Source: Arenibacter sp. 6A1
GTDB taxonomy: Bacteria > Bacteroidota > Bacteroidia > Flavobacteriales > Flavobacteriaceae
NCBI RefSeq assembly: GCF_012272855.1
Contig: NZ_JAAXCQ010000002.1
Location: 62,001-126,000, forward strand
Direction of reading: 5' to 3'
Length of the DNA: 64,000 nucleotides
The notes under the pieces were generated by a model. The model did not search any database. It was not told the DNA's origin and was given only the letters and a program-made list of their open reading frames with translations. This document shows positions 1 through 64,000 of the stretch, in pieces (the stretch's first letter is position 1; the number at the start of each line of letters is the position of its first letter). A program made the translations under genes and the position numbers.

Positions 1-85
1 GCCTTTCGGCCGCTTTACGGTAGTGCAGTTCTTCGGCTACCGCCAAAAAATAATGGAAATGTCGTAACTCTAACTGATAACCCAT
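1..85 (-). CDS. LysR-family transcriptional regulator, N-terminal fragment (runs off the window)
   Basis: Reading the minus strand from an ATG at 85 to the window edge gives 28 residues beginning MGYQLELRHFHYFLAVAEEL and continuing with His-Tyr-Arg-Lys-Ala-Ala-Glu-Arg. This is the start of the winged-helix HTH of LysR regulators, in which L-R-x-F-x-x-F-x-x-V-A-E followed by A-A is highly conserved. The rest of the gene lies left of the window. It is divergent from hutH with only 58 bp between start codons, the usual arrangement of a LysR regulator and its target, so it may control the hut genes or respond to histidine or urocanate; that role is inference. A minus-strand -7 box (TAAGTTTG, 131 to 124) fits its promoter. 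Confidence 0.88.
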   Translation of the reverse strand, partial: MGYQLELRHFHYFLAVAEELHYRKAAER

Positions 86-87
86 AG

Positions 88-139
88 TTATTGATTGTTG
101 ATTTATTTGGTATTGGTGATTATCAAACTTAATCAATAA
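88..139. promoter_or_regulatory. Divergent lysR/hutH control region with 9-bp inverted repeat
   Basis: TTATTGATT at 88-96 and its exact reverse complement AATCAATAA at 131-139 frame a 34-bp spacer. The spacer and right arm contain a perfect minus-strand Bacteroidota -7 box (TAAGTTTG, 131-124) for the LysR gene and a weaker plus-strand one (TTTATTTG, 102-109) for hutH. LysR tetramers typically bridge such spaced sites, so this is a candidate operator. Only one copy is present, so the call rests on symmetry and position. Confidence 0.4.
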
Positions 140-143
140 ATTT

Positions 144-1748
144 ATGTTACTAAAAAAAACAACACTCATGTCCACTCATAACAACATATTTCATTTTGGC
201 GATGGCCATTTAACGGCAGGCATTGCCATGGCCATTTCCGAAGGATCTATCCAAGGAAAGCTTTCGGAAAGCACACGAAAAAAGGTTCGAGACAGCAGTG
301 CTATCGTAGCCAATATCGTAGAAAAAGGCGATCCGGTATATGGTATCAATACTGGTTTTGGGCCCTTGTGTACTACGAAGATTTCCAAATCGGAAACTAA
401 AATTTTACAATCCAATATATTACAAAGCCATAGTGTGGGGGTCGGCGCTCCCATAGACAGCGATATTGCCAAATTGATGATGATTTTAAAGGTGCAATCC
501 TTGGCGAAAGGATATTCGGGTATTGCCGAAACAACCTTGGATAGGATTCTATGGCATATAGACCATGACGCTATTCCTGTAGTACCCTCTCAAGGCTCTG
601 TAGGAGCTTCTGGAGATTTGGCGCCATTATCGCATTTATTTTTACCCCTGATCGGACTGGGAAAAGTTGTCTATAAAGGAAAAACAATGACCACGGCAGC
701 ATTGTTTAAAGAGACTGGTTTACAGCCTTTAGACTTAGGACCAAAAGAAGGATTAGCCCTTATCAACGGCACCCAGTTTATTGCTGCACATGCCGTAAAG
801 GTGATCGAAAAAATGCACGCCTGCCTTTCCCATGCCGATATTATAGGCGCTATGATGATTGAGGGTTTACAGGGAAGTGTGAAGCCATTCTTTAGCGAAC
901 TGCACCAATTACGCCCCTTTAAAGGAAACATCCATGTTGCCAATAGAATCCGCCTTTTTTTGGAAGACTCCGAGATCATGGAAAACCATATCGAATGCGA
1001 CCGGGTACAAGACCCCTACTCCCTTAGATGTATGCCACAGGTACACGGGGCCTCCCGAAATGCTTGGTTACATTTAAAGGAATTGCTGGAAATAGAACTC
1101 AACTCGGTTACCGACAACCCCATTATCATAGACGAAAACCTGACCATTAGCGGCGGTAGTTTTCACGGACAACCATTGGCCATGGCCCTAGATTATGCCT
1201 GTTTGGCAGCTTCGGAAATTGGAAATATCGCCGACCGAAGAATATACCTTTCCCTAGAGGGAATCAGCGAGGGAGTCCCTAAATTATTAATGAAGGATAC
1301 CGGCATTAATTCGGGTTATATGATTTTACAGTATACCACCGCAGCGCTGGCCAGTGAAAATAAGGGCCTGTGCTTTCCGTCCAGCGCCGATAGCATACCT
1401 ACCTCTTTGGGGCAGGAAGACCATGTAAGTATGGGATCTATCAGCGGTAGAAAAGCCTTGCAGGTATTAGATAATGTCGCCAAAATTCAGGCCATTGAAT
1501 TACTGACCGCGGCTCAGGCCTTTGAATTTAGAAAGCCCTTGAAGTCTGGGGTCATTTTAGACGAAGTGCATAAGGCCGTTCGCAAAAAAGTAGCCTTCGC
1601 CGAAAAGGATAGGGTTTTTGCCGATGACATTGAAAAAGGAATTGCCCTTATAAAAGACAGAACCATTATCCGTATTGTACAAAAGGTTATGAAGAAACAT
1701 ACCCTTAGCGCAAACAGTCCGTTTGAGGCAGAATTTGAAGTTTATTAA
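144..1748 (+). CDS. hutH: Histidine ammonia-lyase (HutH)
   Basis: Cytoplasmic enzyme that deaminates L-histidine to trans-urocanate, step one of histidine degradation. The MIO cofactor triad Ala-Ser-Gly is at residues 155-157 within GSVGASGDLAPLSH, and the YGINTGFG motif with the catalytic Tyr is at 66-73, both hallmarks of the aromatic amino acid lyase family. The protein is 534 residues when read from the ATG at 144, slightly longer than the usual ~500-510; an in-frame ATG at 168 (MSTHNN) would give 526 and is also possible. It is first in a run with hutI (32 bp gap) and hutU (10 bp gap), so the three are likely cotranscribed. Tyrosine or phenylalanine lyases share the fold, but the hut context settles the substrate. 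Confidence 0.95.
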   Translation: MLLKKTTLMSTHNNIFHFGDGHLTAGIAMAISEGSIQGKLSESTRKKVRDSSAIVANIVEKGDPVYGINTGFGPLCTTKISKSETKILQSNILQSHSVGVGAPIDSDIAKLMMILKVQSLAKGYSGIAETTLDRILWHIDHDAIPVVPSQGSVGASGDLAPLSHLFLPLIGLGKVVYKGKTMTTAALFKETGLQPLDLGPKEGLALINGTQFIAAHAVKVIEKMHACLSHADIIGAMMIEGLQGSVKPFFSELHQLRPFKGNIHVANRIRLFLEDSEIMENHIECDRVQDPYSLRCMPQVHGASRNAWLHLKELLEIELNSVTDNPIIIDENLTISGGSFHGQPLAMALDYACLAASEIGNIADRRIYLSLEGISEGVPKLLMKDTGINSGYMILQYTTAALASENKGLCFPSSADSIPTSLGQEDHVSMGSISGRKALQVLDNVAKIQAIELLTAAQAFEFRKPLKSGVILDEVHKAVRKKVAFAEKDRVFADDIEKGIALIKDRTIIRIVQKVMKKHTLSANSPFEAEFEVY

Positions 1749-1780
1749 TTAGGAATAGGGAAAAACGAAAAAGATTTAAC

Positions 1781-3034
1781 ATGAACAATTATACACTTAT
1801 AGGGCCTTTTAAACAACTTCTGACCATGCACGGACTGCCATTAAAGGGTGCCTTATCGGACCAGGAACTTACTATTATAGAAAATGGCGGCATCATAACC
1901 TACAAGGATAAAATCTATGCCATAGGATCGTATGCCGACTTACAGAAGGAAGCTGTGCCCCTAAAAGCGGCAATAGTTCCTATAGCCTCGGAGATGGTGT
2001 GCATGCCCGGGCTTATCGATTCGCACACCCATATCTGCTTCGGAGGCAGCCGTGCCAAGGATTATGCGCTTCGCAATTCTGGAAAGACCTATTTAGAAAT
2101 TGCCAAGGCTGGCGGCGGCATCTGGGATACCGTTACCCAAACCAGAAAAGCAAGCTCCTCCTTACTAACCGATACCATTAAAGAACGAGCTGGACGACAC
2201 CTACAACAAGGCATTACTACCATTGAGGTAAAAAGTGGCTATGGCCTTTCCGTTGCCGAAGAACTTAAGATGCTAAGAGCGATTGCAGCAGCAAAAAACG
2301 ACTGTGACGCCGATTTGATTCCGACCTGCTTGGCTGCCCATATGATCCCAAAAGATTATAACGGAACCCCCGAAGCTTATTTGGAAGAAATTGCCAATGA
2401 CCTATTTCCTATTCTAAAAGAAGAAGGCCTATCGAACAGAATAGATGCCTTTATAGAGGAAGGGGCCTTTTCCAAAGCGCTAATTGCTCCTTATTTTAAA
2501 AAAGCCCAAGAAATGGGCTTTGATATTACCGTACATGCCGATCAGTTTTCTACCAGTGGCAGTGCCGTTGCAGTAGAATTTGGTGCTGTGAGTGCCGACC
2601 ATTTAGAAGCCAGTACCGAGCAAGAAATAGCGCTTTTGGCCAATAGCAATGTGGTAGCCACAGCACTACCGGGAGCTTCCCTAGGCTTGGGATGCAACTA
2701 TACCCCCGCACGAAAATTATTGGATGCCGGCGCATCTGTGGCCATCGCCAGTGATTGGAACCCGGGATCTGCCCCTATGGGGAACTTACTCCTGCAAGCC
2801 GCCGTCCTGGGAACCTTTGAAAAACTGAGCAATGCCGAAGTACTGGCTGGAATAACGGTTAGGGCCGCCCATGCCCTTAGGATCTCCGATCGCGGTAGTA
2901 TGGTACCGGGAAAATTGGCCGATTTCGTAGCCTTTCCTACTAATAATTATCAAGAAATACTATACCAACAGGGCATGATGGCGCCTGTAAAAGTGTGGAA
3001 AAACGGAGCCCTAGTAGTAAATAAGGAAGCCTAA
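1781..3034 (+). CDS. hutI: Imidazolonepropionase (HutI)
   Basis: Amidohydrolase-superfamily enzyme that opens the ring of 4-imidazolone-5-propionate to give N-formimino-L-glutamate, step three of the Hut pathway. The metal-binding D-S-H-T-H lies at residues 80-84, followed by a later V-H-A-D-Q segment and the S-D-W-N-P-G segment carrying the catalytic Asp near the C-terminal third. The 417-residue length matches the family (~400-420). It lies between hutH and hutU with short gaps, so it is translated from the same probable mRNA. Nothing unusual was seen. Confidence 0.95.
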   Translation: MNNYTLIGPFKQLLTMHGLPLKGALSDQELTIIENGGIITYKDKIYAIGSYADLQKEAVPLKAAIVPIASEMVCMPGLIDSHTHICFGGSRAKDYALRNSGKTYLEIAKAGGGIWDTVTQTRKASSSLLTDTIKERAGRHLQQGITTIEVKSGYGLSVAEELKMLRAIAAAKNDCDADLIPTCLAAHMIPKDYNGTPEAYLEEIANDLFPILKEEGLSNRIDAFIEEGAFSKALIAPYFKKAQEMGFDITVHADQFSTSGSAVAVEFGAVSADHLEASTEQEIALLANSNVVATALPGASLGLGCNYTPARKLLDAGASVAIASDWNPGSAPMGNLLLQAAVLGTFEKLSNAEVLAGITVRAAHALRISDRGSMVPGKLADFVAFPTNNYQEILYQQGMMAPVKVWKNGALVVNKEA

Positions 3035-3044
3035 ACAAAACCAG

Positions 3045-5054
3045 ATGAAGACAGTAGATTTTAAAGCACAGATACTACAAGGGATTCCCTCGGAACTACC
3101 CCCAAAAAGAACCTACCCCGATCATGGCAACCCTGCGCCAAAACGCAAGGACATTCTGAGCAAGGACGAAAAAAAATTGGCCATCCGCAATGCCCTTCGA
3201 TATTTTCCCAAGGCATGGCACCAAGAGCTTGCGATAGAATTTGCCGAGGAATTAAATTCCCTGGGCCGTATTTACATGCATCGCTTTAAGCCCACCTATT
3301 CCATGTATGCCCGTCCGATATCGGAGTATCCGGCACAAACATCCCAAGCCGCTAGTATTATGCTAATGATACAAAATAATCTGGACCCAGCGGTAGCTCA
3401 GCATCCCGAGGAACTCATTACCTATGGTGGCAATGGGGCGGTATTTCAGAATTGGGCACAGTACCTGCTGACCATGCAGTATCTGTCTAATATGACCGAG
3501 GAACAGACCTTACACCTCTATTCTGGCCATCCCATGGGATTGTTTCCCTCATCTAAAGAAGCCCCAAGGGTGGTCGTTACCAATGGCATGATGATCCCCA
3601 ACTATTCACAACCCGACGATTGGGAAAAATACAATGCCCTTGGCGTCACCCAATACGGGCAAATGACAGCCGGTTCTTTTATGTATATAGGGCCACAGGG
3701 GATTGTTCATGGTACGGCCATCACCGTAATGAACGCCTTTAGAAAAGTGCTCAAAGCGGGGGAAACGCCAGCAGGAAAGATATTCCTGACCGCCGGTCTT
3801 GGTGGTATGAGCGGGGCACAACCCAAGGCCGGAAATATAGCAGGTTGTATCACCATTTGCGCCGAGGTGAATTCAGCGGCCGCAAAAAAAAGACATGACC
3901 AAGGATGGGTAGATGAACTTATAGACGATATGGACGCTTTGGTAATACGGGCCAAAAAGGCCGTTGCCAAAAAAGAAGTGGTATCTATAGCCTTTATCGG
4001 GAATATCGTATCGGTTTGGGAGCGGTTTTATGAAGACGGACTCTATATACATCTGGGATCTGATCAAACATCGCTTCACAACCCTTGGTCGGGAGGGTAT
4101 TACCCCGTTTCCCTGAGTTTTGAAACGGCAAACATCCTTATGAGCAAAGATCCGAATGCCTTTAAGGAAGCCGTGCAGGATTCTCTAAAGAGGCAGGTGA
4201 CAGCCATTAACAAGCATACCGAAAAAGGCACTTATTTCTTCGATTATGGCAATGCCTTTTTACTAGAGGCCTCCCGCGCCGGAGCCGATATTATGGCCAG
4301 TAACAACATAGATTTTAAATACCCCTCTTATGTTCAGGATATTCTGGGGCCTATGTGTTTCGATTATGGCTTTGGCCCCTTTAGATGGGTATGTACTTCT
4401 GGGAATAAATCTGACCTACAAAAAACAGATGCCATTGCCCAAAAGGTCATGGAAGAAATAAAAGCCGTTGCTCCGCCAGAGATTCAGCAACAGATGCAAG
4501 ACAATATAAAATGGATCAGGGAAGCCGAGGCCAATCAATTGGTAGTAGGATCGCAGGCAAGGATATTATATGCAGATGCCGAAGGGCGGGCAAAAATCGC
4601 CGATGCCTTTAACCAAGCCATAGCCAACAAAGAAATAGAAGCCCCAATAGTCTTGGGCAGGGACCACCACGACGTTAGCGGTACCGATTCCCCATTTAGG
4701 GAAACCAGCAATATCTACGACGGTAGCAAGTTTACCGCAGATATGGCCATACACAACGTTATTGGCGATAGTTTCAGAGGAGCTACCTGGGTATCTATCC
4801 ATAACGGTGGCGGTGTAGGCTGGGGCGAAGTAATGAACGGCGGATTTGGAATGGTGCTCGACGGATCCCAAGAAGCTTCCAGAAAATTAAAGAATATGCT
4901 CTTCTACGATGTTAACAACGGAATATCTAGAAGGAGCTGGGCCCGCAATAAAGAAGCCTTGTTCGCTATAAAAAGAGAAATGGACCGCACTCCCTCCCTT
5001 AAAGTTACCCTGCCCAATTTGGTGGAAGACGATTTGCTGGAAGGATTGTTTTAA
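3045..5054 (+). CDS. hutU: Urocanate hydratase (HutU), long form
   Basis: Converts urocanate to 4-imidazolone-5-propionate using tightly bound NAD+, step two of histidine degradation. The NAD-binding GLGGMSGAQ is at residues 251-259, and the segment F-G-P-F-R-W-V-C-T-S-G places the conserved active-site Cys at 450. At 669 residues it is about 110 longer than the classical Pseudomonas/Bacillus enzymes (~555) and close to the length of vertebrate urocanases. It starts 10 bp after hutI. A strong 11-bp inverted repeat begins 8 bp after the stop codon, probably ending the hutHIU transcript. Confidence 0.95.
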   Translation: MKTVDFKAQILQGIPSELPPKRTYPDHGNPAPKRKDILSKDEKKLAIRNALRYFPKAWHQELAIEFAEELNSLGRIYMHRFKPTYSMYARPISEYPAQTSQAASIMLMIQNNLDPAVAQHPEELITYGGNGAVFQNWAQYLLTMQYLSNMTEEQTLHLYSGHPMGLFPSSKEAPRVVVTNGMMIPNYSQPDDWEKYNALGVTQYGQMTAGSFMYIGPQGIVHGTAITVMNAFRKVLKAGETPAGKIFLTAGLGGMSGAQPKAGNIAGCITICAEVNSAAAKKRHDQGWVDELIDDMDALVIRAKKAVAKKEVVSIAFIGNIVSVWERFYEDGLYIHLGSDQTSLHNPWSGGYYPVSLSFETANILMSKDPNAFKEAVQDSLKRQVTAINKHTEKGTYFFDYGNAFLLEASRAGADIMASNNIDFKYPSYVQDILGPMCFDYGFGPFRWVCTSGNKSDLQKTDAIAQKVMEEIKAVAPPEIQQQMQDNIKWIREAEANQLVVGSQARILYADAEGRAKIADAFNQAIANKEIEAPIVLGRDHHDVSGTDSPFRETSNIYDGSKFTADMAIHNVIGDSFRGATWVSIHNGGGVGWGEVMNGGFGMVLDGSQEASRKLKNMLFYDVNNGISRRSWARNKEALFAIKREMDRTPSLKVTLPNLVEDDLLEGLF

Positions 5055-5062
5055 TCATCTTC

Positions 5063-5086
5063 AGCCTCCAGATGAATCTGGAGGCT
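5063..5086. repeat. Perfect 11-bp inverted repeat after hutU; left copy of an 18-bp core
   Basis: An 11-bp arm beginning AGCCTCC (5063-5073) and its exact complement (5076-5086) are separated by only 2 bp. No T-run follows, so it is not a textbook intrinsic terminator, although it sits where hutHIU transcription should end. The inner 18 bases (5065-5082) recur without mismatch at 9689-9706, at the far edge of the gene block that separates hutU from hutG. The remainder of 5087-5321 is AT-rich and holds no gene I can recognise. Confidence 0.7.
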
Positions 5087-5321
5087 ATTCTATTGATGAT
5101 ACATCTGAAGATAATTCCAAATTTAATTATTGGAAACTCCTCCCCTTCATAGCGAAAGGAAATCCTTAGGCGCTAAAAAAAAGACCTCCTGCCTTATGAG
5201 TTGTAAGGATAAGCTGTTATTTTTAAGGATAATATACTCCTAATGTAAATTCTTATACGTTTTTGGTTGTGGATACGTTCTCTATAATCAGACCACTTAT
5301 TTAACCAACCAGCATAAATAA

Positions 5322-6179
5322 ATGAAGCCCTGTCCTATTTGTAAAAACACCAAGCCTACATTGAAATACCGTCTTAAGTTTAATGTATTTCAGTGCCCAG
5401 AATGTGATTTTCAATTTTGTCCCGATGCAACTTTTAATAAAAGTTTTGTTTCTGATTTAAACGAGACGACAAGGGAGAAAGCATTGATCAATTTACGGAA
5501 AGAAAATTTTCACCGTATTCTTACCTCTATCAAACAGCATTCCCAACTCCATCAGCACGGTCTAGAAGTAGGTCCTGGATACGGATGGTTCCTAGAGGTT
5601 TGCAAAAATAACGATATTCGTTGCGAAGGTATAGAGCCAGAAACACGTTTTAACGACCGCTACCAAAAAGAAGGACTCTCCGTAGATAACGGTTTTTTTC
5701 CACAGGATATCTCGTCCTCCAAAAAATACGATTTTATAGCCTATAATGATGTCTTCGAACATTTACCCGAGCTGAAAGAAATCATGAAAGCAAATTATGC
5801 TATGCTCCATGAAAATGGACTTTTGATCATTAATGTTCCGATACAGGAAGGTTTAATATATTTTATTTCCAGGCTTGCCTATCGTTTTGGGATAAAATCT
5901 TTATTAAATAGGATGTGGCAATTTAATTTTCACAGTCCCCATTTAAGTTACTTTAATAAACAGACACTATTGAAGTTTTCAAAGGAGAACAATTTTAAGT
6001 TAGAGGATTCCTTTCCTTTAAAAACTATTAATTTATCTGAAATATCAGATAGAATAAAACAAGATAAAAATCAAGGTTTCCTAATGGGCATGGTCACAAA
6101 AGTTGGAGCAGTGATATTATTCCCTTTTTTACAGCTATTCCCAGACACCTACTGCTTTGTATTTCGAAAAGTGTATTAA
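5322..6179 (+). CDS. Class I SAM-dependent methyltransferase with N-terminal zinc ribbon
   Basis: The 285-residue protein opens with a zinc-ribbon-like knuckle (Cys4, Cys7, Cys25, Cys28, with Cys33 nearby), followed by a Rossmann methyltransferase core whose SAM-binding glycine motif (E-V-G-P-G-Y-G) lies near residues 82-88. A D-V-F-E-H-L motif follows, typical of the Methyltransf_11/23 families. Many such zinc-ribbon methyltransferases modify sugars, lipids or secondary metabolites; the acceptor cannot be told. A hydrophobic stretch near the C-terminus may associate with membrane. It is followed by a TMTC-like protein and a glycosyltransferase, so surface glycan or glycolipid modification is the best guess. 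The block is visibly more AT-rich than the hut genes around it. Confidence 0.8.
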   Translation: MKPCPICKNTKPTLKYRLKFNVFQCPECDFQFCPDATFNKSFVSDLNETTREKALINLRKENFHRILTSIKQHSQLHQHGLEVGPGYGWFLEVCKNNDIRCEGIEPETRFNDRYQKEGLSVDNGFFPQDISSSKKYDFIAYNDVFEHLPELKEIMKANYAMLHENGLLIINVPIQEGLIYFISRLAYRFGIKSLLNRMWQFNFHSPHLSYFNKQTLLKFSKENNFKLEDSFPLKTINLSEISDRIKQDKNQGFLMGMVTKVGAVILFPFLQLFPDTYCFVFRKVY

Positions 6180-6299
6180 CAATAAAAGGGGTAATCGTAT
6201 ACTATACACGTCTATAATTCCGTTATGCTACTAATTTAAATTTTATAGAATTATTTGGTTCCTCTTAAAAAAATGAAGATCTGTAAATCATAAAACACT

Positions 6300-8705
6300 A
6301 TGATAAATCTATTTTCAAAGTTTACATATTCTATTTACCAGCTTAGCGGTTTTGACCGAAACCAGCAAAATACGTTTAAGCATCCAATTTTTATTTTACT
6401 TTCTTTCTTTTTGGTTGCCGTAATGCTCCTAGCATACTCCAATCATTTCTACAACGGATTTCATTTTGACGATAGCCATACCATAGAAGATAACCACGCC
6501 ATTAAAGAGCTTAACGTTTCGGCATTTTTCAAGGATGTGACTACCTTTAGTTCCCTCCCCTCCAACCGATCTTACCGGCCCTATACCACCTTGGAAAATG
6601 CCATCGATTATAAGATCGCCGGGGGCTTGCACCCCTTGGCCTTTCACATACATATCTTTATTTTTTTCCTATTCACCTGTGCCACCCTCCTTCTTTTTGT
6701 AAAAAAATTATTAGACCGAATAGAATTCTCCAAATACAATCAGTTTTGGGGACTGTTGGTGGCTGCCGTATTTGGACTTTTATGTGCCAATGCAGAAACG
6801 GTCAATTATATCATCCAACGCTCGGAAATCATAGCCGGATTCTATATATTGTTGGGATTTACAGCCTTTTTAAGTGGTGGAAGATGGCGGAAATGGCACC
6901 TTTATTTAATTTTCCCATTTATCGGTTTTTTTGCCAAGGAAATGGCCCTGGTCTTTTCTCCTTTATTATTTTTATACTTTTTGATTTTTGAGGAAGAAGC
7001 AGACCTTCTGCATTTTTACAGGCCCCATGAGTTTAAAAAATGCCTACGGTCTTTTGCCAAAGTCTTTCCCTCTTTTATTCTGACTCTTGCTTTTTTGGTA
7101 TTTTACTTTAGTATGCTACCGGACACCTTTGCTCCAGGGGGAGCAAACCGATATAATTATCTGATTACCCAGCCGCTAGTCCTATGCCACTATATCCTAA
7201 CCTTTTTTATTCCCTATAACCTTTCTGCAGACACCGATTGGGTGGTCTTTGATTCTATTTTAGATTACCGGGCCATAATGGGAATCATAATTATCTCCCT
7301 ATTACTCTATTTGGCATTGAAAGCTTCTAAAAAAAGAGAGACCAAATTATTCTCTTTTGGGCTGCTTTGGTTCTTTATTGCCCTTTTACCTTCTTCTTCG
7401 GTACTTCCGTTTGCCGAAGTTTTAAATGATCATCGGAGTTTTATTCCTTATATGGGATTGACCATAGCCTTTATTTTCGGAGCCAAATACATCTTGGAAA
7501 CCTACTTACCTAGATTAATCGCTACCACCAAAGGTATGAACGCCTTGGTGTTTTTGGGACTGTTTTTTCTATTTGCCAATGCCTATGGGGTACACCAGCG
7601 CAATAAAGTGTGGAAAGACGACACTAGCCTCTGGTACGATGTTACCCAAAAAAGCCCAAAAAACGGAAGGGGACATATGAACTATGGGTTGGCGCTCATG
7701 GCTACAGGCGATTACACCAAGGCTGAAACCTCCTTTAACAAAGCCTTGGAACTAGCGCCCACATATTCTAGTATCTATATCAATTTGGGGATTTTAAAAA
7801 ATGCCACGGGAGATAAGGATAAGGCTATTGAATATTTTGACAAAGCCTTATCCCTGAATAGCAATAGCCATAAATCCCTTTATTACTACGGCCGCTTCTT
7901 ATTTCAACACAATGATTTTGAAAAGACGATCGTAAATTTAAAAAAGGCCATCGCAATATCACCGAATTTTCTTGATACCCATGAGTTAATTTTAAAGTCG
8001 TACCATCATCTTGAAGATTGGGAGGGCATGAAAAGTTTTGCCAACAGCATTTTAGAAACAAGTCCCAAGGACCACCTGGCCAATAAATACATCGCTATTG
8101 CAGCCAATCAAAAATCTATACACAAGGTACTAGAAGCAGAAATAGCCAACACTCCTAGCCCGGAAAAATATTTAAACCTGAGTTTAAAATATTACAATAA
8201 CGGCCTTTATGAGGACTGCATCCGTGTTGCCAAAATGGCTCTGGAACTAAAAGCTGATTACCCAGGAGCCTATAATAATATTGGGATTGCCAATTTTTAT
8301 TTAATGAATTATAAGGAAGCGATTGAAGCCTATGAAAAAGCATTGAAATTAAAGCCCGACTATCAGCTGGCTAAGAATAATTTAAAAAACGCTTTGGAAA
8401 GGAAAAATAGGTTGGCGATGACAACCGAAGGAATGGACAAAGTGGAATTATCAGAACATTTTATAAACCTCAGTTATAGGTATTACAAGGAGGAGAATTA
8501 TTTGAAGTGTATCACAGCTGCAAAAAAATCGATCGCCATAGTCCCCAATGCCGCTGCCTATAATAATATATGTTCTGCCTATAACCAACTAAAACAATAT
8601 CATAAAGCAATAAAGGCCTGTAAGGAAGCTTTAAAGCTTGTAACCGACCATAAGCTTGCAAACGGAAATTTAAAATATGCACTACAGCAACGAGAGAATC
8701 AATAA
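6300..8705 (+). CDS. TMTC-like multi-pass membrane protein with C-terminal TPR repeats (putative protein O-mannosyltransferase)
   Basis: An 801-residue protein with about ten hydrophobic segments in the first ~430 residues and then a run of tetratricopeptide repeats (three or more, from about residue 450, with A-x-x-x-F/Y-x-x-A-L-x-L-x-P periodicity). The first extracytoplasmic loop holds the acidic pair Asp57-Asp58 in F-D-D-S-H-T, as in GT-C fold glycosyltransferases of the PMT/TMTC class. Flavobacteria O-glycosylate exported proteins, and this layout would suit a mannosyl- or glycosyltransferase using a polyprenyl-phosphate sugar. The next gene encodes a dolichol-phosphate-mannose-synthase-like GT2, the expected donor supplier. 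Function is inferred from domain order; a purely structural TPR role is the alternative. Confidence 0.75.
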   Translation: MINLFSKFTYSIYQLSGFDRNQQNTFKHPIFILLSFFLVAVMLLAYSNHFYNGFHFDDSHTIEDNHAIKELNVSAFFKDVTTFSSLPSNRSYRPYTTLENAIDYKIAGGLHPLAFHIHIFIFFLFTCATLLLFVKKLLDRIEFSKYNQFWGLLVAAVFGLLCANAETVNYIIQRSEIIAGFYILLGFTAFLSGGRWRKWHLYLIFPFIGFFAKEMALVFSPLLFLYFLIFEEEADLLHFYRPHEFKKCLRSFAKVFPSFILTLAFLVFYFSMLPDTFAPGGANRYNYLITQPLVLCHYILTFFIPYNLSADTDWVVFDSILDYRAIMGIIIISLLLYLALKASKKRETKLFSFGLLWFFIALLPSSSVLPFAEVLNDHRSFIPYMGLTIAFIFGAKYILETYLPRLIATTKGMNALVFLGLFFLFANAYGVHQRNKVWKDDTSLWYDVTQKSPKNGRGHMNYGLALMATGDYTKAETSFNKALELAPTYSSIYINLGILKNATGDKDKAIEYFDKALSLNSNSHKSLYYYGRFLFQHNDFEKTIVNLKKAIAISPNFLDTHELILKSYHHLEDWEGMKSFANSILETSPKDHLANKYIAIAANQKSIHKVLEAEIANTPSPEKYLNLSLKYYNNGLYEDCIRVAKMALELKADYPGAYNNIGIANFYLMNYKEAIEAYEKALKLKPDYQLAKNNLKNALERKNRLAMTTEGMDKVELSEHFINLSYRYYKEENYLKCITAAKKSIAIVPNAAAYNNICSAYNQLKQYHKAIKACKEALKLVTDHKLANGNLKYALQQRENQ

Positions 8706-8718
8706 TATAGGGATACAG

Positions 8719-9699
8719 ATGGTAAAATCATCTAGGGATAACCAACATTATTTTTCTTATAAGATAGTGGTAGTAATCCCGTATTTCAACGCTTTTAAGG
8801 AGATTGCACGGGTTGTTTCCAAATTGCCAGACTATATCCATACGGTCATCATTGTAGATGATAAAAGTCCAATTCCCATACCAAAGGCGGCTATTGAGCA
8901 AATTATCAATCCCAAAACGACCCCCTGCTTTTTGGAGAATGACATAAATTTAGGCGTTGGTGGCGCTACAAAAAAAGGGTTCGAAAAGGCTATGGCTATC
9001 GGTGCAGACATCGTCATTAAGGTAGATGCCGATGATCAGATGGACTTAAATTATATTCCCGAATTGTTATCTCCACTAATTTCTCAGAACGCAACAGTCG
9101 CAAAAGGAAATCGATTTAAAGATATGAAGGCCTTGCAAAAAATGCCCGTCATCCGTAGAATAGGAAACTTAGGCTTGTCCTTTCTTATCAAATCGGCCAC
9201 GGGGTATTGGCATAATTTTGACCCTACCAATGGTTTTTTCGCCATAAAAACCGAAGTATTGAAAAAAATAGAATTCTCAAAACTTGCCAACCGTTACTAC
9301 TTCGAAACCTCCTTATTGGCACAATTGTATTTTGAAAAGGCCAAAATAAAGGATGTTCCTATGCCCGCAATCTACGGAGATGAAAAATCGAGTATGAAAA
9401 TTTGGCAAATGCCTTTTGTCTTCAGCCTTCAACTATCAAAAACCTTTATAAAAAGGATCGTAAAAGAATACTTCCTGTACGATTTTAATATCGGATCGGT
9501 ATACTTATTATTTGGCGTCCCTCTTTTTATGTTTGGCCTGATTTTCGGAATATGGGAGTGGATTTACTACGCCTCTATCAATACCTTTGCCCCAACAGGG
9601 ACTATTATGATTGTTACCTTATCTATTATTTTAGGGTTTCAACTCATCCTCCAGGCCATTCAATATGATATTATAAATGCTCCTAAATCCTCCAGATGA
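8719..9699 (+). CDS. GT2 glycosyltransferase, polyprenyl-phosphate sugar synthase-like
   Basis: GT-A fold glycosyltransferase. After the V-V-V-I-P-Y-F-N strand come the nucleotide-sugar-binding V-D-D motif and, about 70 residues on, a V-D-A-D-D-Q metal-binding D-x-D, followed by two C-terminal membrane helices. This matches dolichol/undecaprenyl-phosphate mannosyl- or glucosyltransferases (DPM1 family). I chose the ATG at 8719 (326 residues), 13 bp after the TPR gene; an ATG at 8677 would overlap that gene by 29 bp and add a poorly conserved leader. The stop codon (9697-9699) lies inside the 18-bp repeat that also occurs just after hutU. It probably supplies the lipid-linked sugar for the preceding TMTC-like protein. 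Confidence 0.85.
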   Translation: MVKSSRDNQHYFSYKIVVVIPYFNAFKEIARVVSKLPDYIHTVIIVDDKSPIPIPKAAIEQIINPKTTPCFLENDINLGVGGATKKGFEKAMAIGADIVIKVDADDQMDLNYIPELLSPLISQNATVAKGNRFKDMKALQKMPVIRRIGNLGLSFLIKSATGYWHNFDPTNGFFAIKTEVLKKIEFSKLANRYYFETSLLAQLYFEKAKIKDVPMPAIYGDEKSSMKIWQMPFVFSLQLSKTFIKRIVKEYFLYDFNIGSVYLLFGVPLFMFGLIFGIWEWIYYASINTFAPTGTIMIVTLSIILGFQLILQAIQYDIINAPKSSR

Positions 9700-9706
9700 A
9701 TCTGGA
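9689..9706. repeat. Right copy of the 18-bp palindromic core
   Basis: The 18 bases are identical to 5065-5082 and in the same orientation. They contain a 7-bp inverted repeat (TCCAGAT / ATCTGGA, 2-bp centre) but lack the extra arm pairs of the left copy. The repeat covers the last codons and stop of the glycosyltransferase gene. The two copies bracket the methyltransferase-TMTC-GT2 block. The rest of 9700-9908, up to hutG, holds no recognisable gene. Confidence 0.7.
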
Positions 9707-9908
9707 AGAAATTCAATATAATTTGCCCTAAGCATAGATGAATATTGCTTATATTCATTTAAAAATTCAACGCCATTATTCCGGCTACTTTTCTGTGAAA
9801 TGAGCATGACCAAGAACTGGTCCCAAATACAAATAAAGATATGCGAATTACATACCTGTACCGAGCGCAGCCGAAGTATGACCGTTAAAAAACAATAAAA
9901 ATCAGCAT

Positions 9909-10874
9909 ATGAAACACTATATTCCCACAAATCCTGAAACATGGACCGGAAGAACATCGGACCAGAAACACTACCTCCATGAAAAGGTATCGCTCTGCAA
10001 TCTGGAAAAGGATACTACCTTCCCTGATGCCGACCAAACCTTTGCCATTTTAGGATACGCCTGTGATGAGGGCGTTGGCAGAAACCAGGGAAGAACAGGA
10101 GCTGTCAAAGGCCCGGATGCCATCCGCCAGCAATTAGCAAAGATGTCTAACCATTTAGGGGAAGAAATTGCCCTGTTAGATGTAGGGACCATAGGCTGCC
10201 CAGAGGGCAATATGGAAGAAGCCCAAACGTCTCTTGCAAAAACAGTCTCCCAATTACTAGCCAAAAACACCTTCCCTATTCTTTTGGGCGGCGGTCATGA
10301 TATTGCCTATGGCCATTATAACGGCATCAAAAAATTCTTGGCAACTAAAGGCAAGAATGCCACCCTGGGCATTATCAATTTTGACGCCCATTTTGATCTT
10401 CGCTCCAATGAAAATGGCAATAATTCGGGCACCCCTTTTTATCAAATCTCACGAGATTGTAAACGAGAAAACACCAAATTCAAATATATGTGCCTAGGAA
10501 TCCGAAAGGATGCCAACATAAAAACCCTGTTCGATACGGCCAAGGAGCTTAATGTGTCCTATATAGAACAGCAGCATTTTAACCTCCACCACCTCAGCAA
10601 TACCAAAAACAAACTAGAACGTTTTATCAGAGGGGTAGATTATATTTATACCACCATTGATCTAGACGGATTCGCATCGGCCTACGCGCCCGGAGTGAGT
10701 GCGGCATCGCCCATGGGATTTTCTCCCGATATGGTCCTGGAGTGCTTGGAAAATATTATCGATTCCAAAAAAATGATCAGTTTGGATATCGCAGAAATGA
10801 ATCCGACATACGACCCAGACCATCAAACAGCAAAATTAGCCGCTTCATTAATCCATTTTGTAATGCACCAATAA
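9909..10874 (+). CDS. hutG: Formimidoylglutamase (HutG)
   Basis: Ureohydrolase (arginase/agmatinase family) that hydrolyses N-formimino-L-glutamate to glutamate and formamide, the last step of this version of histidine degradation. The manganese ligands are all visible: His130 in G-G-G-H-D, Asp159/His161/Asp163 in N-F-D-A-H-F-D, and Asp251/Asp253 in T-I-D-L-D-G-F. The 321-residue length is normal. Arginase or agmatinase activity would be the alternative, but the hut neighbours favour HutG. It lies 4.85 kb downstream of hutU on the same strand, cut off by three unrelated genes, so it probably needs its own promoter. Confidence 0.93.
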   Translation: MKHYIPTNPETWTGRTSDQKHYLHEKVSLCNLEKDTTFPDADQTFAILGYACDEGVGRNQGRTGAVKGPDAIRQQLAKMSNHLGEEIALLDVGTIGCPEGNMEEAQTSLAKTVSQLLAKNTFPILLGGGHDIAYGHYNGIKKFLATKGKNATLGIINFDAHFDLRSNENGNNSGTPFYQISRDCKRENTKFKYMCLGIRKDANIKTLFDTAKELNVSYIEQQHFNLHHLSNTKNKLERFIRGVDYIYTTIDLDGFASAYAPGVSAASPMGFSPDMVLECLENIIDSKKMISLDIAEMNPTYDPDHQTAKLAASLIHFVMHQ

Positions 10875-10940
10875 AGGACAGGCAACCTCATAAGCCGTCT
10901 CTTTAATCATAAATATACTTTAGAAAAAGCCATTAGCTGT

Positions 10941-10984
10941 CTTGTTCATACCTCCACCTACTTCTGGACAGGGCTATGAACAAG
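10941..10984. terminator. Inverted repeat between convergent hutG and hmgA
   Basis: CTTGTTCATA (10941-10950) is exactly complemented by TATGAACAAG (10975-10984) across a 24-base loop. It lies in the 129-bp gap between two converging genes, where a bidirectional transcription stop is expected. No clear T-tract flanks it, so the terminator call is positional. Confidence 0.4.
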
Positions 10985-11003
10985 GGCAAAAAGGCGACTT
11001 TGC

Positions 11004-12161
11004 CTACTCTAGCCAAGACTGATAGTATTTACCATCGTCAATATCCATGGCCGTTTGGGTAAGTTGTAGGGGTTTAAAAGTATCTACCATTACCGCCAAT
11101 TCTTCGGTTTTGGTTTTTCCTATACTGGCTTCATAGGTCCCCGGATGCGGCCCGTGTGGAATTCCCGCCGGATGCAGGGAAATATAGCCTTGATCTATAT
11201 TTTTTCGGCTCATAAAATCCCCATCCACATAATAAAGCACCTCATCAGAATCTATGTTGGAATGGTTGTATGGCGCAGGGATAGATTGCGGGTGATAGTC
11301 GTACATCCGAGGCACAAAGGAACAGACCACAAAAGCCGAGGTCTCAAAAGTCTGATGTACCGGTGGCGGTTGATGCACCCTTCCCGTTATAGGTTCAAAA
11401 TTGTGTATGGAAAATCCGTAGGGATAGTTATACCCGTCCCAGCCTACCACATCAAAAGGATGGGAAGCATAGACCAAATGGTGCAATTGCCCTTGTTTTT
11501 TAACTTTCATGACAAAATCGCCCTGCTCATCATGCGACTGCAAATTTTGCGGGAGCTTAAAATCGCGCTCACATAAAGGGGAATGCTCCAAATGCTGCCC
11601 AAACCAATTCCTATATCGTTTTGGGGTGTAAATAGGGTGATAGGATTCCGTTATAAAAAGCCTATTTTCATCGGTATCAAAGGTAATCTGATAAATCATA
11701 CCTCTTGGTATTAAAAGGTAATCGCCATATTCAAACCGTATTTCCCCAAGCATTGTCTTTAGGACACCGCTTCCTTTATGCACAAAAAGCAGCTCATCGG
11801 CATCGGCATTTTTATAGAAATAATCGGTCATAGACTCCTGTGGGGCGGCCAATACAATATGTACGTCATTGTTGAACAAAACCGTTTTACGGCTCTCCAA
11901 AAAATCGGCTTCTGGTTGTATTTGAAACCCTTTGAGCAGTCTAGATTTTATATTATGGGTTACCGCCGCCCTGGGCCTAACATCTTCGCTCTCCCCCACC
12001 GCCTTTACCATGGTAGGACGGTGCAAATGATACATCAGCGAAGACATACCATCAAAACCAATGGTGCCAAACAGCTGTTCGTAATGAAGGCTCCCATCCT
12101 TCTTTTTAAAAATAGTATGTCTTTTAGACGGAATCTGTCCTAATTTATGATATACAGGCAT
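11004..12161 (-). CDS. hmgA: Homogentisate 1,2-dioxygenase
   Basis: Cupin-fold Fe(II) dioxygenase that cleaves the ring of homogentisate to maleylacetoacetate in tyrosine and phenylalanine degradation. Segments such as H-P-F-D-V-V-G-W-D-G and F-E-P-I-T-G-R-V-H-Q-P-P-P are highly characteristic of the family. Probable iron ligands are His300, an acidic residue at 306/307 and His336 in P-H-G-P, with the spacing seen in the human enzyme (335/341/371). At 385 residues it is shorter than human or Pseudomonas HmgA (~430-445) but near the size usual in Flavobacteriia. It stands alone, convergent with hutG; no other tyrosine-pathway gene is in the window. Confidence 0.9.
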   Translation of the reverse strand: MPVYHKLGQIPSKRHTIFKKKDGSLHYEQLFGTIGFDGMSSLMYHLHRPTMVKAVGESEDVRPRAAVTHNIKSRLLKGFQIQPEADFLESRKTVLFNNDVHIVLAAPQESMTDYFYKNADADELLFVHKGSGVLKTMLGEIRFEYGDYLLIPRGMIYQITFDTDENRLFITESYHPIYTPKRYRNWFGQHLEHSPLCERDFKLPQNLQSHDEQGDFVMKVKKQGQLHHLVYASHPFDVVGWDGYNYPYGFSIHNFEPITGRVHQPPPVHQTFETSAFVVCSFVPRMYDYHPQSIPAPYNHSNIDSDEVLYYVDGDFMSRKNIDQGYISLHPAGIPHGPHPGTYEASIGKTKTEELAVMVDTFKPLQLTQTAMDIDDGKYYQSWLE

Positions 12162-12294
12162 AGCTGGCTTCCTTTATTACTTCTTCAATAAATGTACGAT
12201 AAAATAAAGTTTTGATAAAACATTACTATGAATTTGAGAATATGATAATGAAGAATAAAGCTTAGAGCTTGTTGATGTTGTAGGAAGGTTTTTT

Positions 12295-12375
12295 GGGCGT
12301 TCCCTCCTTCGTCGGGCGGGCTATTGGCTATATCCCTTGCTCCGCTGCGGGGATGCCGCCGCTATCCCTAACGCG
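12295..12375 (+). repeat. Dispersed GC-rich repeat, copy A (inverted relative to copy B at 18150-18229)
   Basis: A GC-rich stretch in AT-rich intergenic DNA begins GGGCGTTCCC and ends CTATCCCTAACGC. Its reverse complement occurs at 18150-18229 with a single mismatch over 80 bases. Internal pairing such as CCCTTGCTCCGCTGCGGGG gives short hairpins. Similar GC-rich elements are common in Flavobacteriia chromosomes, from memory. The enclosing gap 12162-12695 otherwise contains only the terminator at 12494-12526; no gene is supported there. Confidence 0.85.
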
Positions 12376-12493
12376 GGTTTTCAATTCACAATAAGCAATT
12401 AACAAAAAAGGGAAATGCAACAATTTGCATGTACAGCGAGGAGTCAGTTGGGTGTTGCCAGTAGTTACGGAAAGACTTATGTTTTGCCTAGAA

Positions 12494-12526
12494 ACAAAAA
12501 AAGCCTTCCGTTTATGGAAAGCCTTT
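12494..12526 (-). terminator. Intrinsic terminator of the Nudix-regulator gene
   Basis: Read on the minus strand, GGCTTTCC - ATAAAC - GGAAGGCT forms a stem with one G-U pair and is followed by seven T residues. The plus strand would have a C-A mismatch and no T-run, so it works only for minus-strand transcripts. It lies 170 bp after the stop codon of the gene at 12696-13391. Confidence 0.65.
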
Positions 12527-12695
12527 CACTGGTTTATGTCGAACCAACTACAATTGGCTTCTTTCGACAATACAACCTTGCCTTAATTTGCATTAAGACA
12601 CAACACAACACGACAAAGATAAAAAAGCTTTTGGGATATCCCCCCTTTAAAGCTTCTTATTTAAATAATTTACGCACAAGTTTCTGACCAATGCC

Positions 12696-13391
12696 TTAAA
12701 GGACAAAATTAAATCCGGACTCCTCTAAGTTTTTGTATTTATCATGATCAAAACGGTATAAGAAAGCTCCCTTTTTAGAAGATGTTTTATCTTTTTCATC
12801 CAATTTAATGAGCAATCCAAAGGACAGTAATTTTTTTCTAAAATTCCGATCGTCCAATCTTCTCTGGTAAATGGCCTCGTAAAGCTGTTGCAATTGTGGA
12901 ATGGTAAATTTTTCTGGCAACAGTTCAAAGCCCAAAGGTTTCCGCCTTGCTGTTTCCTTTAGTCTGTCCAAGGCATCGGAAATCATTCTATTATGATCTA
13001 ATACCATATCGGGAAGCTCGTCTACGGCAAACCATTTGGCACCATGCCGCTCTACCTGTTCCTTATCATATTCGTTAATCCGAATCAGGGCATATTGCCC
13101 TATAGATATACAACGGGCCCCTGGGTCGCGGTCTACATCGCTGTACGCCCTCAATTCCTTTAAAAAAATATTCTCTAATCCCGTAAACTGTAGTAAAACG
13201 CGTCTTGCCGCTTCGGTAACACTTTCTTCTTCATCTACAAAACTCCCTATCAATGACCACTCGCCCATAAAAGGGTTTATTCTTCGCTTAAAAACCAATA
13301 GTTTTAATACCCCTTCATCAAAACCAAAAACGATACAATCAGTGGCCACTAATATTTTATGCTGTTCCGTATATGTCCTGTTTACTTCCAA
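12696..13391 (-). CDS. Nudix-fold transcriptional regulator (NrtR/AraR-type) with degenerate Nudix box
   Basis: The 231-residue protein has an N-terminal Nudix domain (about 10-145) and a C-terminal winged helix (about 155-225), the layout of NrtR and of the Bacteroides arabinose regulator AraR. The Nudix box is at about 49-72, but its catalytic R-E-x-x-E-E core reads Arg63-Arg64-x-x-Leu67-Gln68, so the metal-binding glutamates are gone; the domain should sense a ligand rather than hydrolyse it. The start is a TTG at 13391 (an in-frame stop lies four codons upstream and no early ATG exists). Neighbours do not reveal the regulon. The effector could be ADP-ribose, a nucleotide or a sugar. Confidence 0.8.
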   Translation of the reverse strand: MEVNRTYTEQHKILVATDCIVFGFDEGVLKLLVFKRRINPFMGEWSLIGSFVDEEESVTEAARRVLLQFTGLENIFLKELRAYSDVDRDPGARCISIGQYALIRINEYDKEQVERHGAKWFAVDELPDMVLDHNRMISDALDRLKETARRKPLGFELLPEKFTIPQLQQLYEAIYQRRLDDRNFRKKLLSFGLLIKLDEKDKTSSKKGAFLYRFDHDKYKNLEESGFNFVL

Positions 13392-13544
13392 TATTTTTCT
13401 TTAAAGGGTTGATACTACTAATGTATCAAAAAAAAATATCACAAGCTTTACAGAACCCCATAAATAGGCACGATTTTTTCCACCTTACCCTATAAACGCA
13501 TTTATAGGTCGCTCGTGGAATTCTGTTTTAAAATTTAAGCGCTC

Positions 13545-14462
13545 CTATTTTTTGAGGGTTCGTGAAGGGTTTTCGGAGGTTTCTTTCTTAACGGAATAGC
13601 AGCTGGCATTCATTCCCAATTCTGGAATCACCAAGAGGGGAATTTGAGTATGAAAGGCCAATCTGTTTACAATAGGTTCGCGGGTCATTTTTTCCATATA
13701 GCTATGCGGATAATGAAGCATGGCCAATAAATGAATATCGAGTTCATTGGCAAAGACCTCCAAGGTTTTGGAAACCGAATTCAGTTCGGAAACGGTGTGT
13801 ACATAATGGGGCAGCGTTCCCAAATACTTGCGTAACATGCCCAAATTAAACTGCTGTACTTCCGTAAGGGCTTTTATTTCGTACTGTACATGAACGATCC
13901 TAATCGTTGCCTGGAAAGACCTTGCCATTTCTATCAATGGCCGTAGCTCCGACTCGGTATAAAACCTATTAAAATCTGTAGCAAAGGCTATTTCGGAAGG
14001 TCTTTTAAATTTAAAATTGCTGGGAATGGCCAAGACCGGGCAGTTTTTTATAGATTTTATCATCCGTACAATATTACTTCCCATAAATACTTCTTCGATT
14101 TGGCTAGCTCCTTTGGTTCCTGCTACAACCAAATCGATCTCCTTGGTTTCAATGATGTTCTTTACCTCATCGACCAATAAATTAAAAGAAGAAATGGTCA
14201 CGAAACTATGGTGCTCATTTTTGTACTTACTTTTTATTTTCCACACCAAATTCATCAATCCTTTTTCAGAATTGGCACGCACAATGTCCTTGCTCATTTT
14301 TTCATGGTCAGAAATGGCCATAAACCTGCTATGGGCAATGGTGGGCGTATAGGTATTAAGGATATAGAAGACACACTTTTCTTCTTTATAGAGAGAGATT
14401 GCATATTTTATGGCATTCCAAGAATTATCAGAAAAATCTGTGGGCAGTAATATGTTTTTCAA
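13545..14462 (-). CDS. Universal stress protein, tandem UspA domains
   Basis: A 305-residue cytoplasmic protein made of two UspA-type domains (about 1-145 and 150-290). The first begins with the canonical K-N-I-L-L-P-T-D-F-S strand and ends with the nucleotide-binding-type G-S-N-x-x-x-M-I-K-S segment. The start is TTG at 14462: the family's conserved first residues begin exactly there and no upstream ATG is in frame. Two-domain Usp proteins in Bacteroidota often sit near respiratory or oxygen-response genes. Its promoter carries the same Fnr-type operator as ccoI, ccoS and hemN, so it should be induced together with cbb3 oxidase. Confidence 0.88.
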   Translation of the reverse strand: MKNILLPTDFSDNSWNAIKYAISLYKEEKCVFYILNTYTPTIAHSRFMAISDHEKMSKDIVRANSEKGLMNLVWKIKSKYKNEHHSFVTISSFNLLVDEVKNIIETKEIDLVVAGTKGASQIEEVFMGSNIVRMIKSIKNCPVLAIPSNFKFKRPSEIAFATDFNRFYTESELRPLIEMARSFQATIRIVHVQYEIKALTEVQQFNLGMLRKYLGTLPHYVHTVSELNSVSKTLEVFANELDIHLLAMLHYPHSYMEKMTREPIVNRLAFHTQIPLLVIPELGMNASCYSVKKETSENPSRTLKK

Positions 14463-14508
14463 AATATATTGTTTTAGGAAATGTTTAGACTTGACTCTAA
14501 TAATGTTG

Positions 14509-14557
14509 TAAAACTAGGAGAAGTTGCTCCCTAAAACTATGACTTAAGTCAGGTTTT
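14509..14557 (-). promoter_or_regulatory. Fnr-type operator and -7 element of the uspA gene
   Basis: The palindrome TGAC-TTAA-GTCA lies at 14540-14551 with an outer GGTTTT arm at 14552-14557. On the minus strand a -7 element TAGTTTTA spans 14516-14509. The operator centre (14545.5) is 29.5 bp from the first base of the -7 element, the same as at the four other promoters of this set. The -7 sequence is identical to that of ccoS. The start codon follows 47 bp after the -7 element. Confidence 0.75.
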
Positions 14558-14619
14558 ACTCCCTGACCAATGGGTATTTCACAGCAATCAAGAGCTTGCT
14601 ATACAACAATAAAAAAGTG

Positions 14620-15306
14620 CTACAAAGCTTCGGCCAAATTGTTTAAGGATTGGGGGTCTACAATAGCTACTTTTTTTCCAAAGGTTTTTATCAGTCCCTT
14701 TTTTTTGAATTCCGAAATAATCCTGATGACCGATTCGGAAGCGGTACCAACGACATTGGCGATATCCTCGCGCGATAAGGTAAGGGCCAAGTAGCCGTCC
14801 TTATCCTCGCCGAAATTGTTTTTAAGATATATAAAGGCTTCTGCAACCCGTTGTTTTACGGTTTTTTGGGACATATTGACAATAACGTCGTCTGCCTCCT
14901 TTAAATCGTGGGCCATATGCCGAAGTACTTCCACAGCAAAATTAGGATTGGTATTAAGGGTATTTACAATAGCATTTTTGGGAATAAAGCAAGCTTCCAT
15001 ATCGTTTAGGGCCACGGCACTAAGATTGGATATTTCTTCAACGATCACCGAGCGCTGCCCCAAGACCGACCCTTTAGAGGCCAACTTTACAATTTGGTCT
15101 TTGCCGTTAGGACTTAATTTGGAAAGTTTGGATACTCCATTGCGCACACAAAACACTCCGTTGAGTTTCTCGTTCTCCGCAAAAATGGTCTCTCCCTTTT
15201 TAAACAGTTTGGTTGTTTTTGTATCGGACACTTTTTTTAATTCTTCCTTACTCATTGCGCGTAGGGAATTAAACTGGCGAATGATACAATTTTCACATCT
15301 ACTCAT
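14620..15306 (-). CDS. Crp/Fnr-family regulator, FNR-like with three of four cluster cysteines
   Basis: The 228-residue protein has a cyclic-nucleotide-binding-type beta barrel (about 20-115), a dimer helix and a winged HTH (about 165-205). Aligned by eye with E. coli FNR, Cys4 and Cys7 match Cys20 and Cys23, and Cys106 in M-E-A-C-F-I-P matches Cys122 in M-V-C-E-I-P; the position of Cys29 is Asn13. Cys53 is a further free cysteine. The recognition helix reads A-S-E-S-V-I-R, keeping the Glu and Arg of FNR's E-x-x-S-R but with Ile for Ser212. It is divergent from ccoI and probably an oxygen- or redox-responsive activator of cbb3 genes. The sensing chemistry is inferred. Confidence 0.85.
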   Translation of the reverse strand: MSRCENCIIRQFNSLRAMSKEELKKVSDTKTTKLFKKGETIFAENEKLNGVFCVRNGVSKLSKLSPNGKDQIVKLASKGSVLGQRSVIVEEISNLSAVALNDMEACFIPKNAIVNTLNTNPNFAVEVLRHMAHDLKEADDVIVNMSQKTVKQRVAEAFIYLKNNFGEDKDGYLALTLSREDIANVVGTASESVIRIISEFKKKGLIKTFGKKVAIVDPQSLNNLAEAL

Positions 15307-15329
15307 AGCTATAAATTTCGCTGATGGGA

Positions 15330-15403
15330 CAAAATTAAAGGAAGCGCTTTCTTTAAAACCTGACGGTTGTCATGTTTTCTAAAAACCTTTGATGACATCT
15401 TTG
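15330..15403. promoter_or_regulatory. Shared Fnr-type operator between divergent fnr and ccoI promoters
   Basis: The palindrome TGAC-GGTT-GTCA (15361-15372) is flanked by AAAACC and TGTTTT (whole site 15355-15378). On the minus strand a perfect -7 element TAATTTTG lies at 15337-15330; on the plus strand CATCTTTG lies at 15396-15403. The operator centre is 29.5 bp from the first base of each, so one site has activator geometry in both directions. It implies auto-regulation of the Fnr-like gene and parallel activation of ccoI. Confidence 0.8.
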
Positions 15404-15423
15404 CGACTTTAAATTTATATGGT

Positions 15424-17802
15424 ATGGCTAAGACATTGTGTTTTCATTGCGGGGACGATTGCGGCAACAGTCCAATTAGGCAGGAGGACAAGCATTTTTG
15501 TTGTAACGGTTGTAAAACGGTCTATGATATTTTTGCTACCAATGACCTGTCCTACTACTACGAATTGCAATCCGCTGCAGGGGCTTCCCCAAAGGAAATA
15601 GCCGGGAAATACGATTTTTTAGAGTCCCAGCCTATCCTAGATAAGCTTTTGGAGTTCAATGATGGCACCCTACAGATTATAAACCTTTACATCCCCCACA
15701 TTCATTGTAGTTCTTGTATTTGGATCTTGGAAAATTTAAACAAACTACACCCTGCCATTAACAGTTCTCAGGTAGATTTCCCCAAGAAAACGGTTCGCAT
15801 TAGCTTTAATAAAACCTTGGCACCCCTCAAAGAACTGGTGGTTTTACTCTCGAGAATAGGGTATGAACCCTATATTTCCTTAGATGACATGGAGCCCAAA
15901 AAAAAGGGCGTCGACCGTAGTTTACTATACAAATTGGGAATTTCTGGCTTTGCCTTTGGCAATGTTATGTTCCTTTCTTTTCCCGAGTATTTTGAAGTAG
16001 GTGAGTTTTGGCTAGAACAATATAAGGGCTTTTTTCGCTGGTTGATGTTTGCCTTTTCTTTACCTGTGGTCTTTTATGCCTCCCAAGGGTATTTTAAGGC
16101 TGCCTACAAGGGCCTGCGCGCTAAAATCTTAAATATGGACGTCCCTATAGCTTTGGGGATTTTAGTCTTGTTTTTACGCAGTACCACGGAAATTATCTTT
16201 GATTGGGGCGCGGGGTTTTTTGATAGCCTTACCGGCCTGGTTTTCTTTCTATTATTGGGCAAGTTTTTTCAACAGAAAACCTATTCCTACCTTTCTTTTG
16301 AACGCGATTACAAATCCTACTTCCCTATAGCCGTCACCAAAATAACCAAAAACAACAAAGAAGTTAGTGTACAGGTATACGATATTAAAAAAGGCGACCG
16401 GCTTCTTATCCGAAATGAAGAGTTAATTCCGGTCGACGGGATTGTTCTTTCTGGGAATGCTAGAATCGATTACAGTTTTGTCACGGGAGAATCGGACCCA
16501 GTACATAAGTTTTCGGGCGATAAGGTATATGCCGGAGGCAAACAGTTACACAGCGCTATTGAGATGGAAGCGTTAAAATCTGTTTCCCAAAGTTACCTGA
16601 CGCAATTGTGGAGCAACGCCATCTTCGACAAGGACAAATCGACCGGCTTTGAAAACATTACCGATAGCATTGGCAAGCGCTTTACGATTACTGTTTTAAG
16701 TATTGCTTTTATAGCTACCTCCTATTGGTTGGTTATGGACCCCAGCAAAGCCATCAATGTTTTTACCGCTGTCCTTATTATTGCCTGTCCCTGTGCCATT
16801 GCCCTGGCAGCACCTTTTACCCTAGGGAATATGCTCCGTATATTTGGACGCAAGAAACTTTATTTAAAGGACACCCGTGCCATTGAAGAATTGGCAAAAA
16901 TAGATACTGCTATATTTGACAAAACCGGAACGATCACCGCTCCTAAAAAAAGTAATATTTGCTACGAAGGCATAGCACTAACGACCGCGGAAGAATCCCT
17001 TTTAAAAAATACGCTGCGATCATCAAACCATCCCTTGAGCCGCTCTCTTTATAATTTATTAGACGCCCATGATATTATAACCTTAGACGATTATGAAGAA
17101 AACATTGGCCAAGGCCTTATGGGTACCAAAGCCCAGGACCGTATTAAAATAGGTTCTGCCAACTATGTGGGGTATACAGCAACCAACACCCTAGAGACCA
17201 CCTCGGTACACATCAGTACCAACGAAGTGTATAAGGGGAGTTTTCTTTTTCACAATGAATATAGAAAAGGAATAGCGGAACTCTTTCAGGAGATGTCCCA
17301 AACCTTGGATATTTCCATTTTATCTGGCGATAATGCCGGGGAAAGAGCACGGTTAGAACGACTGACCCCAAAAGGCACTCCACTTTATTTTAACCAAAAA
17401 CCCGAAGATAAGATGGAATTTATCCAAGGGCTACAGGACAACCGTAAAAAGGTTCTGATGCTAGGCGACGGCCTAAACGATGCTGGGGCCTTGGCACAAA
17501 GTGATGTAGGCATTGCCATTTCCGAAAATGTCAACGTTTTTTCGCCGGCCTGTGACGGTATTTTAGACGCTAAAAACTTAAGGTACTTGTACCAATATAT
17601 TACCGCTTCTAAAAAAGCCATTCGTATTATACGACTTAGTTTTATGCTTTCGCTCATGTACAATGTGGTTGGCCTTTACTTTGCGGTAACCGGACAGTTA
17701 GAAGCTGTTATAGCGGCGATATTAATGCCCCTAAGTTCTATTAGTATTGTCTTGTTTACAACGGTAGCCACCAATTTGTTGGGCAAAAAACTACCCTCGT
17801 AA
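15424..17802 (+). CDS. ccoI: Copper-translocating P-type ATPase of the cbb3 oxidase assembly system (CcoI/FixI)
   Basis: Membrane ATPase that moves copper for the CuB site of cbb3 oxidase. From the ATG at 15424 it has 792 residues: an N-terminal Cys-rich metal-binding segment (Cys6, 9, 13, 26, 27, 30), an HMA domain with H-C-S-S-C at 94-98, the phosphatase motif T-G-E-S at 354-357, the transport motif C-P-C at 455-457, the phosphorylation motif D-K-T-G-T at 499-503, and a hinge G-D-G-L-N-D-A. A TTG at 15367 in the same frame lies inside the operator and upstream of the promoter, so it is not the start. In many flavobacteria ccoI sits directly beside ccoS; here a 2.65-kb reverse-strand gene separates them. 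Confidence 0.92.
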   Translation: MAKTLCFHCGDDCGNSPIRQEDKHFCCNGCKTVYDIFATNDLSYYYELQSAAGASPKEIAGKYDFLESQPILDKLLEFNDGTLQIINLYIPHIHCSSCIWILENLNKLHPAINSSQVDFPKKTVRISFNKTLAPLKELVVLLSRIGYEPYISLDDMEPKKKGVDRSLLYKLGISGFAFGNVMFLSFPEYFEVGEFWLEQYKGFFRWLMFAFSLPVVFYASQGYFKAAYKGLRAKILNMDVPIALGILVLFLRSTTEIIFDWGAGFFDSLTGLVFFLLLGKFFQQKTYSYLSFERDYKSYFPIAVTKITKNNKEVSVQVYDIKKGDRLLIRNEELIPVDGIVLSGNARIDYSFVTGESDPVHKFSGDKVYAGGKQLHSAIEMEALKSVSQSYLTQLWSNAIFDKDKSTGFENITDSIGKRFTITVLSIAFIATSYWLVMDPSKAINVFTAVLIIACPCAIALAAPFTLGNMLRIFGRKKLYLKDTRAIEELAKIDTAIFDKTGTITAPKKSNICYEGIALTTAEESLLKNTLRSSNHPLSRSLYNLLDAHDIITLDDYEENIGQGLMGTKAQDRIKIGSANYVGYTATNTLETTSVHISTNEVYKGSFLFHNEYRKGIAELFQEMSQTLDISILSGDNAGERARLERLTPKGTPLYFNQKPEDKMEFIQGLQDNRKKVLMLGDGLNDAGALAQSDVGIAISENVNVFSPACDGILDAKNLRYLYQYITASKKAIRIIRLSFMLSLMYNVVGLYFAVTGQLEAVIAAILMPLSSISIVLFTTVATNLLGKKLPS

Positions 17803-18149
17803 AAGCCTCCTTCGTATAGGAAAAAATTATTCCAGGCCTTGCTGAACGATAGGTAAAGTAGGTCCTTATTATATGAATAAACCTCTATGCCCTTCCCATT
17901 CGGATTGTTGGTGCTTTTTCTTATTTAAGAAATCCGTTTCAGCCAAGGACAACGCGTCATCTGGCCCCTTACTTCAAATGCAAATCGTTGCATTTTCCGT
18001 TAGACTTGTTATGATGGTCCCTGATATAGGTTGACTACTAAAAAGTAAACGGACTGCACCAAGCCACTTGCCGATATATAAAAGATAGGATCTTTAAAAA
18101 TTATTGCTGCCCCCCTATTCTTTGCTATACGGGCACAAACGCGACGCTT

Positions 18150-18229
18150 GCGTTAGGGATAGCGGCGGCATCCCCGCAGCGGAGCAAGGGATATAGCCAA
18201 TAGCCCGACCGACGAAGGAGGGAACGCCC
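18150..18229 (-). repeat. Dispersed GC-rich repeat, copy B
   Basis: The reverse complement of the element at 12295-12375, 79 of 80 bases identical by eye (one C/A difference at about 18209). It lies in the 549-bp gap 17803-18351 after ccoI. The remainder of that gap holds only the minus-strand terminator at 18281-18330. The two copies frame a 5.9-kb segment with the Nudix regulator, uspA, fnr and ccoI. Confidence 0.85.
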
Positions 18230-18280
18230 ACATTATAATGATAAAACTTAGCAGATTTATGATTTAGAATAGATAGGACA

Positions 18281-18330
18281 AAAAAAATCACCCGCCCTTC
18301 TTACGTAAGAAAAGCGGGTGATTTTATAAA
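18281..18330 (-). terminator. Intrinsic terminator of the propeller/cytochrome c lipoprotein gene
   Basis: On the minus strand ATCACCCGC pairs with GCGGGTGAT around an inner TTCTTACGTAAGAA palindrome, followed by eight T residues. It begins 22 bp after the stop codon at 18352. It is strong and oriented only for that gene. Confidence 0.85.
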
Positions 18331-18351
18331 ATGTATTGGCTTAGGAAAGTC

Positions 18352-21003
18352 CTATTTCTGATTTTCCAAGAAGGCAATTAAAGAAGCTAATTCTTCAAAA
18401 CTCAAGGCATTCACCAATCCGGCAGGCATCATAGAAGTTTCCAATTCCTTCCTAGAAGCGATGTCCGATTTCTTTAATTTGGTAGGCACACCAGCGATAT
18501 TCGTAATCGTTAGATCGCTTGCAGATTCCTGAGTAATAAACCCTACATAGAAGTCGTCTCCCTTGGTCTCTATCTGTACGGTAGAGAATCCTTGAGAAAT
18601 AGACGCATTCGGTTTAATAATCGATTCGGCTATCTGCTCTCTGTTCATGATAGAACCAATCTGTCCCATAAACGGCCCCTTCATAGTCTCGCTACTCTTT
18701 AAGCTGTGGCAAGTAAAACAAGCTTGAGATTTAAAGATGGCTTCTCCTTTAGAGGCATCGCCTTTAACCTCCTGAAGGGCTAACATAATATCTTCGATAG
18801 ACGATTCTCCTACCTGACCTTTTTTGTTCTTGATTTTCTCAAGATCCATCACCGGTAAATCTACTTTTGGAGCTGACTGTTCTATCGTCCCAAAATCCTC
18901 GATTGCCAAACGATATTTAACGTTTAGCTCAGAATAGAATAATTTATCGTTATCACTAGCCTTCTCCCACTCGGCCATCATAAAATCGCGGATTTTAGCG
19001 GTCTCGTCCCATTCTACTGTTTTGTAGTATGGCCCATGGGTATCTGGACGTGTACTCCACCACCATGAAGTATCGTAATCTGCTTCCTGGAAATAAAGTC
19101 GCGCCAGTGTATTCAATAACGCTCTTTTATACGTTGGGCTTGTAGTGTTCTCATAAGCGTTTATTAAGCCATCAACAGCTACAGGGCTATGCATGTATCT
19201 AAGTGTCCATAGGGCCAAATCTTTCTTATCCGTATCCAATGCCTTAACAGCAGCATCTACAGCGTTTAAGCTTACCAAGGCTTTTACTGCCAAATGCGGT
19301 AGAACGATATCAGAATTTGGTGTAGCATGCGGACCTTCTGTATTTAATTCTGGTGCTACAAAAGATTTAGGAACGGCAACTTCCAATAAGTCATTTACTG
19401 CTTCTTGTCTTCCCAATCTGCCCAATCCTACGATCGCGGCAGCTTTTACACGGTCCGAACCAGATTTAAGTGCTTTTAAGAATGGTTCTAATGGAACATT
19501 CGCTATATTTTCTTTGCGGTCTGCCAAAGCTCTAAGGGCAAATTCCTGAACGGCGGCATCTTCGGTCAAAGCTACCAAACACTCTATACCATCTACTCCG
19601 GTAAGTTGTGCAAAAGTAAAGATACTTGCTGTACGTACTTCTAGGGACAAGTCGGCATTCTTGGCCAATTTATAAACGGCATCGGCACCCTTGCCTCTTC
19701 TTAACAATTCGTATTGTGCGCTTTGTCTTGTCTTGGCATTCCCAGATTTTAACAAGGCAACGACATCATTGGTCCAATAAATATCGGCTACATTTTCAAG
19801 AGGCACATAGTTGAAATCTTTAGGGGTTACCCTTACTACATACCCTTTATCTGGGCTACCAGAATATCCGGCACCATCCCAAGCAGATAGGTACATGGCA
19901 CCACCACCATCTACATCCACATCGGTAATTTGTGGCAATTGGATAAAATCTTCTACTTCTTGGGTAAAGCTAGCCTTGTCTTTGGTAACTCTATGGAAAT
20001 ATAAATAGCTTCTTCCCCAATCGGCCATCATTGGCACATTGTTATAATTCGCTGGCCAACGGTCATCGTTCATATAAAGAGCACCTGTTCCAGATCCTCC
20101 TCCTAAATCGGCCATAGCAGGAATAATTTCTTCCGTAAAGTGCTTGAACAACATAGGATATCCATATTCTGCAGATTGAATTTGGTGAGAGAAACGGATA
20201 TTCCATCCTCCACCATCATTGGTGTTCCCTCTAACGAACATATTCATGAACGGGTCAATAGCCACATCGTAAATATTACGAAGACCGTGGGTATACACTT
20301 CCATTCCTGTTCCATCGGGGCGTACTCTTACGATTCCACCACCTAACATGGTCAGCTGTGTTCCTTCTGCATCGGTAGCATTGTGGAAACCGAAATCGCC
20401 CACAGCGATATAGATCCACCCATCAATACCCATTTGAATACCATTAGTAGCATGGTCTGTACCTCTTTCCTGCAGGTATTTAGAGTTACTGATGTTTTTG
20501 ATCAATACTTTAGCTGGACCATCGGCCACCCCATCGTTGTCTACATCCTCAAAAACTATCAAATCCATATTATTGGCTTTTTTAGTTTCTTCCGTAAAAG
20601 TAGTGTGGAGTACAAACACCTGGTTCCCAATAGCTAAAATACCACGAGGGTTATCTACACGGGCAAACTCAGTATATGAATCCATAATTCCGTCATGGTT
20701 ACAATCTACCAAACGCTTTATGAAACCTTTTCCCATATCTTTCCCTAGGGACCCCATCATATCTACCCCAACAAACACTTCTCCTGTAGGCGATACTGCC
20801 ATACATGCTGGACTAGGGTTAACATCGGGACCAGAAAAACCGGTTATTTTTAAATCATCGGGCCACTTAAGGACATTGGCAAGCGAATCGCCTGAAGGAT
20901 AATTTATAACAGTGTCACTCGGAGTACACACCACTTCTTTTTTCTGCTGGCAACTGGCCAACAACAAACTTGTCAAAAATAAATAACCGGTTTTTCTAAA
21001 CAT
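18352..21003 (-). CDS. Lipoprotein with beta-propeller dehydrogenase-like domain, HEAT repeats and C-terminal cytochrome c
   Basis: An 883-residue exported protein. A signal peptide ends in the lipobox L-L-A-S-C (Cys18). Then comes a propeller resembling sorbosone/glucose dehydrogenases (PVC-type membrane-bound dehydrogenase domain, about 45-410), helical HEAT-like repeats (about 430-640) and a cytochrome c domain with C-F-T-C-H at 762-766 and a candidate distal Met in M-M-P-A-G near 857. Proteins of this plan are widespread in Planctomycetes/Verrucomicrobia and marine Bacteroidota and are presumed to oxidise sugars or alcohols and pass electrons to a terminal oxidase. It sits inside the cbb3 gene region, a possible electron acceptor. 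The substrate is unknown; a relative lies at 61253-63493. Confidence 0.85.
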   Translation of the reverse strand: MFRKTGYLFLTSLLLASCQQKKEVVCTPSDTVINYPSGDSLANVLKWPDDLKITGFSGPDVNPSPACMAVSPTGEVFVGVDMMGSLGKDMGKGFIKRLVDCNHDGIMDSYTEFARVDNPRGILAIGNQVFVLHTTFTEETKKANNMDLIVFEDVDNDGVADGPAKVLIKNISNSKYLQERGTDHATNGIQMGIDGWIYIAVGDFGFHNATDAEGTQLTMLGGGIVRVRPDGTGMEVYTHGLRNIYDVAIDPFMNMFVRGNTNDGGGWNIRFSHQIQSAEYGYPMLFKHFTEEIIPAMADLGGGSGTGALYMNDDRWPANYNNVPMMADWGRSYLYFHRVTKDKASFTQEVEDFIQLPQITDVDVDGGGAMYLSAWDGAGYSGSPDKGYVVRVTPKDFNYVPLENVADIYWTNDVVALLKSGNAKTRQSAQYELLRRGKGADAVYKLAKNADLSLEVRTASIFTFAQLTGVDGIECLVALTEDAAVQEFALRALADRKENIANVPLEPFLKALKSGSDRVKAAAIVGLGRLGRQEAVNDLLEVAVPKSFVAPELNTEGPHATPNSDIVLPHLAVKALVSLNAVDAAVKALDTDKKDLALWTLRYMHSPVAVDGLINAYENTTSPTYKRALLNTLARLYFQEADYDTSWWWSTRPDTHGPYYKTVEWDETAKIRDFMMAEWEKASDNDKLFYSELNVKYRLAIEDFGTIEQSAPKVDLPVMDLEKIKNKKGQVGESSIEDIMLALQEVKGDASKGEAIFKSQACFTCHSLKSSETMKGPFMGQIGSIMNREQIAESIIKPNASISQGFSTVQIETKGDDFYVGFITQESASDLTITNIAGVPTKLKKSDIASRKELETSMMPAGLVNALSFEELASLIAFLENQK

Positions 21004-21051
21004 TTTTTAATGCAATTTGTGAATTTAATTTTATTGGCAAAACGATGAAAA

Positions 21052-21098
21052 AAAATCAACCTACTAGGCTGATTTTTTTTTCAAAAGACACAAATCTA
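21052..21098 (-). promoter_or_regulatory. -7 element followed at once by a terminator-like hairpin (leader of the 883-residue gene)
   Basis: On the minus strand a perfect -7 element TAGATTTG spans 21098-21091. Directly downstream (about 21085-21052) is AATCAGCCT-AGT-AGGTTGATT, a fully paired stem with one G-U pair, followed by eight T residues. The start codon is at 21003. The hairpin would be at the very 5' end of the mRNA, so it may be an attenuator, a 5' stabilising structure, or a stop for antisense transcripts. The rest of gap 21004-21403 holds only the ccoS promoter. Confidence 0.5.
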
Positions 21099-21335
21099 AT
21101 AATAAATCTAATAAATCCTTCATAAAATTCACTTTCTATCCCCCGAATTAACAGGACATTAGAAGTTTAATTCCCTTAAAACCTCGGGATCGCCCCAAAA
21201 AACATGTAAAAAATACATTTATAAATAATTTGTGATTTTTTTCTGTTTTCCAGAAAGGCTTGTTTAGAGGCAAAATTGGCGGTTTTGGAGGACGCTGATT
21301 CCCTTGGTCTTCCTTCTTTTTAGGACGCCAAATTT

Positions 21336-21384
21336 AAAACCTGACAAATGTCATATTTTCTTAGAAATGGCCACGGTAGTTTTA
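21336..21384 (+). promoter_or_regulatory. Fnr-type operator and -7 element of the cco operon
   Basis: The palindrome TGAC-AAAT-GTCA (21342-21353) has outer AAAACC and TATTTT arms (21336-21359). The -7 element TAGTTTTA is at 21377-21384. The operator centre is 29.5 bp from the first base of the -7 element. The ccoS ATG follows at 21404. Confidence 0.8.
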
Positions 21385-21403
21385 CCCCGAAATTAGAATA
21401 AGG

Positions 21404-21619
21404 ATGAGTGCTATTTATTTATTATTAACCTTAAGTATTATTGTGGCCATAGTTTTTTTTGCAGCTTTTTTACTCTCCGTAAAAAACGGACAATACGATG
21501 ACTCCTACACTCCATCAGTCCGCATGCTTTTTGAAGACGAATTAGTTACCGACCCTGACAAAAAGCTACAAACACCCGAAAACAAATCAATCCAAATAAA
21601 AGAAAGTCAAAAATTGTAA
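21404..21619 (+). CDS. ccoS: cbb3-type oxidase assembly protein CcoS
   Basis: A 71-residue protein with one N-terminal membrane helix (about 3-27) followed by the family-typical cytoplasmic segment S-V-K-N-G-Q-Y-D-D with its conserved Gly-Gln-Tyr-Asp/Glu-Asp. CcoS is needed for inserting haem b and copper into CcoN. It ends 3 bp before ccoNO and is the first gene of the operon. Length and position fit the family well. Confidence 0.93.
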   Translation: MSAIYLLLTLSIIVAIVFFAAFLLSVKNGQYDDSYTPSVRMLFEDELVTDPDKKLQTPENKSIQIKESQKL

Positions 21620-21622
21620 TTT

Positions 21623-23821
21623 ATGGAAGTACAGCAGTTTTATTACGATAACAAGATCGTAAAAAAGTTCCTCTATGCAACAATGTTCTGGGGAATTATA
21701 GGAATGTCGGTAGGCTTGCTCCTTGCCTTTATGTTTCTATTCCCAAATATCACCGATGGTATTTCCTGGTTGAGTTTTGGTCGTCTTAGGCCATTGCATA
21801 CCAATGCCGTCATTTTTGCTTTTATCGGAAACGCCATTTTTGCCGGGGTATATTATTCTACTCAGCGCTTGTTAAAGGCTAGAATGTTTAGTGACGCCCT
21901 GAGCAACTTCAATTTTTGGGGCTGGCAGGCCATTATTGTTGCCGCGGCCATTACCCTACCCCTTGGCTATACCTCTTCGAAGGAGTACGCAGAACTAGAA
22001 TGGCCTATAGATATTGCCATTACCGTGGTCTGGGTAGCCTTTGGCTGGAACCTTATTGGTACCATGTTAAGGAGGAGGCAACGACATTTATATGTCGCCA
22101 TTTGGTTTTACCTAGCCACTTTTGTCACCGTAGCGGTTCTTCATATCTTTAATAGCCTGTCCTTACCAGTAAGTGCTTTTAAAAGTTACTCTGTGTATGC
22201 CGGAGTACAAGATGCCTTGGTACAATGGTGGTACGGCCATAATGCGGTAGCATTTTTCCTAACCACGCCATTCTTGGGGCTGATGTACTATTTTGTTCCC
22301 AAAGCGGCCAACAGACCTATTTATTCTTATCGATTATCTATTGTCCACTTTTGGTCCTTGATTTTTATTTATATCTGGGCCGGACCGCATCACTTATTGT
22401 ATTCTTCCTTACCGGATTGGGCGCAAAATTTAGGCGTAGCGTTTTCTATTATGCTTCTTGCTCCGTCTTGGGGAGGGATGATCAACGGTTTATTGACCCT
22501 GAGAGGCGCATGGGACAAGGTACGGACCGATCCTGTTTTAAAATTTATGGTAGTCGCAATTACCGGCTACGGAATGGCCACTTTTGAAGGCCCTATGCTT
22601 TCCCTTAAAAACGTAAATGCCATTGCGCATTTCAGCGATTGGATTATTGCCCACGTACACGTTGGGGCCTTAGCTTGGAACGGTTTCATGACCTTTGGTA
22701 TGATCTATTGGTTGGTACCAAAAATGTTTAAGACAAAAATGTATTCGACCGCACTTTCCAATTTTCACTTTTGGATAGGGACCCTAGGGATTATTTTATA
22801 CGCCCTGCCTATGTACGTTGCCGGGTTTATGCAGGCTCTTATGTGGAAGGAATTTAATCCGGACGGCACCTTGGTTTACGGGAACTTCTTAGAAACCGTT
22901 ACCGAAATAATGCCAATGTACTGGATGCGTGCCATTGGAGGAAGCATGTATATCCTTGGAGCCATTGTAATGATCTATAACGTAGCGCTGACCATAAAAA
23001 GCGGCACCAAAGTAGCCGACGAATTGGCTGAAGCTCCTGCCTTGACCAGAGTATCCAAGAAAAGAACAGCCGGAGAAACCTGGCATACTTGGATAGAGCG
23101 TAAGCCTATTCAATTGACCATTTTTGCTACCATTGCCATCTTAATAGGTGGGGTCATACAAATTGTACCGACCATCTTGGTAAAATCGAACATTCCGACC
23201 ATTACCAGTGTAAAACCATATACTCCTTTAGAATTAGAGGGTAGGGATTTATATATCCGTGAAGGTTGTGTTGGTTGTCACTCACAAATGGTAAGACCTT
23301 TTAGAAGTGAGGTAGAACGTTACGGAGAATATTCCAAGGCCGGAGAATTTGTATACGACCATCCTTTTTTATGGGGAAGCAAGCGTACAGGTCCCGATTT
23401 ATTAAGGGTCGGCGGAAAATATTCGGACAACTGGCACCTTAACCATATGTACGACCCACAGAGCACCTCCTCTGGATCTATAATGCCGGCCTACCAATGG
23501 TTGGTGCACAACGAACACGACCGCAGCAATATTCAAGGAAAAATGGAAGCCATGATTAACCTTGGGGTTCCTTATACCGAAGAAGATATTGCCAATGCCG
23601 AAAATTGGATGGACGAACAGGCCACCCAGATCGAAAAGAACCTGTATGCCGATCCAGATTTTGCCAAAACATATGAGGCCGACAAAAAATACGCCCTTGA
23701 AAACGGGGAGGAATTTGTAGAAATGAGAAATAGGGAGATCGTATCCCTGATCGCCTACTTACAGCGTTTGGGAACAGACATCAAAATAAAAGAAACCGAC
23801 GAAATAATTTCACAAAACTAA
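21623..23821 (+). CDS. ccoNO: cbb3-type cytochrome c oxidase, fused subunits I and II (CcoN-CcoO)
   Basis: A 732-residue inner-membrane protein. The first ~480 residues form the 12-helix haem-copper subunit with the expected histidines (for example R-P-L-H-T-N-A and G-H-N-A-V-A-F-F-L, then [10 protein letters not shown]). The rest is the CcoO cytochrome c module with one anchor helix and C-V-G-C-H at 549-553, followed by S-Q-M-V-R-P-F. The two subunits, separate in Proteobacteria, are a single chain here, as is usual in Bacteroidota. It reduces oxygen to water with high affinity and pumps protons. Next gene starts 6 bp downstream. Confidence 0.95.
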
Positions 23822-23827
23822 CAGACT

Positions 23828-24013
23828 ATGCTAAAGTTTATTAAAAACCATATGGAGAGCATTGAGGGAATAGCCACCTATCCGATGATCTCATTATTAA
23901 TCTTCTTTGTTTTTTTTACAGTCCTTTTTTGGTGGGTGTTTACTGCTACTAAACAGCATATTTCTGAAGTAAGTGCCATCCCACTAGAAGATGATAATAA
24001 CCCATTAAACTAA
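23828..24013 (+). CDS. ccoQ: cbb3 oxidase small subunit CcoQ/FixQ
   Basis: A 61-residue protein with a short amphipathic start, one membrane helix rich in Phe and Trp (about 18-39) and an acidic tail. Size, single helix and place between ccoNO and ccoP identify it as CcoQ, which stabilises the assembled complex in Proteobacteria. Sequence conservation in this family is weak, so the call depends largely on position. Confidence 0.85.
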   Translation: MLKFIKNHMESIEGIATYPMISLLIFFVFFTVLFWWVFTATKQHISEVSAIPLEDDNNPLN

Positions 24014-24018
24014 TACAG

Positions 24019-24897
24019 ATGAAAAATAATATGCCATGGTGGATTAGAATCCCCGTAATCTTCTTCCTCATCTTTGGACTGATGGAATTTGCGATTGAAT
24101 CTGGAGACCAACCTGCATTCATCGCCTATCCAATCACCTTGTTTTTTTTATTGTTCGTATTATTTCTTCTGATCGCGATAGAATTAATCCTACGATCCAT
24201 AGAAAATGTCATGTACCAGACCCTCTCTAAGGAGGCTCAGCAACGGTATTTGGCCACTAGTTCCAACTCTTACGAATGGGGCTGGGCTAAACGCTTATTG
24301 GCCAAGATGACCGGTAACAAACCCGTGGAAGAAGAAGCAGAGATAATTTTAGACCATAATTACGACGGTATTAAAGAACTGGACAACAACCTTCCGCCAT
24401 GGTGGGTATATATGTTCTATGCCTCCATCATTTTTGGTATTGTTTATATGGCCAGGTATCACATCTTCAATGGTGACAATCAGGACGTAGAATACGAAAA
24501 AGAAGTCGCTGCTGCCCAAATCGATATTGCCGAGTACAAGAAAAATGCCAAGGGTTTGGTCGATGCTTCTACCGTAGAAGTATTAACCGAAGCTTCGGAC
24601 CTGAAGGCTGGAGAAGCTATCTACCAATCGAATTGTGTGGCCTGCCATATGGCCGATGGCGGTGGTGGAATAGGACCTAACCTTACCGATGACCATTGGA
24701 TTACAGGGGGCGGAATCAAAAATATTTTTAGCACTATTTCCGAAGGCGGTAGGGCCGGAAAAGGAATGATCGCCTGGAAACAAAGCTTAAAACCATTAGA
24801 AATAGCACAGGTAGCGAGTTATGTATACTCGCTTCATGGGCAAACGCCGGCAAACCCTAAAGATCCAGAAGGAGAAATCTGGACCGAAGAACCATAA
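24019..24897 (+). CDS. ccoP: cbb3 oxidase subunit III, mono-haem CcoP
   Basis: A 292-residue membrane-anchored cytochrome c. Two N-terminal helices are followed by a cytoplasmic stretch, a third helix starting with the conserved N-N-L-P-P-W-W-V segment (about 130-155) and one cytochrome c domain with C-V-A-C-H at 206-210. Proteobacterial CcoP has two haems; only one C-x-x-C-H is present here, in line with the Bacteroidota type. It should take electrons from soluble or lipoprotein cytochromes into CcoO. It begins 5 bp after ccoQ. Confidence 0.93.
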   Translation: MKNNMPWWIRIPVIFFLIFGLMEFAIESGDQPAFIAYPITLFFLLFVLFLLIAIELILRSIENVMYQTLSKEAQQRYLATSSNSYEWGWAKRLLAKMTGNKPVEEEAEIILDHNYDGIKELDNNLPPWWVYMFYASIIFGIVYMARYHIFNGDNQDVEYEKEVAAAQIDIAEYKKNAKGLVDASTVEVLTEASDLKAGEAIYQSNCVACHMADGGGGIGPNLTDDHWITGGGIKNIFSTISEGGRAGKGMIAWKQSLKPLEIAQVASYVYSLHGQTPANPKDPEGEIWTEEP

Positions 24898-24943
24898 CAA
24901 AGAGTATTTAAAAGCACGTTTAGGAGCGCGATAACAACTAGCC

Positions 24944-26353
24944 ATGGAAGAAAATTTTAGGGACTCAATAGGAACGATCAACAAAGAGGGAAAGAGAGCT
25001 TGGGTTTTTCCCAAAAAACCAAGCGGTCCGCTGTACGAATATCGTAAATATGTTAGTTATGCTTTATTGCTTTTTCTATTGGCCTCTCCTTTTATAAAAA
25101 TAAATGGCAATCAATTTTTAATGTTCAACGTTCTAGAAAGACGTTTTAACATTTTTGGCCTCCCGTTTTGGCCACAGGACTTCTACCTCTTTGTGCTTTC
25201 TATGATCATAGGGGTTGTTTTTATAGCGCTTTTTACAGTGGCTTTTGGAAGGATATTTTGCGGATGGTTATGTCCCCAAACGATCTTTATGGAAATGGTC
25301 TTTAGACGTGTTGAATATTGGATAGATGGTGACCGAGGAGCACAAAAACGATTGGATAGACAGGAGTGGAATGCCGAAAAAATTAAAAAGAGAGCCCTAA
25401 AATGGACTGTTTTCTTTTTCATTTCATTCCTAATAGCCAATGTTTTTTTAGCCTACCTTATTGGAAGCGATAGGTTGTTACTATATATAAGCCAGGGACC
25501 ATTTCGGCATATAAGCACCTTGGTGTCCCTATTGATATTTACCGCAGTATTCTTTTTTGTTTTTGCCTGGTTTCGCGAGCAGGTCTGTATCATTGCCTGT
25601 CCCTATGGAAGAATGCAAGGGGTATTGCTCGACAACAAATCTGTGGTCGTTGCCTACGACCACAAACGTGGAGAAGCCGAAAAAGGACGAAAAAAATTTA
25701 AAAAAGGAGAAGACAGACAGGCGCTGGGCCATGGGGATTGTATCGATTGTTTTCAATGTGTCAACGTTTGTCCTACCGGGATTGATATTAGAAACGGCAC
25801 CCAGTTAGAATGTGTTAACTGCACCGCTTGTATAGATGAATGTGACACCATCATGGAGAACGTTCATTTACCGAAAGGATTAATTAGGTACGCTAGTGAA
25901 GAAAATATAGAAAAGAAAACCCCCTTTGAATTCACCCCTAGATTAAAAGGATACAGTGCTGTACTGCTTATACTAATTGGAATTTTAGCTGGAATGCTTT
26001 TTTTAAGGAACGATCTGGAAGCAAATATTCTTCGCCTACCAGGACAATTGTACGAGCATAAAGAGAATAATATTATCAGCAATGTGTTCACCTATAAACT
26101 ACTGAATAAAACTACCAAAACTATTGACGATGTTAGTTTTAAACTACTTTCCCACAACGGAAAGATAGAAGTGGTTACCCATGAAAATTTTGATGTCCCG
26201 GCCCAAGGGTTGTCCGAAGGAACACTATTTATAGAAATAAATAATTCGGCCTTAAACGGGGACAAGGACAAGCTAAGGATAGGCGTGTACAGTGGCGAGC
26301 ACCTCATTGAAACTACCACGGCCCGGTTTTTGGCGCCGAGAAGTTATAAGTAA
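24944..26353 (+). CDS. ccoG: Cytochrome oxidase accessory protein CcoG (polyferredoxin, cupric reductase-like)
   Basis: A 469-residue membrane protein with about five helices. An early C-G-W-L-C-P motif is followed by two 4Fe-4S ferredoxin motifs (C-I-D-C-F-Q-C-V-N-V-C-P at 266-277 and a second C-x-x-C-x-x-C-x-x-x-C around 290-300), then a last membrane helix and a periplasmic Ig-like FixG domain. CcoG reduces Cu(II) to Cu(I) for cbb3 assembly in Proteobacteria. It is 46 bp after ccoP and probably on the same transcript. Confidence 0.92.
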   Translation: MEENFRDSIGTINKEGKRAWVFPKKPSGPLYEYRKYVSYALLLFLLASPFIKINGNQFLMFNVLERRFNIFGLPFWPQDFYLFVLSMIIGVVFIALFTVAFGRIFCGWLCPQTIFMEMVFRRVEYWIDGDRGAQKRLDRQEWNAEKIKKRALKWTVFFFISFLIANVFLAYLIGSDRLLLYISQGPFRHISTLVSLLIFTAVFFFVFAWFREQVCIIACPYGRMQGVLLDNKSVVVAYDHKRGEAEKGRKKFKKGEDRQALGHGDCIDCFQCVNVCPTGIDIRNGTQLECVNCTACIDECDTIMENVHLPKGLIRYASEENIEKKTPFEFTPRLKGYSAVLLILIGILAGMLFLRNDLEANILRLPGQLYEHKENNIISNVFTYKLLNKTTKTIDDVSFKLLSHNGKIEVVTHENFDVPAQGLSEGTLFIEINNSALNGDKDKLRIGVYSGEHLIETTTARFLAPRSYK

Positions 26354-26468
26354 TGTTTTTGACACATTTTTGCTCTCTATTTAAAGGGTCGCATGAAGGC
26401 GTCACAAAAAATACAGCAACATAAAATAATCACAGGGAGTATCTAAAATCTCCTAAAAAACAAACACC

Positions 26469-26915
26469 ATGAAAATAAATTGGGGAACATCCATAGTACT
26501 GGCATTTATAGCATTTATAAGTTTCATTTTATTTTTTGTAGTACGCATGAGCATGGACGATAGGACCAACCACGATTTGGTCACCGAGGAATATTACAAG
26601 ACCGAACTTGGGTTTCAAAAAGAGATCGATGCCGAGAACAATGCCAATAAGCATAAACAAACCATTAGAGTTGTAAAAACGACCGAAGGTCTTTTGTTAC
26701 AATTCCCCAACACTATAACACCTTCGGAGGTGACTGGAAAGGTTTATATGTACCGGCCTTCTAACAAGAAATTAGATTATAATTTCCCTTTAAGTTTATC
26801 CGAGGCACAAGTACTCATCCCCAACAACCGAATGGTTGAGGGACGATGGGACATTAAAATTGCTTGGGAGTATAAAGGAGAAGTATTTATGCACAAAGAA
26901 AAAATAACCTACTGA
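26469..26915 (+). CDS. ccoH: cbb3 oxidase assembly protein CcoH/FixH
   Basis: A 148-residue protein with an N-terminal membrane helix (about 8-26) and a beta-rich periplasmic domain of the FixH family, including D-x-x-T-x-H-D-L-V-T-E-x-Y-Y as the recognisable post-helix motif. CcoH assists assembly of CcoP and maturation of the complex. It sits 115 bp after ccoG, before a SafE-like protein, in conserved cco order. Confidence 0.9.
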   Translation: MKINWGTSIVLAFIAFISFILFFVVRMSMDDRTNHDLVTEEYYKTELGFQKEIDAENNANKHKQTIRVVKTTEGLLLQFPNTITPSEVTGKVYMYRPSNKKLDYNFPLSLSEAQVLIPNNRMVEGRWDIKIAWEYKGEVFMHKEKITY

Positions 26916-26967
26916 TGTTTAAAACGCTATAAATTTTGAACTGTTCTCGTCTTCTTTAAATAAAACT

Positions 26968-27672
26968 ATGTTACTACCTGCTTTTTTACTGGGCTTAATG
27001 GGGAGCTTCCACTGTGTCGGAATGTGTGGCCCCATTGCTTTTATGCTTCCGGTAGACCGCGAGGACCCGCTTAAGAAATTCTTTCAAATATTTTTATACC
27101 ATTTTGGAAGACTGGCAGCCTATAGCTTTTTAGGATTGGTCTTTGGGCTATTGGGAAAAGGGGTCTATATTTTTGGACAACAACAAAAGCTATCCATTAT
27201 TATAGGGGTGTTCATGATCGTTGTGGTACTACTCCCCTACAATACCTTTGCTAAGTATAATTTTTCCAAACCCATCTATGGGCTTTTAGCCAACTTAAAA
27301 AACACCTTAGGCCAAGCGCTAAAAAAGAAAACCCTGGACACCTTTTTTACCATAGGTTTTTTGAATGGTTTTCTTCCTTGTGGTATGGTATACATGGCAA
27401 TTTTCGGTGCTATTGGGATGGGAAACCCATGGCAAGGGATGCTTTTTATGTTTCTTTTTGGAGCAGGTACCATACCTTTAATGACCATAGCCGTCTATTT
27501 TAGTGGCCTACTAAAGGGGGTGGGCAAAAAGAACATACAGCGGTTAATCCCTGTGTTTGTTGTCCTTATTGGTATCCTTTTTATTCTAAGAGGCCTAGGC
27601 TTGGGAATCCCCTATATTTCTCCCGAACCGGTACAACAAATAATCTCTAGCAACCTGGAATGCCACACTTAA
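26968..27672 (+). CDS. SafE/DsbD-like membrane protein of the cco cluster
   Basis: A 234-residue protein with six or seven membrane helices. The first carries G-S-F-H-C-V-G-M-C-G-P, a conserved Cys-x-x-x-Cys pair with His, and a later helix has N-G-F-L-P-C-G-M-V-Y. This is the sulfite exporter TauE/SafE-annotated (UreH-like) family regularly found last in cco clusters. The paired cysteines suggest copper or thiol transfer to the periplasm for cbb3 assembly; direct evidence for the role is lacking. It lies 52 bp after ccoH. Confidence 0.85.
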   Translation: MLLPAFLLGLMGSFHCVGMCGPIAFMLPVDREDPLKKFFQIFLYHFGRLAAYSFLGLVFGLLGKGVYIFGQQQKLSIIIGVFMIVVVLLPYNTFAKYNFSKPIYGLLANLKNTLGQALKKKTLDTFFTIGFLNGFLPCGMVYMAIFGAIGMGNPWQGMLFMFLFGAGTIPLMTIAVYFSGLLKGVGKKNIQRLIPVFVVLIGILFILRGLGLGIPYISPEPVQQIISSNLECHT

Positions 27673-27753
27673 AATATTTTACAAACCCTTCTTTTTCTGT
27701 TATAACCAAACCTATATAGTTACTTTTTATTAATATTTATTCCTTTATAACCA

Positions 27754-29229
27754 ATGACAAATAAACTATTCCTACTATGCAGTGCACTATTTATTATACT
27801 GAGCTGCAAAAACCACCCAAAAACAGAAAGTTCCCTTGAACCCTTAGGGGCCAAAAACCTTGCATATAAATGGGGAGAAGTAGCCCTAACGGCCACCGCT
27901 AATGATACGGAAAGATTTAAGCCAAGACCTACAGTAACTTCGCGTTATTTGGGCCTCATTTTTATTTCTATTTTCGACGCTTGGTCTGTCTATGACGATA
28001 CTGCTGTTCCCGTATATTTAAAGGACGTAAAAAGGCAGGCTGAAGCTGAGCGAACTTTAAAGCAAAAGGAAATAGCAATCAGTTATGCCGCATTCCGAAC
28101 TTTGAGCGAATACTACTATTCGGACCAAGATTTATTCCGAAAATTTATGGTAGAATTAGGACTGGACCCGGACAATACTTCCTTAGATCCAAAAACACCG
28201 GAAGGTATTGGCAACCTTGCTGCGAAAGCAGTTATAGAGGCTCGAAAATTTGATGGAGCCAACCAACATGGAGAAGAGCCAGGGTCCGATGGCACCCCCT
28301 ATTACGATTATACCAACTACCAACCTATAAACAGCCCAGATGTTAATGTGGATATAGATCGCTGGCAGCCAAAATATTTCTCCGATGGCAAGGGCGGTAA
28401 ATTTGCCCCTAGTTGTTTAACTCCCTTTTGGAACAAGGTACAACCAATTGCCCTTCAATCAGCGGATCAGTTTAGACCTGGCCCCCCACCACTAGTGGGT
28501 TCTGAACAAATGGAAAAAGAGGTGAAAGAAGTCATCAGCCTTCAAACAAACCTAAGTCAGGCAGAAAAAGCCCTGGTAGAATTTATGAGAGACGGTCCCC
28601 AATCTGTTCAACAAGCGGGACATTGGCTTAAGTTTGCCCAAGACGTTTCTAGAAGGGATGCCAACTCTTTGGACATGGACGTAAAAATGTATTTCTTGAC
28701 ACAAATAACGGCTATGGATGCCTTTATTGCTTCTTGGGATGCTAAAATGTATTACGATTCGGCCAGGCCATATGCCTTGGTACATGCGTATTACCCCGAT
28801 ATGGTTATTAATGGCTGGAAAGGCCGCGAGCAAGGATGGGGAGAACTTAAGGGAAGCGAATGGCAGCCCTATTCTCCTGAAGAATTTCTTTGTCCTCCCT
28901 TTCCTAGTTATGTCTCCGGACATAGTACAATTAGCGGTGGGTGTGCAGAAGCCTTACGATTATTTACGGGAGACGATTTCTTCGGAGAAGAAGTACAGCT
29001 AGTTCCTGGGGCACTAACCGAACCCGAAAATGTTGGGGATACCGTAACCATAAAATTCCCTAGTTTTACCGAAACCGCTAATTTGGCGGGCATATCGAGA
29101 GTCATGGGAGGTTACCATATTCAGGCAGACAATGTGGCCGGCCTGCAACTTGGAAGGGATGTTGCCCACCAAGCCTGGAAGTTTTACTTAAACCATATTG
29201 GAAAAACCGACACCAAAAATCCGCTTTAA
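27754..29229 (+). CDS. Vanadium-dependent haloperoxidase / PAP2-superfamily lipoprotein
   Basis: A 491-residue exported protein whose signal peptide ends in I-L-S-C (Cys18). The C-terminal half carries the complete vanadate/phosphate-binding set: Lys331 and Arg338 in K-M-Y-Y-D-S-A-R-P, Ser388-Gly389-His390 in P-S-Y-V-S-G-H-S, and Arg449 with His455 in S-R-V-M-G-G-Y-H. These match Lys353, Arg360, Ser402, His404, Arg490 and His496 of fungal vanadium chloroperoxidase. Acid phosphatase activity is the main alternative, because the two families share the site. It follows the cco operon by 81 bp but has no copy of the Fnr operator. Confidence 0.85.
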   Translation: MTNKLFLLCSALFIILSCKNHPKTESSLEPLGAKNLAYKWGEVALTATANDTERFKPRPTVTSRYLGLIFISIFDAWSVYDDTAVPVYLKDVKRQAEAERTLKQKEIAISYAAFRTLSEYYYSDQDLFRKFMVELGLDPDNTSLDPKTPEGIGNLAAKAVIEARKFDGANQHGEEPGSDGTPYYDYTNYQPINSPDVNVDIDRWQPKYFSDGKGGKFAPSCLTPFWNKVQPIALQSADQFRPGPPPLVGSEQMEKEVKEVISLQTNLSQAEKALVEFMRDGPQSVQQAGHWLKFAQDVSRRDANSLDMDVKMYFLTQITAMDAFIASWDAKMYYDSARPYALVHAYYPDMVINGWKGREQGWGELKGSEWQPYSPEEFLCPPFPSYVSGHSTISGGCAEALRLFTGDDFFGEEVQLVPGALTEPENVGDTVTIKFPSFTETANLAGISRVMGGYHIQADNVAGLQLGRDVAHQAWKFYLNHIGKTDTKNPL

Positions 29230-29279
29230 TTTGTTCAAAAAATAAAAGCCAGTTATTTGTTGGTTTTATACCTCACTAA

Positions 29280-29319
29280 AAAAGCCTCGACCGGAAGTTC
29301 TTTTCCCATCGAGGCTTTT
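29280..29319. terminator. Bidirectional terminator between the haloperoxidase-like gene and uspA
   Basis: AAAAGCCTCGA (29280-29290) pairs exactly with TCGAGGCTTTT (29309-29319). The A and T tracts on the two sides allow function in both directions. It separates converging genes that end at 29229 and 29363. Confidence 0.85.
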
Positions 29320-29362
29320 ATCTTATCAGGATTTAACCCTGCTTTTAATAGCGGTTATTTTG

Positions 29363-30184
29363 CTATATTTTAAAGGTGATTACCGGTATTTTTGAATGGT
29401 TCACCACATCTTCCCCAATACTTCCCATAAAGAAGTGTGTTAACCCTTTTCTTCCATGGGTAGGCATTCCTATTAGATCTGCATTGATACTATTACTGAA
29501 GTTATGAATCCCCCTTTCTACACTATAATCGTTGTAAATCTCTACTTTCAGGCCAGAAGAGGCCTTGTGTAAAAACTTAGATATTCTGGAATAGGCATCG
29601 GAGGTGCTTAAAAAGTTATCTCCAGGGGTATTTATAATCACTAAAAACAGGCTTGCAGAAAGTTTATCGGCAAACTTTACAGCCTTTTTAAAGGCCTCTA
29701 TATTTTCTTCTTTGAAGTCACAGGCAAAAACAACACGCTTTATGTCAAAGTCCTCAATTTCGTCCTTTATGACCATTACCGGTATTTTGGAGTGTCTCAC
29801 CATCTTTTCGGCGTTAGAACCTACAAATATTTCCTTAAGCCCGTCGGTACCGTGAGAGCCCATTACTATTAAATCGACATTATGCTTTTCGACTACTTCA
29901 TTGACCTCATTATACACTTTATGATGCTTGACGATGGGGGTAATTTTTAGTCCCTTTAAATATGGTCTGTTTAAAAATGAAGCAAATTTCTTTTCTGCCA
30001 ATTTTATTAAGAAAGTAGCATGTTCGTATTGGGCATGTTCGTTATAAGTCATCAGGGCGGCAGACAACTCCAACATGTGTAGCACATAAATTTCCGAATC
30101 CTTTTTTTTAGCCAAGGAAGCTGCCGCTTTTAACGCAATTTCTGATTGTTTTGAAAAATCTACCGGTACAATAATTTTTTTCAT
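29363..30184 (-). CDS. Universal stress protein, tandem UspA domains
   Basis: A 273-residue two-domain Usp protein. Both domains show the ATP-binding-type G-x-x-G-x-x-x-x-x-x-G-S segment (M-G-S-H-G-T-D-G-L-K-E-I-F-V-G-S-N in the first, M-P-T-H-G-R-K-G-L-T-H-F-F-M-G-S in the second), so nucleotide binding is likely. It starts 86 bp after the hemN stop on the same strand without a recognisable promoter or terminator between them, so it is probably read from the hemN promoter and thus from the Fnr-type operator. Confidence 0.9.
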   Translation of the reverse strand: MKKIIVPVDFSKQSEIALKAAASLAKKKDSEIYVLHMLELSAALMTYNEHAQYEHATFLIKLAEKKFASFLNRPYLKGLKITPIVKHHKVYNEVNEVVEKHNVDLIVMGSHGTDGLKEIFVGSNAEKMVRHSKIPVMVIKDEIEDFDIKRVVFACDFKEENIEAFKKAVKFADKLSASLFLVIINTPGDNFLSTSDAYSRISKFLHKASSGLKVEIYNDYSVERGIHNFSNSINADLIGMPTHGRKGLTHFFMGSIGEDVVNHSKIPVITFKI

Positions 30185-30270
30185 CTTATTATATTTTTAC
30201 GTTTATCACTATCTATATTTTTAAAAAACGCTTCCCCCTGCTATTTTGTTGTTTTTCTCAGATCAAAGAA

Positions 30271-31632
30271 TTAGATCGTCATTGAAAACAATCTGGTATT
30301 GGGTTCTTTTCTATGCAATAAAAGATCAAAGGCCATGGCTATATTCCGTACAAACGGTCTTCCTTTCTCCGTTACCGACACCCCGGTATCTGACAGACTC
30401 ACCAAACCATCAAGAGACAGTTCCTTTAATTTTTCCTTTATCAGTGGCAATTCACCCAAAATTTCGGGTTCCTTGCCCCAATTTGTTTTGAAGGTACACA
30501 TTATATTCAATATATGTTTTCTGATGATTTTATCCTCCTCCGACAACATGTGCCCTCTATAAATAGGAATTATATTATTATCGACCAGGTGGCCATACTC
30601 TTCTAAACTTTTTACATTTTGGGCAAACCCAGACCAGCTATCGCTAATTGCAGAAACACCTAAGCCCAACATCAATTGAGTTTTTGAAGCCGTATATCCC
30701 ATAAAGTTCCGGTGTAAACTACCTTTTTCCATGGCCTTGTAAAGGCTGTCACCTGTAACGGCAAAGTGATCCATACCAATTTCACTATACCCTACTTCCA
30801 CCAACAATTCTTTCCCTTTTTCATATTGGATACGTTTCTCTTCCGCTGTTGGCAAATCTGCATCCTGGTAGCCTCTTTGGCCATTCCCCTTTAACCAAGG
30901 CACATGAGCATAGCTATAAAAAGCCAATCGGTCCGGCTTTAATTCCTTCGTTTTTAATATGGTGTGCGCTACATCTGCTACATTTTGGAAGGGCAAGCCG
31001 AAAATAATATCATGGCTTACCGAAGTATAGCCTATTTCCCGTGCCCATTGCGTCACTTTTTGTACATTTTCGAAAGGCTGAATCCTGTGAATGGCCTTTT
31101 GTACTTTCTCATTATAATCTTGCACCCCGTAACTCACGCGCCTAAAGCCCAGATCGAATAAGGTCTGTAAATGCTCCTTGGTGGTATTATTGGGGTGCCC
31201 TTCAAAACTGAATTCATAGCCTTCTGCCCTTTCGGCACGCTTAAAAATTCCTTTGATCAATCGCCCTAAATTTTCGGGCGAAAAGAAGGTCGGAGTACCA
31301 CCTCCTAAATGAAGTTCCTTTATTTTTGGTTTGTTAGGGAATAGATTACAGTACAGATCCCATTCTTTTAATACATGGGATATATATGGATTTTCTACCT
31401 CGTGCCGCTTTGTTATCCGTTTATGACAACCACAAAAAGTACAAAGACTTTCACAGAAAGGCAAATGGATATATAGACTAATCCCCTCTTTTTCGTTGGT
31501 CTCCTTAAAACTTTCCCGTACACTATTTTTCCAATCTTGACCAGAAAAAGTATCCAAATCCCAATAAGGGACGGTAGGGTAGCTGGTGTAACGAGGTCCG
31601 GGAACATTATACTTTTGTACTAGGTTGCGCAT
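30271..31632 (-). CDS. hemN: Oxygen-independent coproporphyrinogen III oxidase (HemN)
   Basis: Radical-SAM enzyme that makes protoporphyrinogen IX without oxygen, keeping haem synthesis running under low oxygen for cbb3 oxidase. The cluster cysteines are Cys60, Cys64 and Cys67 in C-E-S-L-C-T-F-C-G-C, followed by the glycine-rich L-H-L-G-G-G-T-P-T-F. The N-terminal Y-T-S-Y-P-T segment is typical of true HemN rather than HemW. Length 453 is standard. Its promoter has the same operator and spacing as the cco genes. Confidence 0.95.
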   Translation of the reverse strand: MRNLVQKYNVPGPRYTSYPTVPYWDLDTFSGQDWKNSVRESFKETNEKEGISLYIHLPFCESLCTFCGCHKRITKRHEVENPYISHVLKEWDLYCNLFPNKPKIKELHLGGGTPTFFSPENLGRLIKGIFKRAERAEGYEFSFEGHPNNTTKEHLQTLFDLGFRRVSYGVQDYNEKVQKAIHRIQPFENVQKVTQWAREIGYTSVSHDIIFGLPFQNVADVAHTILKTKELKPDRLAFYSYAHVPWLKGNGQRGYQDADLPTAEEKRIQYEKGKELLVEVGYSEIGMDHFAVTGDSLYKAMEKGSLHRNFMGYTASKTQLMLGLGVSAISDSWSGFAQNVKSLEEYGHLVDNNIIPIYRGHMLSEEDKIIRKHILNIMCTFKTNWGKEPEILGELPLIKEKLKELSLDGLVSLSDTGVSVTEKGRPFVRNIAMAFDLLLHRKEPNTRLFSMTI

Positions 31633-31652
31633 ATCTTATTTTTAATTCCCAA

Positions 31653-31701
31653 CAAATGTACCGCAGCAGATGGGGATAAAACATGACAACTGTCAGGTTA
31701 C
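31653..31701 (-). promoter_or_regulatory. Fnr-type operator and -7 element of hemN
   Basis: The palindrome TGAC-AACT-GTCA (31684-31695) has an AAAACA arm at 31678-31683. On the minus strand the perfect -7 element TACATTTG spans 31660-31653, 29.5 bp from the operator centre at 31689.5. The hemN ATG follows 20 bp later. The remaining part of gap 31633-31949 contains the promoter of the next, divergent gene. Confidence 0.8.
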
Positions 31702-31921
31702 CGTCTCAATTGTAATTACAGTGTTAAAAACATAGGTCCGATTTAGCTATTGCAGCATACTAAAATCCATGTATTTACCATGGCTCCTAGAACAGTTTAT
31801 AGGTATTAGAATCTTCCTATTTGGCTTATTTCAAAATATTCACAATTCCTAAAACAAATCTTAGATAATGATAAAAATTTGGAAATCATGTGATTTCAGG
31901 AGACCTTTATCATAAAAACCA

Positions 31922-31929
31922 TATTTTTG
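31922..31929 (+). promoter_or_regulatory. -7 element of the nucleotidyltransferase-kinase operon
   Basis: TATTTTTG fits the Bacteroidota -7 consensus TAnnTTTG and lies 20 bp before the ATG at 31950, giving a short leader. No clear -33 TTTG was seen at the ideal distance. No LacI-type operator was found nearby. Confidence 0.45.
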
Positions 31930-31949
31930 CAAAATAAAAACTAGCAACT

Positions 31950-32849
31950 ATGACATTACTTTTAATGGCAGCCGGAAATGGAAGCCGATATGGAAAACTA
32001 AAACAATTTGATGAACTTGGTCCTAAGGGCGAATTCTTAATGGAATTTAGTATTCATGATGCACTAAACAACGGATTCAAGCATATTGTTGCCGTTACCA
32101 AAAAAGAAAATGTAGCTTTTTTACAAGATTACCTATCCGCGAGATTACCAGAAAACATTAAATTAGACGTAGTAGCCCAAGAGGTTTCTGACCTACCAGA
32201 AGGAGTTACCTTTAGTGGGGAGCGTGCTAAGCCATGGGGAACTGCCCATGCCGTTTGGACTGCCAGAAATGTAATTAAAGGAGCATTTGCCATTATCAAT
32301 GCCGATGATTACTACGGGAAGGAAGCCTTTAAAAGTGCTGCCGATTTTATGAAATCTAATACCACTGACAAGACTTTTGGATTGGTAGCCTATACCCTTA
32401 AAAACACCTTATCCGAACACGGATCGGTTTCTAGAGGGGTTTGTCAGGCAGAGAATGGAAAACTGACTTCTATTAATGAGCACACAAAAATAGAAATCAA
32501 TGACGGTAAGATTATAGATACCGATGCCAATGTAGAATTTACAGGCGAAGAATTGGTAAGTATGAACTTCTGGGTATGCCATCCTTCTATTTTCGATTTC
32601 ACTACAGAATACCTTAAAGAATTTATTGCTGACGAAAAAAATATTGCCAAGGGCGAGATTTATCTCCCTTTTGCCATAAAAGAAATGATCAGTCGCGATA
32701 TGATCGATGCAGATGTTATCCCATCGGACAGTAAATGGTTCGGAGTCACCTATGCAAACGACAAGGATATAGCGGTAAGCGAATTACAAAAAATGACCGA
32801 CACTAATGGTTACCCATCTCCAATTTGGGAAGCTGCTCAGAAGGTATAA
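31950..32849 (+). CDS. Sugar-phosphate nucleotidyltransferase family protein
   Basis: A 299-residue GT-A-like nucleotidyltransferase. The N-terminal M-A-A-G-N-G-S-R-Y-G-K-L-K-Q (about 6-19) is the nucleotide-binding loop, and Asp119-Asp120 in I-I-N-A-D-D-Y-Y-G are probable metal ligands. There is no C-terminal beta-helix acyltransferase domain as in GlmU. It is one base frame and 3 bp from a kinase of the NahK/AmgK class, so the two should convert a free sugar to an NDP-sugar (kinase to sugar-1-phosphate, then this enzyme). MurU of cell-wall recycling is a functional parallel. The sugar and nucleotide are not identifiable from sequence. Confidence 0.8.
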   Translation: MTLLLMAAGNGSRYGKLKQFDELGPKGEFLMEFSIHDALNNGFKHIVAVTKKENVAFLQDYLSARLPENIKLDVVAQEVSDLPEGVTFSGERAKPWGTAHAVWTARNVIKGAFAIINADDYYGKEAFKSAADFMKSNTTDKTFGLVAYTLKNTLSEHGSVSRGVCQAENGKLTSINEHTKIEINDGKIIDTDANVEFTGEELVSMNFWVCHPSIFDFTTEYLKEFIADEKNIAKGEIYLPFAIKEMISRDMIDADVIPSDSKWFGVTYANDKDIAVSELQKMTDTNGYPSPIWEAAQKV

Positions 32850-32852
32850 GCA

Positions 32853-33926
32853 ATGATGGCTACAAAAAACGACACTATAAATGGGGTTTTGGGCAATTTT
32901 AGAATTGAACCAAAAGAATATCAATTACAAACCATTAACCAAGGGTATATTAACGATACCTATTTGGTGATGGACGGTACTACCCCTTTGTATATCTTTC
33001 AACGAATAAACCAAAATGTTTTTCAGAATGTGAAAGGCATTATGGATAATATCGAAGATGCCTTTTCTTATTTAGTCGATCCTACCTATAGCACTATAGA
33101 GTTGGTAAAAACCGAATCTGGCGCGACCTATTTCAAAGAGGAAGAAGGGGGCTATTGGAGGTTAATGACCTATATAGGTAACTCTACGGCCTACGACAAT
33201 GCAACAGACACGAAGATTGCCCAAGAGGCAGGACGTATTGTTGGGAAATTTCATCAATTGTTGGCCGATGCTAGTATAGAAAATTATGTAGATACCATTC
33301 CTCGTTTTCACGACCTGTCTTTAAGACAGCAGCAATTTGAGGAGGCCTTGGTAAATGCCGACCCTAAGAAACTAGCCATATCAAAGGATGCTATTGTTTT
33401 TGCTAAGGATACCTTGGAAAAATTAAAAGCCCTTAACAATGCAGAATTGCCTTTAAGAGTTTGTCATAACGACACCAAATTAAATAATATCCTCTTTTCA
33501 AAAGAAGACGACAAGGCTCTTTGCCTTATTGACTTGGATACTGTCATGAAGGGGTATTTTTACTATGATTTTGGTGATGCCATTAGAACCATCGCAAATA
33601 CTGCCAGTGAGGACGAACAGGACCATTCAAAAATAACTTTTGAGCAAAACTTGTTCGAAGCCTTTGTTGAAGGTTTAGCCGTTAATGGTGCTTTTTTAAC
33701 TAAGGAAGAGATATCCCTTTTACCTTGGGGAGCCGTTTTTATGCCGTTTATCCACGGTCTAAGAGCACTTACAGATTACCTTAACAATAATATCTATTAC
33801 AAGGTTTCTTACGAAAACCAGAACTTGGACAGGTCTTTAAGCTTGTTCGATTTCACTAAAAAAGCCTTGTCACATATCGATTATATGCAGAAAGTTGTTG
33901 AGAACAAACTAGTTCCTATACAGTAA
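32853..33926 (+). CDS. APH-fold sugar kinase (NahK/AmgK-like)
   Basis: A 357-residue cytoplasmic kinase of the aminoglycoside phosphotransferase fold. The catalytic loop is His205-Asn206-Asp207 with Lys209 and Asn211 (C-H-N-D-T-K-L-N-N), and the metal-binding D-L-D is at 227-229. N-acetylhexosamine 1-kinase (NahK) has the same fold and length (~359), so anomeric phosphorylation of a hexosamine or other sugar is likely. It begins 3 bp after the nucleotidyltransferase stop and is surely cotranscribed. It converges on lacI of the xylose genes, which may or may not share its sugar. Confidence 0.8.
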   Translation: MMATKNDTINGVLGNFRIEPKEYQLQTINQGYINDTYLVMDGTTPLYIFQRINQNVFQNVKGIMDNIEDAFSYLVDPTYSTIELVKTESGATYFKEEEGGYWRLMTYIGNSTAYDNATDTKIAQEAGRIVGKFHQLLADASIENYVDTIPRFHDLSLRQQQFEEALVNADPKKLAISKDAIVFAKDTLEKLKALNNAELPLRVCHNDTKLNNILFSKEDDKALCLIDLDTVMKGYFYYDFGDAIRTIANTASEDEQDHSKITFEQNLFEAFVEGLAVNGAFLTKEEISLLPWGAVFMPFIHGLRALTDYLNNNIYYKVSYENQNLDRSLSLFDFTKKALSHIDYMQKVVENKLVPIQ

Positions 33927-33942
33927 CTGTACGAAGTTTATT

Positions 33943-33985
33943 GAAAAAGAGGTCGTTTTAAAATTTTAAAACGGCCTCTTTTTTT
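33943..33985. terminator. Bidirectional terminator between the kinase gene and lacI
   Basis: AAAGAGG-x-CGTTTTA pairs with TAAAACG-x-CCTCTTT around a short AT loop, with a T7 run on the plus side and A-rich DNA on the other. It overlaps the last bases of lacI (stop at 33984) and ends the kinase transcript 17 bp after its stop codon. Confidence 0.85.
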
Positions 33986-35006
33986 ATGTCAATTTTTTTG
34001 TGGAATCGCGTACGATTAGACTTGTCTTTATCACTTTGGTCGTATAAGCTTCCGAGGGGGAAGAAGCTTCTATCCTTTCGATCAGGATTTTCGCTGCTGT
34101 TTCTCCGATATAGGTTCCATGCTGACTGACCGAAGTTAATGCCGGGCTGACATACTTTGATAATTTGCCATTGGTAAATCCGATAACAGCAATATCCTCT
34201 GGAACCCTATAGCCCCTAGATTTCACTATTTTCATTACTTCAACGGCTGTAATTTCATCCATAGCCATAATCCCGTCTATAGATTTATAATTAAGCAAAA
34301 AGGACATTAGGAGGTCCAAATCGTCTTTCTTCCCTACCCTTACCACCAATTTATCGTCATAATCAATATGGGCCTCTTCCAAGGCTTTACGATATCCTTC
34401 AACCCTAAGGCGACCAACACTAGAATGATCTATGGCAGAAACCACCGCTATGGTTTTACAAGCCGTGTTTAAAAAATAGTTGGTTGTTTTATATCCCGCC
34501 TCAAAATCATCGACCACCACCTTATCACAGCAGATATCTTCTGAAACCCTATCGAACATTACCAAAGGAATTTGCATTCCCAACAGGTCCTTAAAATGGC
34601 TTAGATCGTTTTTAAACTGGGTTTCTTCGGCCATAGAAATTATTAATCCATCTACGGTGCCTGCGCCCAAAAACTCTAGGGTTCTTACCTCTTTGTCATA
34701 AGATTCATCACTGATACAACTCAACAAATTAAAACCTTTCTCCGTGGCTATTTTTTCTATGCCCGAAAACACTTGGGTGAAGAAATAATTTAAAATATTG
34801 GGGACGACGACCCCAATGGTTTTGGTCTTTTTGTTCAACAAGCTTAAGGCTATCTTATTGGGCCTGTAATTATTTTCCTTGGCATAGGCACGGATTTTGG
34901 TTTTTAGGTCCCTACTCACCTCATGGCTATCGTTAATGGCCTTAGAAACTGTAGAAACAGAAACATTAAAGTGTTCGGCAATATCTTTTAAGGCAATTTT
35001 TCTCAT
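33984..35006 (-). CDS. LacI-family transcriptional regulator (probably of xylose genes)
   Basis: A 340-residue repressor-type protein with the LacI HTH at the N-terminus (I-A-L-K-D-I-A-E-H-F-N-V-S-V-S-T-V-S-K-A-I-N) and hinge helix to about residue 60, followed by a periplasmic-binding-protein-like sugar domain. It lies after xylB and xylA on the same strand, beyond a terminator, so it probably has its own promoter in 35007-35141. A LacI-type operator stands upstream of xylB at 38170-38185. Effector presumably xylose or a derivative; inference from context. Confidence 0.88.
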   Translation of the reverse strand: MRKIALKDIAEHFNVSVSTVSKAINDSHEVSRDLKTKIRAYAKENNYRPNKIALSLLNKKTKTIGVVVPNILNYFFTQVFSGIEKIATEKGFNLLSCISDESYDKEVRTLEFLGAGTVDGLIISMAEETQFKNDLSHFKDLLGMQIPLVMFDRVSEDICCDKVVVDDFEAGYKTTNYFLNTACKTIAVVSAIDHSSVGRLRVEGYRKALEEAHIDYDDKLVVRVGKKDDLDLLMSFLLNYKSIDGIMAMDEITAVEVMKIVKSRGYRVPEDIAVIGFTNGKLSKYVSPALTSVSQHGTYIGETAAKILIERIEASSPSEAYTTKVIKTSLIVRDSTKKLT

Positions 35007-35025
35007 ATCAATATCCCTTTACAAC

Positions 35026-35061
35026 AAAAAGCTGTTCAAAAAGATTTTTAAACAGCTTTTT
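35026..35061. terminator. Terminator after xylA
   Basis: AAAAAGCTGTT (35026-35036) pairs with AACAGCTTTTT (35051-35061) around a 14-base loop. The symmetric A and T tracts allow both directions, but the relevant transcript is xylB-xylA on the minus strand, whose stop codon lies 80 bp upstream. Confidence 0.8.
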
Positions 35062-35141
35062 ATGGAATCAAAGCGCTACTAATTTACCATTTTCCTGAAA
35101 AGCACTAGGGCTGCGTGCCAAGAAAAATACAGGATCACTAC

Positions 35142-36467
35142 TTAAATATATTGATTGATGATATTCTCGAATAATTCTTGTTTTCCGCTTTGTAGGTTTA
35201 ACTCCCCATTCTCCTGTGCTATCTTATAAAGGTCTTGTAATTGTAAGGCTCCATTCTCAAAATCTTTACCTTTCCCGGTATCAAAGGAGCTATACCTATT
35301 TTTACGTAAACTGTCGTAGGCCGAGGAGCTTATTATTTTATCTGCTGTTATCAAAGCACGGGCAAAGGTATCTGCCCCTCCGATATGCGCATGAAAAAGA
35401 TCGTCCATATCGGTAGAGTTCCTTCTGATTTTGGCATCAAAATTAACGCCTCCACCCTGTAGGCCGCCTGCCTTTAAAAATACCAGCATGGCTTCTGTGG
35501 TCTCCTGAATATTGTTAGGAAACTGGTCGGTATCCCATCCGTTCTGATAATCGCCCCTATTGGCGTCGATACTTCCCAACATTCCGGCTTTTGCCGCCAC
35601 GGCCAGTTCGTGTTGAAAGGTATGTTGGGCCAGGGTAGCGTGGTTGACTTCTACATTGATCTTAAAATCCTTCTCCAATCCATATTCCCTTAGGAATCCT
35701 ATGGCCGTTGCGGTATCAAAATCGTATTGGTGTTTAGAAGGCTCCATAGGTTTTGGTTCTATAAAGAAGGTTCCTTTAAACCCTTGGCTCCGTGCATAAT
35801 CCCTGGCCATTGCCAAAAACTGCCCCATATGATCTAGTTCGCGCCCCATATCGGTATTCAATAAGGACATATAGCCTTCACGGCCACCCCAGAACACATA
35901 ATTCTCTCCTCCCAGGGCTATGGTGGCATCCAAGGCCAATTTAATCTGTGCGCCTGCCCTGGCCACTACATTAAAATCTGGATTCGTGGCTGCTCCGTTC
36001 ATATATCGTGGGTTGGAAAAACAGTTGGCGGTTCCCCAAAGCAACTTAATGCCCGAGGCTGCTTTTTTTTCTTTGATATAATCGGTAATCGTTAACAAAC
36101 GCTTTTCCGATTCAGCAAAACTTGCTGCTTCCTGAATAAGGTCGAAATCGTGAAAACAAAAATAATCGAAGCCCATTTTACCAATAAATTCAAAGGCCGC
36201 ATCTGCCTTATCCTTGGCCGCTTGAACCGGATCTGAAGATTGGTCCCATTCAAAATTTTGCGTCCCAGGTCCAAAAGGATCCGAACCTTGCCCACAGAAG
36301 CTATGCCAATACGCGATGGCAAATTTAAAATGCTCCCGCATGGTCTTCCCTGCTACTAATTGCTCTGGATTGTAGTATTTAAAAGCCAAAGGGTTATCCG
36401 AATCCTTGCCTTCGTACTTAATTTCACCAATACCTTTAAAGTATTCTTTATCGCCTAGTAAAGCCAT
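35142..36467 (-). CDS. xylA: Xylose isomerase
   Basis: Interconverts D-xylose and D-xylulose in the cytoplasm. The 441-residue length is that of class II enzymes. Family motifs are visible: F-C-F-H-D-F-D (catalytic His), [16 protein letters not shown] (metal Glu), V-N-H-A-T-L-A (metal), and N-F-D-A-K-I-R-R (metal Asp). It begins 10 bp after the xylB stop, so the pair is one transcript. Nothing unusual was noted. Confidence 0.96.
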
Positions 36468-36477
36468 CTCTATTTTT

Positions 36478-37959
36478 TTAACTATTAATAATTAATTCCA
36501 ATTCTCTTTTCCAAACATCATAGGCCTTTAGGTAAGTTTCTTTATCCTTTAGCGGCCCATAAGTCTTTACATGGTCGTTTTTGAGGGTATAGGCACTAAA
36601 CTCCTCAAAGCCGCCTTCGTAAATTCCGGCTGCCCTGGCGGCTCCTATTGCTCCGGTGGTGTTATAAATTTCAATGTCTTGAGACACCAAGGTTGCCAAG
36701 GTAGTGGCAAATATTTCTGAGCGGAAAAGATTATCATTTCCCGCACGCATCACATCTATTGTTATACCATCGGATGTTAAAATTTCCATCCCATAGGCAA
36801 AAGAAAAGGCAATCCCTTCCAATGCCGCCCTACAGATATGTGCCTTGTTATGAATATTTAGGTTTACGTTCAGTAATCGGGTGCCCACTTCCCTATTGTT
36901 CAACATCCGTTCTGCGCCGTTCCCAAAAGGGATCATACAAACGCCTTGGGCCCCAACCGGGATTTTGGCCGCCAGGGCATTCATCTCATCATAAGAATCA
37001 ACATCCAAATTGTTCAGCAACCATCGGTACTGAATTCCGGCGCCATTAATATTTAATAATTTTCCAATTCTAGGGGTTTCCTTACTGTAGTTTACATGGG
37101 CAAAATTATTTACCCGTGTACTTTCCTTTCCGGATATCGCCTGACTAACGGCATACACAACCCCGGAGGTACCTCCGTTCGCGGCTACTTCTCCAGGATT
37201 GAAGACATTTAAGGACAGGGCATTATTGGGTTGGTCCCCGGCCCTATAAAAAATTGGGGTCCCTATTTCCAAGCCACTTTCTTGCGCGCCTTGGGCATCT
37301 ACCTTTGCCTGTAAGCCAAAGGTCGGAACGATATCGGGGATAAGATCGGGAGCAATATTGAAGTACTTCATCAACATCGCTGCAATATCATTCTCCTTAA
37401 AATCCCATAAAACACCTTCCGAAAGCCCAGAAATGGTAGTATTCATGATATGACTAAAGCGATAGGCTATATAATCGCCCGGCAACATTATTTTATGGGT
37501 CTTTTTATAAATATCGGGTTCATTTTCTTTAACCCACTTTAATTTTGAAGCAGTAAAATTTGCGGGTGAATTTAGCAAGTGGGTCTTGCAACGTTCTTCC
37601 CCTATTGCCGCATAGGCCTCATGACCAATATCTACGGCCCTACTATCGCACCAAATAATGGATTTTCTCAATGGTTCTCCTTCGCTATCGAGCATTACCA
37701 ACCCGTGCATTTGATAGGCAATACCGATCCCTTTTATTTGAGTCTCGGAAATTCCAAATTGCTTTTTTATTCTTTGTATGCCCTTACAACAGTGTTGCCA
37801 CCATTCCTTGGGGTCCTGTTCTGCCCATCCTCTTTTAAGGGCCAGCATTCCCATTTCTTCTTCAGGTTGTTGAACTACCCCTACGGGCTTCCCTGTCGCC
37901 ATGGCTACCAAAGCCACTTTAATGGAAGAACTCCCAATATCTAATCCTAAATAATACAT
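36478..37959 (-). CDS. xylB: Xylulokinase
   Basis: A FGGY-family kinase of 493 residues that phosphorylates D-xylulose. The phosphate-1 motif [12 protein letters not shown] is at the N-terminus, M-H-G (about 79-81) is the xylulokinase substrate motif, and the catalytic Asp lies in A-G-D-Q-P-N-N-A. It is first in the xylB-xylA transcript. The product enters the pentose phosphate pathway. Confidence 0.95.
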
Positions 37960-38017
37960 ACCCTTATTTTATAAAACTCCTTATTTGGTAGGAATAAAAA
38001 GAATTTTACCCCTCTCT

Positions 38018-38185
38018 CAAATATATCACAATAAGACTCATATACCGCCTTTAGGAAGAATAGAAGGCTATCGACGGAATTCTATATTGTTATCCGAACA
38101 TTACAAAAACAAGACTACAACGCTGTATTTAAAGTAGATACATTAGTTTCATCTATTAAGAATAGGGTAACGAAAACGCTTTCGT
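38018..38185 (-). promoter_or_regulatory. xylB promoter with upstream LacI-type operator
   Basis: A perfect minus-strand -7 element TATATTTG lies at 38025-38018. Upstream, ACGAAAACGCTTTCGT (38170-38185) is a 16-bp near-perfect palindrome (one mismatched pair) centred on CG, very like the PurR/LacI-family operators. A weaker related palindrome with the same AACGCT centre lies at about 38115-38128. The strong site is about 145 bp before the -7 element, which is far for simple repression. The 375-bp gap 37960-38334 shows nothing else. Confidence 0.6.
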
Positions 38186-38334
38186 AAAAGCATTTTTTAT
38201 AGGAAAGAAAAGGCCACTATTTATTTGGCTATACAAGCATCGTTTACTTTAGCCTATAGTTTGATACAATAGAATGTCCTGGGAAGAATGGCTTTGAGCA
38301 CCTAGAATATGGCCATTAAAAGAGGCCACTAACT

Positions 38335-38919
38335 TTACTCTTTTTTCTTGTTGACCAAGCCTTTGGTAAATTCGTTCAAAGTCTCTACTTTTTCTTCAAA
38401 ATCGCCTTTTATTGTTTTGCGGAATTCATTCAGGTTTTTAACCAAGTCGTCAATATTCTCTGGAATAACGTCCTCAAAAAATTGTCGTAATCGTTTCGCG
38501 GTAGTAGGCGATTTTCCATTGGTGGAAATGGCCACTTTTACGTTACCTTTGGTTACAATACCGCCCATGTAAAAATCGCATAAGGGAGGATTGTCGGCTA
38601 CATTGACCAATATATGCCTAGCCCTACAATCGTGGTATACCTGTTCGTTAATTTCTACCTTATCGGTCGTAGCAATGACCATATGCCTTCCTTCCAAATA
38701 GGCAGGAGCATAGCTGTCCTTGGTAATTACGACATTGTGTTTCTTTGCCAATTCCAAGGTTTCTTCCAAAAAATCCGGGGCCACCATCTCTACCTTGGCA
38801 TGGGGACTAGATTTTAGCATAAAGGTTAGTTTCTCTAATCCAACATTGCCCCCTCCCACAATTAAAACATTCAATTGGGATACTTTTAAAAAAATAGGGT
38901 ATAGTTCGTTCCGCTCCAT
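38335..38919 (-). CDS. Precorrin-2 dehydrogenase / sirohydrochlorin ferrochelatase-type protein (Met8/CysG N-terminal-like)
   Basis: A 194-residue protein with the N-terminal NAD-binding glycine loop V-G-G-G-N-V-G (21-27) and the family-specific V-N-V-A-D-N-P-P-L-C-D-F-Y segment, whose Asp is the catalytic residue in Met8 proteins. It makes sirohydrochlorin and probably inserts iron to give sirohaem, the cofactor of sulfite and nitrite reductases. The size fits the stand-alone enzyme without the methyltransferase half of CysG. It starts 16 bp after the DUF4202 gene and is cotranscribed with it. Confidence 0.9.
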   Translation of the reverse strand: MERNELYPIFLKVSQLNVLIVGGGNVGLEKLTFMLKSSPHAKVEMVAPDFLEETLELAKKHNVVITKDSYAPAYLEGRHMVIATTDKVEINEQVYHDCRARHILVNVADNPPLCDFYMGGIVTKGNVKVAISTNGKSPTTAKRLRQFFEDVIPENIDDLVKNLNEFRKTIKGDFEEKVETLNEFTKGLVNKKKE

Positions 38920-38935
38920 CTTTTTGTCTTAGGGA

Positions 38936-39526
38936 TTATGCCAATGCTTTCTTTATCAACTTTATACTTGTTTCGGGCAGCGGTAATTTCAATGCCGCAT
39001 CATGGCCTTGATCCGACATTTTGCGCCATGTTTTTTGAAGGATATCGACCAACTTTTCTTCTGGATGTTTTTTGGTGAAATCATCAAAATAAAACTCTAA
39101 AAACACCAGACAAATCACATCCTCTAGGGTCTGGGTGTCTTCGTTTTTCTTTAATTGTTTCTTTTCTAGCAAGAATACAACCTTATCTATGGTTGCCCGA
39201 TCATACCCTACTATTGTTAAGATGTCACTGGCTTTTTTTGCGTGAAATTTTTTAAGGTCCTGTCTCCATCGCAAATATCCTTCCCGGTTCATTTCATAGG
39301 AATCCCTAGCAATTTCCCAACGACAAATATGCTGGCAACGGGCAGTTAGCTGTAGGGCCTCGCTAGCATTAGGAGCAAAGGCATTTAACCTATCGGTCAT
39401 ACGCATGGCATATAAGAGTTCTTTGGGATACTCCTTGCCCTGATACTTCTCGCTATTGGGATCTAATGCATTCGCCTCGTCAAAAAGTTGAATTGCCTTT
39501 TTTAATTTGTCGTTTTCCATAATCAT
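38936..39526 (-). CDS. DUF4202 domain protein
   Basis: A 196-residue, all-helical, apparently cytoplasmic protein that matches the DUF4202 family from memory (N-terminal F-D-E-A-N-A-L-D-P-N-S-E, central Q-H-I-C-R-W-E-I-A-R-D and Y-L-R-W-R-x-x-L-K-x-F-H-A). The His-rich central motif resembles HD-type metal-binding proteins, so a metal-dependent hydrolase is possible. Function unknown. It precedes the sirohaem gene by 16 bp, so a link to sulfur or nitrogen assimilation is plausible. A second in-frame ATG lies two codons into the protein. Confidence 0.75.
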   Translation of the reverse strand: MIMENDKLKKAIQLFDEANALDPNSEKYQGKEYPKELLYAMRMTDRLNAFAPNASEALQLTARCQHICRWEIARDSYEMNREGYLRWRQDLKKFHAKKASDILTIVGYDRATIDKVVFLLEKKQLKKNEDTQTLEDVICLVFLEFYFDDFTKKHPEEKLVDILQKTWRKMSDQGHDAALKLPLPETSIKLIKKALA

Positions 39527-39700
39527 TGGTTAAATAGCTGATGGTAGCTCCTAAACAAACCATACAAGGGCAAGGTACAAAATAGCGCTAAAATCTAGCT
39601 TACCGAAGTAAAAAATAAGCCTCGATATTGTTATGTTATCTGCAAATTTTACCAACAGCTACGATTTTAATGGTAAAATCAATGATGTTTTTAGTTTCTA

Positions 39701-39729
39701 AAAAATAAAAGCGGGGCAACTGCCCCGCT
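39701..39729 (-). terminator. Intrinsic terminator of proCBA
   Basis: AGCGGGGCA pairs with TGCCCCGCT across a 2-base centre (39710-39729), followed on the minus strand by TTTTATTTTT. It lies 56 bp after the proA stop codon and separates the proline genes from the DUF4202 gene. Confidence 0.85.
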
Positions 39730-39784
39730 CTTATATGGTACTAGTACCATGCTGTATGTTAATTATAAAGACGCTAAATTTGAG

Positions 39785-40984
39785 TTACACCCTTATTTGT
39801 CCATCTCCAAAAACATAGTATTTATTGGTCACCAATTGCTCTAAGCCAAGGGGACCTCTATGGTGTAATTTGTCGGTACTTATGGCCAATTCTGCGCCCA
39901 CGCCCATTTGTCCACCGTCGGTAAACCTGGTAGAGGCGTTGTGATATACTGCGGCACTATCTACTTGGTCCATAAATTCCATGGCCAAACCTTGATCCTT
40001 GGTCATGATGGTTGCAGAGTGACCACCAGAATATTGATTGATCTTCGCAACGGCCTCCTCTATACTCTCTACCGCCCCGATAAGACATTTCATTTCCAAG
40101 AACTCTTGGTACCACAGGGATTCTTCTACTATTTTAGCTTCAGTGCTCAATACTTGCCCTACGGTATCGTCCACGACAAGGGAAACCCCCTGGTCTTTCA
40201 ATATACTTGCTAGTTCCTTTATTTTATTTTCATATTCTGGAATCCTAGTATCGACCAATATTTTATCGAGCGCATTACAAGCCGATATTTTATCGGTTTT
40301 AGCATTGAGGATTACCTTGATGCTCTGTTCCCAGTTGGCATCTTTGGCTACATATAAAAAATTATTCCCCCTACCGCTGATCAGGACCGCACATTGGGCG
40401 TGTTCCTTTACAAATGCGATAAGGCGTTCTCCTCCTCGGGGAACGATCAGGTCTAATTTCTCTGTAGGTTTTTTTAAGAATGCTTGGGTTTCTTCCCTGT
40501 TTAAATGAAGCAACTTTATCCAATCGCTATCCAGATTATTTTCTTCCAAGGCCTGGTGCCAGCAAGCTTCCAATATTATATTGCTGTGAATGGCTTCTTT
40601 TCCTCCTTTTAAAAGAATTTTATTATTGGCTTTAAAAGCCAATACGGCAGCTTCTATGGTCACATCGGGTCTGGACTCATAAATGATCATGATAGTTCCA
40701 AAAGGAGCTGTCTTGTTCTGGATATTCAGGCCATTGTCCAAATTTTTCTCGGACTTGACCTTCCCTACCGGATCTTCTTGTTGCATGACTTCCTGAACAG
40801 ATTTGATCATTCCGTCTACTTTTTTGTCATCGACGATAAGCCTATCGTACATAGCACGATCGCTTTTATCAAAAAGCTCCAAATCTTTTTTGTTCGCTTT
40901 TATAATATCGTCACGTCTGCGATCCAAGATATCGATCATAGACTGCAACACTTTATTTTTTATTGCTGTACTTATTAATTTCAT
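39785..40984 (-). CDS. proA: Glutamate-5-semialdehyde dehydrogenase
   Basis: Reduces glutamyl-5-phosphate with NADPH to the semialdehyde, step two of proline synthesis. The 399-residue aldehyde-dehydrogenase-fold protein has the catalytic Cys in I-S-A-C-N-A-L-D-K and the family segments I-I-Y-E-S-R-P-D-V-T and L-I-V-P-R-G-G. It is last in the proC-proB-proA set, 106 bp after proB. Normal length and motifs. Confidence 0.95.
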   Translation of the reverse strand: MKLISTAIKNKVLQSMIDILDRRRDDIIKANKKDLELFDKSDRAMYDRLIVDDKKVDGMIKSVQEVMQQEDPVGKVKSEKNLDNGLNIQNKTAPFGTIMIIYESRPDVTIEAAVLAFKANNKILLKGGKEAIHSNIILEACWHQALEENNLDSDWIKLLHLNREETQAFLKKPTEKLDLIVPRGGERLIAFVKEHAQCAVLISGRGNNFLYVAKDANWEQSIKVILNAKTDKISACNALDKILVDTRIPEYENKIKELASILKDQGVSLVVDDTVGQVLSTEAKIVEESLWYQEFLEMKCLIGAVESIEEAVAKINQYSGGHSATIMTKDQGLAMEFMDQVDSAAVYHNASTRFTDGGQMGVGAELAISTDKLHHRGPLGLEQLVTNKYYVFGDGQIRV

Positions 40985-41090
40985 TTATGGATATTTATTA
41001 TTTTTTTTACGGTGAAATGTTATGCACTATCTTCATTTGTCTTTGTGACAAATTTTGAGACGTGTTCATTTCATTCTTTAATTTTAATAA

Positions 41091-41861
41091 TTAAACCGTA
41101 ACCTTAGTTCCTACGTCTTTTCCTTCTACAATATCGAGAATAACTCTCTTCCATTTTCCATTAGCAATATAAGTAGGAATATTTTTAGAAGCAGTCTTCT
41201 TGGCGATCTTTAATTTAGATTCCATTCCCCCTCTTCCTTCGGCTTCTCCTTTTTCAATGGTTTTAATATACTTCTCTACATTTTGATCCACGGTTACGTT
41301 GCTAATAACTTCGGTATGCTCATCATCTGGATGCCCAGTAAAAAGTCCGTCTGTATCCGTTAAAATTATCAGTTTATCGGCATTGGTTAATTCGGCTACC
41401 AAACTTGCCAACTCATCGTTATCGGAAAACATAGATTTTGTCAAGGTAACGGCATCGTCCTCATTAACAATAGGCACTACCCCTTGAGACAGTAGCCCTT
41501 CATAACAATTGATCATATTTTCACGGTGAATTCCGGGATTAAAGTCCCTCTTGGTCGCCAGTACCTGAGCACATTTCATTCCGTAATCCTGGAATATATT
41601 GTAATAATGACGCATCATTCGTGGTTGTCCTATGGCAGAATATACCTGTCTCCGTGTTGCCTGATCGGTAAGGGTACTTTCTCCCATGACCTCCATTCCT
41701 GCGATCACTGAACCCGAAGACACCAAAATAGACATGATATCTCTTTCATAGAGTTCTGCAATTTGTTGTACGAGGTGATCTAAAACTGGTTTTACAATTC
41801 TGTTGTCTTTGTTGGTCATTACATTGGTACCAACTTTTATAACTACTCTTTGTTTGTACAT
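41091..41861 (-). CDS. proB: Glutamate 5-kinase without PUA domain
   Basis: Amino-acid kinase that phosphorylates L-glutamate to start proline synthesis. The N-terminal V-I-K-V-G-T-N-V-M-T and S-S-G-S-V motifs bind ATP, and V-N-E-D-D-A and I-L-T-D-T-D-G-L line the active site. At 256 residues it lacks the ~100-residue C-terminal PUA domain of E. coli ProB (367 residues), a short form also known elsewhere. It begins 3 bp after the proC stop codon. Confidence 0.94.
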   Translation of the reverse strand: MYKQRVVIKVGTNVMTNKDNRIVKPVLDHLVQQIAELYERDIMSILVSSGSVIAGMEVMGESTLTDQATRRQVYSAIGQPRMMRHYYNIFQDYGMKCAQVLATKRDFNPGIHRENMINCYEGLLSQGVVPIVNEDDAVTLTKSMFSDNDELASLVAELTNADKLIILTDTDGLFTGHPDDEHTEVISNVTVDQNVEKYIKTIEKGEAEGRGGMESKLKIAKKTASKNIPTYIANGKWKRVILDIVEGKDVGTKVTV

Positions 41862-41864
41862 GTT

Positions 41865-42671
41865 TTATTTGTCTTTTCCTAGTTCAACTGCCCTGTTAAA
41901 TGCTGAATAAGCAGCTTCTTTAATTAATTCCTTTACATTATTGTCTTCCATAGAATCTAAGGCCGCACGGGTAGTACCTCCTTTAGAGGCTACTTTTTCC
42001 ATCCATGAGTTTGGCGAAAGATCGGATTGGTTAAACAATTCAACAGCTCCTTCAAAGGTATGGCTCACCAACACTTTACTATCGTTTGGAGAGAAGCCCA
42101 TTTTTAAAGCTGCTTCCATCATACTTTGCATAAAATAAAAGACGTATGCCGGTCCACTACCAGAGATTCCCGTAGAGGCATCGATAAAATTCTCATTACT
42201 TACCAATAGGGATTTTCCCGTGGTGTCCAATAAGTTTTCTATCGTCAATAACTCTATTCGACTTACCTCATCGGCAGCGGTATAAGAAGTAACCCCTTTT
42301 CCTATCTGTGCCGGCAAATTAGGCATGGCACGAACAACTTTTGAGATTCCAGTGGCCTCCTGCATGGTTTTAATAGTAACCCCGGCCATAATAGAGATGA
42401 TAATCTGACCTGGTTTTCCCAAATCATTTATCTTTTTGAACAATTCATCGCTGTGATAAGGCTTTACTGCGATGAAAATTAAATCTGCTAAAGGAAGACA
42501 ATCTTCCAGGTTTTCATAAACATCAAAATGTGAAATCTTTTTTAAGGATAAGGTTTTTTCATGGGAACTGTCCAATATCATTAAATTTCTTTTTTTTAAA
42601 AGTTTTGATTTGGACATTGCTTGTGCATATGTTAAGCCCATGTTTCCTGCACCTATTACTAATACTTTCAT
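41865..42671 (-). CDS. proC: Pyrroline-5-carboxylate reductase
   Basis: Last enzyme of proline synthesis, reducing pyrroline-5-carboxylate to proline. The 268-residue protein opens with the dinucleotide-binding V-I-G-A-G-N-M-G loop, has the central V-R-A-M-P-N-L-P motif and the C-terminal G-G-T-T-R-A-A-L signature of the family. It is first in proC-proB-proA, so the three genes of the whole pathway from glutamate are one unit. Confidence 0.95.
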   Translation of the reverse strand: MKVLVIGAGNMGLTYAQAMSKSKLLKKRNLMILDSSHEKTLSLKKISHFDVYENLEDCLPLADLIFIAVKPYHSDELFKKINDLGKPGQIIISIMAGVTIKTMQEATGISKVVRAMPNLPAQIGKGVTSYTAADEVSRIELLTIENLLDTTGKSLLVSNENFIDASTGISGSGPAYVFYFMQSMMEAALKMGFSPNDSKVLVSHTFEGAVELFNQSDLSPNSWMEKVASKGGTTRAALDSMEDNNVKELIKEAAYSAFNRAVELGKDK

Positions 42672-43172
42672 GTAAAATTTTTAGTTTATACTTAATTTAC
42701 ACTCCATAATGCACAAAAATGATGCGAATCCCAAATTATACCCATAGAGTTTAACTGTATAGACGCTATTACTATAGATAAAACCAATACTACAGTGTTA
42801 GGCACCATTATACTTGCCCTGAGAGATTCTAATATTTTTTGACTAATTTGTTAAAAATGTTAAAAAATTAACAATACACAAACAATCTCTCCTACTCAAC
42901 CATATTAATGACAGTAATACTGCCATAAATACAAACTAACTTTTTATCAAGAATTGCAGCTAGTATTTGAACTTTCTATTGCGATCATAGAAATATCTAA
43001 CAGAGATAAAGCTATCGATAAACAAAAGTCCAGAGGAAAACTATCCGAAAATAAAATAGGCTAATGAGGTATTATTTCGGCAAAAAATGCTAAAACAAGA
43101 CCTCATTAGCCTTTGTTGGAATGAATGGGGATCTAGAAAACTCTTAACTATCTTTCCAGTTATTATTATCTC
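42672..43172. other. 501-bp intergenic region between proC and dctM
   Basis: AT-rich DNA between the divergent-facing end of the proline operon promoter and the end of the TRAP operon. It holds the upstream region of proC on the right-reading minus strand and, at 43059-43111, the large inverted repeat after dctM. A CTGAGAG at about 42822 recalls part of a TPP riboswitch, but no other riboswitch element is present. No gene is supported. Confidence 0.6.
43059..43111 (-). terminator. 12-bp inverted repeat after dctM
   Basis: GGCTAATGAGGT (43059-43070) is exactly complemented by ACCTCATTAGCC (43100-43111) with a 29-base AT-rich loop. On the minus strand it lies 61 bp after the dctM stop codon, at the end of the long uronate operon. 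The stem is followed by mixed A/T sequence rather than a clean T-run, so it is a likely but not textbook terminator. Confidence 0.65.
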
Positions 43173-44483
43173 TTAGTCTATCAATCCAAATACTCTTGGA
43201 AGCCATAAAGAAAGTTCAGGGATATAGGTAAGCAGCAACAGTACGAGTACCATAACCCCCAATAATGGCAACAAAGGTTTAATTACTTTGGTTACGGGTA
43301 CCTTGGCCACTCCACTACCCACAAAAAGAAGGGTACCCACGGGAGGCGTACAGACCCCAATACATAAATTTAGAACCATTATCATTCCAAACTGTACCGG
43401 GTGTACACCCATTGTCATCACTACCGGTAAAAATATAGGGGTAAAAATAAGCACCGCCGGGGTCATATCCATAAAAGTTCCTACTACCAGCAGGGTAATA
43501 TTAATAAACAACAGCACTAAAAAAGGATTATGAACAACCTCTATAAGAAATCCAGTTAAGGATTGTGGAATAGATTCAAAGGAAAACAACCAAGACATGG
43601 CCATAGAAGTGGCAATCAGAAACATAACAATGGCCGTCGTTTTAGCACTTCTTAATATTATAGGTCGAAAATCTTTTAGGGACAGTTCTTTGTTTATAAA
43701 ACCAAGCAATATAGCGTACACTACCGCTATAGCCGCAGCTTCGGTAGCCGTAAATACACCAGCTACAATACCACCTACCACTATAACTAATAAGGTAAGG
43801 CTTAAAATAGCATTTTTAAAGTCGAGCAACAGTTGTTTAAACCCTACTCTTTCTTCTCTTGGCAGGCCTTTTCTTTTCGCATAAAAATACACCATGGTCA
43901 TTATAGCGATTCCTACCAATATCCCTGGAATATACCCGGCAATAAACAAGGCCGCTACAGAAGCCGTACCTCCACTGGCAAGGGCAAAAATAATAAGGAC
44001 ATTACTTGGTGGAATTAACAGACCGGTGGTAGAGGAACTAATATTTACTGCCGCACTGAACTCTCTGGGATATCCATCTTTTTCCATTTTATCGGTAAGT
44101 GTACTCCCTATGGCCGAAGCCGCGGCAATGGCCGAACCAGAAATAGCCCCGAACAACATGGCAGAAATAATGTTAACATAGGCCATACCTCCTGGGAAAC
44201 TACCAATAAGCGATTTGGCAAAGGCGATCAATCGGTTAGCTATCCCACCCCGATTCATGATCTCACCCGCCAAAATAAAAAAGGGAATAGCCAAAAGCGC
44301 AAAATTATCGATCCCTGTGGTCATACGTTGACTGACGGTCGTGGTAGCAGGCATATAAGAAATATTCATCAGTAAGGTGATGGTCGTAGAAATACCAATG
44401 GCATAGGCAACTGGCACCCCATAGGCCAATAGGCCCATAAAACTAACAAACAACACTATTATACTTAGGGTTTCAATGCTCAT
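43173..44483 (-). CDS. dctM: TRAP transporter large permease subunit (DctM)
   Basis: A 436-residue inner-membrane protein with about 12 helices that carries out sodium-coupled uptake of an organic acid. Family motifs such as G-E-I-M-N-R-G-G-I-A and the glycine-rich G-A-I-S-G-S-A-I-A-A-A-S-A-I-G are clear. It overlaps dctQ by 11 bp. Next to uxuA and uxaC the likely substrate is a hexuronate; TRAP systems for uronates are known in Proteobacteria. It is the last gene of the probable susC-to-dctM operon. Confidence 0.93.
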   Translation of the reverse strand: MSIETLSIIVLFVSFMGLLAYGVPVAYAIGISTTITLLMNISYMPATTTVSQRMTTGIDNFALLAIPFFILAGEIMNRGGIANRLIAFAKSLIGSFPGGMAYVNIISAMLFGAISGSAIAAASAIGSTLTDKMEKDGYPREFSAAVNISSSTTGLLIPPSNVLIIFALASGGTASVAALFIAGYIPGILVGIAIMTMVYFYAKRKGLPREERVGFKQLLLDFKNAILSLTLLVIVVGGIVAGVFTATEAAAIAVVYAILLGFINKELSLKDFRPIILRSAKTTAIVMFLIATSMAMSWLFSFESIPQSLTGFLIEVVHNPFLVLLFINITLLVVGTFMDMTPAVLIFTPIFLPVVMTMGVHPVQFGMIMVLNLCIGVCTPPVGTLLFVGSGVAKVPVTKVIKPLLPLLGVMVLVLLLLTYIPELSLWLPRVFGLID

Positions 44484-44961
44484 TTCGGTTTGGATTTAGG
44501 GTTATTGTCAGGTGATAAATAGAAAAAAATATGATCAGGATACCGCTTATGGGAACAATCGCGTACACATACCCAAGTGGTACCAAGAGCGCTGGTGAGA
44601 TCTGACCCAATTTTAAAACGGTATACATCAAATTACCACCACCAATAACCATTACGACCAAGGCAAAAAGGGCCATGAGCACTTGTATGACTTTTAATCT
44701 TTTCCGTTGTTTTTCTGGGCTGAGCTTCGCCAATAAAAAATCCATGGACAGGTGTCCCTCCTTACTACCGTTTATATAGGCAGCTCCCAAAACGGTCAAC
44801 CATATCAGTGCAAAACGGGCAAATTCTTCGGTAAAAGAACTAGACTGGCCGATAAGATATCTGGAAACCACTTGCCAAACAACATCTATAACCAATAAAC
44901 TAAATATCAACACCAACAAGGCCTCAATGGCCTTATTTATAATTCGAAACAATATGTGCAT
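44473..44961 (-). CDS. dctQ: TRAP transporter small permease subunit (DctQ)
   Basis: A 162-residue protein with four predicted membrane helices, the form of DctQ. The conserved W-Q-V-x-S-R-Y and the E-F-A-R-F-A-L-I-W segments are present. It starts one base into the dctP stop codon (TGATG overlap) and overlaps dctM, showing translational coupling of all three subunits. Confidence 0.92.
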   Translation of the reverse strand: MHILFRIINKAIEALLVLIFSLLVIDVVWQVVSRYLIGQSSSFTEEFARFALIWLTVLGAAYINGSKEGHLSMDFLLAKLSPEKQRKRLKVIQVLMALFALVVMVIGGGNLMYTVLKLGQISPALLVPLGYVYAIVPISGILIIFFSIYHLTITLNPNRNEH

Positions 44962-45965
44962 CAGTAGGTATTTATCTTTTGGATTAATGTATTCATTTTC
45001 GGATCCTTCATCAGCTCCTCCATAATAGGTTTGGTCTTCTCGGAAAAGAGAGATTTATCGGGGTAATGAATTTGAACATTGGCTTTTTTAAGCACCTCCA
45101 TGTTTTCCTTCACTGTTTCTTTCCAATAGGCCTTTTCTTTGGCCACGCTTTCGTCTGCCGCAGCTTGCAGCCATCCTTTTTCGGTTTCGCTTAGGGTTTC
45201 CCAAAATTTGGTCCCTACCACCACTACATCAGGGATCATACTGTGTTCGTCTATGGTGTAATACTTGCATATTTCGTAATGGTTGGAAGTTACAAAGGAG
45301 GGCACATTATTTTCGGCTCCATCGACAACCCTTTGCTGTAGGGCCGTATACAATTCGCCATAAGCCATTGGGGTTGCCGACCCTCCCAATGTATTTACCA
45401 TTTGTACGGACATCTGATCGTTCATGACCCGTATTTTTTTTCCCTTTAAATCCTCTGGTGTTTTTATAAATCCATCCAGGGTATAAAAGCTTCTACTGCC
45501 GGCGTCGTAAAAACATAGTCCTCTCAATAAGTAGTCGCTTCCTCCCTCCAATATTTTTTTCCCTAAATCCCCTTCTAGGACACTGAATAAATGTTCGCTA
45601 TCACGAAACAAATAGGGGACGCCAAAAACGCGGTATTCCGGGGCAAAATTAGACATGGAAGCCGCACTCACTTTTGTCATGGCCACGCTGCCTATTTGTA
45701 AAAGTTCTAGCATCTCTCTTTCGGATCCCAATTGGCCATCGGGAAATATTTTTATCTGTAATTTCCCTCCCGACTTTTCGGCCAACAACTTTTGCATTTC
45801 CAAAATCCCCTTATGTACCGGATGGGTAACAGGTAGGGAATGGGCAAAAAAGAGCGTTTTTTGATCTTTAATTTCCGAACAAGCGGATAATAACAGCATA
45901 GAAACGCCCAAAAGCGCTCCTATTATTTTTCTCTTTATAGCCTTACAATTTTGCATATAGTTCAT
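44961..45965 (-). CDS. dctP: TRAP transporter solute-binding lipoprotein (DctP)
   Basis: Substrate-binding subunit of the TRAP importer. I take the ATG at 45965 (334 residues); a TTG further upstream would only lengthen the signal sequence. The signal peptide ends in the lipobox L-L-S-A-C, so the protein is membrane-anchored. The DctP family signature G-E-L-Y-T-A-L-Q-Q-R-V-V-D-G-A-E-N is visible, and the R-V-M-N motif supplies the Arg that pairs with a substrate carboxylate. Uronate is the likely ligand from context. It lies 158 bp after uxuA. Confidence 0.92.
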   Translation of the reverse strand: MNYMQNCKAIKRKIIGALLGVSMLLLSACSEIKDQKTLFFAHSLPVTHPVHKGILEMQKLLAEKSGGKLQIKIFPDGQLGSEREMLELLQIGSVAMTKVSAASMSNFAPEYRVFGVPYLFRDSEHLFSVLEGDLGKKILEGGSDYLLRGLCFYDAGSRSFYTLDGFIKTPEDLKGKKIRVMNDQMSVQMVNTLGGSATPMAYGELYTALQQRVVDGAENNVPSFVTSNHYEICKYYTIDEHSMIPDVVVVGTKFWETLSETEKGWLQAAADESVAKEKAYWKETVKENMEVLKKANVQIHYPDKSLFSEKTKPIMEELMKDPKMNTLIQKINTY

Positions 45966-46123
45966 TTTCTGCTTTGCTAAAGATAACAACCTTAGCAAAT
46001 TAATTATTAAACTTCAGGAAACTCCCCCCTATTAGACCAGCTAGCCCCTCTTTAAACATCCCATTGCTCCCCTTTCCTTTTTATATTGTCTAAGAAGCCC
46101 GCTACCCCTCCAAGTAGCTTCTT

Positions 46124-47338
46124 CTATAGGGAAACATTTGGTTGGGTCAGCAACACTTCTCTTAGCCCTATTTCTAACCCATGGAGTTCCGCCATCCCTT
46201 TTGCCCTTCCAAGGAGAGAATAGCCAGGGTAAAATTGATCGTTTCTCTTTTTATCATCCAGCAAAAGATGTCCATGATCTGGTCGTATGGGAATAGCTAC
46301 CCCCCCTAATCCATTTTCATGTCTTCGAACTTGCTCCTTAATAATTTGGAGCATTACCCTTCCCATAGGAATAGAGCCCTCCAAATGTGCGGCTTCATAA
46401 AAGCGGCCCTCTTTTTCCCGAGTAATATTTCTGAGATGAATAAAATGGATATGCTTTCCAAAATCTTGTACAATTTTAGGCAGATCATTGCTCGCTATGG
46501 CTCCTAAGGAACCCGAACAAAAGGTTAACCCGTTACAAGGTGATGGATAAGAATTTAAAATAAACAGAAGATCCTCATAGGTTGAAGCAATGCGAGGAAT
46601 ACCGAAAACAGAAAAAGGTGGGTCATCTGGATGTATCGCCATTTTGACCCCTAATTTTTCCGCTTCCGGGATAACGGCCCTTAAAAAGTAAGCAAGATTT
46701 TCCTTGAGTTGTTCCCGCCCGATTTGGCTTACCTCCTCCAAGGTACTTTTAAAAACCTCCATGGATATAGGTTCTTTAGACCCTGGCATCCCGGCCAAAA
46801 TAGTATTTTCCAAGGCAAGACGCCCCTTTGCATCCAAACCATTAAAATACACTTCGGCATTTTTAATAATTCGCGCATCATAAACCTCCTTTGCATTGTC
46901 CCTTTTTAATATAAAAAGGTCAAAGGCCGCAATGGCCAAAGGATCGTACAATAAGCTTATAGCTCCGGTGGGCAATTGATAATTAAGGTCTGTTCTGGTC
47001 CAATCTATGAGTTGCATAAAATTATAACAGACGGTGTAGATTTTGTTCTCAGCTAAATTTTTAAGGGTTTCAATGTAATTTTGAATATAGGCGTCCCTTT
47101 CTGGAAGCCCATATTTTATAGCCTTATGAATGTTAACGCTTTCTACTACCTCCCACTGAATATCATGGGATTCAATTTCAGCTTTTAAAGCGGCAATGGT
47201 TTCTGAGGGCCACACTTCCCCAGTAGGTACTTGGTGGCAAGCGGTTACAATCCCATTAATTCCTAACTCTTTGATATTTTGTAAGGACACTCCAAAAGAT
47301 GGACCAAACCAACGGAATGTTTTCTTTAAAAACTCCAT
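46124..47338 (-). CDS. uxuA: D-mannonate dehydratase
   Basis: Dehydrates D-mannonate to 2-keto-3-deoxygluconate in the glucuronate branch of uronate degradation. The 404-residue TIM-barrel protein shows the family metal site segments (M-A-I-H-P-D-D-P-P, F-C-S-G-S-L-G, H-F-I-H-L-R-N, R-P-D-H-G-H) that bind Mn/Fe. It begins 3 bp after the SDR gene. KdgK and KDPG aldolase, needed next, are not in the window. Confidence 0.95.
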   Translation of the reverse strand: MEFLKKTFRWFGPSFGVSLQNIKELGINGIVTACHQVPTGEVWPSETIAALKAEIESHDIQWEVVESVNIHKAIKYGLPERDAYIQNYIETLKNLAENKIYTVCYNFMQLIDWTRTDLNYQLPTGAISLLYDPLAIAAFDLFILKRDNAKEVYDARIIKNAEVYFNGLDAKGRLALENTILAGMPGSKEPISMEVFKSTLEEVSQIGREQLKENLAYFLRAVIPEAEKLGVKMAIHPDDPPFSVFGIPRIASTYEDLLFILNSYPSPCNGLTFCSGSLGAIASNDLPKIVQDFGKHIHFIHLRNITREKEGRFYEAAHLEGSIPMGRVMLQIIKEQVRRHENGLGGVAIPIRPDHGHLLLDDKKRNDQFYPGYSLLGRAKGMAELHGLEIGLREVLLTQPNVSL

Positions 47339-47341
47339 TCT

Positions 47342-48160
47342 CTAAACTCCTGAAAAAGAACTAAAACCACCATCTACCTCATACACACTTCCGGTTACAA
47401 AAGAAGCGGCATCGCTAAGCAAATAATGAACCATCCCATTCAGTTCAGAGGTATCCCCGAAGCGATCCATTGGGGTATTTGCAATAATTTTTTCACCTCT
47501 ATTGGTATAAGACCCATCCTCGTTGGTCAACAATTTTCTATTTTGATTCCCTATAAAAAATCCAGGCGCAATTGCATTGACTCTTAATTTATCGCTGAAT
47601 TTGGAGGCCAATTCATTGGCCATCCATTTGGTAAAAATATCAACCCCGGCTTTTGCCATGGAATACCCCAGGACCCTAGAAATAGTTTGCTTAGCAGCCA
47701 TGGAAGATATATTTACAATGCTTCCGTACCCTTGATCTGCCATTATCTCGCTCAATACAATAGTAGGGATAACGGTCCCCATCAAATTTATGTCCAATAC
47801 TTTTTGGGTATCTTCGAGTTTAATATCATAAATCGTCTGCTCCGGAGTTAGGGTAGCCCCAGGGATATTGCCCCCGGCCAAATTCACCAGTCCATCTAAT
47901 TTTCCAAACTTGGTCATTATGGTTTCTTTCAGCGATTTTAATTCCGACTCGTTCAGTACATCGACCACAAAGAAGTGGGCGCTATCGGAACGAAGATCAT
48001 TTAACTCTTGGCATTTGGCCTTCAATTTATCTTGGGACCTACCCAATAATAGTACCGTGGCGCCATTATCGACCAAATAGGTTGCGATAGAACCTCCCAA
48101 GGATCCCGTACCGCCAGACAAAACGTAAATTTTATTAACTATAGAAAAAAGTGAATTCAT
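47342..48160 (-). CDS. SDR-family oxidoreductase, probable fructuronate reductase (UxuB-type function)
   Basis: A 272-residue short-chain dehydrogenase: T-G-S-L-G-G cofactor loop (about 18-23), N-L-A-G-G strand, catalytic Ser in N-I-S-S-M and Tyr-x-x-x-Lys in Y-S-M-A-K. It precedes uxuA by 3 bp, so it most likely reduces D-fructuronate to D-mannonate. This replaces the long-chain UxuB of E. coli, which is absent here; SDR forms with this role are known in other bacteria. Other sugar-acid substrates cannot be excluded. Confidence 0.82.
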   Translation of the reverse strand: MNSLFSIVNKIYVLSGGTGSLGGSIATYLVDNGATVLLLGRSQDKLKAKCQELNDLRSDSAHFFVVDVLNESELKSLKETIMTKFGKLDGLVNLAGGNIPGATLTPEQTIYDIKLEDTQKVLDINLMGTVIPTIVLSEIMADQGYGSIVNISSMAAKQTISRVLGYSMAKAGVDIFTKWMANELASKFSDKLRVNAIAPGFFIGNQNRKLLTNEDGSYTNRGEKIIANTPMDRFGDTSELNGMVHYLLSDAASFVTGSVYEVDGGFSSFSGV

Positions 48161-48278
48161 TTATATAAATTATAACTAATTGTTTTTAAAATATTAAGGT
48201 AAAACATATGATTAAGTAAACCGTGAGTTTCTCAAATATTTTACTAATTGTGATATTCTATCGTATAAGGCTGCCCGT

Positions 48279-49667
48279 TTACTTACTTCCTTCTGCTTTA
48301 GCCATTTTATACCCTTCTATAGTGGTATAATATTTAGTGAGCATATTAGGCACCTCCCAACTTGGCAATTCCCCTGCTTCTAAATACCGTAAATAGTTTT
48401 CAGTGACTTGGGCAAAATGAGCCTCGTGTCCTATTTTATAAGCTTCAGGAATATTTATTTTCCAAGTATTCTCACCAATTTGTTCGGCTGTTGTCCCTGG
48501 AAAAACCTCAGCCACTTCTTTCTTCAAGGCTTTTGACAAGGCTTGTTTCAAATCCGTATGGTTCTTAGATCTTATATAGAGTACAGGTTTATAATTCTCT
48601 GCTTCTCCCTGCTTTATGATTAAGTCGCTTTTAGATCCCCTCATAATACTATAGTGAGTATCGCCAGTACCTTCGAGCGCCTGATAATTCCATATCACGG
48701 AAACCTTAGCATACTTTCCTTTAATCTTATACAGCATCTCTCCATTACAATAGACATTAAGTCCATTCTCCTTCACGTCTTTTTGAAGAAAATCCGGGAA
48801 TTCCGATTTTTTGGTAACATCAGTAAATTGCTCCAGGTTCAGAACGGTAGGCCAACGTTTGGCACTAAGCATTTCTATATCGGAAGGATGCACGACTTGT
48901 TCGGGAAAAAGTTCCCATTGCACCAAATCTACTAAGTGGGTGGTTACGTCTACAATTCCTTCCCCTTCCTCATTGACATCGAAAAACCAATCTGGTCTCA
49001 CCAAAGGTTTTCCAGAGACCTGCTTAAAGAAGTGATGCACACTTTCCTTGCTGATTGCGGGCTCTTCTGGAGTACCTTCCAATAGTTCCCCAAATACTTG
49101 TGGCAAGGAAGAAAACTTTTTCTGCATGGCAGTAGTCGCTTCAAAACGCTCGGTCATAATATCATAGATAACAACCCCCTTTTCCTCCGCAATTTTAAAA
49201 GCCTCCACCAATTTTTGGTAGCCTTCCGGATTTATTACCAATGGCTTATCGGCATAAACATTGAGTCCGGCTTTTACAGCTTCCAAAATATAATCTATTT
49301 TCTTAGAGTTCTTTCCGGCCACAACCATGACGTTCCCTGGTTTCTGGGCTACCATCTTCTCCAAATAATCTGCACCCAAATATTTTTCAACCTTCCAAGC
49401 CGTCGGTTTTTCTTCCCTCGTATTGTATGATTCTATTTTTTCCAAAAAATCGGCTACTTCTGGTCCATCTGGAGCAAATACATAGATGGTAGAATCTACC
49501 TGATCGTACATGGTCTTTTGAACTAAGGCTGCATGAAAATGCCCAGGGTCCAAGGTCATTAATTTGACCTTGGAGGAGTCTTCTTTAGGCGCCTTCTTGT
49601 TTTTTTCAGGCCCTTCGGCACAGGCAAAACATAAGGAAACCAATAGTACTGCTGTTATTTTTCTCAT
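48279..49667 (-). CDS. Exported Gfo/Idh/MocA-like lipoprotein with altered cofactor loop
   Basis: From the ATG at 49667 (462 residues) a signal peptide ends in C-F-A-C, giving a lipoprotein. The body matches Gfo/Idh/MocA-type oxidoreductases with the PF16490-like C-terminal domain. The usual G-x-G-x-x-G/A dinucleotide loop reads L-D-P-G-H-F-H-A-A, so NAD(P) binding is doubtful; D-K-P, corresponding to the family E-K-P, remains. A Sec-exported lipoprotein would also lack cytoplasmic NAD. It may act on an oxidised sugar without redox change, or be a lyase or isomerase. It is 18 bp after the next upstream Gfo/Idh/MocA gene. Confidence 0.75.
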   Translation of the reverse strand: MRKITAVLLVSLCFACAEGPEKNKKAPKEDSSKVKLMTLDPGHFHAALVQKTMYDQVDSTIYVFAPDGPEVADFLEKIESYNTREEKPTAWKVEKYLGADYLEKMVAQKPGNVMVVAGKNSKKIDYILEAVKAGLNVYADKPLVINPEGYQKLVEAFKIAEEKGVVIYDIMTERFEATTAMQKKFSSLPQVFGELLEGTPEEPAISKESVHHFFKQVSGKPLVRPDWFFDVNEEGEGIVDVTTHLVDLVQWELFPEQVVHPSDIEMLSAKRWPTVLNLEQFTDVTKKSEFPDFLQKDVKENGLNVYCNGEMLYKIKGKYAKVSVIWNYQALEGTGDTHYSIMRGSKSDLIIKQGEAENYKPVLYIRSKNHTDLKQALSKALKKEVAEVFPGTTAEQIGENTWKINIPEAYKIGHEAHFAQVTENYLRYLEAGELPSWEVPNMLTKYYTTIEGYKMAKAEGSK

Positions 49668-49691
49668 CACCAATTAACGGTTTATAATCGA

Positions 49692-51068
49692 TTAGACATT
49701 TACATAATTGGTTCCGTAAGGAGCGCGTTGCTCTCTACTCAACAAGGCGTTTGCCTCCTCGTCGTTCACAAACATTTCCTTTTCATTATCCCATTCCAAT
49801 TTCCTATCGAATTGCATGGCAATGTCACTAATCAAACAAGTTACACAAGCCTTATGTCCTTTTTCTATGGGTGAAATAGGTTCTTTTCGAGTCTTGATAC
49901 AATCTAACCAATTTCCGTGCTGATCGTCTATCTTGTATAAATGTGTCTCATTCGCTCCTATTACCGATTCCAATATCTTAGGATCGGAGGCATTTAAAGC
50001 TTGACTACTTTTCTCTTTATCTACCGGATCTGAGGCTGAAGCCGTATAAGCACCTCGGGAAACGAAAATCCAACCATCTTCCCCAATATATTTAATCCCA
50101 TTAGTATATCCTCCACTGGTATAAACAGTTATGCCTTTTTCATATTCGTGTTTCACAAAGAAATCTCCATGCACGTTCCACAATCCGGACTTAGGAAACT
50201 CTGCCAACGCTTCAACGGAGATCGGTCCTGTATGTTCCGTATCCATTCCCCAAGCAGCTGAATCGTAATGGTGTTGTCCCCATCCAGTAATCATACCAGC
50301 GCCATAGCTTCTAGAACGTAGCCATCCCGGTCTGCCATATCCTTTTTGTGGGTGTACGCCAATCTCGGTATACGGTACTTCTGGTGTTGACCCCAACCAC
50401 ATATCAAAATTCAAATTACTAGGTACCGGCATGGGTGTTGCTTCCGGACCTGCAGGATCTCCCGGCAGCCCGATTTTTACTGTGTGCAATTTCCCTATAC
50501 GACCGTTTCTTACCAATTCCGCCGCGATTCTAAATTGAGGCATGGCCCTTTGCTGCGTCCCTACCTGCAAAATGGCTCCCGTTTTTTGGATCGCTGCGCG
50601 CAACTGTTGTCCCTCTCTTACGGTGAGCGATGTAGGTTTTTGTAGATAGATGTCCTTTCCTGCCAAAGCCGCCTCCATAGCTGGCTGGGAATGCCAGTGG
50701 TCTGGGGTGCTGATCATTACGGCATCTATGTCTTTGTTCAATAACATTTCGCGGTAATCATCGTACACCTTGGTGTTCATGTATTTATCTTTCCCCGTCT
50801 TTTCTTTGTAATATTTATCTACTAATATTTTTGCATCGGCCGCTCGGTTAGAATCCAAATCGCAAACTCCAACAACGCGGGCCTGATCAAAGCGAATGGT
50901 ATCCCGAATATCGTGATCGCGGGCAATTCGTCCACAACCAATTTGTCCTATATTAATTTTATTGCTCGGCGCATTTTTTCCAAATACACTTGCGGGAACA
51001 ATGGTAGGGAAACCAACCACAGCGGCCGTGGTTAACAGGGAGTTATTAATAAATTTTCTTCTTTGCAT
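49692..51068 (-). CDS. Tat-exported Gfo/Idh/MocA-family oxidoreductase
   Basis: A 458-residue protein with a twin-arginine-like leader (R-R-K-F-I-N-N-S followed by a hydrophobic run), then a Rossmann domain with intact I-G-C-G-R-I-A loop, and the family E-K-P motif as Q-K-P. Tat export lets such enzymes leave the cell folded with NAD(P) bound, as glucose-fructose oxidoreductase of Zymomonas does. It likely oxidises or epimerises a sugar residue in the periplasm. It is 61 bp after the DUF6807 gene in the uronate operon. Substrate unknown. Confidence 0.82.
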   Translation of the reverse strand: MQRRKFINNSLLTTAAVVGFPTIVPASVFGKNAPSNKINIGQIGCGRIARDHDIRDTIRFDQARVVGVCDLDSNRAADAKILVDKYYKEKTGKDKYMNTKVYDDYREMLLNKDIDAVMISTPDHWHSQPAMEAALAGKDIYLQKPTSLTVREGQQLRAAIQKTGAILQVGTQQRAMPQFRIAAELVRNGRIGKLHTVKIGLPGDPAGPEATPMPVPSNLNFDMWLGSTPEVPYTEIGVHPQKGYGRPGWLRSRSYGAGMITGWGQHHYDSAAWGMDTEHTGPISVEALAEFPKSGLWNVHGDFFVKHEYEKGITVYTSGGYTNGIKYIGEDGWIFVSRGAYTASASDPVDKEKSSQALNASDPKILESVIGANETHLYKIDDQHGNWLDCIKTRKEPISPIEKGHKACVTCLISDIAMQFDRKLEWDNEKEMFVNDEEANALLSREQRAPYGTNYVNV

Positions 51069-51129
51069 CTTTCTATTTTTTATGTTGTTAATTTGTTAGG
51101 ATGCCTATCCAAGGGACACGCGCTATCAT

Positions 51130-52356
51130 TCATTCTATTATTATTTCTGGAGTCTCGGCAAAGTGTTGCCAATAAGATTCGGCTTCTTCAACGCTGAGCT
51201 TATCCTCAAAAACTACCATTCTATAACTTAACCGATACGCTTTAGAGGGTTCTATTTTCCACTCCTGGTGACGGATCGGACAAAATTCAAAAAACATATC
51301 TCCCCTTCCCTCATTACCATCAATAGGCCAAACACGCATTGGCTCGGGATGGGACTTATTTTCGGGCTTGCTTAGAAACAAAACACCATTCGTTCCCTTA
51401 CCATCGGCTGATTCTCCACGTACCATGCACCATCGAGCATTGCTACCATCTGCCGTGAGACGATCCTTGCCCTCGGAGGTAAGCACCGAAGAATTATCCT
51501 TATCCCAACGTTCGGTGAAGCGCATACCAAGTCCTCCTCCATAACGATAGGCCTCAAAGAGAACACCATTATCCAAGGGAGAACTAAAGCTAGTGGTATA
51601 ATCTACCATATATCTATCGGCGCGCCCCAAATCCCAGACCTTAACTTCCAAATCTTCGTTCAGGGCTATTCGCTTATCCTGAGCAGCTTTTAAGTTAATA
51701 TGTTTTTGCCGGACACTAAACCCGCCATACGTCTTTCCTGAACTCACCCAATTAAAATCGTCAAAAAGAACGGTGCCTTGTCCTTTAACAAGATTCCAAA
51801 AATCGACTCGCTCCCCATCGATCTGTACATGTGTCCACGGCCCCCAAATACCATAGTGATGGTAATGATCTGGTGGGTGTATGCGGCTAATCGTATCGCC
51901 ATAAGGGGAAAGTAGTGGATGGATATAACCTGATTTTTTATAAATGGAATCCACCCCTTTCGGAGGAAAGGTCATTTCATATCTGTACGTTAGTAGGGGT
52001 ATGGAATCTTTAACCAATTGAAGGTTGCCATTGTTCTTAAGCATTCCAATTTTTTCTAAACTTTGGATATGGTCCTCCTTTATTACCATTTCATACGTGC
52101 TCTTGTTATCGGCTGCATGGATAAACCAAAAGTTTTTTTGGTCATGATCAATTTGCAAGGGAAGCTGTTTACCATCATTTATTAGGACCAAATTATCAAG
52201 ATTTTCCATTTCTCCTAGCCCTAAAGCTTCAATATTCAAAGAAATTGGCCGAGAAACAGCAACACCATCATCCGTTGCAATTTTAAACTTATATGCTGCC
52301 TTCTCGTTGCACGACAAAAACACAACTATTATAAAACTCAATAATATATACTTCAT
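51130..52356 (-). CDS. DUF6807 (PmoA-like annotated) exported lipoprotein
   Basis: A 408-residue protein with a signal peptide ending in V-F-L-S-C (Cys16) and a beta-rich body. The conserved H-P-P-D-H-Y-H-H-Y-G-I-W-G-P-W motif marks the DUF6807 family, often called PmoA by annotation transfer though unrelated to particulate methane monooxygenase. The His cluster suggests a metal or sugar site. Such genes are frequent next to Gfo/Idh/MocA and ThuA genes in glycan loci. No activity is established that I know of. It lies between susD and the Tat-exported oxidoreductase. Confidence 0.78.
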   Translation of the reverse strand: MKYILLSFIIVVFLSCNEKAAYKFKIATDDGVAVSRPISLNIEALGLGEMENLDNLVLINDGKQLPLQIDHDQKNFWFIHAADNKSTYEMVIKEDHIQSLEKIGMLKNNGNLQLVKDSIPLLTYRYEMTFPPKGVDSIYKKSGYIHPLLSPYGDTISRIHPPDHYHHYGIWGPWTHVQIDGERVDFWNLVKGQGTVLFDDFNWVSSGKTYGGFSVRQKHINLKAAQDKRIALNEDLEVKVWDLGRADRYMVDYTTSFSSPLDNGVLFEAYRYGGGLGMRFTERWDKDNSSVLTSEGKDRLTADGSNARWCMVRGESADGKGTNGVLFLSKPENKSHPEPMRVWPIDGNEGRGDMFFEFCPIRHQEWKIEPSKAYRLSYRMVVFEDKLSVEEAESYWQHFAETPEIIIE

Positions 52357-52407
52357 TTAAACCGCTTGAATGATGGAATTTACAAAAAACTAATAATCTC
52401 TAATCAA

Positions 52408-54243
52408 CTAAAATTCTTCAGGAATGGTCGTTAAAGGCGGAACGTTGTTCTCGGCGCCTGGATATCCTTCGTTTTGATTGATGACCCCGCCTGTATTGGA
52501 ATCTATTGCTCCTTGAGGGATAGGCCATAAAACATGATATGGACTCATCGTATATTCATCACCATGGCGGGTAAAAACATTCTTGTTATAGAAATCGGTA
52601 GTTTCCATTATCCTATCGTAAAAGAAGTTATCCTGGCTAAAATTATCCATACTGTATACCTTACCGTTGTATGCAGCTTTCCCTGTTTTAGCAAAAAGAT
52701 AGGATATACGGTTCAATTCTGCTTTTCTAGGCTCCTCATAATAAAGCTCTCTTGCCCTTTCATCCAAAATAGTCGCTATAGTAACCTCGGCCACATCGGC
52801 TGCTCCTGCTCTATTTCTAACAATATTTAAATCGTCTGCCGCCAAGGCCGTCTGGCCTTTCCAAAAATAAGCCTCTGCCCTTAACAAATAAGTTTCGGCC
52901 AATCGAAACACATACCAATCAGAATGTCCCCCTTGCGGCTTTAGGCGATCCGGATCATCGATGGCAAATTTGTAATGGGGCCATCCATAATAGTTTCTAA
53001 TGGTATCGTTGCATAATATATTTACCCCATCATTGGAATATAACTGTAAGTTTTTACCATAGTAAGAATCGCCTTGCCCCACCAATGCCGGGTTGTTATA
53101 CACTATATCTTCCATGTTCACCCAGTTTCCAGGAGCATGTCGCAAATCGTTCTCATCTTTCCAAATATGTTTGGTACTATAGGAGGTTCCTCTACAGCGC
53201 CCTATTCCTCTTCCATATTTTTGAATCAACTTAAAAGGGTCGTCCGTGGGAGAATCAAAAGTCCCTCTATTGCCCTCTGGGGTATTAAACCCTGCCCACC
53301 AAAGTGGCACGGCATTCCTTTGTACGTTGGTACCACCATCGATGTTTCCTTCTATATCAATGCGATCTATGACCAATAGAATTGCTTCTGTATTTTGTGG
53401 CAGACTTTTATTTTCGGCTTGGTGCAAATCCCACACTACATTCTTGGTTGGGTCGTTGGCATCGACCCCAAACCTTTCTCTCATTAATTTATGAACACCG
53501 CCATTAATAACCGCGCTTGCTGAAGCTATGGCATCGTCAAATTCGCCAAGAGCCAAATTCACCTTGGTCAACAAATGGTTAACGGCGGCCACATTGACCT
53601 CGCCCTTATCCTTCACTGCGGGCACCCATTGGGCAGCAAATTCCAAATTCTTTTTAAGTTCGAGCAAAATACTTTCCCTTGAATTACTATAAAAATCTAA
53701 TTTCGGCTTTGTAGCCTCTCCAGGAATAAAGGGAACATCTCCGAAACATTGCGTAAGGTTGTAATATCTATAGGCCCTATGAAAATAGGCTGTCCCTAAA
53801 ATTTCATTTCTTACGGCTTCCGAGGGATAGGTAGCATCATCTATTCTTGTGATCACTGTATTAGCATATTTTATCCCCTTAAAGCCTTCGTACCAGTACC
53901 ATCCTATTCTATTAGTATTCGCACTGTTCAAATTCTTATCCGGTAGGATCATTAAATTAAGATCTTGAGCAGGACCGGACTTATCCGTCGTTCCTTCTAC
54001 GGCTACCTCCGAGAAAATATTTTGGGTAATTATAGGGGCACCATCCCCATACCATTCATATCTTAAGTTTCTAAGGTTGGTTATATTTGCCGCACGCATA
54101 CCGTCTTCATCGATAAATGTATTTTCAGGGGCATAAAAGGAAAGGGGGTTTGGTTCTAAAAAATCTTCGGAACAGCTAATTGCCCCCATTGCGGCTATCA
54201 CTCCCGCTAGTATAGATTTGGTTATATTGCTATGTATTTTCAT
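52408..54243 (-). CDS. SusD/RagB-family outer-membrane glycan-binding lipoprotein
   Basis: A 611-residue surface lipoprotein (lipobox ending at Cys24, G-A-I-S-C-S) with the SusD architecture: an N-terminal TPR-rich region (for example [16 protein letters not shown]) and a C-terminal SusD domain with the [13 protein letters not shown] segment. It closes over the SusC channel and captures glycan. It starts 26 bp after susC. The ligand is probably a uronate-containing oligosaccharide from context. Confidence 0.93.
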
Positions 54244-54269
54244 GATTCCAATGTTTTTATGTAAGGCTT

Positions 54270-57200
54270 TTACAATGTAATATTTAGTCCAAGGGTAAAG
54301 GTTCTTGGTGTAGGGCCGCTATTTTCAGGGTCCCAAAAATCCCATTCCTTGGTCCACACGGCGGCGTTTTTAATATTTCCGGATAACCTAAGAGAAGAAA
54401 TCTGAAACTTTTCGGTAAGACGTTTTGGCAAGGTATATCCCAAAGAAATGTTTTGAAGTCTAATAAAGGATTTATCGACATAAACATTATAACTCGCTGA
54501 ACCATTGCTAGAGAATAATCGGGCTGCGTTATCGATTTGATTATCAACAGTCCAATACGGCAAGATATACGAACTTGTTCGATCTCCAAATCCTTGATTT
54601 TTTGCTTGGTTATAACTTCCTTCATGCCCCCAATACGAGTACATCATGAATGAAAAGTCCCAATTCTGGTAAACCTCAAATTGATTTCTTAAGGTCCATC
54701 TAAACCTAGGGGTAGAATACCCTAAAAATTGTTTATCTGCATTGGTATACAATTCGTCTCCATTGACATCGACAACCTTAAAATCACCAGGCTGCACGCC
54801 ATATTTTTTAGCCTCATCGGCCTCGTCCGTAGAATAGACCCCGTCTGTTTTTAAACCGTAATAACGGTCCGTAGATTGGCCTATGAACCAGCCGTTCGAG
54901 ATATCATCGGCCTCTCTTTGGCCAATGACGTTGCCCTCATCATCCAAAACATCTTGCAAATCACCATACAAATGCAATATTTTGTTTCTGTTAACTGAAA
55001 AATTAAAAGAAGAACTCCATTTAAAATTCTCGTTCGTTATATTTTTTGTGTTCAGCGAAAACTCAAAACCTTTATTTTCTACTTCTCCAAGATTGTCGAG
55101 AATACTGTTAAAACCGATAATATCTGGCAAGGACCTACTTACCAATAAATCTTTGGTTGTAGCCTTATAAAACTCTAACGAACCAGAGACCCTATTGTTT
55201 AGCAACCCAAAGTCTAGCCCTATATTATTGGCTTCTGTTCTTTCCCATTTTAAATTAGGGTTAGACATGGTGTTCACATATAACTGGGACACGATGTACA
55301 CACTGTTTGTGTTATCTACTAACTGGTATTTCCCCGTATTTAAATCGGAAAGAGCCGCGTATCTTCCTATATCCCTATTTCCATTTTCTCCCCAAGAATA
55401 CCTAAGTTTCAAAAAACTCAACCAACTTATATCTTGTAAAAAATCTTCTTTGGAAAGTGTCCAAGCCAGCGCCAACGAGGGAAAGGTAGCCCTAGGATTA
55501 TTGACTCCGAAAGCAGAATACCCATCTCGACGCACCGAAGAGGTTAACAAATATTTATCCTTGTAAGAATAATTGAGTCTTCCCATTAGAGCATCGCCAG
55601 TACTGTATTGATCGTTGCTTGAAATCACAGGTAAAATTCCTGCCCCCATATTATGGTATCCCAAATTATCATTAGGATCAAAACCTTTATTAGACATGGT
55701 ATTATCCCACGATTGATATTTTTCTGCATTGACTAAAAAAGTAAGGTCTATAGCATGATGTTCCTCGATAGTAGTGTTGTAAGTAAAAATATTATCGAGC
55801 TGCCATTCGTAGGATTTAGCATTTCTCCTACTAGCATCGCCTCCAAAAAACTGCCATTCTGGATGTTTACTCGATCTGTGGTTAAATACATCCAAAAAAG
55901 TATATCTATTGGTATAATTTACCTGGTAATTAATCCCAAAAGGCAATTTAACTTTTGCAAACAAATTGGCATTTAGGGTATTGTATTTTGTTTCACGATC
56001 GGTAAACGCTCGGCCAAGATATGGGTTTACCCCTCCTGCACCAGCGTCATCCTGCGGGCTCAGCCTAATAGTTACTCCATCGTCCTCGTAAAAAGAACCC
56101 CATGGCGAATTCGCGGTAAAGTTTTGATTGACCGGAACCGAACCTTCATCTCTCTCGGCAAACTGTGTATTTAAACCTACCGAGATAAAATCGTTCACCT
56201 TAGCTTCGAGGTTTAAGCGACTTCTAATGGTAGTAAACTTATCGCCAACTACTATCCCTTCATTGGTTGTGGAACCGATAGACCAATAATACTTTACAGC
56301 CTCAGAATTTCCCGAAAGACTAAGGTTATAATCTTGTCGAATGCCTGTCTGGAAGGTTTTATCATACCAGTCTATAGACTTCCCTTCGAGGTAATTTTGA
56401 ATTTCAACTGGCTGCAGATTTAACCTTCTCAACCAAACTTCTACCGGATCACCTGTTGAACCGTCATATGCCAACCAATCCTCCACGGATACTCCTGACA
56501 GATTCCTTGGATCTGAATATTCTTCGGGAGAGAAATTAACATTTGTACTTTTTGCCACATCTTTTCTCCAGTTTATATAACCATCTGGCCCATAAACAGG
56601 TTGATCTTTACTCAGTGAGGTAAACCCTATATTAGAACTGATATTGATCGTCGGTTTACCCCCGCTTCCCTTTTTTGTAGTAATGGTGATGACTCCGTTC
56701 GCAGCTCGGGCTCCAAAGACTGCAGCAGAACTGGCATCTTTCAGAACACTCACAGATTCTATGTCCATAGGATTGATATCGGCTATATCCCCATTGTAAA
56801 TAGTTCCGTCCAAAACTATCAAAGGACTTGACCCTGCTGTTAAGGTTGTATTTCCTCTAACCTGAAACCCGCTGACCCCTTTAGCCGAGGTGCTAAAACC
56901 GACGGATAACCCAGCGATATTCCCTCTGAGCAAATCGGAAACGTCATTAGGTTTTTCAATTTCTAAATTCTTTGTAGAGATCTGGCTCACAGCACCTGTT
57001 AAATCGGACTTTTTAGTGGTACCATAGCCCACGACCACCACTTCATCTAGGGCTGCCGTTGAAGTTTGCATGATAACATTGACCGTAGTCCTTCCATTGA
57101 GTGAAACTTGTTGCTCCTGAAATCCGATAAAAGTGACCAACAATTCAATATTTGAATTGGCAACGGATATACTGAATTTTCCATCAAAATCGGCTACAGT

Positions 57201-57380
57201 ACCATTGAGGGTGCCTTTTTCTATTACCGAAGCTCCCGGTAAAGGAATCCCCTCTTCATCTACTACGGTACCCGAGACCATAGCATTGTTCTGGCCATGG
57301 ATGGCAGTGGAAAGAAACAAGCACCACAGCACGAAAAGAAAAGCCCTTGAGCTGTTGTTTTTGTTAATTGAATTTTTCAT
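54270..57380 (-). CDS. SusC/RagA-family TonB-dependent outer-membrane transporter
   Basis: A 1036-residue importer. After a signal peptide comes a carboxypeptidase-regulatory-like domain ([16 protein letters not shown]), a plug with the SusC signature S-D-L-T-G-A-V-S and [13 protein letters not shown], and a 22-strand barrel ending in the expected aromatic-rich strand (T-L-G-L-N-I-T-L). It is the first gene of the long minus-strand operon. The promoter at 57458-57465 carries a LacI-type operator, so the divergent LacI protein probably controls the whole operon. Confidence 0.95.
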
Positions 57381-57457
57381 ACATCATGATTTAAAGTTTG
57401 GTTGGTTTTGGTTATTTATTCCTTATAGAGATCTACCCCCTAAGCTTTTGGTCTTCA

Positions 57458-57498
57458 CAAATCTATACAAACACAACTAATTGCGCAACCGATTGCGT
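57458..57498 (-). promoter_or_regulatory. susC promoter with overlapping LacI-type operator
   Basis: A perfect minus-strand -7 element TAGATTTG spans 57465-57458. GCGCAACCGATTGCGT (57483-57498) is a near-palindrome centred on CG, the form of a LacI-family operator, and covers the -33 region of this promoter. Binding there would block RNA polymerase. It lies between susC and the divergent lacI gene, its most likely source of repressor. Confidence 0.65.
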
Positions 57499-57636
57499 GT
57501 TAATTATGCAATATTATATAAGTTTTATTGATAATTCCAACCATGATGATATGATAAATTACCTAATTGTCAGATAAAATGAGCTTTTTAAACACTGATA
57601 CAAATTGTTGCACTAATATTTCGTATTATTGCCATA

Positions 57637-57644
57637 TATCTTTG
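57637..57644 (+). promoter_or_regulatory. -7 element of the divergent lacI-thuA unit
   Basis: TATCTTTG matches TAnnTTTG and lies 15 bp before the ATG at 57659. Its position rules out the TTG at 57629 as the translation start. Confidence 0.5.
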
Positions 57645-57658
57645 CATTAAAACTCAGT

Positions 57659-58672
57659 ATGAATAAAAGAATTACTATATATGATTTAGCCAAAACACTC
57701 AAGGTATCCCCAGGTACGGTAAGTAGAAGCCTTAACAATCATCCTTCGATAAGCGATAAAACAAAACAAAGGGTCATTGCAAAAGCGAATGAATTAGGCT
57801 ATAAAATCAATAAATTCGCCGCCAATCTAAGCAGTCAGAAGTCAAACACCATTGGGGTTATTGTTCCTAAACTAAATTCAAATTTTATGTCCACTATTTT
57901 AGCGGGCATAGAAAAGGTAGTCAATGAAGCAGGATACAGCCTCATCATAAGTCAATCCTTAGAATCCATGGAAAAGGAAAAAATAAATTCCATGACGCAT
58001 TTTAATAGTGGCGTTGATGCCATATTGGTTTCTCTTGCCTACGACACCACAGACTACGAGCATTTCACCCCCTTTATAAAACATAAAATCCCACTTATTT
58101 TTTTAGACAGGGTTCCTAATCTTCCCGAGTGCTTAACCCTTATCATTGACAACTATTTGGCGGGCTTTGAAGCTACCGAACATCTAATTGAACAAGGCTG
58201 TAAGAACATTTTATATATAGGAGGAAACCGAAATGTATACCTCGAACGTTTTAAAGGATACAAGGCCGCTCTTCAAAAACACCATCTCGACTATAGGTTT
58301 GACGATCTATTGGAAACCGACCTAGACCCAAAAAACATTGACGAGGTCATCAATTATATAAAAAACCAGCCTACCCCCATAGATGGCCTTTTTGTAGCCA
58401 GTGACTCATTTGCTGCTCATTGTATAAAGGAATTAAAAAAAGCCTCCTTTAAGGTCCCTGAAGACATAAAAGTTGTTGGTTTTAACAACGACCCTATATC
58501 AGAACTTATCAGCCCTTCCCTGACTACCATCAATTACCCCGGTTATGAAATGGGAGTATTGGCAGGCCAAAGTGTCATCAATCAACTAAAAGGGAACATA
58601 GATATGCAAGCAACAAATTCCATTAGCTTGCGCCACGAACTTATAATCAGAGAATCATCAACCATTAAATAA
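57659..58672 (+). CDS. LacI-family regulator of the uronate locus
   Basis: A 337-residue repressor-type protein read from ATG 57659. N-terminal HTH I-T-I-Y-D-L-A-K-T-L-K-V-S-P-G-T-V-S-R-S-L-N-N-H and hinge to about 60, then the sugar-binding domain (G-V-I-V-P-K-L-N-S-N-F at about 62-72). It is divergent from susC with the operator between. It probably senses a uronate or a breakdown intermediate; other GntR or LacI effectors are not excluded. thuA follows 10 bp later. Confidence 0.92.
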   Translation: MNKRITIYDLAKTLKVSPGTVSRSLNNHPSISDKTKQRVIAKANELGYKINKFAANLSSQKSNTIGVIVPKLNSNFMSTILAGIEKVVNEAGYSLIISQSLESMEKEKINSMTHFNSGVDAILVSLAYDTTDYEHFTPFIKHKIPLIFLDRVPNLPECLTLIIDNYLAGFEATEHLIEQGCKNILYIGGNRNVYLERFKGYKAALQKHHLDYRFDDLLETDLDPKNIDEVINYIKNQPTPIDGLFVASDSFAAHCIKELKKASFKVPEDIKVVGFNNDPISELISPSLTTINYPGYEMGVLAGQSVINQLKGNIDMQATNSISLRHELIIRESSTIK

Positions 58673-58682
58673 ATATTACCTC

Positions 58683-59603
58683 ATGAAAAATCAACACTGG
58701 CTTATTGGCCTTTTTCTACTTATTTCATCAACCCTTATAGGTCAAAGCATAGAACCTATTGAAATTACCGATCAATGGCTTTCCAAAATAGAATCTTTGG
58801 CCCCTTCGGCTCCAAGGGTGAAGACCGATACCAAAAAGATATTGGTATTTTCCCAACACACTGGTTTTTACCATTGGACGATTCCCCACAATGCCGAAAT
58901 GCTTAAGATCCTAGCTAAAAAATCGGGCGCTTTTGAAGTAACTGTTGCCTACGATGTAGACAGTTTTGATAAAAAGAACTTACAGCAATACGATGCGGTC
59001 ATCTTAAACAATTCCAATCCCTCCGGCCCAAAACGGGATCTGTTCTGGGACCTATTAAAGAAAAACACAAGTCTTAGCGACGCAACCATTGCTAAACGAG
59101 CTGCCCAATACCAGCAAAACTTAATGTCCTATGTATCTAAGGGCGGAGGGCTACTGATCTTGCATGGCGCCATTACCGTTCAGAACAATTCTTCCGAATT
59201 TAGCAAAATGGTAGGAGGAAGCTTTGACTACCATCCCAAACAACAACAAATGCATTTAAAAGAAGTTGATGCCAACCACCCCTTGGTGCAGGCCTTTGAC
59301 GGAAAAGGATTTACCCATGTCGATGAACCTTACTTTTTTAACAATGCCTATTTCGATTACAATTTCCGACCGCTATTGTATATAGAGGCAGACCAATTGG
59401 AAGATGTAAGAAAGGCCGTTAGCAACAATATAATTTACGTTTCTTGGATCAAGCGCCATGGAAAAGGAAGGGTATTCTACAGTTCGGCTTCCCATAACGC
59501 CCAAAGTTTAGAAAATCCGCAATTCCTTCAGTTCCTATTAGACGGCATGCAATATGTCGTCGGGGATTTAAAATGTGACGACAGCCCTATTGGCGTACAA
59601 TAA
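58683..59603 (+). CDS. Exported ThuA-like protein
   Basis: A 306-residue protein with a Sec signal peptide (about 1-20, no lipobox) and a ThuA/glutamine-amidotransferase-like fold: I-L-V-F-S-Q-H-T-G-F-Y-H-W at the start and G-G-G-L-L-I-L-H-G-A in the middle. ThuA works with a Gfo/Idh/MocA partner (ThuB) in trehalose use through 3-keto sugars in Rhizobiales, so an exported ThuA next to exported Gfo/Idh/MocA genes suggests keto-sugar chemistry. The direct reaction is not known. It follows lacI by 10 bp on one transcript. Confidence 0.82.
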   Translation: MKNQHWLIGLFLLISSTLIGQSIEPIEITDQWLSKIESLAPSAPRVKTDTKKILVFSQHTGFYHWTIPHNAEMLKILAKKSGAFEVTVAYDVDSFDKKNLQQYDAVILNNSNPSGPKRDLFWDLLKKNTSLSDATIAKRAAQYQQNLMSYVSKGGGLLILHGAITVQNNSSEFSKMVGGSFDYHPKQQQMHLKEVDANHPLVQAFDGKGFTHVDEPYFFNNAYFDYNFRPLLYIEADQLEDVRKAVSNNIIYVSWIKRHGKGRVFYSSASHNAQSLENPQFLQFLLDGMQYVVGDLKCDDSPIGVQ

Positions 59604-59632
59604 GCTTTGACAGTTTAAAAACTTTAACAATA

Positions 59633-59669
59633 AAAAAAGCGCATCTCTTTTAGAATGCGCTTTTTTTTT
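59633..59669. terminator. Bidirectional terminator between thuA and uxaC
   Basis: AAAAAGCGCAT pairs with ATGCGCTTTTT around a 10-base loop, flanked by an A7 and a T9 tract. It lies 29 bp after the thuA stop codon and 50 bp after the uxaC stop on the other strand. Confidence 0.9.
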
Positions 59670-59718
59670 AAAACAATTCGTGCCATCAATACCTCCCTAG
59701 GAGACCGTTTGAACAGCA

Positions 59719-61128
59719 TTATTCTTTATTAAAATCGAAATAATTTTTTGCATTGTTATAGGAGATATCCTGAACAATTTTCCCCAACCATTTTTCGTCG
59801 GCCGGCAATTCCCCATTGGCCACATCTTTCCCTATTAGGTTACATAATATCCTTCTAAAATATTCGTGACGTGTAAAGGACAAGAAACTCCTAGAATCGG
59901 TCAACATCCCTACAAAACAACTTAGAAGCCCTATATTGGAAAGCGCATTCATTTGTTTTTCCATTCCGTCTTTTTGGTCTAAAAACCACCAACCAGCACC
60001 AAATTGCACCTTCCCTTTTACGCTACCGTCATTAAAATTCCCAACCATAGCGGCCATTACTTCGTTGTCTGCGGGGTTTAGATTATAAACTATTGTTTTT
60101 GCCAATTGATTACTACTATCCAATTCGTTTAAAAACCCGCTCAATGCTCTTGCCTGGGAAAAATCACCGATAGAATCGAATCCGGTGTCGGGTCCTAACT
60201 GCGTTAACAGCCTTTTGTTATTATCGCGAATTGCCCCTAAATGCAATTGTTGCACCCAGCCTTTATCATGGTAACACTTTCCTAAAAACAAAAGTACTTG
60301 AGCCTTAAAGTACTGTACTTCTTCGATGGTTACAGGCTTCCCTTCCTTGGCCTTGGTAAAAACATTTGTTGTGGAGTAGGTTCCCTCTTTAAAGTGGTAT
60401 AACTGTTCTAGTCCATGGTCTGCCAAACGACAGCCGTGGTCATGAAAATAATCAATACGCTCTTTTAAAACTTGTAAAAGATCCTCATAAGTTTCTATGA
60501 CCCTTTTAGATACTTCCGACAACTTTTCTAAATAGGCTATATAGCTAGCTCCCCCATCAATGGCAAAGGCTTTGTCTGGTCTAAAAGTGGGAAATGTTTT
60601 TGGGCTAATGCCCTGCTGCTCTATACTTTTATGATGCTGCAATGAATCTGTAGGATCATCGGTTGTACACAAGGACTCTACCTTTTGCTGTTGCAACAAG
60701 CCAATGGAGGTATGTGATGACTGTTGCAGCATTGCGGAGGTTTTTTCATAAATGTCCTCTGCATTTTCTGGCCCCAACAATTCCTGAATACCAAAATAAC
60801 GCTGCAATTCCAAATGTGTCCAATGGTACAAAGGGTTTCTTAAGGTGAAGGGGACAGTTTCCGCCCATTTTAAAAATTTATCCTTATCGGAGGCATTCCC
60901 GGTAATGTATTTCTCATCGATTCCTAAAGCACGCATAGCCCGCCATTTATAATGGTCTCCTGCCAACCAAGCCTGACTGATGTTCTCAAAACTCTTATTT
61001 CTAGCAATTTCATCGGGAGGAAGGTGGTTATGGTAATCTATTATCGGTAATTCCTTGGCATAATCATGATATAAGCGTTTGGAAAAATCGTTTTGCAACA
61101 AAAAATCGTCGTTTATAAAAGTTTTCAT
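59719..61128 (-). CDS. uxaC: Glucuronate (uronate) isomerase
   Basis: Amidohydrolase-superfamily enzyme of 469 residues that isomerises D-glucuronate to D-fructuronate and D-galacturonate to tagaturonate. Metal ligands are in D-Y-H-N-H-L near residue 33, and family segments such as H-L-G-A-I-R-D-N-N and T-D-S-R-S-F-L-S-F-T-R-H-E-Y-F-R-R are present. With the SDR reductase and UxuA it completes the route from glucuronate to 2-keto-3-deoxygluconate. It has its own terminator side and probably its own promoter in 61129-61252. Confidence 0.95.
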   Translation of the reverse strand: MKTFINDDFLLQNDFSKRLYHDYAKELPIIDYHNHLPPDEIARNKSFENISQAWLAGDHYKWRAMRALGIDEKYITGNASDKDKFLKWAETVPFTLRNPLYHWTHLELQRYFGIQELLGPENAEDIYEKTSAMLQQSSHTSIGLLQQQKVESLCTTDDPTDSLQHHKSIEQQGISPKTFPTFRPDKAFAIDGGASYIAYLEKLSEVSKRVIETYEDLLQVLKERIDYFHDHGCRLADHGLEQLYHFKEGTYSTTNVFTKAKEGKPVTIEEVQYFKAQVLLFLGKCYHDKGWVQQLHLGAIRDNNKRLLTQLGPDTGFDSIGDFSQARALSGFLNELDSSNQLAKTIVYNLNPADNEVMAAMVGNFNDGSVKGKVQFGAGWWFLDQKDGMEKQMNALSNIGLLSCFVGMLTDSRSFLSFTRHEYFRRILCNLIGKDVANGELPADEKWLGKIVQDISYNNAKNYFDFNKE

Positions 61129-61252
61129 ATTGCTATTTAGTAAGTTTATTATTTATGCCTTTATTGTCATTCATTTTCGGTTACCTTATTTTGATACTTT
61201 AAGCCTGCTTAACTCCTAAACTTAGTAGCTGAGAGTAATCCAATAAAGTTTC

Positions 61253-63493
61253 TTATTGCAATTGTTTTACGTACTCCAACAATTCTCCCTCGGTATACTC
61301 CATTCCTTCTTTTGGCTTTTTACCTCTTAGTTCTTTCACCTTTTCTGGTGCTAATTGACTTGGCACGGCAGAAAATGCATTGGTGATATAAGAAATTATA
61401 TCTGTAATATCCTTGTCGGAAATAGCTTCATTGCTAGCCAAACCAGGCATGGTATGGTTATATTCATACACTTCTCCATTGACTGTCACCGGTCCTTTTA
61501 ATCCATGGAGAATAATAAGGCCTAACCTTTCCATATGGTTAGCGACATATTCCGAGTTTAATAAAGGGGGGGCCAACCCATCCATTCCTTCTCCTCCTGC
61601 TCCGTGACAGGAAGCACATATTTGACGAAATAACTTAGCGCCCTTGGTCCTTGTGTCCTCGGACAAACTTTTTCGCACGAAAATAGAATTCGGTTTTTGT
61701 TGTTCCTTACGGTCCAAGCTTTTTGCAAGCAGAGTTTTGATATTATCCTGCAGCAGATCGGCACCGTTTTCGATTGCCAGTTGTAAGTCAGATGCTGTTC
61801 CCGACATTCCGCTTATTAAGGCATCTTGAATAATTTTATGTTCTTTATAGCTATTGGACAATTCGTATACAATGGGAAAGAACTCTTCTTGGGAAACCTC
61901 GGCCCATAGCCCTATGGAGGAGCTTAGGTAAAGGTCTAATGCTAAATCTTTTCTTTTCAAAACGTCTATAAAGAGATTTTTTGCTACGGCCACATTTTCC
62001 GGAGATGCAAAATCCTCGAGTAAAACCAAGGCATGTGCGCTTACATCTGCATCGCTATTTTTAGCAACCTCTATAAGCGTTGGCAACTTCAACGCCTCTA
62101 AGCCTTGTAATGTATATAGAGCATGTATTTGCGCCAGTGGCAACATCGGGTCCAAGACCAACTTCTCTAGGTCGGCTATAACCTCTGTTTTGTTTTTAAA
62201 GATTAGATAATGTTGTGCCCTATCACGGATCCATCCATTTTTATCTTTTAACAATGCTAGCAGTTCCGAGCCTGATAATTTATCGAAATCACGGAGTTTT
62301 GTTGTTTCGGCCCCTTGTTTTTTAACCTTTAAAATTCTTCCGAAGTCTATAATAGTATCTAATTGTTTCTCTAGCGATTTTTCTTTTAAATAAGGGCTTA
62401 AATAGGCATGATGCCCTATGACTCCTCTATGCATATCGACAATATACATACTTCCATCTGGACCGTTGGTTAAATTCACCGGACGAAACCCTTCATCGTA
62501 GGAGGCCACAAACTCTTTTCCCTGCCAGGCTTGTTCCGCAGCAATATGGTCGCCATTAAAGGACAGTATATTTCTTTTAATCAGGTTGGCTTCGGGAGCA
62601 CAAACAAAGACATTCTGATCGTAGCCCGAAGGAAATTGCCCCCCTCGATATACCAATGGACCACAAGCCGCCGTTACATTTACCAATAAGCTGTCCTTAT
62701 CTAAAATTCCCTTTTCATAGCCTCTGTTTACCGAGGCGGCATGTAGAGGATACACTCGTTGATCCTTGGTCAGCATATGTCCTAGGCCTACCGTAGGGAT
62801 ATGGTATTGGTTTCGGATCAACCTATTGGGCAACATATAATCGCCCAACAACTGCCTGGAATTGTCATTGTAATAAAGACGGCCAAAATCATCATGGCTA
62901 ATACCCCATTGTCCTCTAAAGGTAGTAGGCTCTTTTATCCATTGTCCATCTTTCCGTTGGTATCTAAAATGCGATTTAGCGTTGTATATCCAGTTATCGA
63001 CATTCATCATCAGCCCATTTGGCTGATGTTCCGGATTTCCATCGGCCGCGTACAAGGAATCTACTACGATGGAATTGACGGGCCGATCATTTTCGATCTC
63101 TACAAAACGCAAATAAGGAGGTTCTGCATACAGCAATCCCCCATATACATGTGCCAATGCCCTTGGCATAACCAAGCTATCTAAAAAGATTTTCGCATGG
63201 TCCATGCGTCCATCATTATCCAAATCCTCCAGGATCTTTATAGAACCCGTCGGAAGCTCTTCCCCTGTACCATCAATATTGTTCATAAATCCAGGCATTT
63301 CGGCAACCCAAATTCGCCCCTTGCTATCAAAATCCATAGCCACAGGAGCAACCAAAAGGGGTTCGGAAGCGACCATTTGAAGTTCAAATCCTTCTTCAAC
63401 TTTATAATCTTCCAAAGAAATAATAGGTTCGTCAAAGGAAGGTTTACAAGAACAAATCAATAGGAAAAGGAAAAAATAAGCAGATAATTTCAT
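61253..63493 (-). CDS. Lipoprotein with PVC-type propeller dehydrogenase domain, HEAT repeats and C-terminal cytochrome c
   Basis: A 746-residue lipoprotein (L-I-C-S-C near residue 16) of the same plan as the 883-residue protein at 18352-21003: a propeller with M-D-F-D-S-K-G-R-I-W-V-A-E (about 20-390), HEAT-like repeats (about 400-590) and a cytochrome c domain with C-A-S-C-H at 626-630 and a candidate axial Met in H-T-M-P-G-L near 682. Likely a periplasmic or surface sugar dehydrogenase. It sits between uxaC and a sulfatase, so the substrate may be a uronate-bearing sugar. The similarity to the other copy is in architecture; divergence is large. Confidence 0.85.
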   Translation of the reverse strand: MKLSAYFFLFLLICSCKPSFDEPIISLEDYKVEEGFELQMVASEPLLVAPVAMDFDSKGRIWVAEMPGFMNNIDGTGEELPTGSIKILEDLDNDGRMDHAKIFLDSLVMPRALAHVYGGLLYAEPPYLRFVEIENDRPVNSIVVDSLYAADGNPEHQPNGLMMNVDNWIYNAKSHFRYQRKDGQWIKEPTTFRGQWGISHDDFGRLYYNDNSRQLLGDYMLPNRLIRNQYHIPTVGLGHMLTKDQRVYPLHAASVNRGYEKGILDKDSLLVNVTAACGPLVYRGGQFPSGYDQNVFVCAPEANLIKRNILSFNGDHIAAEQAWQGKEFVASYDEGFRPVNLTNGPDGSMYIVDMHRGVIGHHAYLSPYLKEKSLEKQLDTIIDFGRILKVKKQGAETTKLRDFDKLSGSELLALLKDKNGWIRDRAQHYLIFKNKTEVIADLEKLVLDPMLPLAQIHALYTLQGLEALKLPTLIEVAKNSDADVSAHALVLLEDFASPENVAVAKNLFIDVLKRKDLALDLYLSSSIGLWAEVSQEEFFPIVYELSNSYKEHKIIQDALISGMSGTASDLQLAIENGADLLQDNIKTLLAKSLDRKEQQKPNSIFVRKSLSEDTRTKGAKLFRQICASCHGAGGEGMDGLAPPLLNSEYVANHMERLGLIILHGLKGPVTVNGEVYEYNHTMPGLASNEAISDKDITDIISYITNAFSAVPSQLAPEKVKELRGKKPKEGMEYTEGELLEYVKQLQ

Positions 63494-63703
63494 TAAAAAT
63501 ACTGGTGTTTATAATTGGATAATTTTAAAGAATAGATTGTTTTCGATAACAAAATGGCACCTCTATCCAATGAGATAGAAAGAAAAATGACAGCCCCTAA
63601 GTTAAAATTTTAAAACCATCCACGGAAATGAAAATCCCTGTTAAATGTAAACGACACATATATTTTAAGGAATAACTGCCGAGAATCGCCTAATAAATTT
63701 TAA

Positions 63704-63750
63704 GGGCAACCCTATTCTTCCGAAATTGCATCAAAAGATTAAGGTTGCCC
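63704..63750 (-). terminator. Inverted repeat after the sulfatase gene
   Basis: GGGCAACC (63704-63711) pairs with GGTTGCCC (63743-63750) around a 31-base loop. On the minus strand it is 39 bp after the sulfatase stop codon and is followed by an A/T-rich but imperfect T tract. Moderate support as a terminator. Confidence 0.55.
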
Positions 63751-63788
63751 CTATAAATTAGGCTTGGATGTTTTTTAAACTTCCCTTG

Positions 63789-64000
63789 TTATTGATGTAA
63801 CAATCCGTTTTCGATCATGGGAATCCTGAAGTTCTCGACTTCCGCATTTTGGTGTTCCCGTGCAAAAATTGCGGCGGCCTTTTCCAAAATTTCCGGATGT
63901 TGTTCTGCCAGGTTATTTTCTTCCCTAACATCGTCTTTAAGGTTATAGAGTTCTAAAGTGGCTGCCTCTTTTTTATTTTTCAGATTTCGTCTAAGCACTT
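63789..64000 (-). CDS. Sulfatase, C-terminal fragment (runs off the window)
   Basis: About 70 C-terminal residues are visible. The E-L-Y-N-L-K-D-D-V-R-E-E-N-N-L-A-E-Q-H-P-E segment is the standard end of family S1 (arylsulfatase-type) sulfatases. The catalytic Cys/Ser region lies beyond the window, so activity and start cannot be judged. Its position at the end of the uronate locus points to a sulfated, uronate-containing polysaccharide as the target. Confidence 0.85.
   Translation of the reverse strand, partial: VLRRNLKNKKEAATLELYNLKDDVREENNLAEQHPEILEKAAAIFAREHQNAEVENFRIPMIENGLLHQ

Follow-up and report, generated by a model that had tools for sequence, protein, structure and literature searches.

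The window analysed here, a 64-kb stretch (64,000 nucleotides) of the Arenibacter sp. 6A1 genome, carries the genes of an Fnr-like regulator, a cbb3 oxidase, a copper pump, oxygen-independent haem synthesis and universal stress proteins (Usp):

13545..14462, minus strand: Usp (Pfam PF00582, 6.5e-18)
14620..15306, minus strand: Fnr-like regulator, cNMP-binding fold plus HTH_Crp (Cys 4, 7, 53, 106)
15424..17802, plus strand: ccoI, copper P-type ATPase (Pfam)
21404..21619, plus strand: ccoS (TIGR00847, above cut-off)
21623..23821, plus strand: ccoNO, fused cbb3 oxidase subunits I/II (PRK14485, 1356 bits)
24019..24897, plus strand: ccoP (FixP; Pfam PF14715; TIGR00782 below its cut-off)
24944..26353, plus strand: ccoG (TIGR02745, above cut-off)
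26469..26915, plus strand: ccoH (FixH; Pfam PF05751)
26968..27672, plus strand: DsbD_2 family membrane protein, closing the cco genes (Pfam PF13386)
29363..30184, minus strand: Usp, 86 bp downstream of hemN (Pfam PF00582, 1.8e-46)
30271..31632, minus strand: hemN, oxygen-independent coproporphyrinogen III oxidase (TIGR00538, 430 bits)

The ccoI start was placed at the ATG at 15424; the TTG of the mechanical ORF, at 15367, falls upstream of the inferred start site given below. The hemN gene and the Usp gene at 29363..30184 possibly lie on one transcript.

Four exact matches to TGACNNNNGTCA (TGAC-N4-GTCA) were found in the window against an expectation of 0.35, none of 100 shuffles giving four, and all of them precede genes of a single theme. 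The centres given for them in a preliminary description proved exact, and these are the sole exact matches in the 64 kb. Each combines, as also described, one CTGAC and one ATGAC half-site (4/4), and the AAAAC/GTTTT frame drawn around them is present in part, the right-hand side being ATTTT at 21342 and GTTAC at 31684. The palindromes and the -7 or -7-like elements of the five promoters are as follows:

14540..14551: palindrome TGACTTAAGTCA, usp promoter, centre 14545.5
14509..14516, minus strand: -7-like element TAGTTTTA, usp promoter, first base 14516, inferred start ~14504
15361..15372: palindrome TGACGGTTGTCA, common to the divergent fnr and ccoI promoters, centre 15366.5
15330..15337, minus strand: -7 element TAATTTTG, fnr promoter, first base 15337, inferred start ~15325
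15396..15403, plus strand: -7-like element CATCTTTG, ccoI promoter, first base 15396, inferred start ~15408
21342..21353: palindrome TGACAAATGTCA, ccoS-ccoNO promoter, centre 21347.5
21377..21384, plus strand: -7-like element TAGTTTTA, ccoS-ccoNO promoter, first base 21377, inferred start ~21389
31684..31695: palindrome TGACAACTGTCA, hemN promoter, centre 31689.5
31653..31660, minus strand: -7 element TACATTTG, hemN promoter, first base 31660, inferred start ~31648

The start sites of usp, fnr, ccoI, ccoS and hemN were derived from the -12 position of the -7 box (PMC9723704, available part), and the mRNA leaders would be short, at 42 nt for usp and 15-19 nt for the other four genes. The first base of the ccoI element is not T, a departure that was seen repeatedly.

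In all five window promoters the palindrome centre lies 29.5 bp from the first base of the -7-like element, equivalent to a 23-bp gap, which agrees with the identical distance reported earlier. Chance agreement had been judged very unlikely, and the calculation concurs: at least 5/6 of TAnnTTTG at a single gap in five of eight oriented flanks has P = 8e-9, or 4e-7 allowing for 56 gaps, with the background rate taken from the held-out test described below. A composite scan with up to two mismatches returned 45 matches versus 32 for the reversed control, its two-mismatch rows being mixed with chance, and revealed no further composite site in the window among all 45 matches listed.

Genome-wide, the bare palindrome was not enriched (26 sites versus 38 for the reversed pattern). 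The genome's 22 other sites served as a held-out set: at gap 23, a -7 element scoring 5/6 or better was present in 6 of 44 oriented flanks, compared with an average of 0.47 flanks at each of 55 other gaps (P=8e-6); the test was weaker at the laxer 4/6 threshold (8/44 versus a mean of 3.3). The signal is the palindrome and the fixed spacing together, not the bare palindrome. Annotation covered part of the composite sites, and those named precede cbb3, ccoI, hemN and usp genes and the genes of the held-out test.

A family survey of 60 genomes of 60 genera, with the Arenibacter genome counted in, yielded 480 matches to the TGAY/RTCA composite at gap 23 versus 8 for the reversed pattern. The gap histogram of 150 listed composite matches has one spike, at 23 (94 matches), followed by 7 matches at gap 24 and 5 at gap 22. 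Conservation upstream of orthologues had been named beforehand as a test, and the composite does recur before ccoI, ccoS and hemN in relatives: where the best upstream palindrome matched at least 7/8, a -7 element of at least 5/6 stood at gap 23 in 27 of 36 ccoI loci (63 examined), 30 of 35 ccoS loci (68 examined) and 13 of 13 hemN loci (31 examined). Such a palindrome was absent within 330 bp upstream in 27/63 ccoI, 31/68 ccoS and 18/31 hemN regions. Site numbers were also compared with the presence of the two candidate regulators, Fnr and the REC-CRP response regulators. Genomes with both had a median of 14.5 sites (n=16), and those with neither had 0-1 each (9/9), the latter being mostly small genomes that average 2.2 Mb, with just three reaching 2.5 Mb or more.

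The recurring code is wider than TGAC-N4-GTCA and reads [A/C]TGA[C/T]-N4-[G/A]TCAT, with TGAT half-sites tolerated. The proximal half was ATGA in 108/108 promoter sites, the distal outer base being A in 65, C in 38, G in 4 and T in 1. The view of TGAC-N4-GTCA as the code of a single Fnr-like protein found no support in that form, given this tolerance and the REC-CRP regulators that adjoin the same sites with the same spacing. The E. coli FNR site is TTGAT-N4-ATCAA, with a class II centre at -41.5. The proposed likeness to FNR extends to the N4 spacing and the TGA core and stops at FNR's outer T (TTGAT), here replaced by A or C in nearly all sites. The FNR box is quoted also in the available part of PMC1274295. 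Mapped -7 boxes of F. psychrophilum span -12 to -5, with the first base at -12, and in that species the genes for cbb3 oxidase and haem are upregulated when oxygen is limiting (PMC9723704, available part). Because the palindrome centre lies 29.5 bp from the first base of the -7 element, and that base is at -12 in F. psychrophilum, the centre would fall at -41.5, a class II FNR geometry with start sites predicted from a borrowed -7 position. Class II promoters also keep their activator site at a constant distance from the core promoter, as 94 of the 150 listed matches do at gap 23.

We consider it very probable that the window palindromes are class II FNR-type activator sites, with the adjacent Fnr-like protein most likely their main reader. 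A symmetric dimer of the CRP/FNR superfamily would bind the wider code centred at -41.5 and recruit primary-sigma RNA polymerase to the TAnnTTTG -7 element 23 bp downstream. The Fnr-like protein would sense oxygen via an Fe-S cluster and turn on the cbb3 oxidase with its copper pump, haem synthesis that needs no oxygen, Usp and, in the window's clade, also its own gene. Sites, spacing, recurrence, co-occurrence with regulators and conserved cysteines were computed; we infer binding, activation, the oxygen signal and which dimer acts where. The earlier suggestion that such sites mark a low-oxygen-type regulon (cbb3 oxidase, CcoI, HemN, Usp) fits the recurrence at orthologues, the recurrence at the same gap and the co-occurrence with regulators.

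The window Fnr has a CRP/FNR fold (cNMP-binding beta-roll and HTH_Crp) and is named Fnr-like because it scored 98 bits with the NCBIfam Fnr model, under the cut-off of 228; the FnrL and FixK models gave 76 and 63 bits versus cut-offs of 300. Its best match in fold and profile was not FNR but a Crp/Fnr protein from P. gingivalis whose function is not stated, and a profile of 32 Fnr proteins matched A. fischeri FNR at 3e-40 and CRP-type chains at 7e-30 or weaker. The cluster cysteines of E. coli FNR are C20, C23, C29 and C122, and its oxygen-labile [4Fe-4S] cluster governs dimerisation and DNA binding. C4, C7, C53 and C106 were invariant in 37/37 Fnr proteins; in a profile comparison C4, C7 and C106 aligned with FNR cluster cysteines and Cys53 with an Ala of FNR, and the four-cysteine FNR set was incomplete, the counterpart of Cys29 being Asn in the Fnr profile. 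The predicted Fe-S cluster would have Cys4, Cys7, Cys106 and probably Cys53 as its ligands. In the recognition helix, Glu191 and Arg195 were invariant in 32 Fnr proteins and align with the Glu and Arg by which FNR reads the TGA core; just ahead of the Glu stands Thr/Ser, a residue class linked to FNR-like, not CRP-like, sites (PMC1274295 section 8, as available). It is unlikely that the sites are right and the signal is not oxygen, with a regulator that senses NO or redox state like DNR and HcpR, or responds to thiol oxidation like FixK2, in place of an Fe-S oxygen sensor. The missing Cys29 counterpart agrees with such a signal, as do the TTGAC-N4-GTCAA site of HcpR from delta-proteobacteria and two cyanobacteria (PMC1274295, available part) and the post-translational control by oxidation of FixK2, which also serves microoxic life (PMC9104804, available part). 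Against it stand the alignment of three of the four invariant cysteines with FNR's, the cbb3, ccoI, hemN and usp targets among the annotated sites, and the description of HcpR, DNR and NnrR as devoid of the FNR cysteine motif (PMC1274295 section 8, available text), whereas CxxC and Cys106 are invariant here. Typical targets of HcpR, DNR and NnrR are hcp, nor, nir and nos.

The Arenibacter sp. 6A1 genome has two PAS-kinase/REC-CRP systems outside the window, and that their response regulators, driven by a PAS-kinase phosphorelay, are the main readers and the proximity of Fnr incidental appears improbable. The REC-CRP loci do hold the same sequence and spacing (45 sites at gap 23 in 26 loci, with at most 2 at every other gap from 5 to 44); cco/hemN sites and those of REC-CRP loci could not be told apart by half-site preference (P=0.21), the recognition helices are near-identical to Fnr's, and usp genes are neighbours. 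In ten genomes that have REC-CRP but lack an Fnr match at E 1e-30, the median was still 9.5 sites (range 5-16), and REC-CRP could activate some of these promoters. However, the 25 genomes with Fnr and without REC-CRP still had 1-15 sites (median 5), sites at fnr-adjacent ccoI recur in Flavobacterium and Tenacibaculum loci, and the fnr promoter itself holds a site. The two PAS-kinase/REC-CRP systems, which adjoin Usp-rich islands, probably read the same grammar there, and the regulon may therefore be partly shared. Shared ancestry (copied neighbouring promoters) or chance matches to TAnnTTTG, a short and AT-rich pattern, could invoke the bare palindrome counts and is nonetheless scarcely credible as the source of the spacing, given the sequence differences among the 23-bp gaps of the five promoters in the window, the single histogram spike, the reversed control and the near absence of sites from genomes without either regulator.

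The preliminary description had the shared palindrome activating both fnr and ccoI, which fits the window's clade only; the fnr-side geometry differs among clades, and the position is repression-like for fnr in 18/35 relatives, which suggests that the sign of fnr autoregulation changed between clades. A broader proposal, to which we give even weight for and against, is that one grammar, [A/C]TGAY-N4-RTCAT-N23-TAnnTTTG, would serve flavobacteria and further families in the same class with two readers, Fnr with rearranged Cys4/7/53/106 ligands and PAS-kinase-driven REC-CRP fusions running Usp-rich, dormancy-like islands. Under it, the shared fnr/ccoI palindrome would have switched fnr once between autorepression and autoactivation, by a displacement of about 13 bp in the fnr -7 box, and the activating form would distinguish the Arenibacter/Maribacter clade.

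E. coli FNR class II promoters share the N4 palindrome, the TGA core, the centre at -41.5 (predicted here), the CRP/FNR fold and CxxC plus the Cys122 counterpart, and differ in the outer base (T there, A/C here) and the core promoter (-35/-10 there, a TAnnTTTG -7 here); the window Fnr also lacks the Cys29 counterpart, has the invariant Cys53 and carries Ile194 where the FNR recognition helix has Ser. In alphaproteobacteria, FnrL/FixK2 represent CRP/FNR-type activation of cbb3 oxidase and assembly genes, with autoregulation; FixK2 is not known to carry an FNR-type cysteine set. The type of protein, the predicted cbb3 oxidase and assembly targets and autoregulation are alike here, whereas the promoter type is different and the model scores are far below 300. 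HcpR1 of delta-proteobacteria and cyanobacteria resembles the window Fnr in the TGAC-N4-GTCA core, and a small residue followed by Glu at CRP positions 180 and 181, but regulates hcp/norB, is without the FNR cysteine motif and has outer base T (PMC1274295, available part).

The core promoter of Bacteroidota is unlike that of E. coli, and the papers that could be searched say little about activator-dependent promoters in these bacteria. The fixed-distance composite signature, with its 480 matches against 8 in 60 genera, makes a low-oxygen-type regulon readable from genome sequence and suggests that a TAnnTTTG promoter is compatible with class II geometry. It makes testable how the genes are divided between the two regulator types, the putative role of Cys53 as a cluster ligand and a change of sign in fnr autoregulation between clades, and bears on the switch to high-affinity respiration of marine and freshwater flavobacteria.

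The DosR regulon is Usp-rich. Mycobacterial DosR/DevR and a Burkholderia low-oxygen-activated locus, as far as the available sources describe them, are Usp-rich low-oxygen gene sets comparable to three islands of the Arenibacter genome (C46, C2 and C11), which differ from DosR/DevR in bearing FNR-type class II sites, with REC-CRP fusions on C46 and C2 and no NarL-type DosR. All three islands are Usp-rich, and C46 carries in addition Hsp20, PfkB, a cation ATPase and acetate kinase.

The window holds four exact TGAC-N4-GTCA palindromes, where 0.35 would be expected, and these lie before five promoters (usp, for a universal stress protein, fnr, ccoI, ccoS and hemN), two of which diverge around a single palindrome. 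In all five, the first base of a TAnnTTTG-like -7 element is 29.5 bp from the palindrome centre, corresponding to a gap of 23 bp between palindrome and element; the coordinates and spacings of the preliminary description were all correct when re-checked on the window sequence. Agreement of five of the eight oriented flanks on one gap has a P of about 8e-9, rising to 4e-7 once all 56 gaps are allowed for; the background rate comes from a test of flanks across the whole genome (4.67 Mb, 60 contigs). Enrichment of the bare palindrome was discarded as evidence, because the whole genome contains 26 exact sites versus 38 for the reversed pattern and the palindrome alone is thus not enriched. The 22 sites outside the window (44 oriented flanks) provided an independent test in the same genome, with gap 23 set beforehand: six flanks matched at least five of the six fixed TAnnTTTG positions at that gap, versus a mean of 0.47 over 55 other gaps (P=8e-6), and with a laxer 4/6 threshold there were eight versus a mean of 3.3. 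The genes following these six sites encode a c-type cytochrome, an ArsC-like protein (match at 0.00032, which does not reach the Pfam cut-off), a Usp, Pta (gene truncated where the retrieved sequence ends), a thioredoxin-fold protein and a YceI protein. The 4/6 cases beyond the six were two, one of them at the nadA promoter (L010, 1328-1370), where an exact palindrome stands at gap 23 from TACTTTGC, a match to the alternative TAnnTTGY (SM5) box of F. psychrophilum; this hints that an activator so placed may also work with a second sigma factor.

The same spacing recurred in relatives. A search for TGACNNNNGTCA-N{10,38}-TANNTTTG in 60 family genomes of 60 genera, our own included, gave complete per-genome counts and a gap histogram for the 150 composite matches listed, 94 of which were at gap 23, seven at 24 and five at 22, with an average of 2.0 matches for each of the 28 gaps other than 23. 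Allowing Y/R at the fourth base and fixing the gap at 23 yielded 480 matches in the 60 genomes versus 8 for the reversed pattern. Summed by hand from the per-genome table, matches numbered 85 in 22 genomes of other families of the class (4 for the control) and 39 in 111 genomes of the rest of the phylum (5 for the control).

Conservation of the sites before orthologous genes, anticipated in the preliminary description, was found among the 80 top-ranking CcoN loci (of at least 591), from which loci without the gene, with less than 80 bp upstream or with a match starting after residue 12 were left out, as were, for fnr at the 5/6 threshold, matches below 44% identity. Where the best palindrome matched at least 7/8 positions, a -7 element of at least 5/6 stood at gap 23 in 27/36 cases for ccoI, 30/35 for ccoS and 13/13 for hemN (63, 68 and 31 loci examined, respectively); a longer upstream stretch and a 4/6 threshold gave 30/36, 30/37 and 13/13. 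In that longer stretch no palindrome of at least 7/8 was detected in 27/63, 31/68 and 18/31 loci, and a good palindrome is therefore absent from roughly half of the loci examined. When TGAT halves were allowed, gap-23 sites were present at 39 ccoI, 49 ccoS and 20 hemN loci. Upstream of usp13, a palindrome matching 7/8 or better was present in 16 of 26 loci, and 14 of the 16 had a -7 match of 4/6 or better at gap 23; we gave these counts no weight because paralogues with as little as 20% identity are among them and some genes were entered twice. For fnr, the longer-stretch scan covered 41 loci, of which 24 had a palindrome and 7 a -7 match of 4/6 or better at gap 23. In the window, the opposite strand between ccoI and ccoS carries a large gene (18352-21003) that encodes a CFTCH haem-c motif; in many relatives ccoI and ccoS are about 100 bp apart, and ccoS keeps its own site even where close to ccoI, as in L020.

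The F. psychrophilum -7 box spans positions -12 to -5 (PMC9723704), which would place the palindrome centre at -41.5, the class II position. With window start sites inferred from that box position, the usp leader is predicted at 42 nt and those of fnr, ccoI (ATG at 15424), ccoS and hemN at 15-19 nt. The same source reports that under oxygen limitation the cbb3 oxidase is strongly up and haem synthesis enzymes are up; the words Crp and FNR have no occurrence in its text. The recurrence at gap 23 fits the class II FNR-type part of the preliminary description, and this recurrent architecture, in which such sites are fitted to the core promoter of Bacteroidota, is real, with binding, oxygen response and start sites as predictions from sequence.

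A broader half-site code emerged from 108 promoter sites of the ccoI, ccoS and hemN genes. The base following the proximal half was T in 108/108, while that preceding the distal half was A in 65, C in 38, G in 4 and T in 1; the consensus is therefore [A/C]TGA[C/T]-N4-[G/A]TCAT, asymmetric towards the promoter. The window fnr promoter is exceptional in this respect because it uses the ccoI site from the opposite side. The proximal T would lie at -35, where it may have a role for the polymerase as well. The ccoI -7 element repeatedly departs from the promoter consensus, both in the window (15396-15403) and in ccoI promoters from L016 to L095: the first base was T in only 4/39 loci (G 14, C 12, A 9), versus 69/69 at ccoS and hemN (P=3e-24, loci counted as independent despite kinship). 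Competition with the divergent fnr promoter as the cause was dropped because in five loci (L018, L027, L036, L043, L065) no fnr was found and the ccoI element still lacked the first T. Possibly the promoter of the copper pump is weak by design and strictly dependent on its activator.

On the fnr side of the common palindrome (15330-15372), the -7 element stood at gap 23 in the window and in 4/35 relatives, all of the Arenibacter/Maribacter clade, at gap 9-11 in 18/35 and in neither geometry in 13/35. Judged by position, gap 23 would be an activation geometry, and gap 9-11, which would put the palindrome between -35 and -22, one of repression. The palindrome reached no more than 6/8 in L019 and in five of the 18 gap-9-11 loci, and one gap-23 case, L020, had a further match, of 5/6, at gap 9. 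On the Fnr tree the 5 gap-23 rows and the 18 gap-9-11 rows, with the 14 rows in neither group left out, each required one change and were split by a 100/100 branch; the fnr geometry thus probably changed once between clades. Self-repression is likely the older state, since it is found in the most distant rows of the midpoint-rooted tree, and a change of sign in fnr autoregulation between clades is possible.

Glu191, Ile194 and Arg195 of the recognition helix were invariant in 32 Fnr proteins. In FNR, the recognition-helix Ser has a role in reading the outer base of the half-site. Window-type Fnr proteins have Ile where FNR has this Ser, which may account for the missing outer T of TTGAT. Just before the helix Glu, 37 proteins had Thr or Ser, a class of helix that reads FNR-like, not CRP-like, half-sites (PMC1274295). 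The window Fnr (14620-15306, reverse strand) and 36 orthologues share an invariant Cys53 without FNR counterpart and have no Cys where FNR has Cys29.

The palindrome had been read as the binding code of this Fnr. Taking Fnr as present at E ≤1e-30, which admits two matches without the N-terminal CxxC (G018 and G040, with 1 and 2 sites) and a weak one (G033, 36%), and the response regulators REC-CRP as present at E ≤1e-70, composite sites per genome numbered 0-1 with neither regulator (n=9), a median of 5 (range 1-15) with Fnr only (n=25), 9.5 with REC-CRP only (n=10) and 14.5 with both (n=16). The neither class differed from genomes with any regulator (P=1.6e-6) and from those with Fnr only (P=1.2e-5), related genomes being treated as independent; its genomes are mostly small, only three reaching 2.5 Mb (P=4e-4 on those), which weakens the contrast without removing it. 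Fnr alone therefore suffices for sites to be kept. REC-CRP proteins (Response_reg, cNMP_binding and HTH_Crp, adjoining a PAS histidine kinase) are elsewhere an equally good partner. In 26 of 30 fetched REC-CRP loci (four partial matches left out) the composite site occurred 45 times at gap 23, and none of the other gaps between 5 and 44 had more than two occurrences. Whether half-sites had C or T did not discriminate cco/hemN from REC-CRP-locus sites (TGAC halves 91/216 versus 32/94, P=0.21), a test blurred by cco/hemN loci without an fnr match (21 with ccoI), and the impression from REC-CRP loci alone that their sites are TGAT-rich was dropped. The claim is thus supported in part: Fnr-only genomes keep the sites, but REC-CRP loci use the same site and gap, and the code is probably common to a small set of CRP/FNR proteins. 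For Bacteroidota, neither the composite site nor Usp islands with REC-CRP were described in the titles and abstract openings surveyed in open-licence literature, which is weak evidence of absence; PMC8510549 takes a Flavobacteriales CRP/FNR homologue for a MalR relative.

Our genome encodes two REC-CRP proteins, each in a Usp-rich island (contigs C46 and C2), and has a third Usp cluster on contig C11:

C46:11612-60304 (L137-L139), about 49 kb: PAS kinase, REC-CRP, several Usp, Hsp20, PfkB, cation P-type ATPase, M50-CBS protease, UPRTase, acetate kinase and Pta; 14 of the genome's 45 composite matches (at most 2 mismatches)
C2:15029-30645 (L140): second PAS-kinase/REC-CRP and Usp island, sites at gap 23
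C11:303000-307000 (L142): third Usp cluster, sites at gap 23

The gene content of the C46 island resembles that of DosR/lxa loci.
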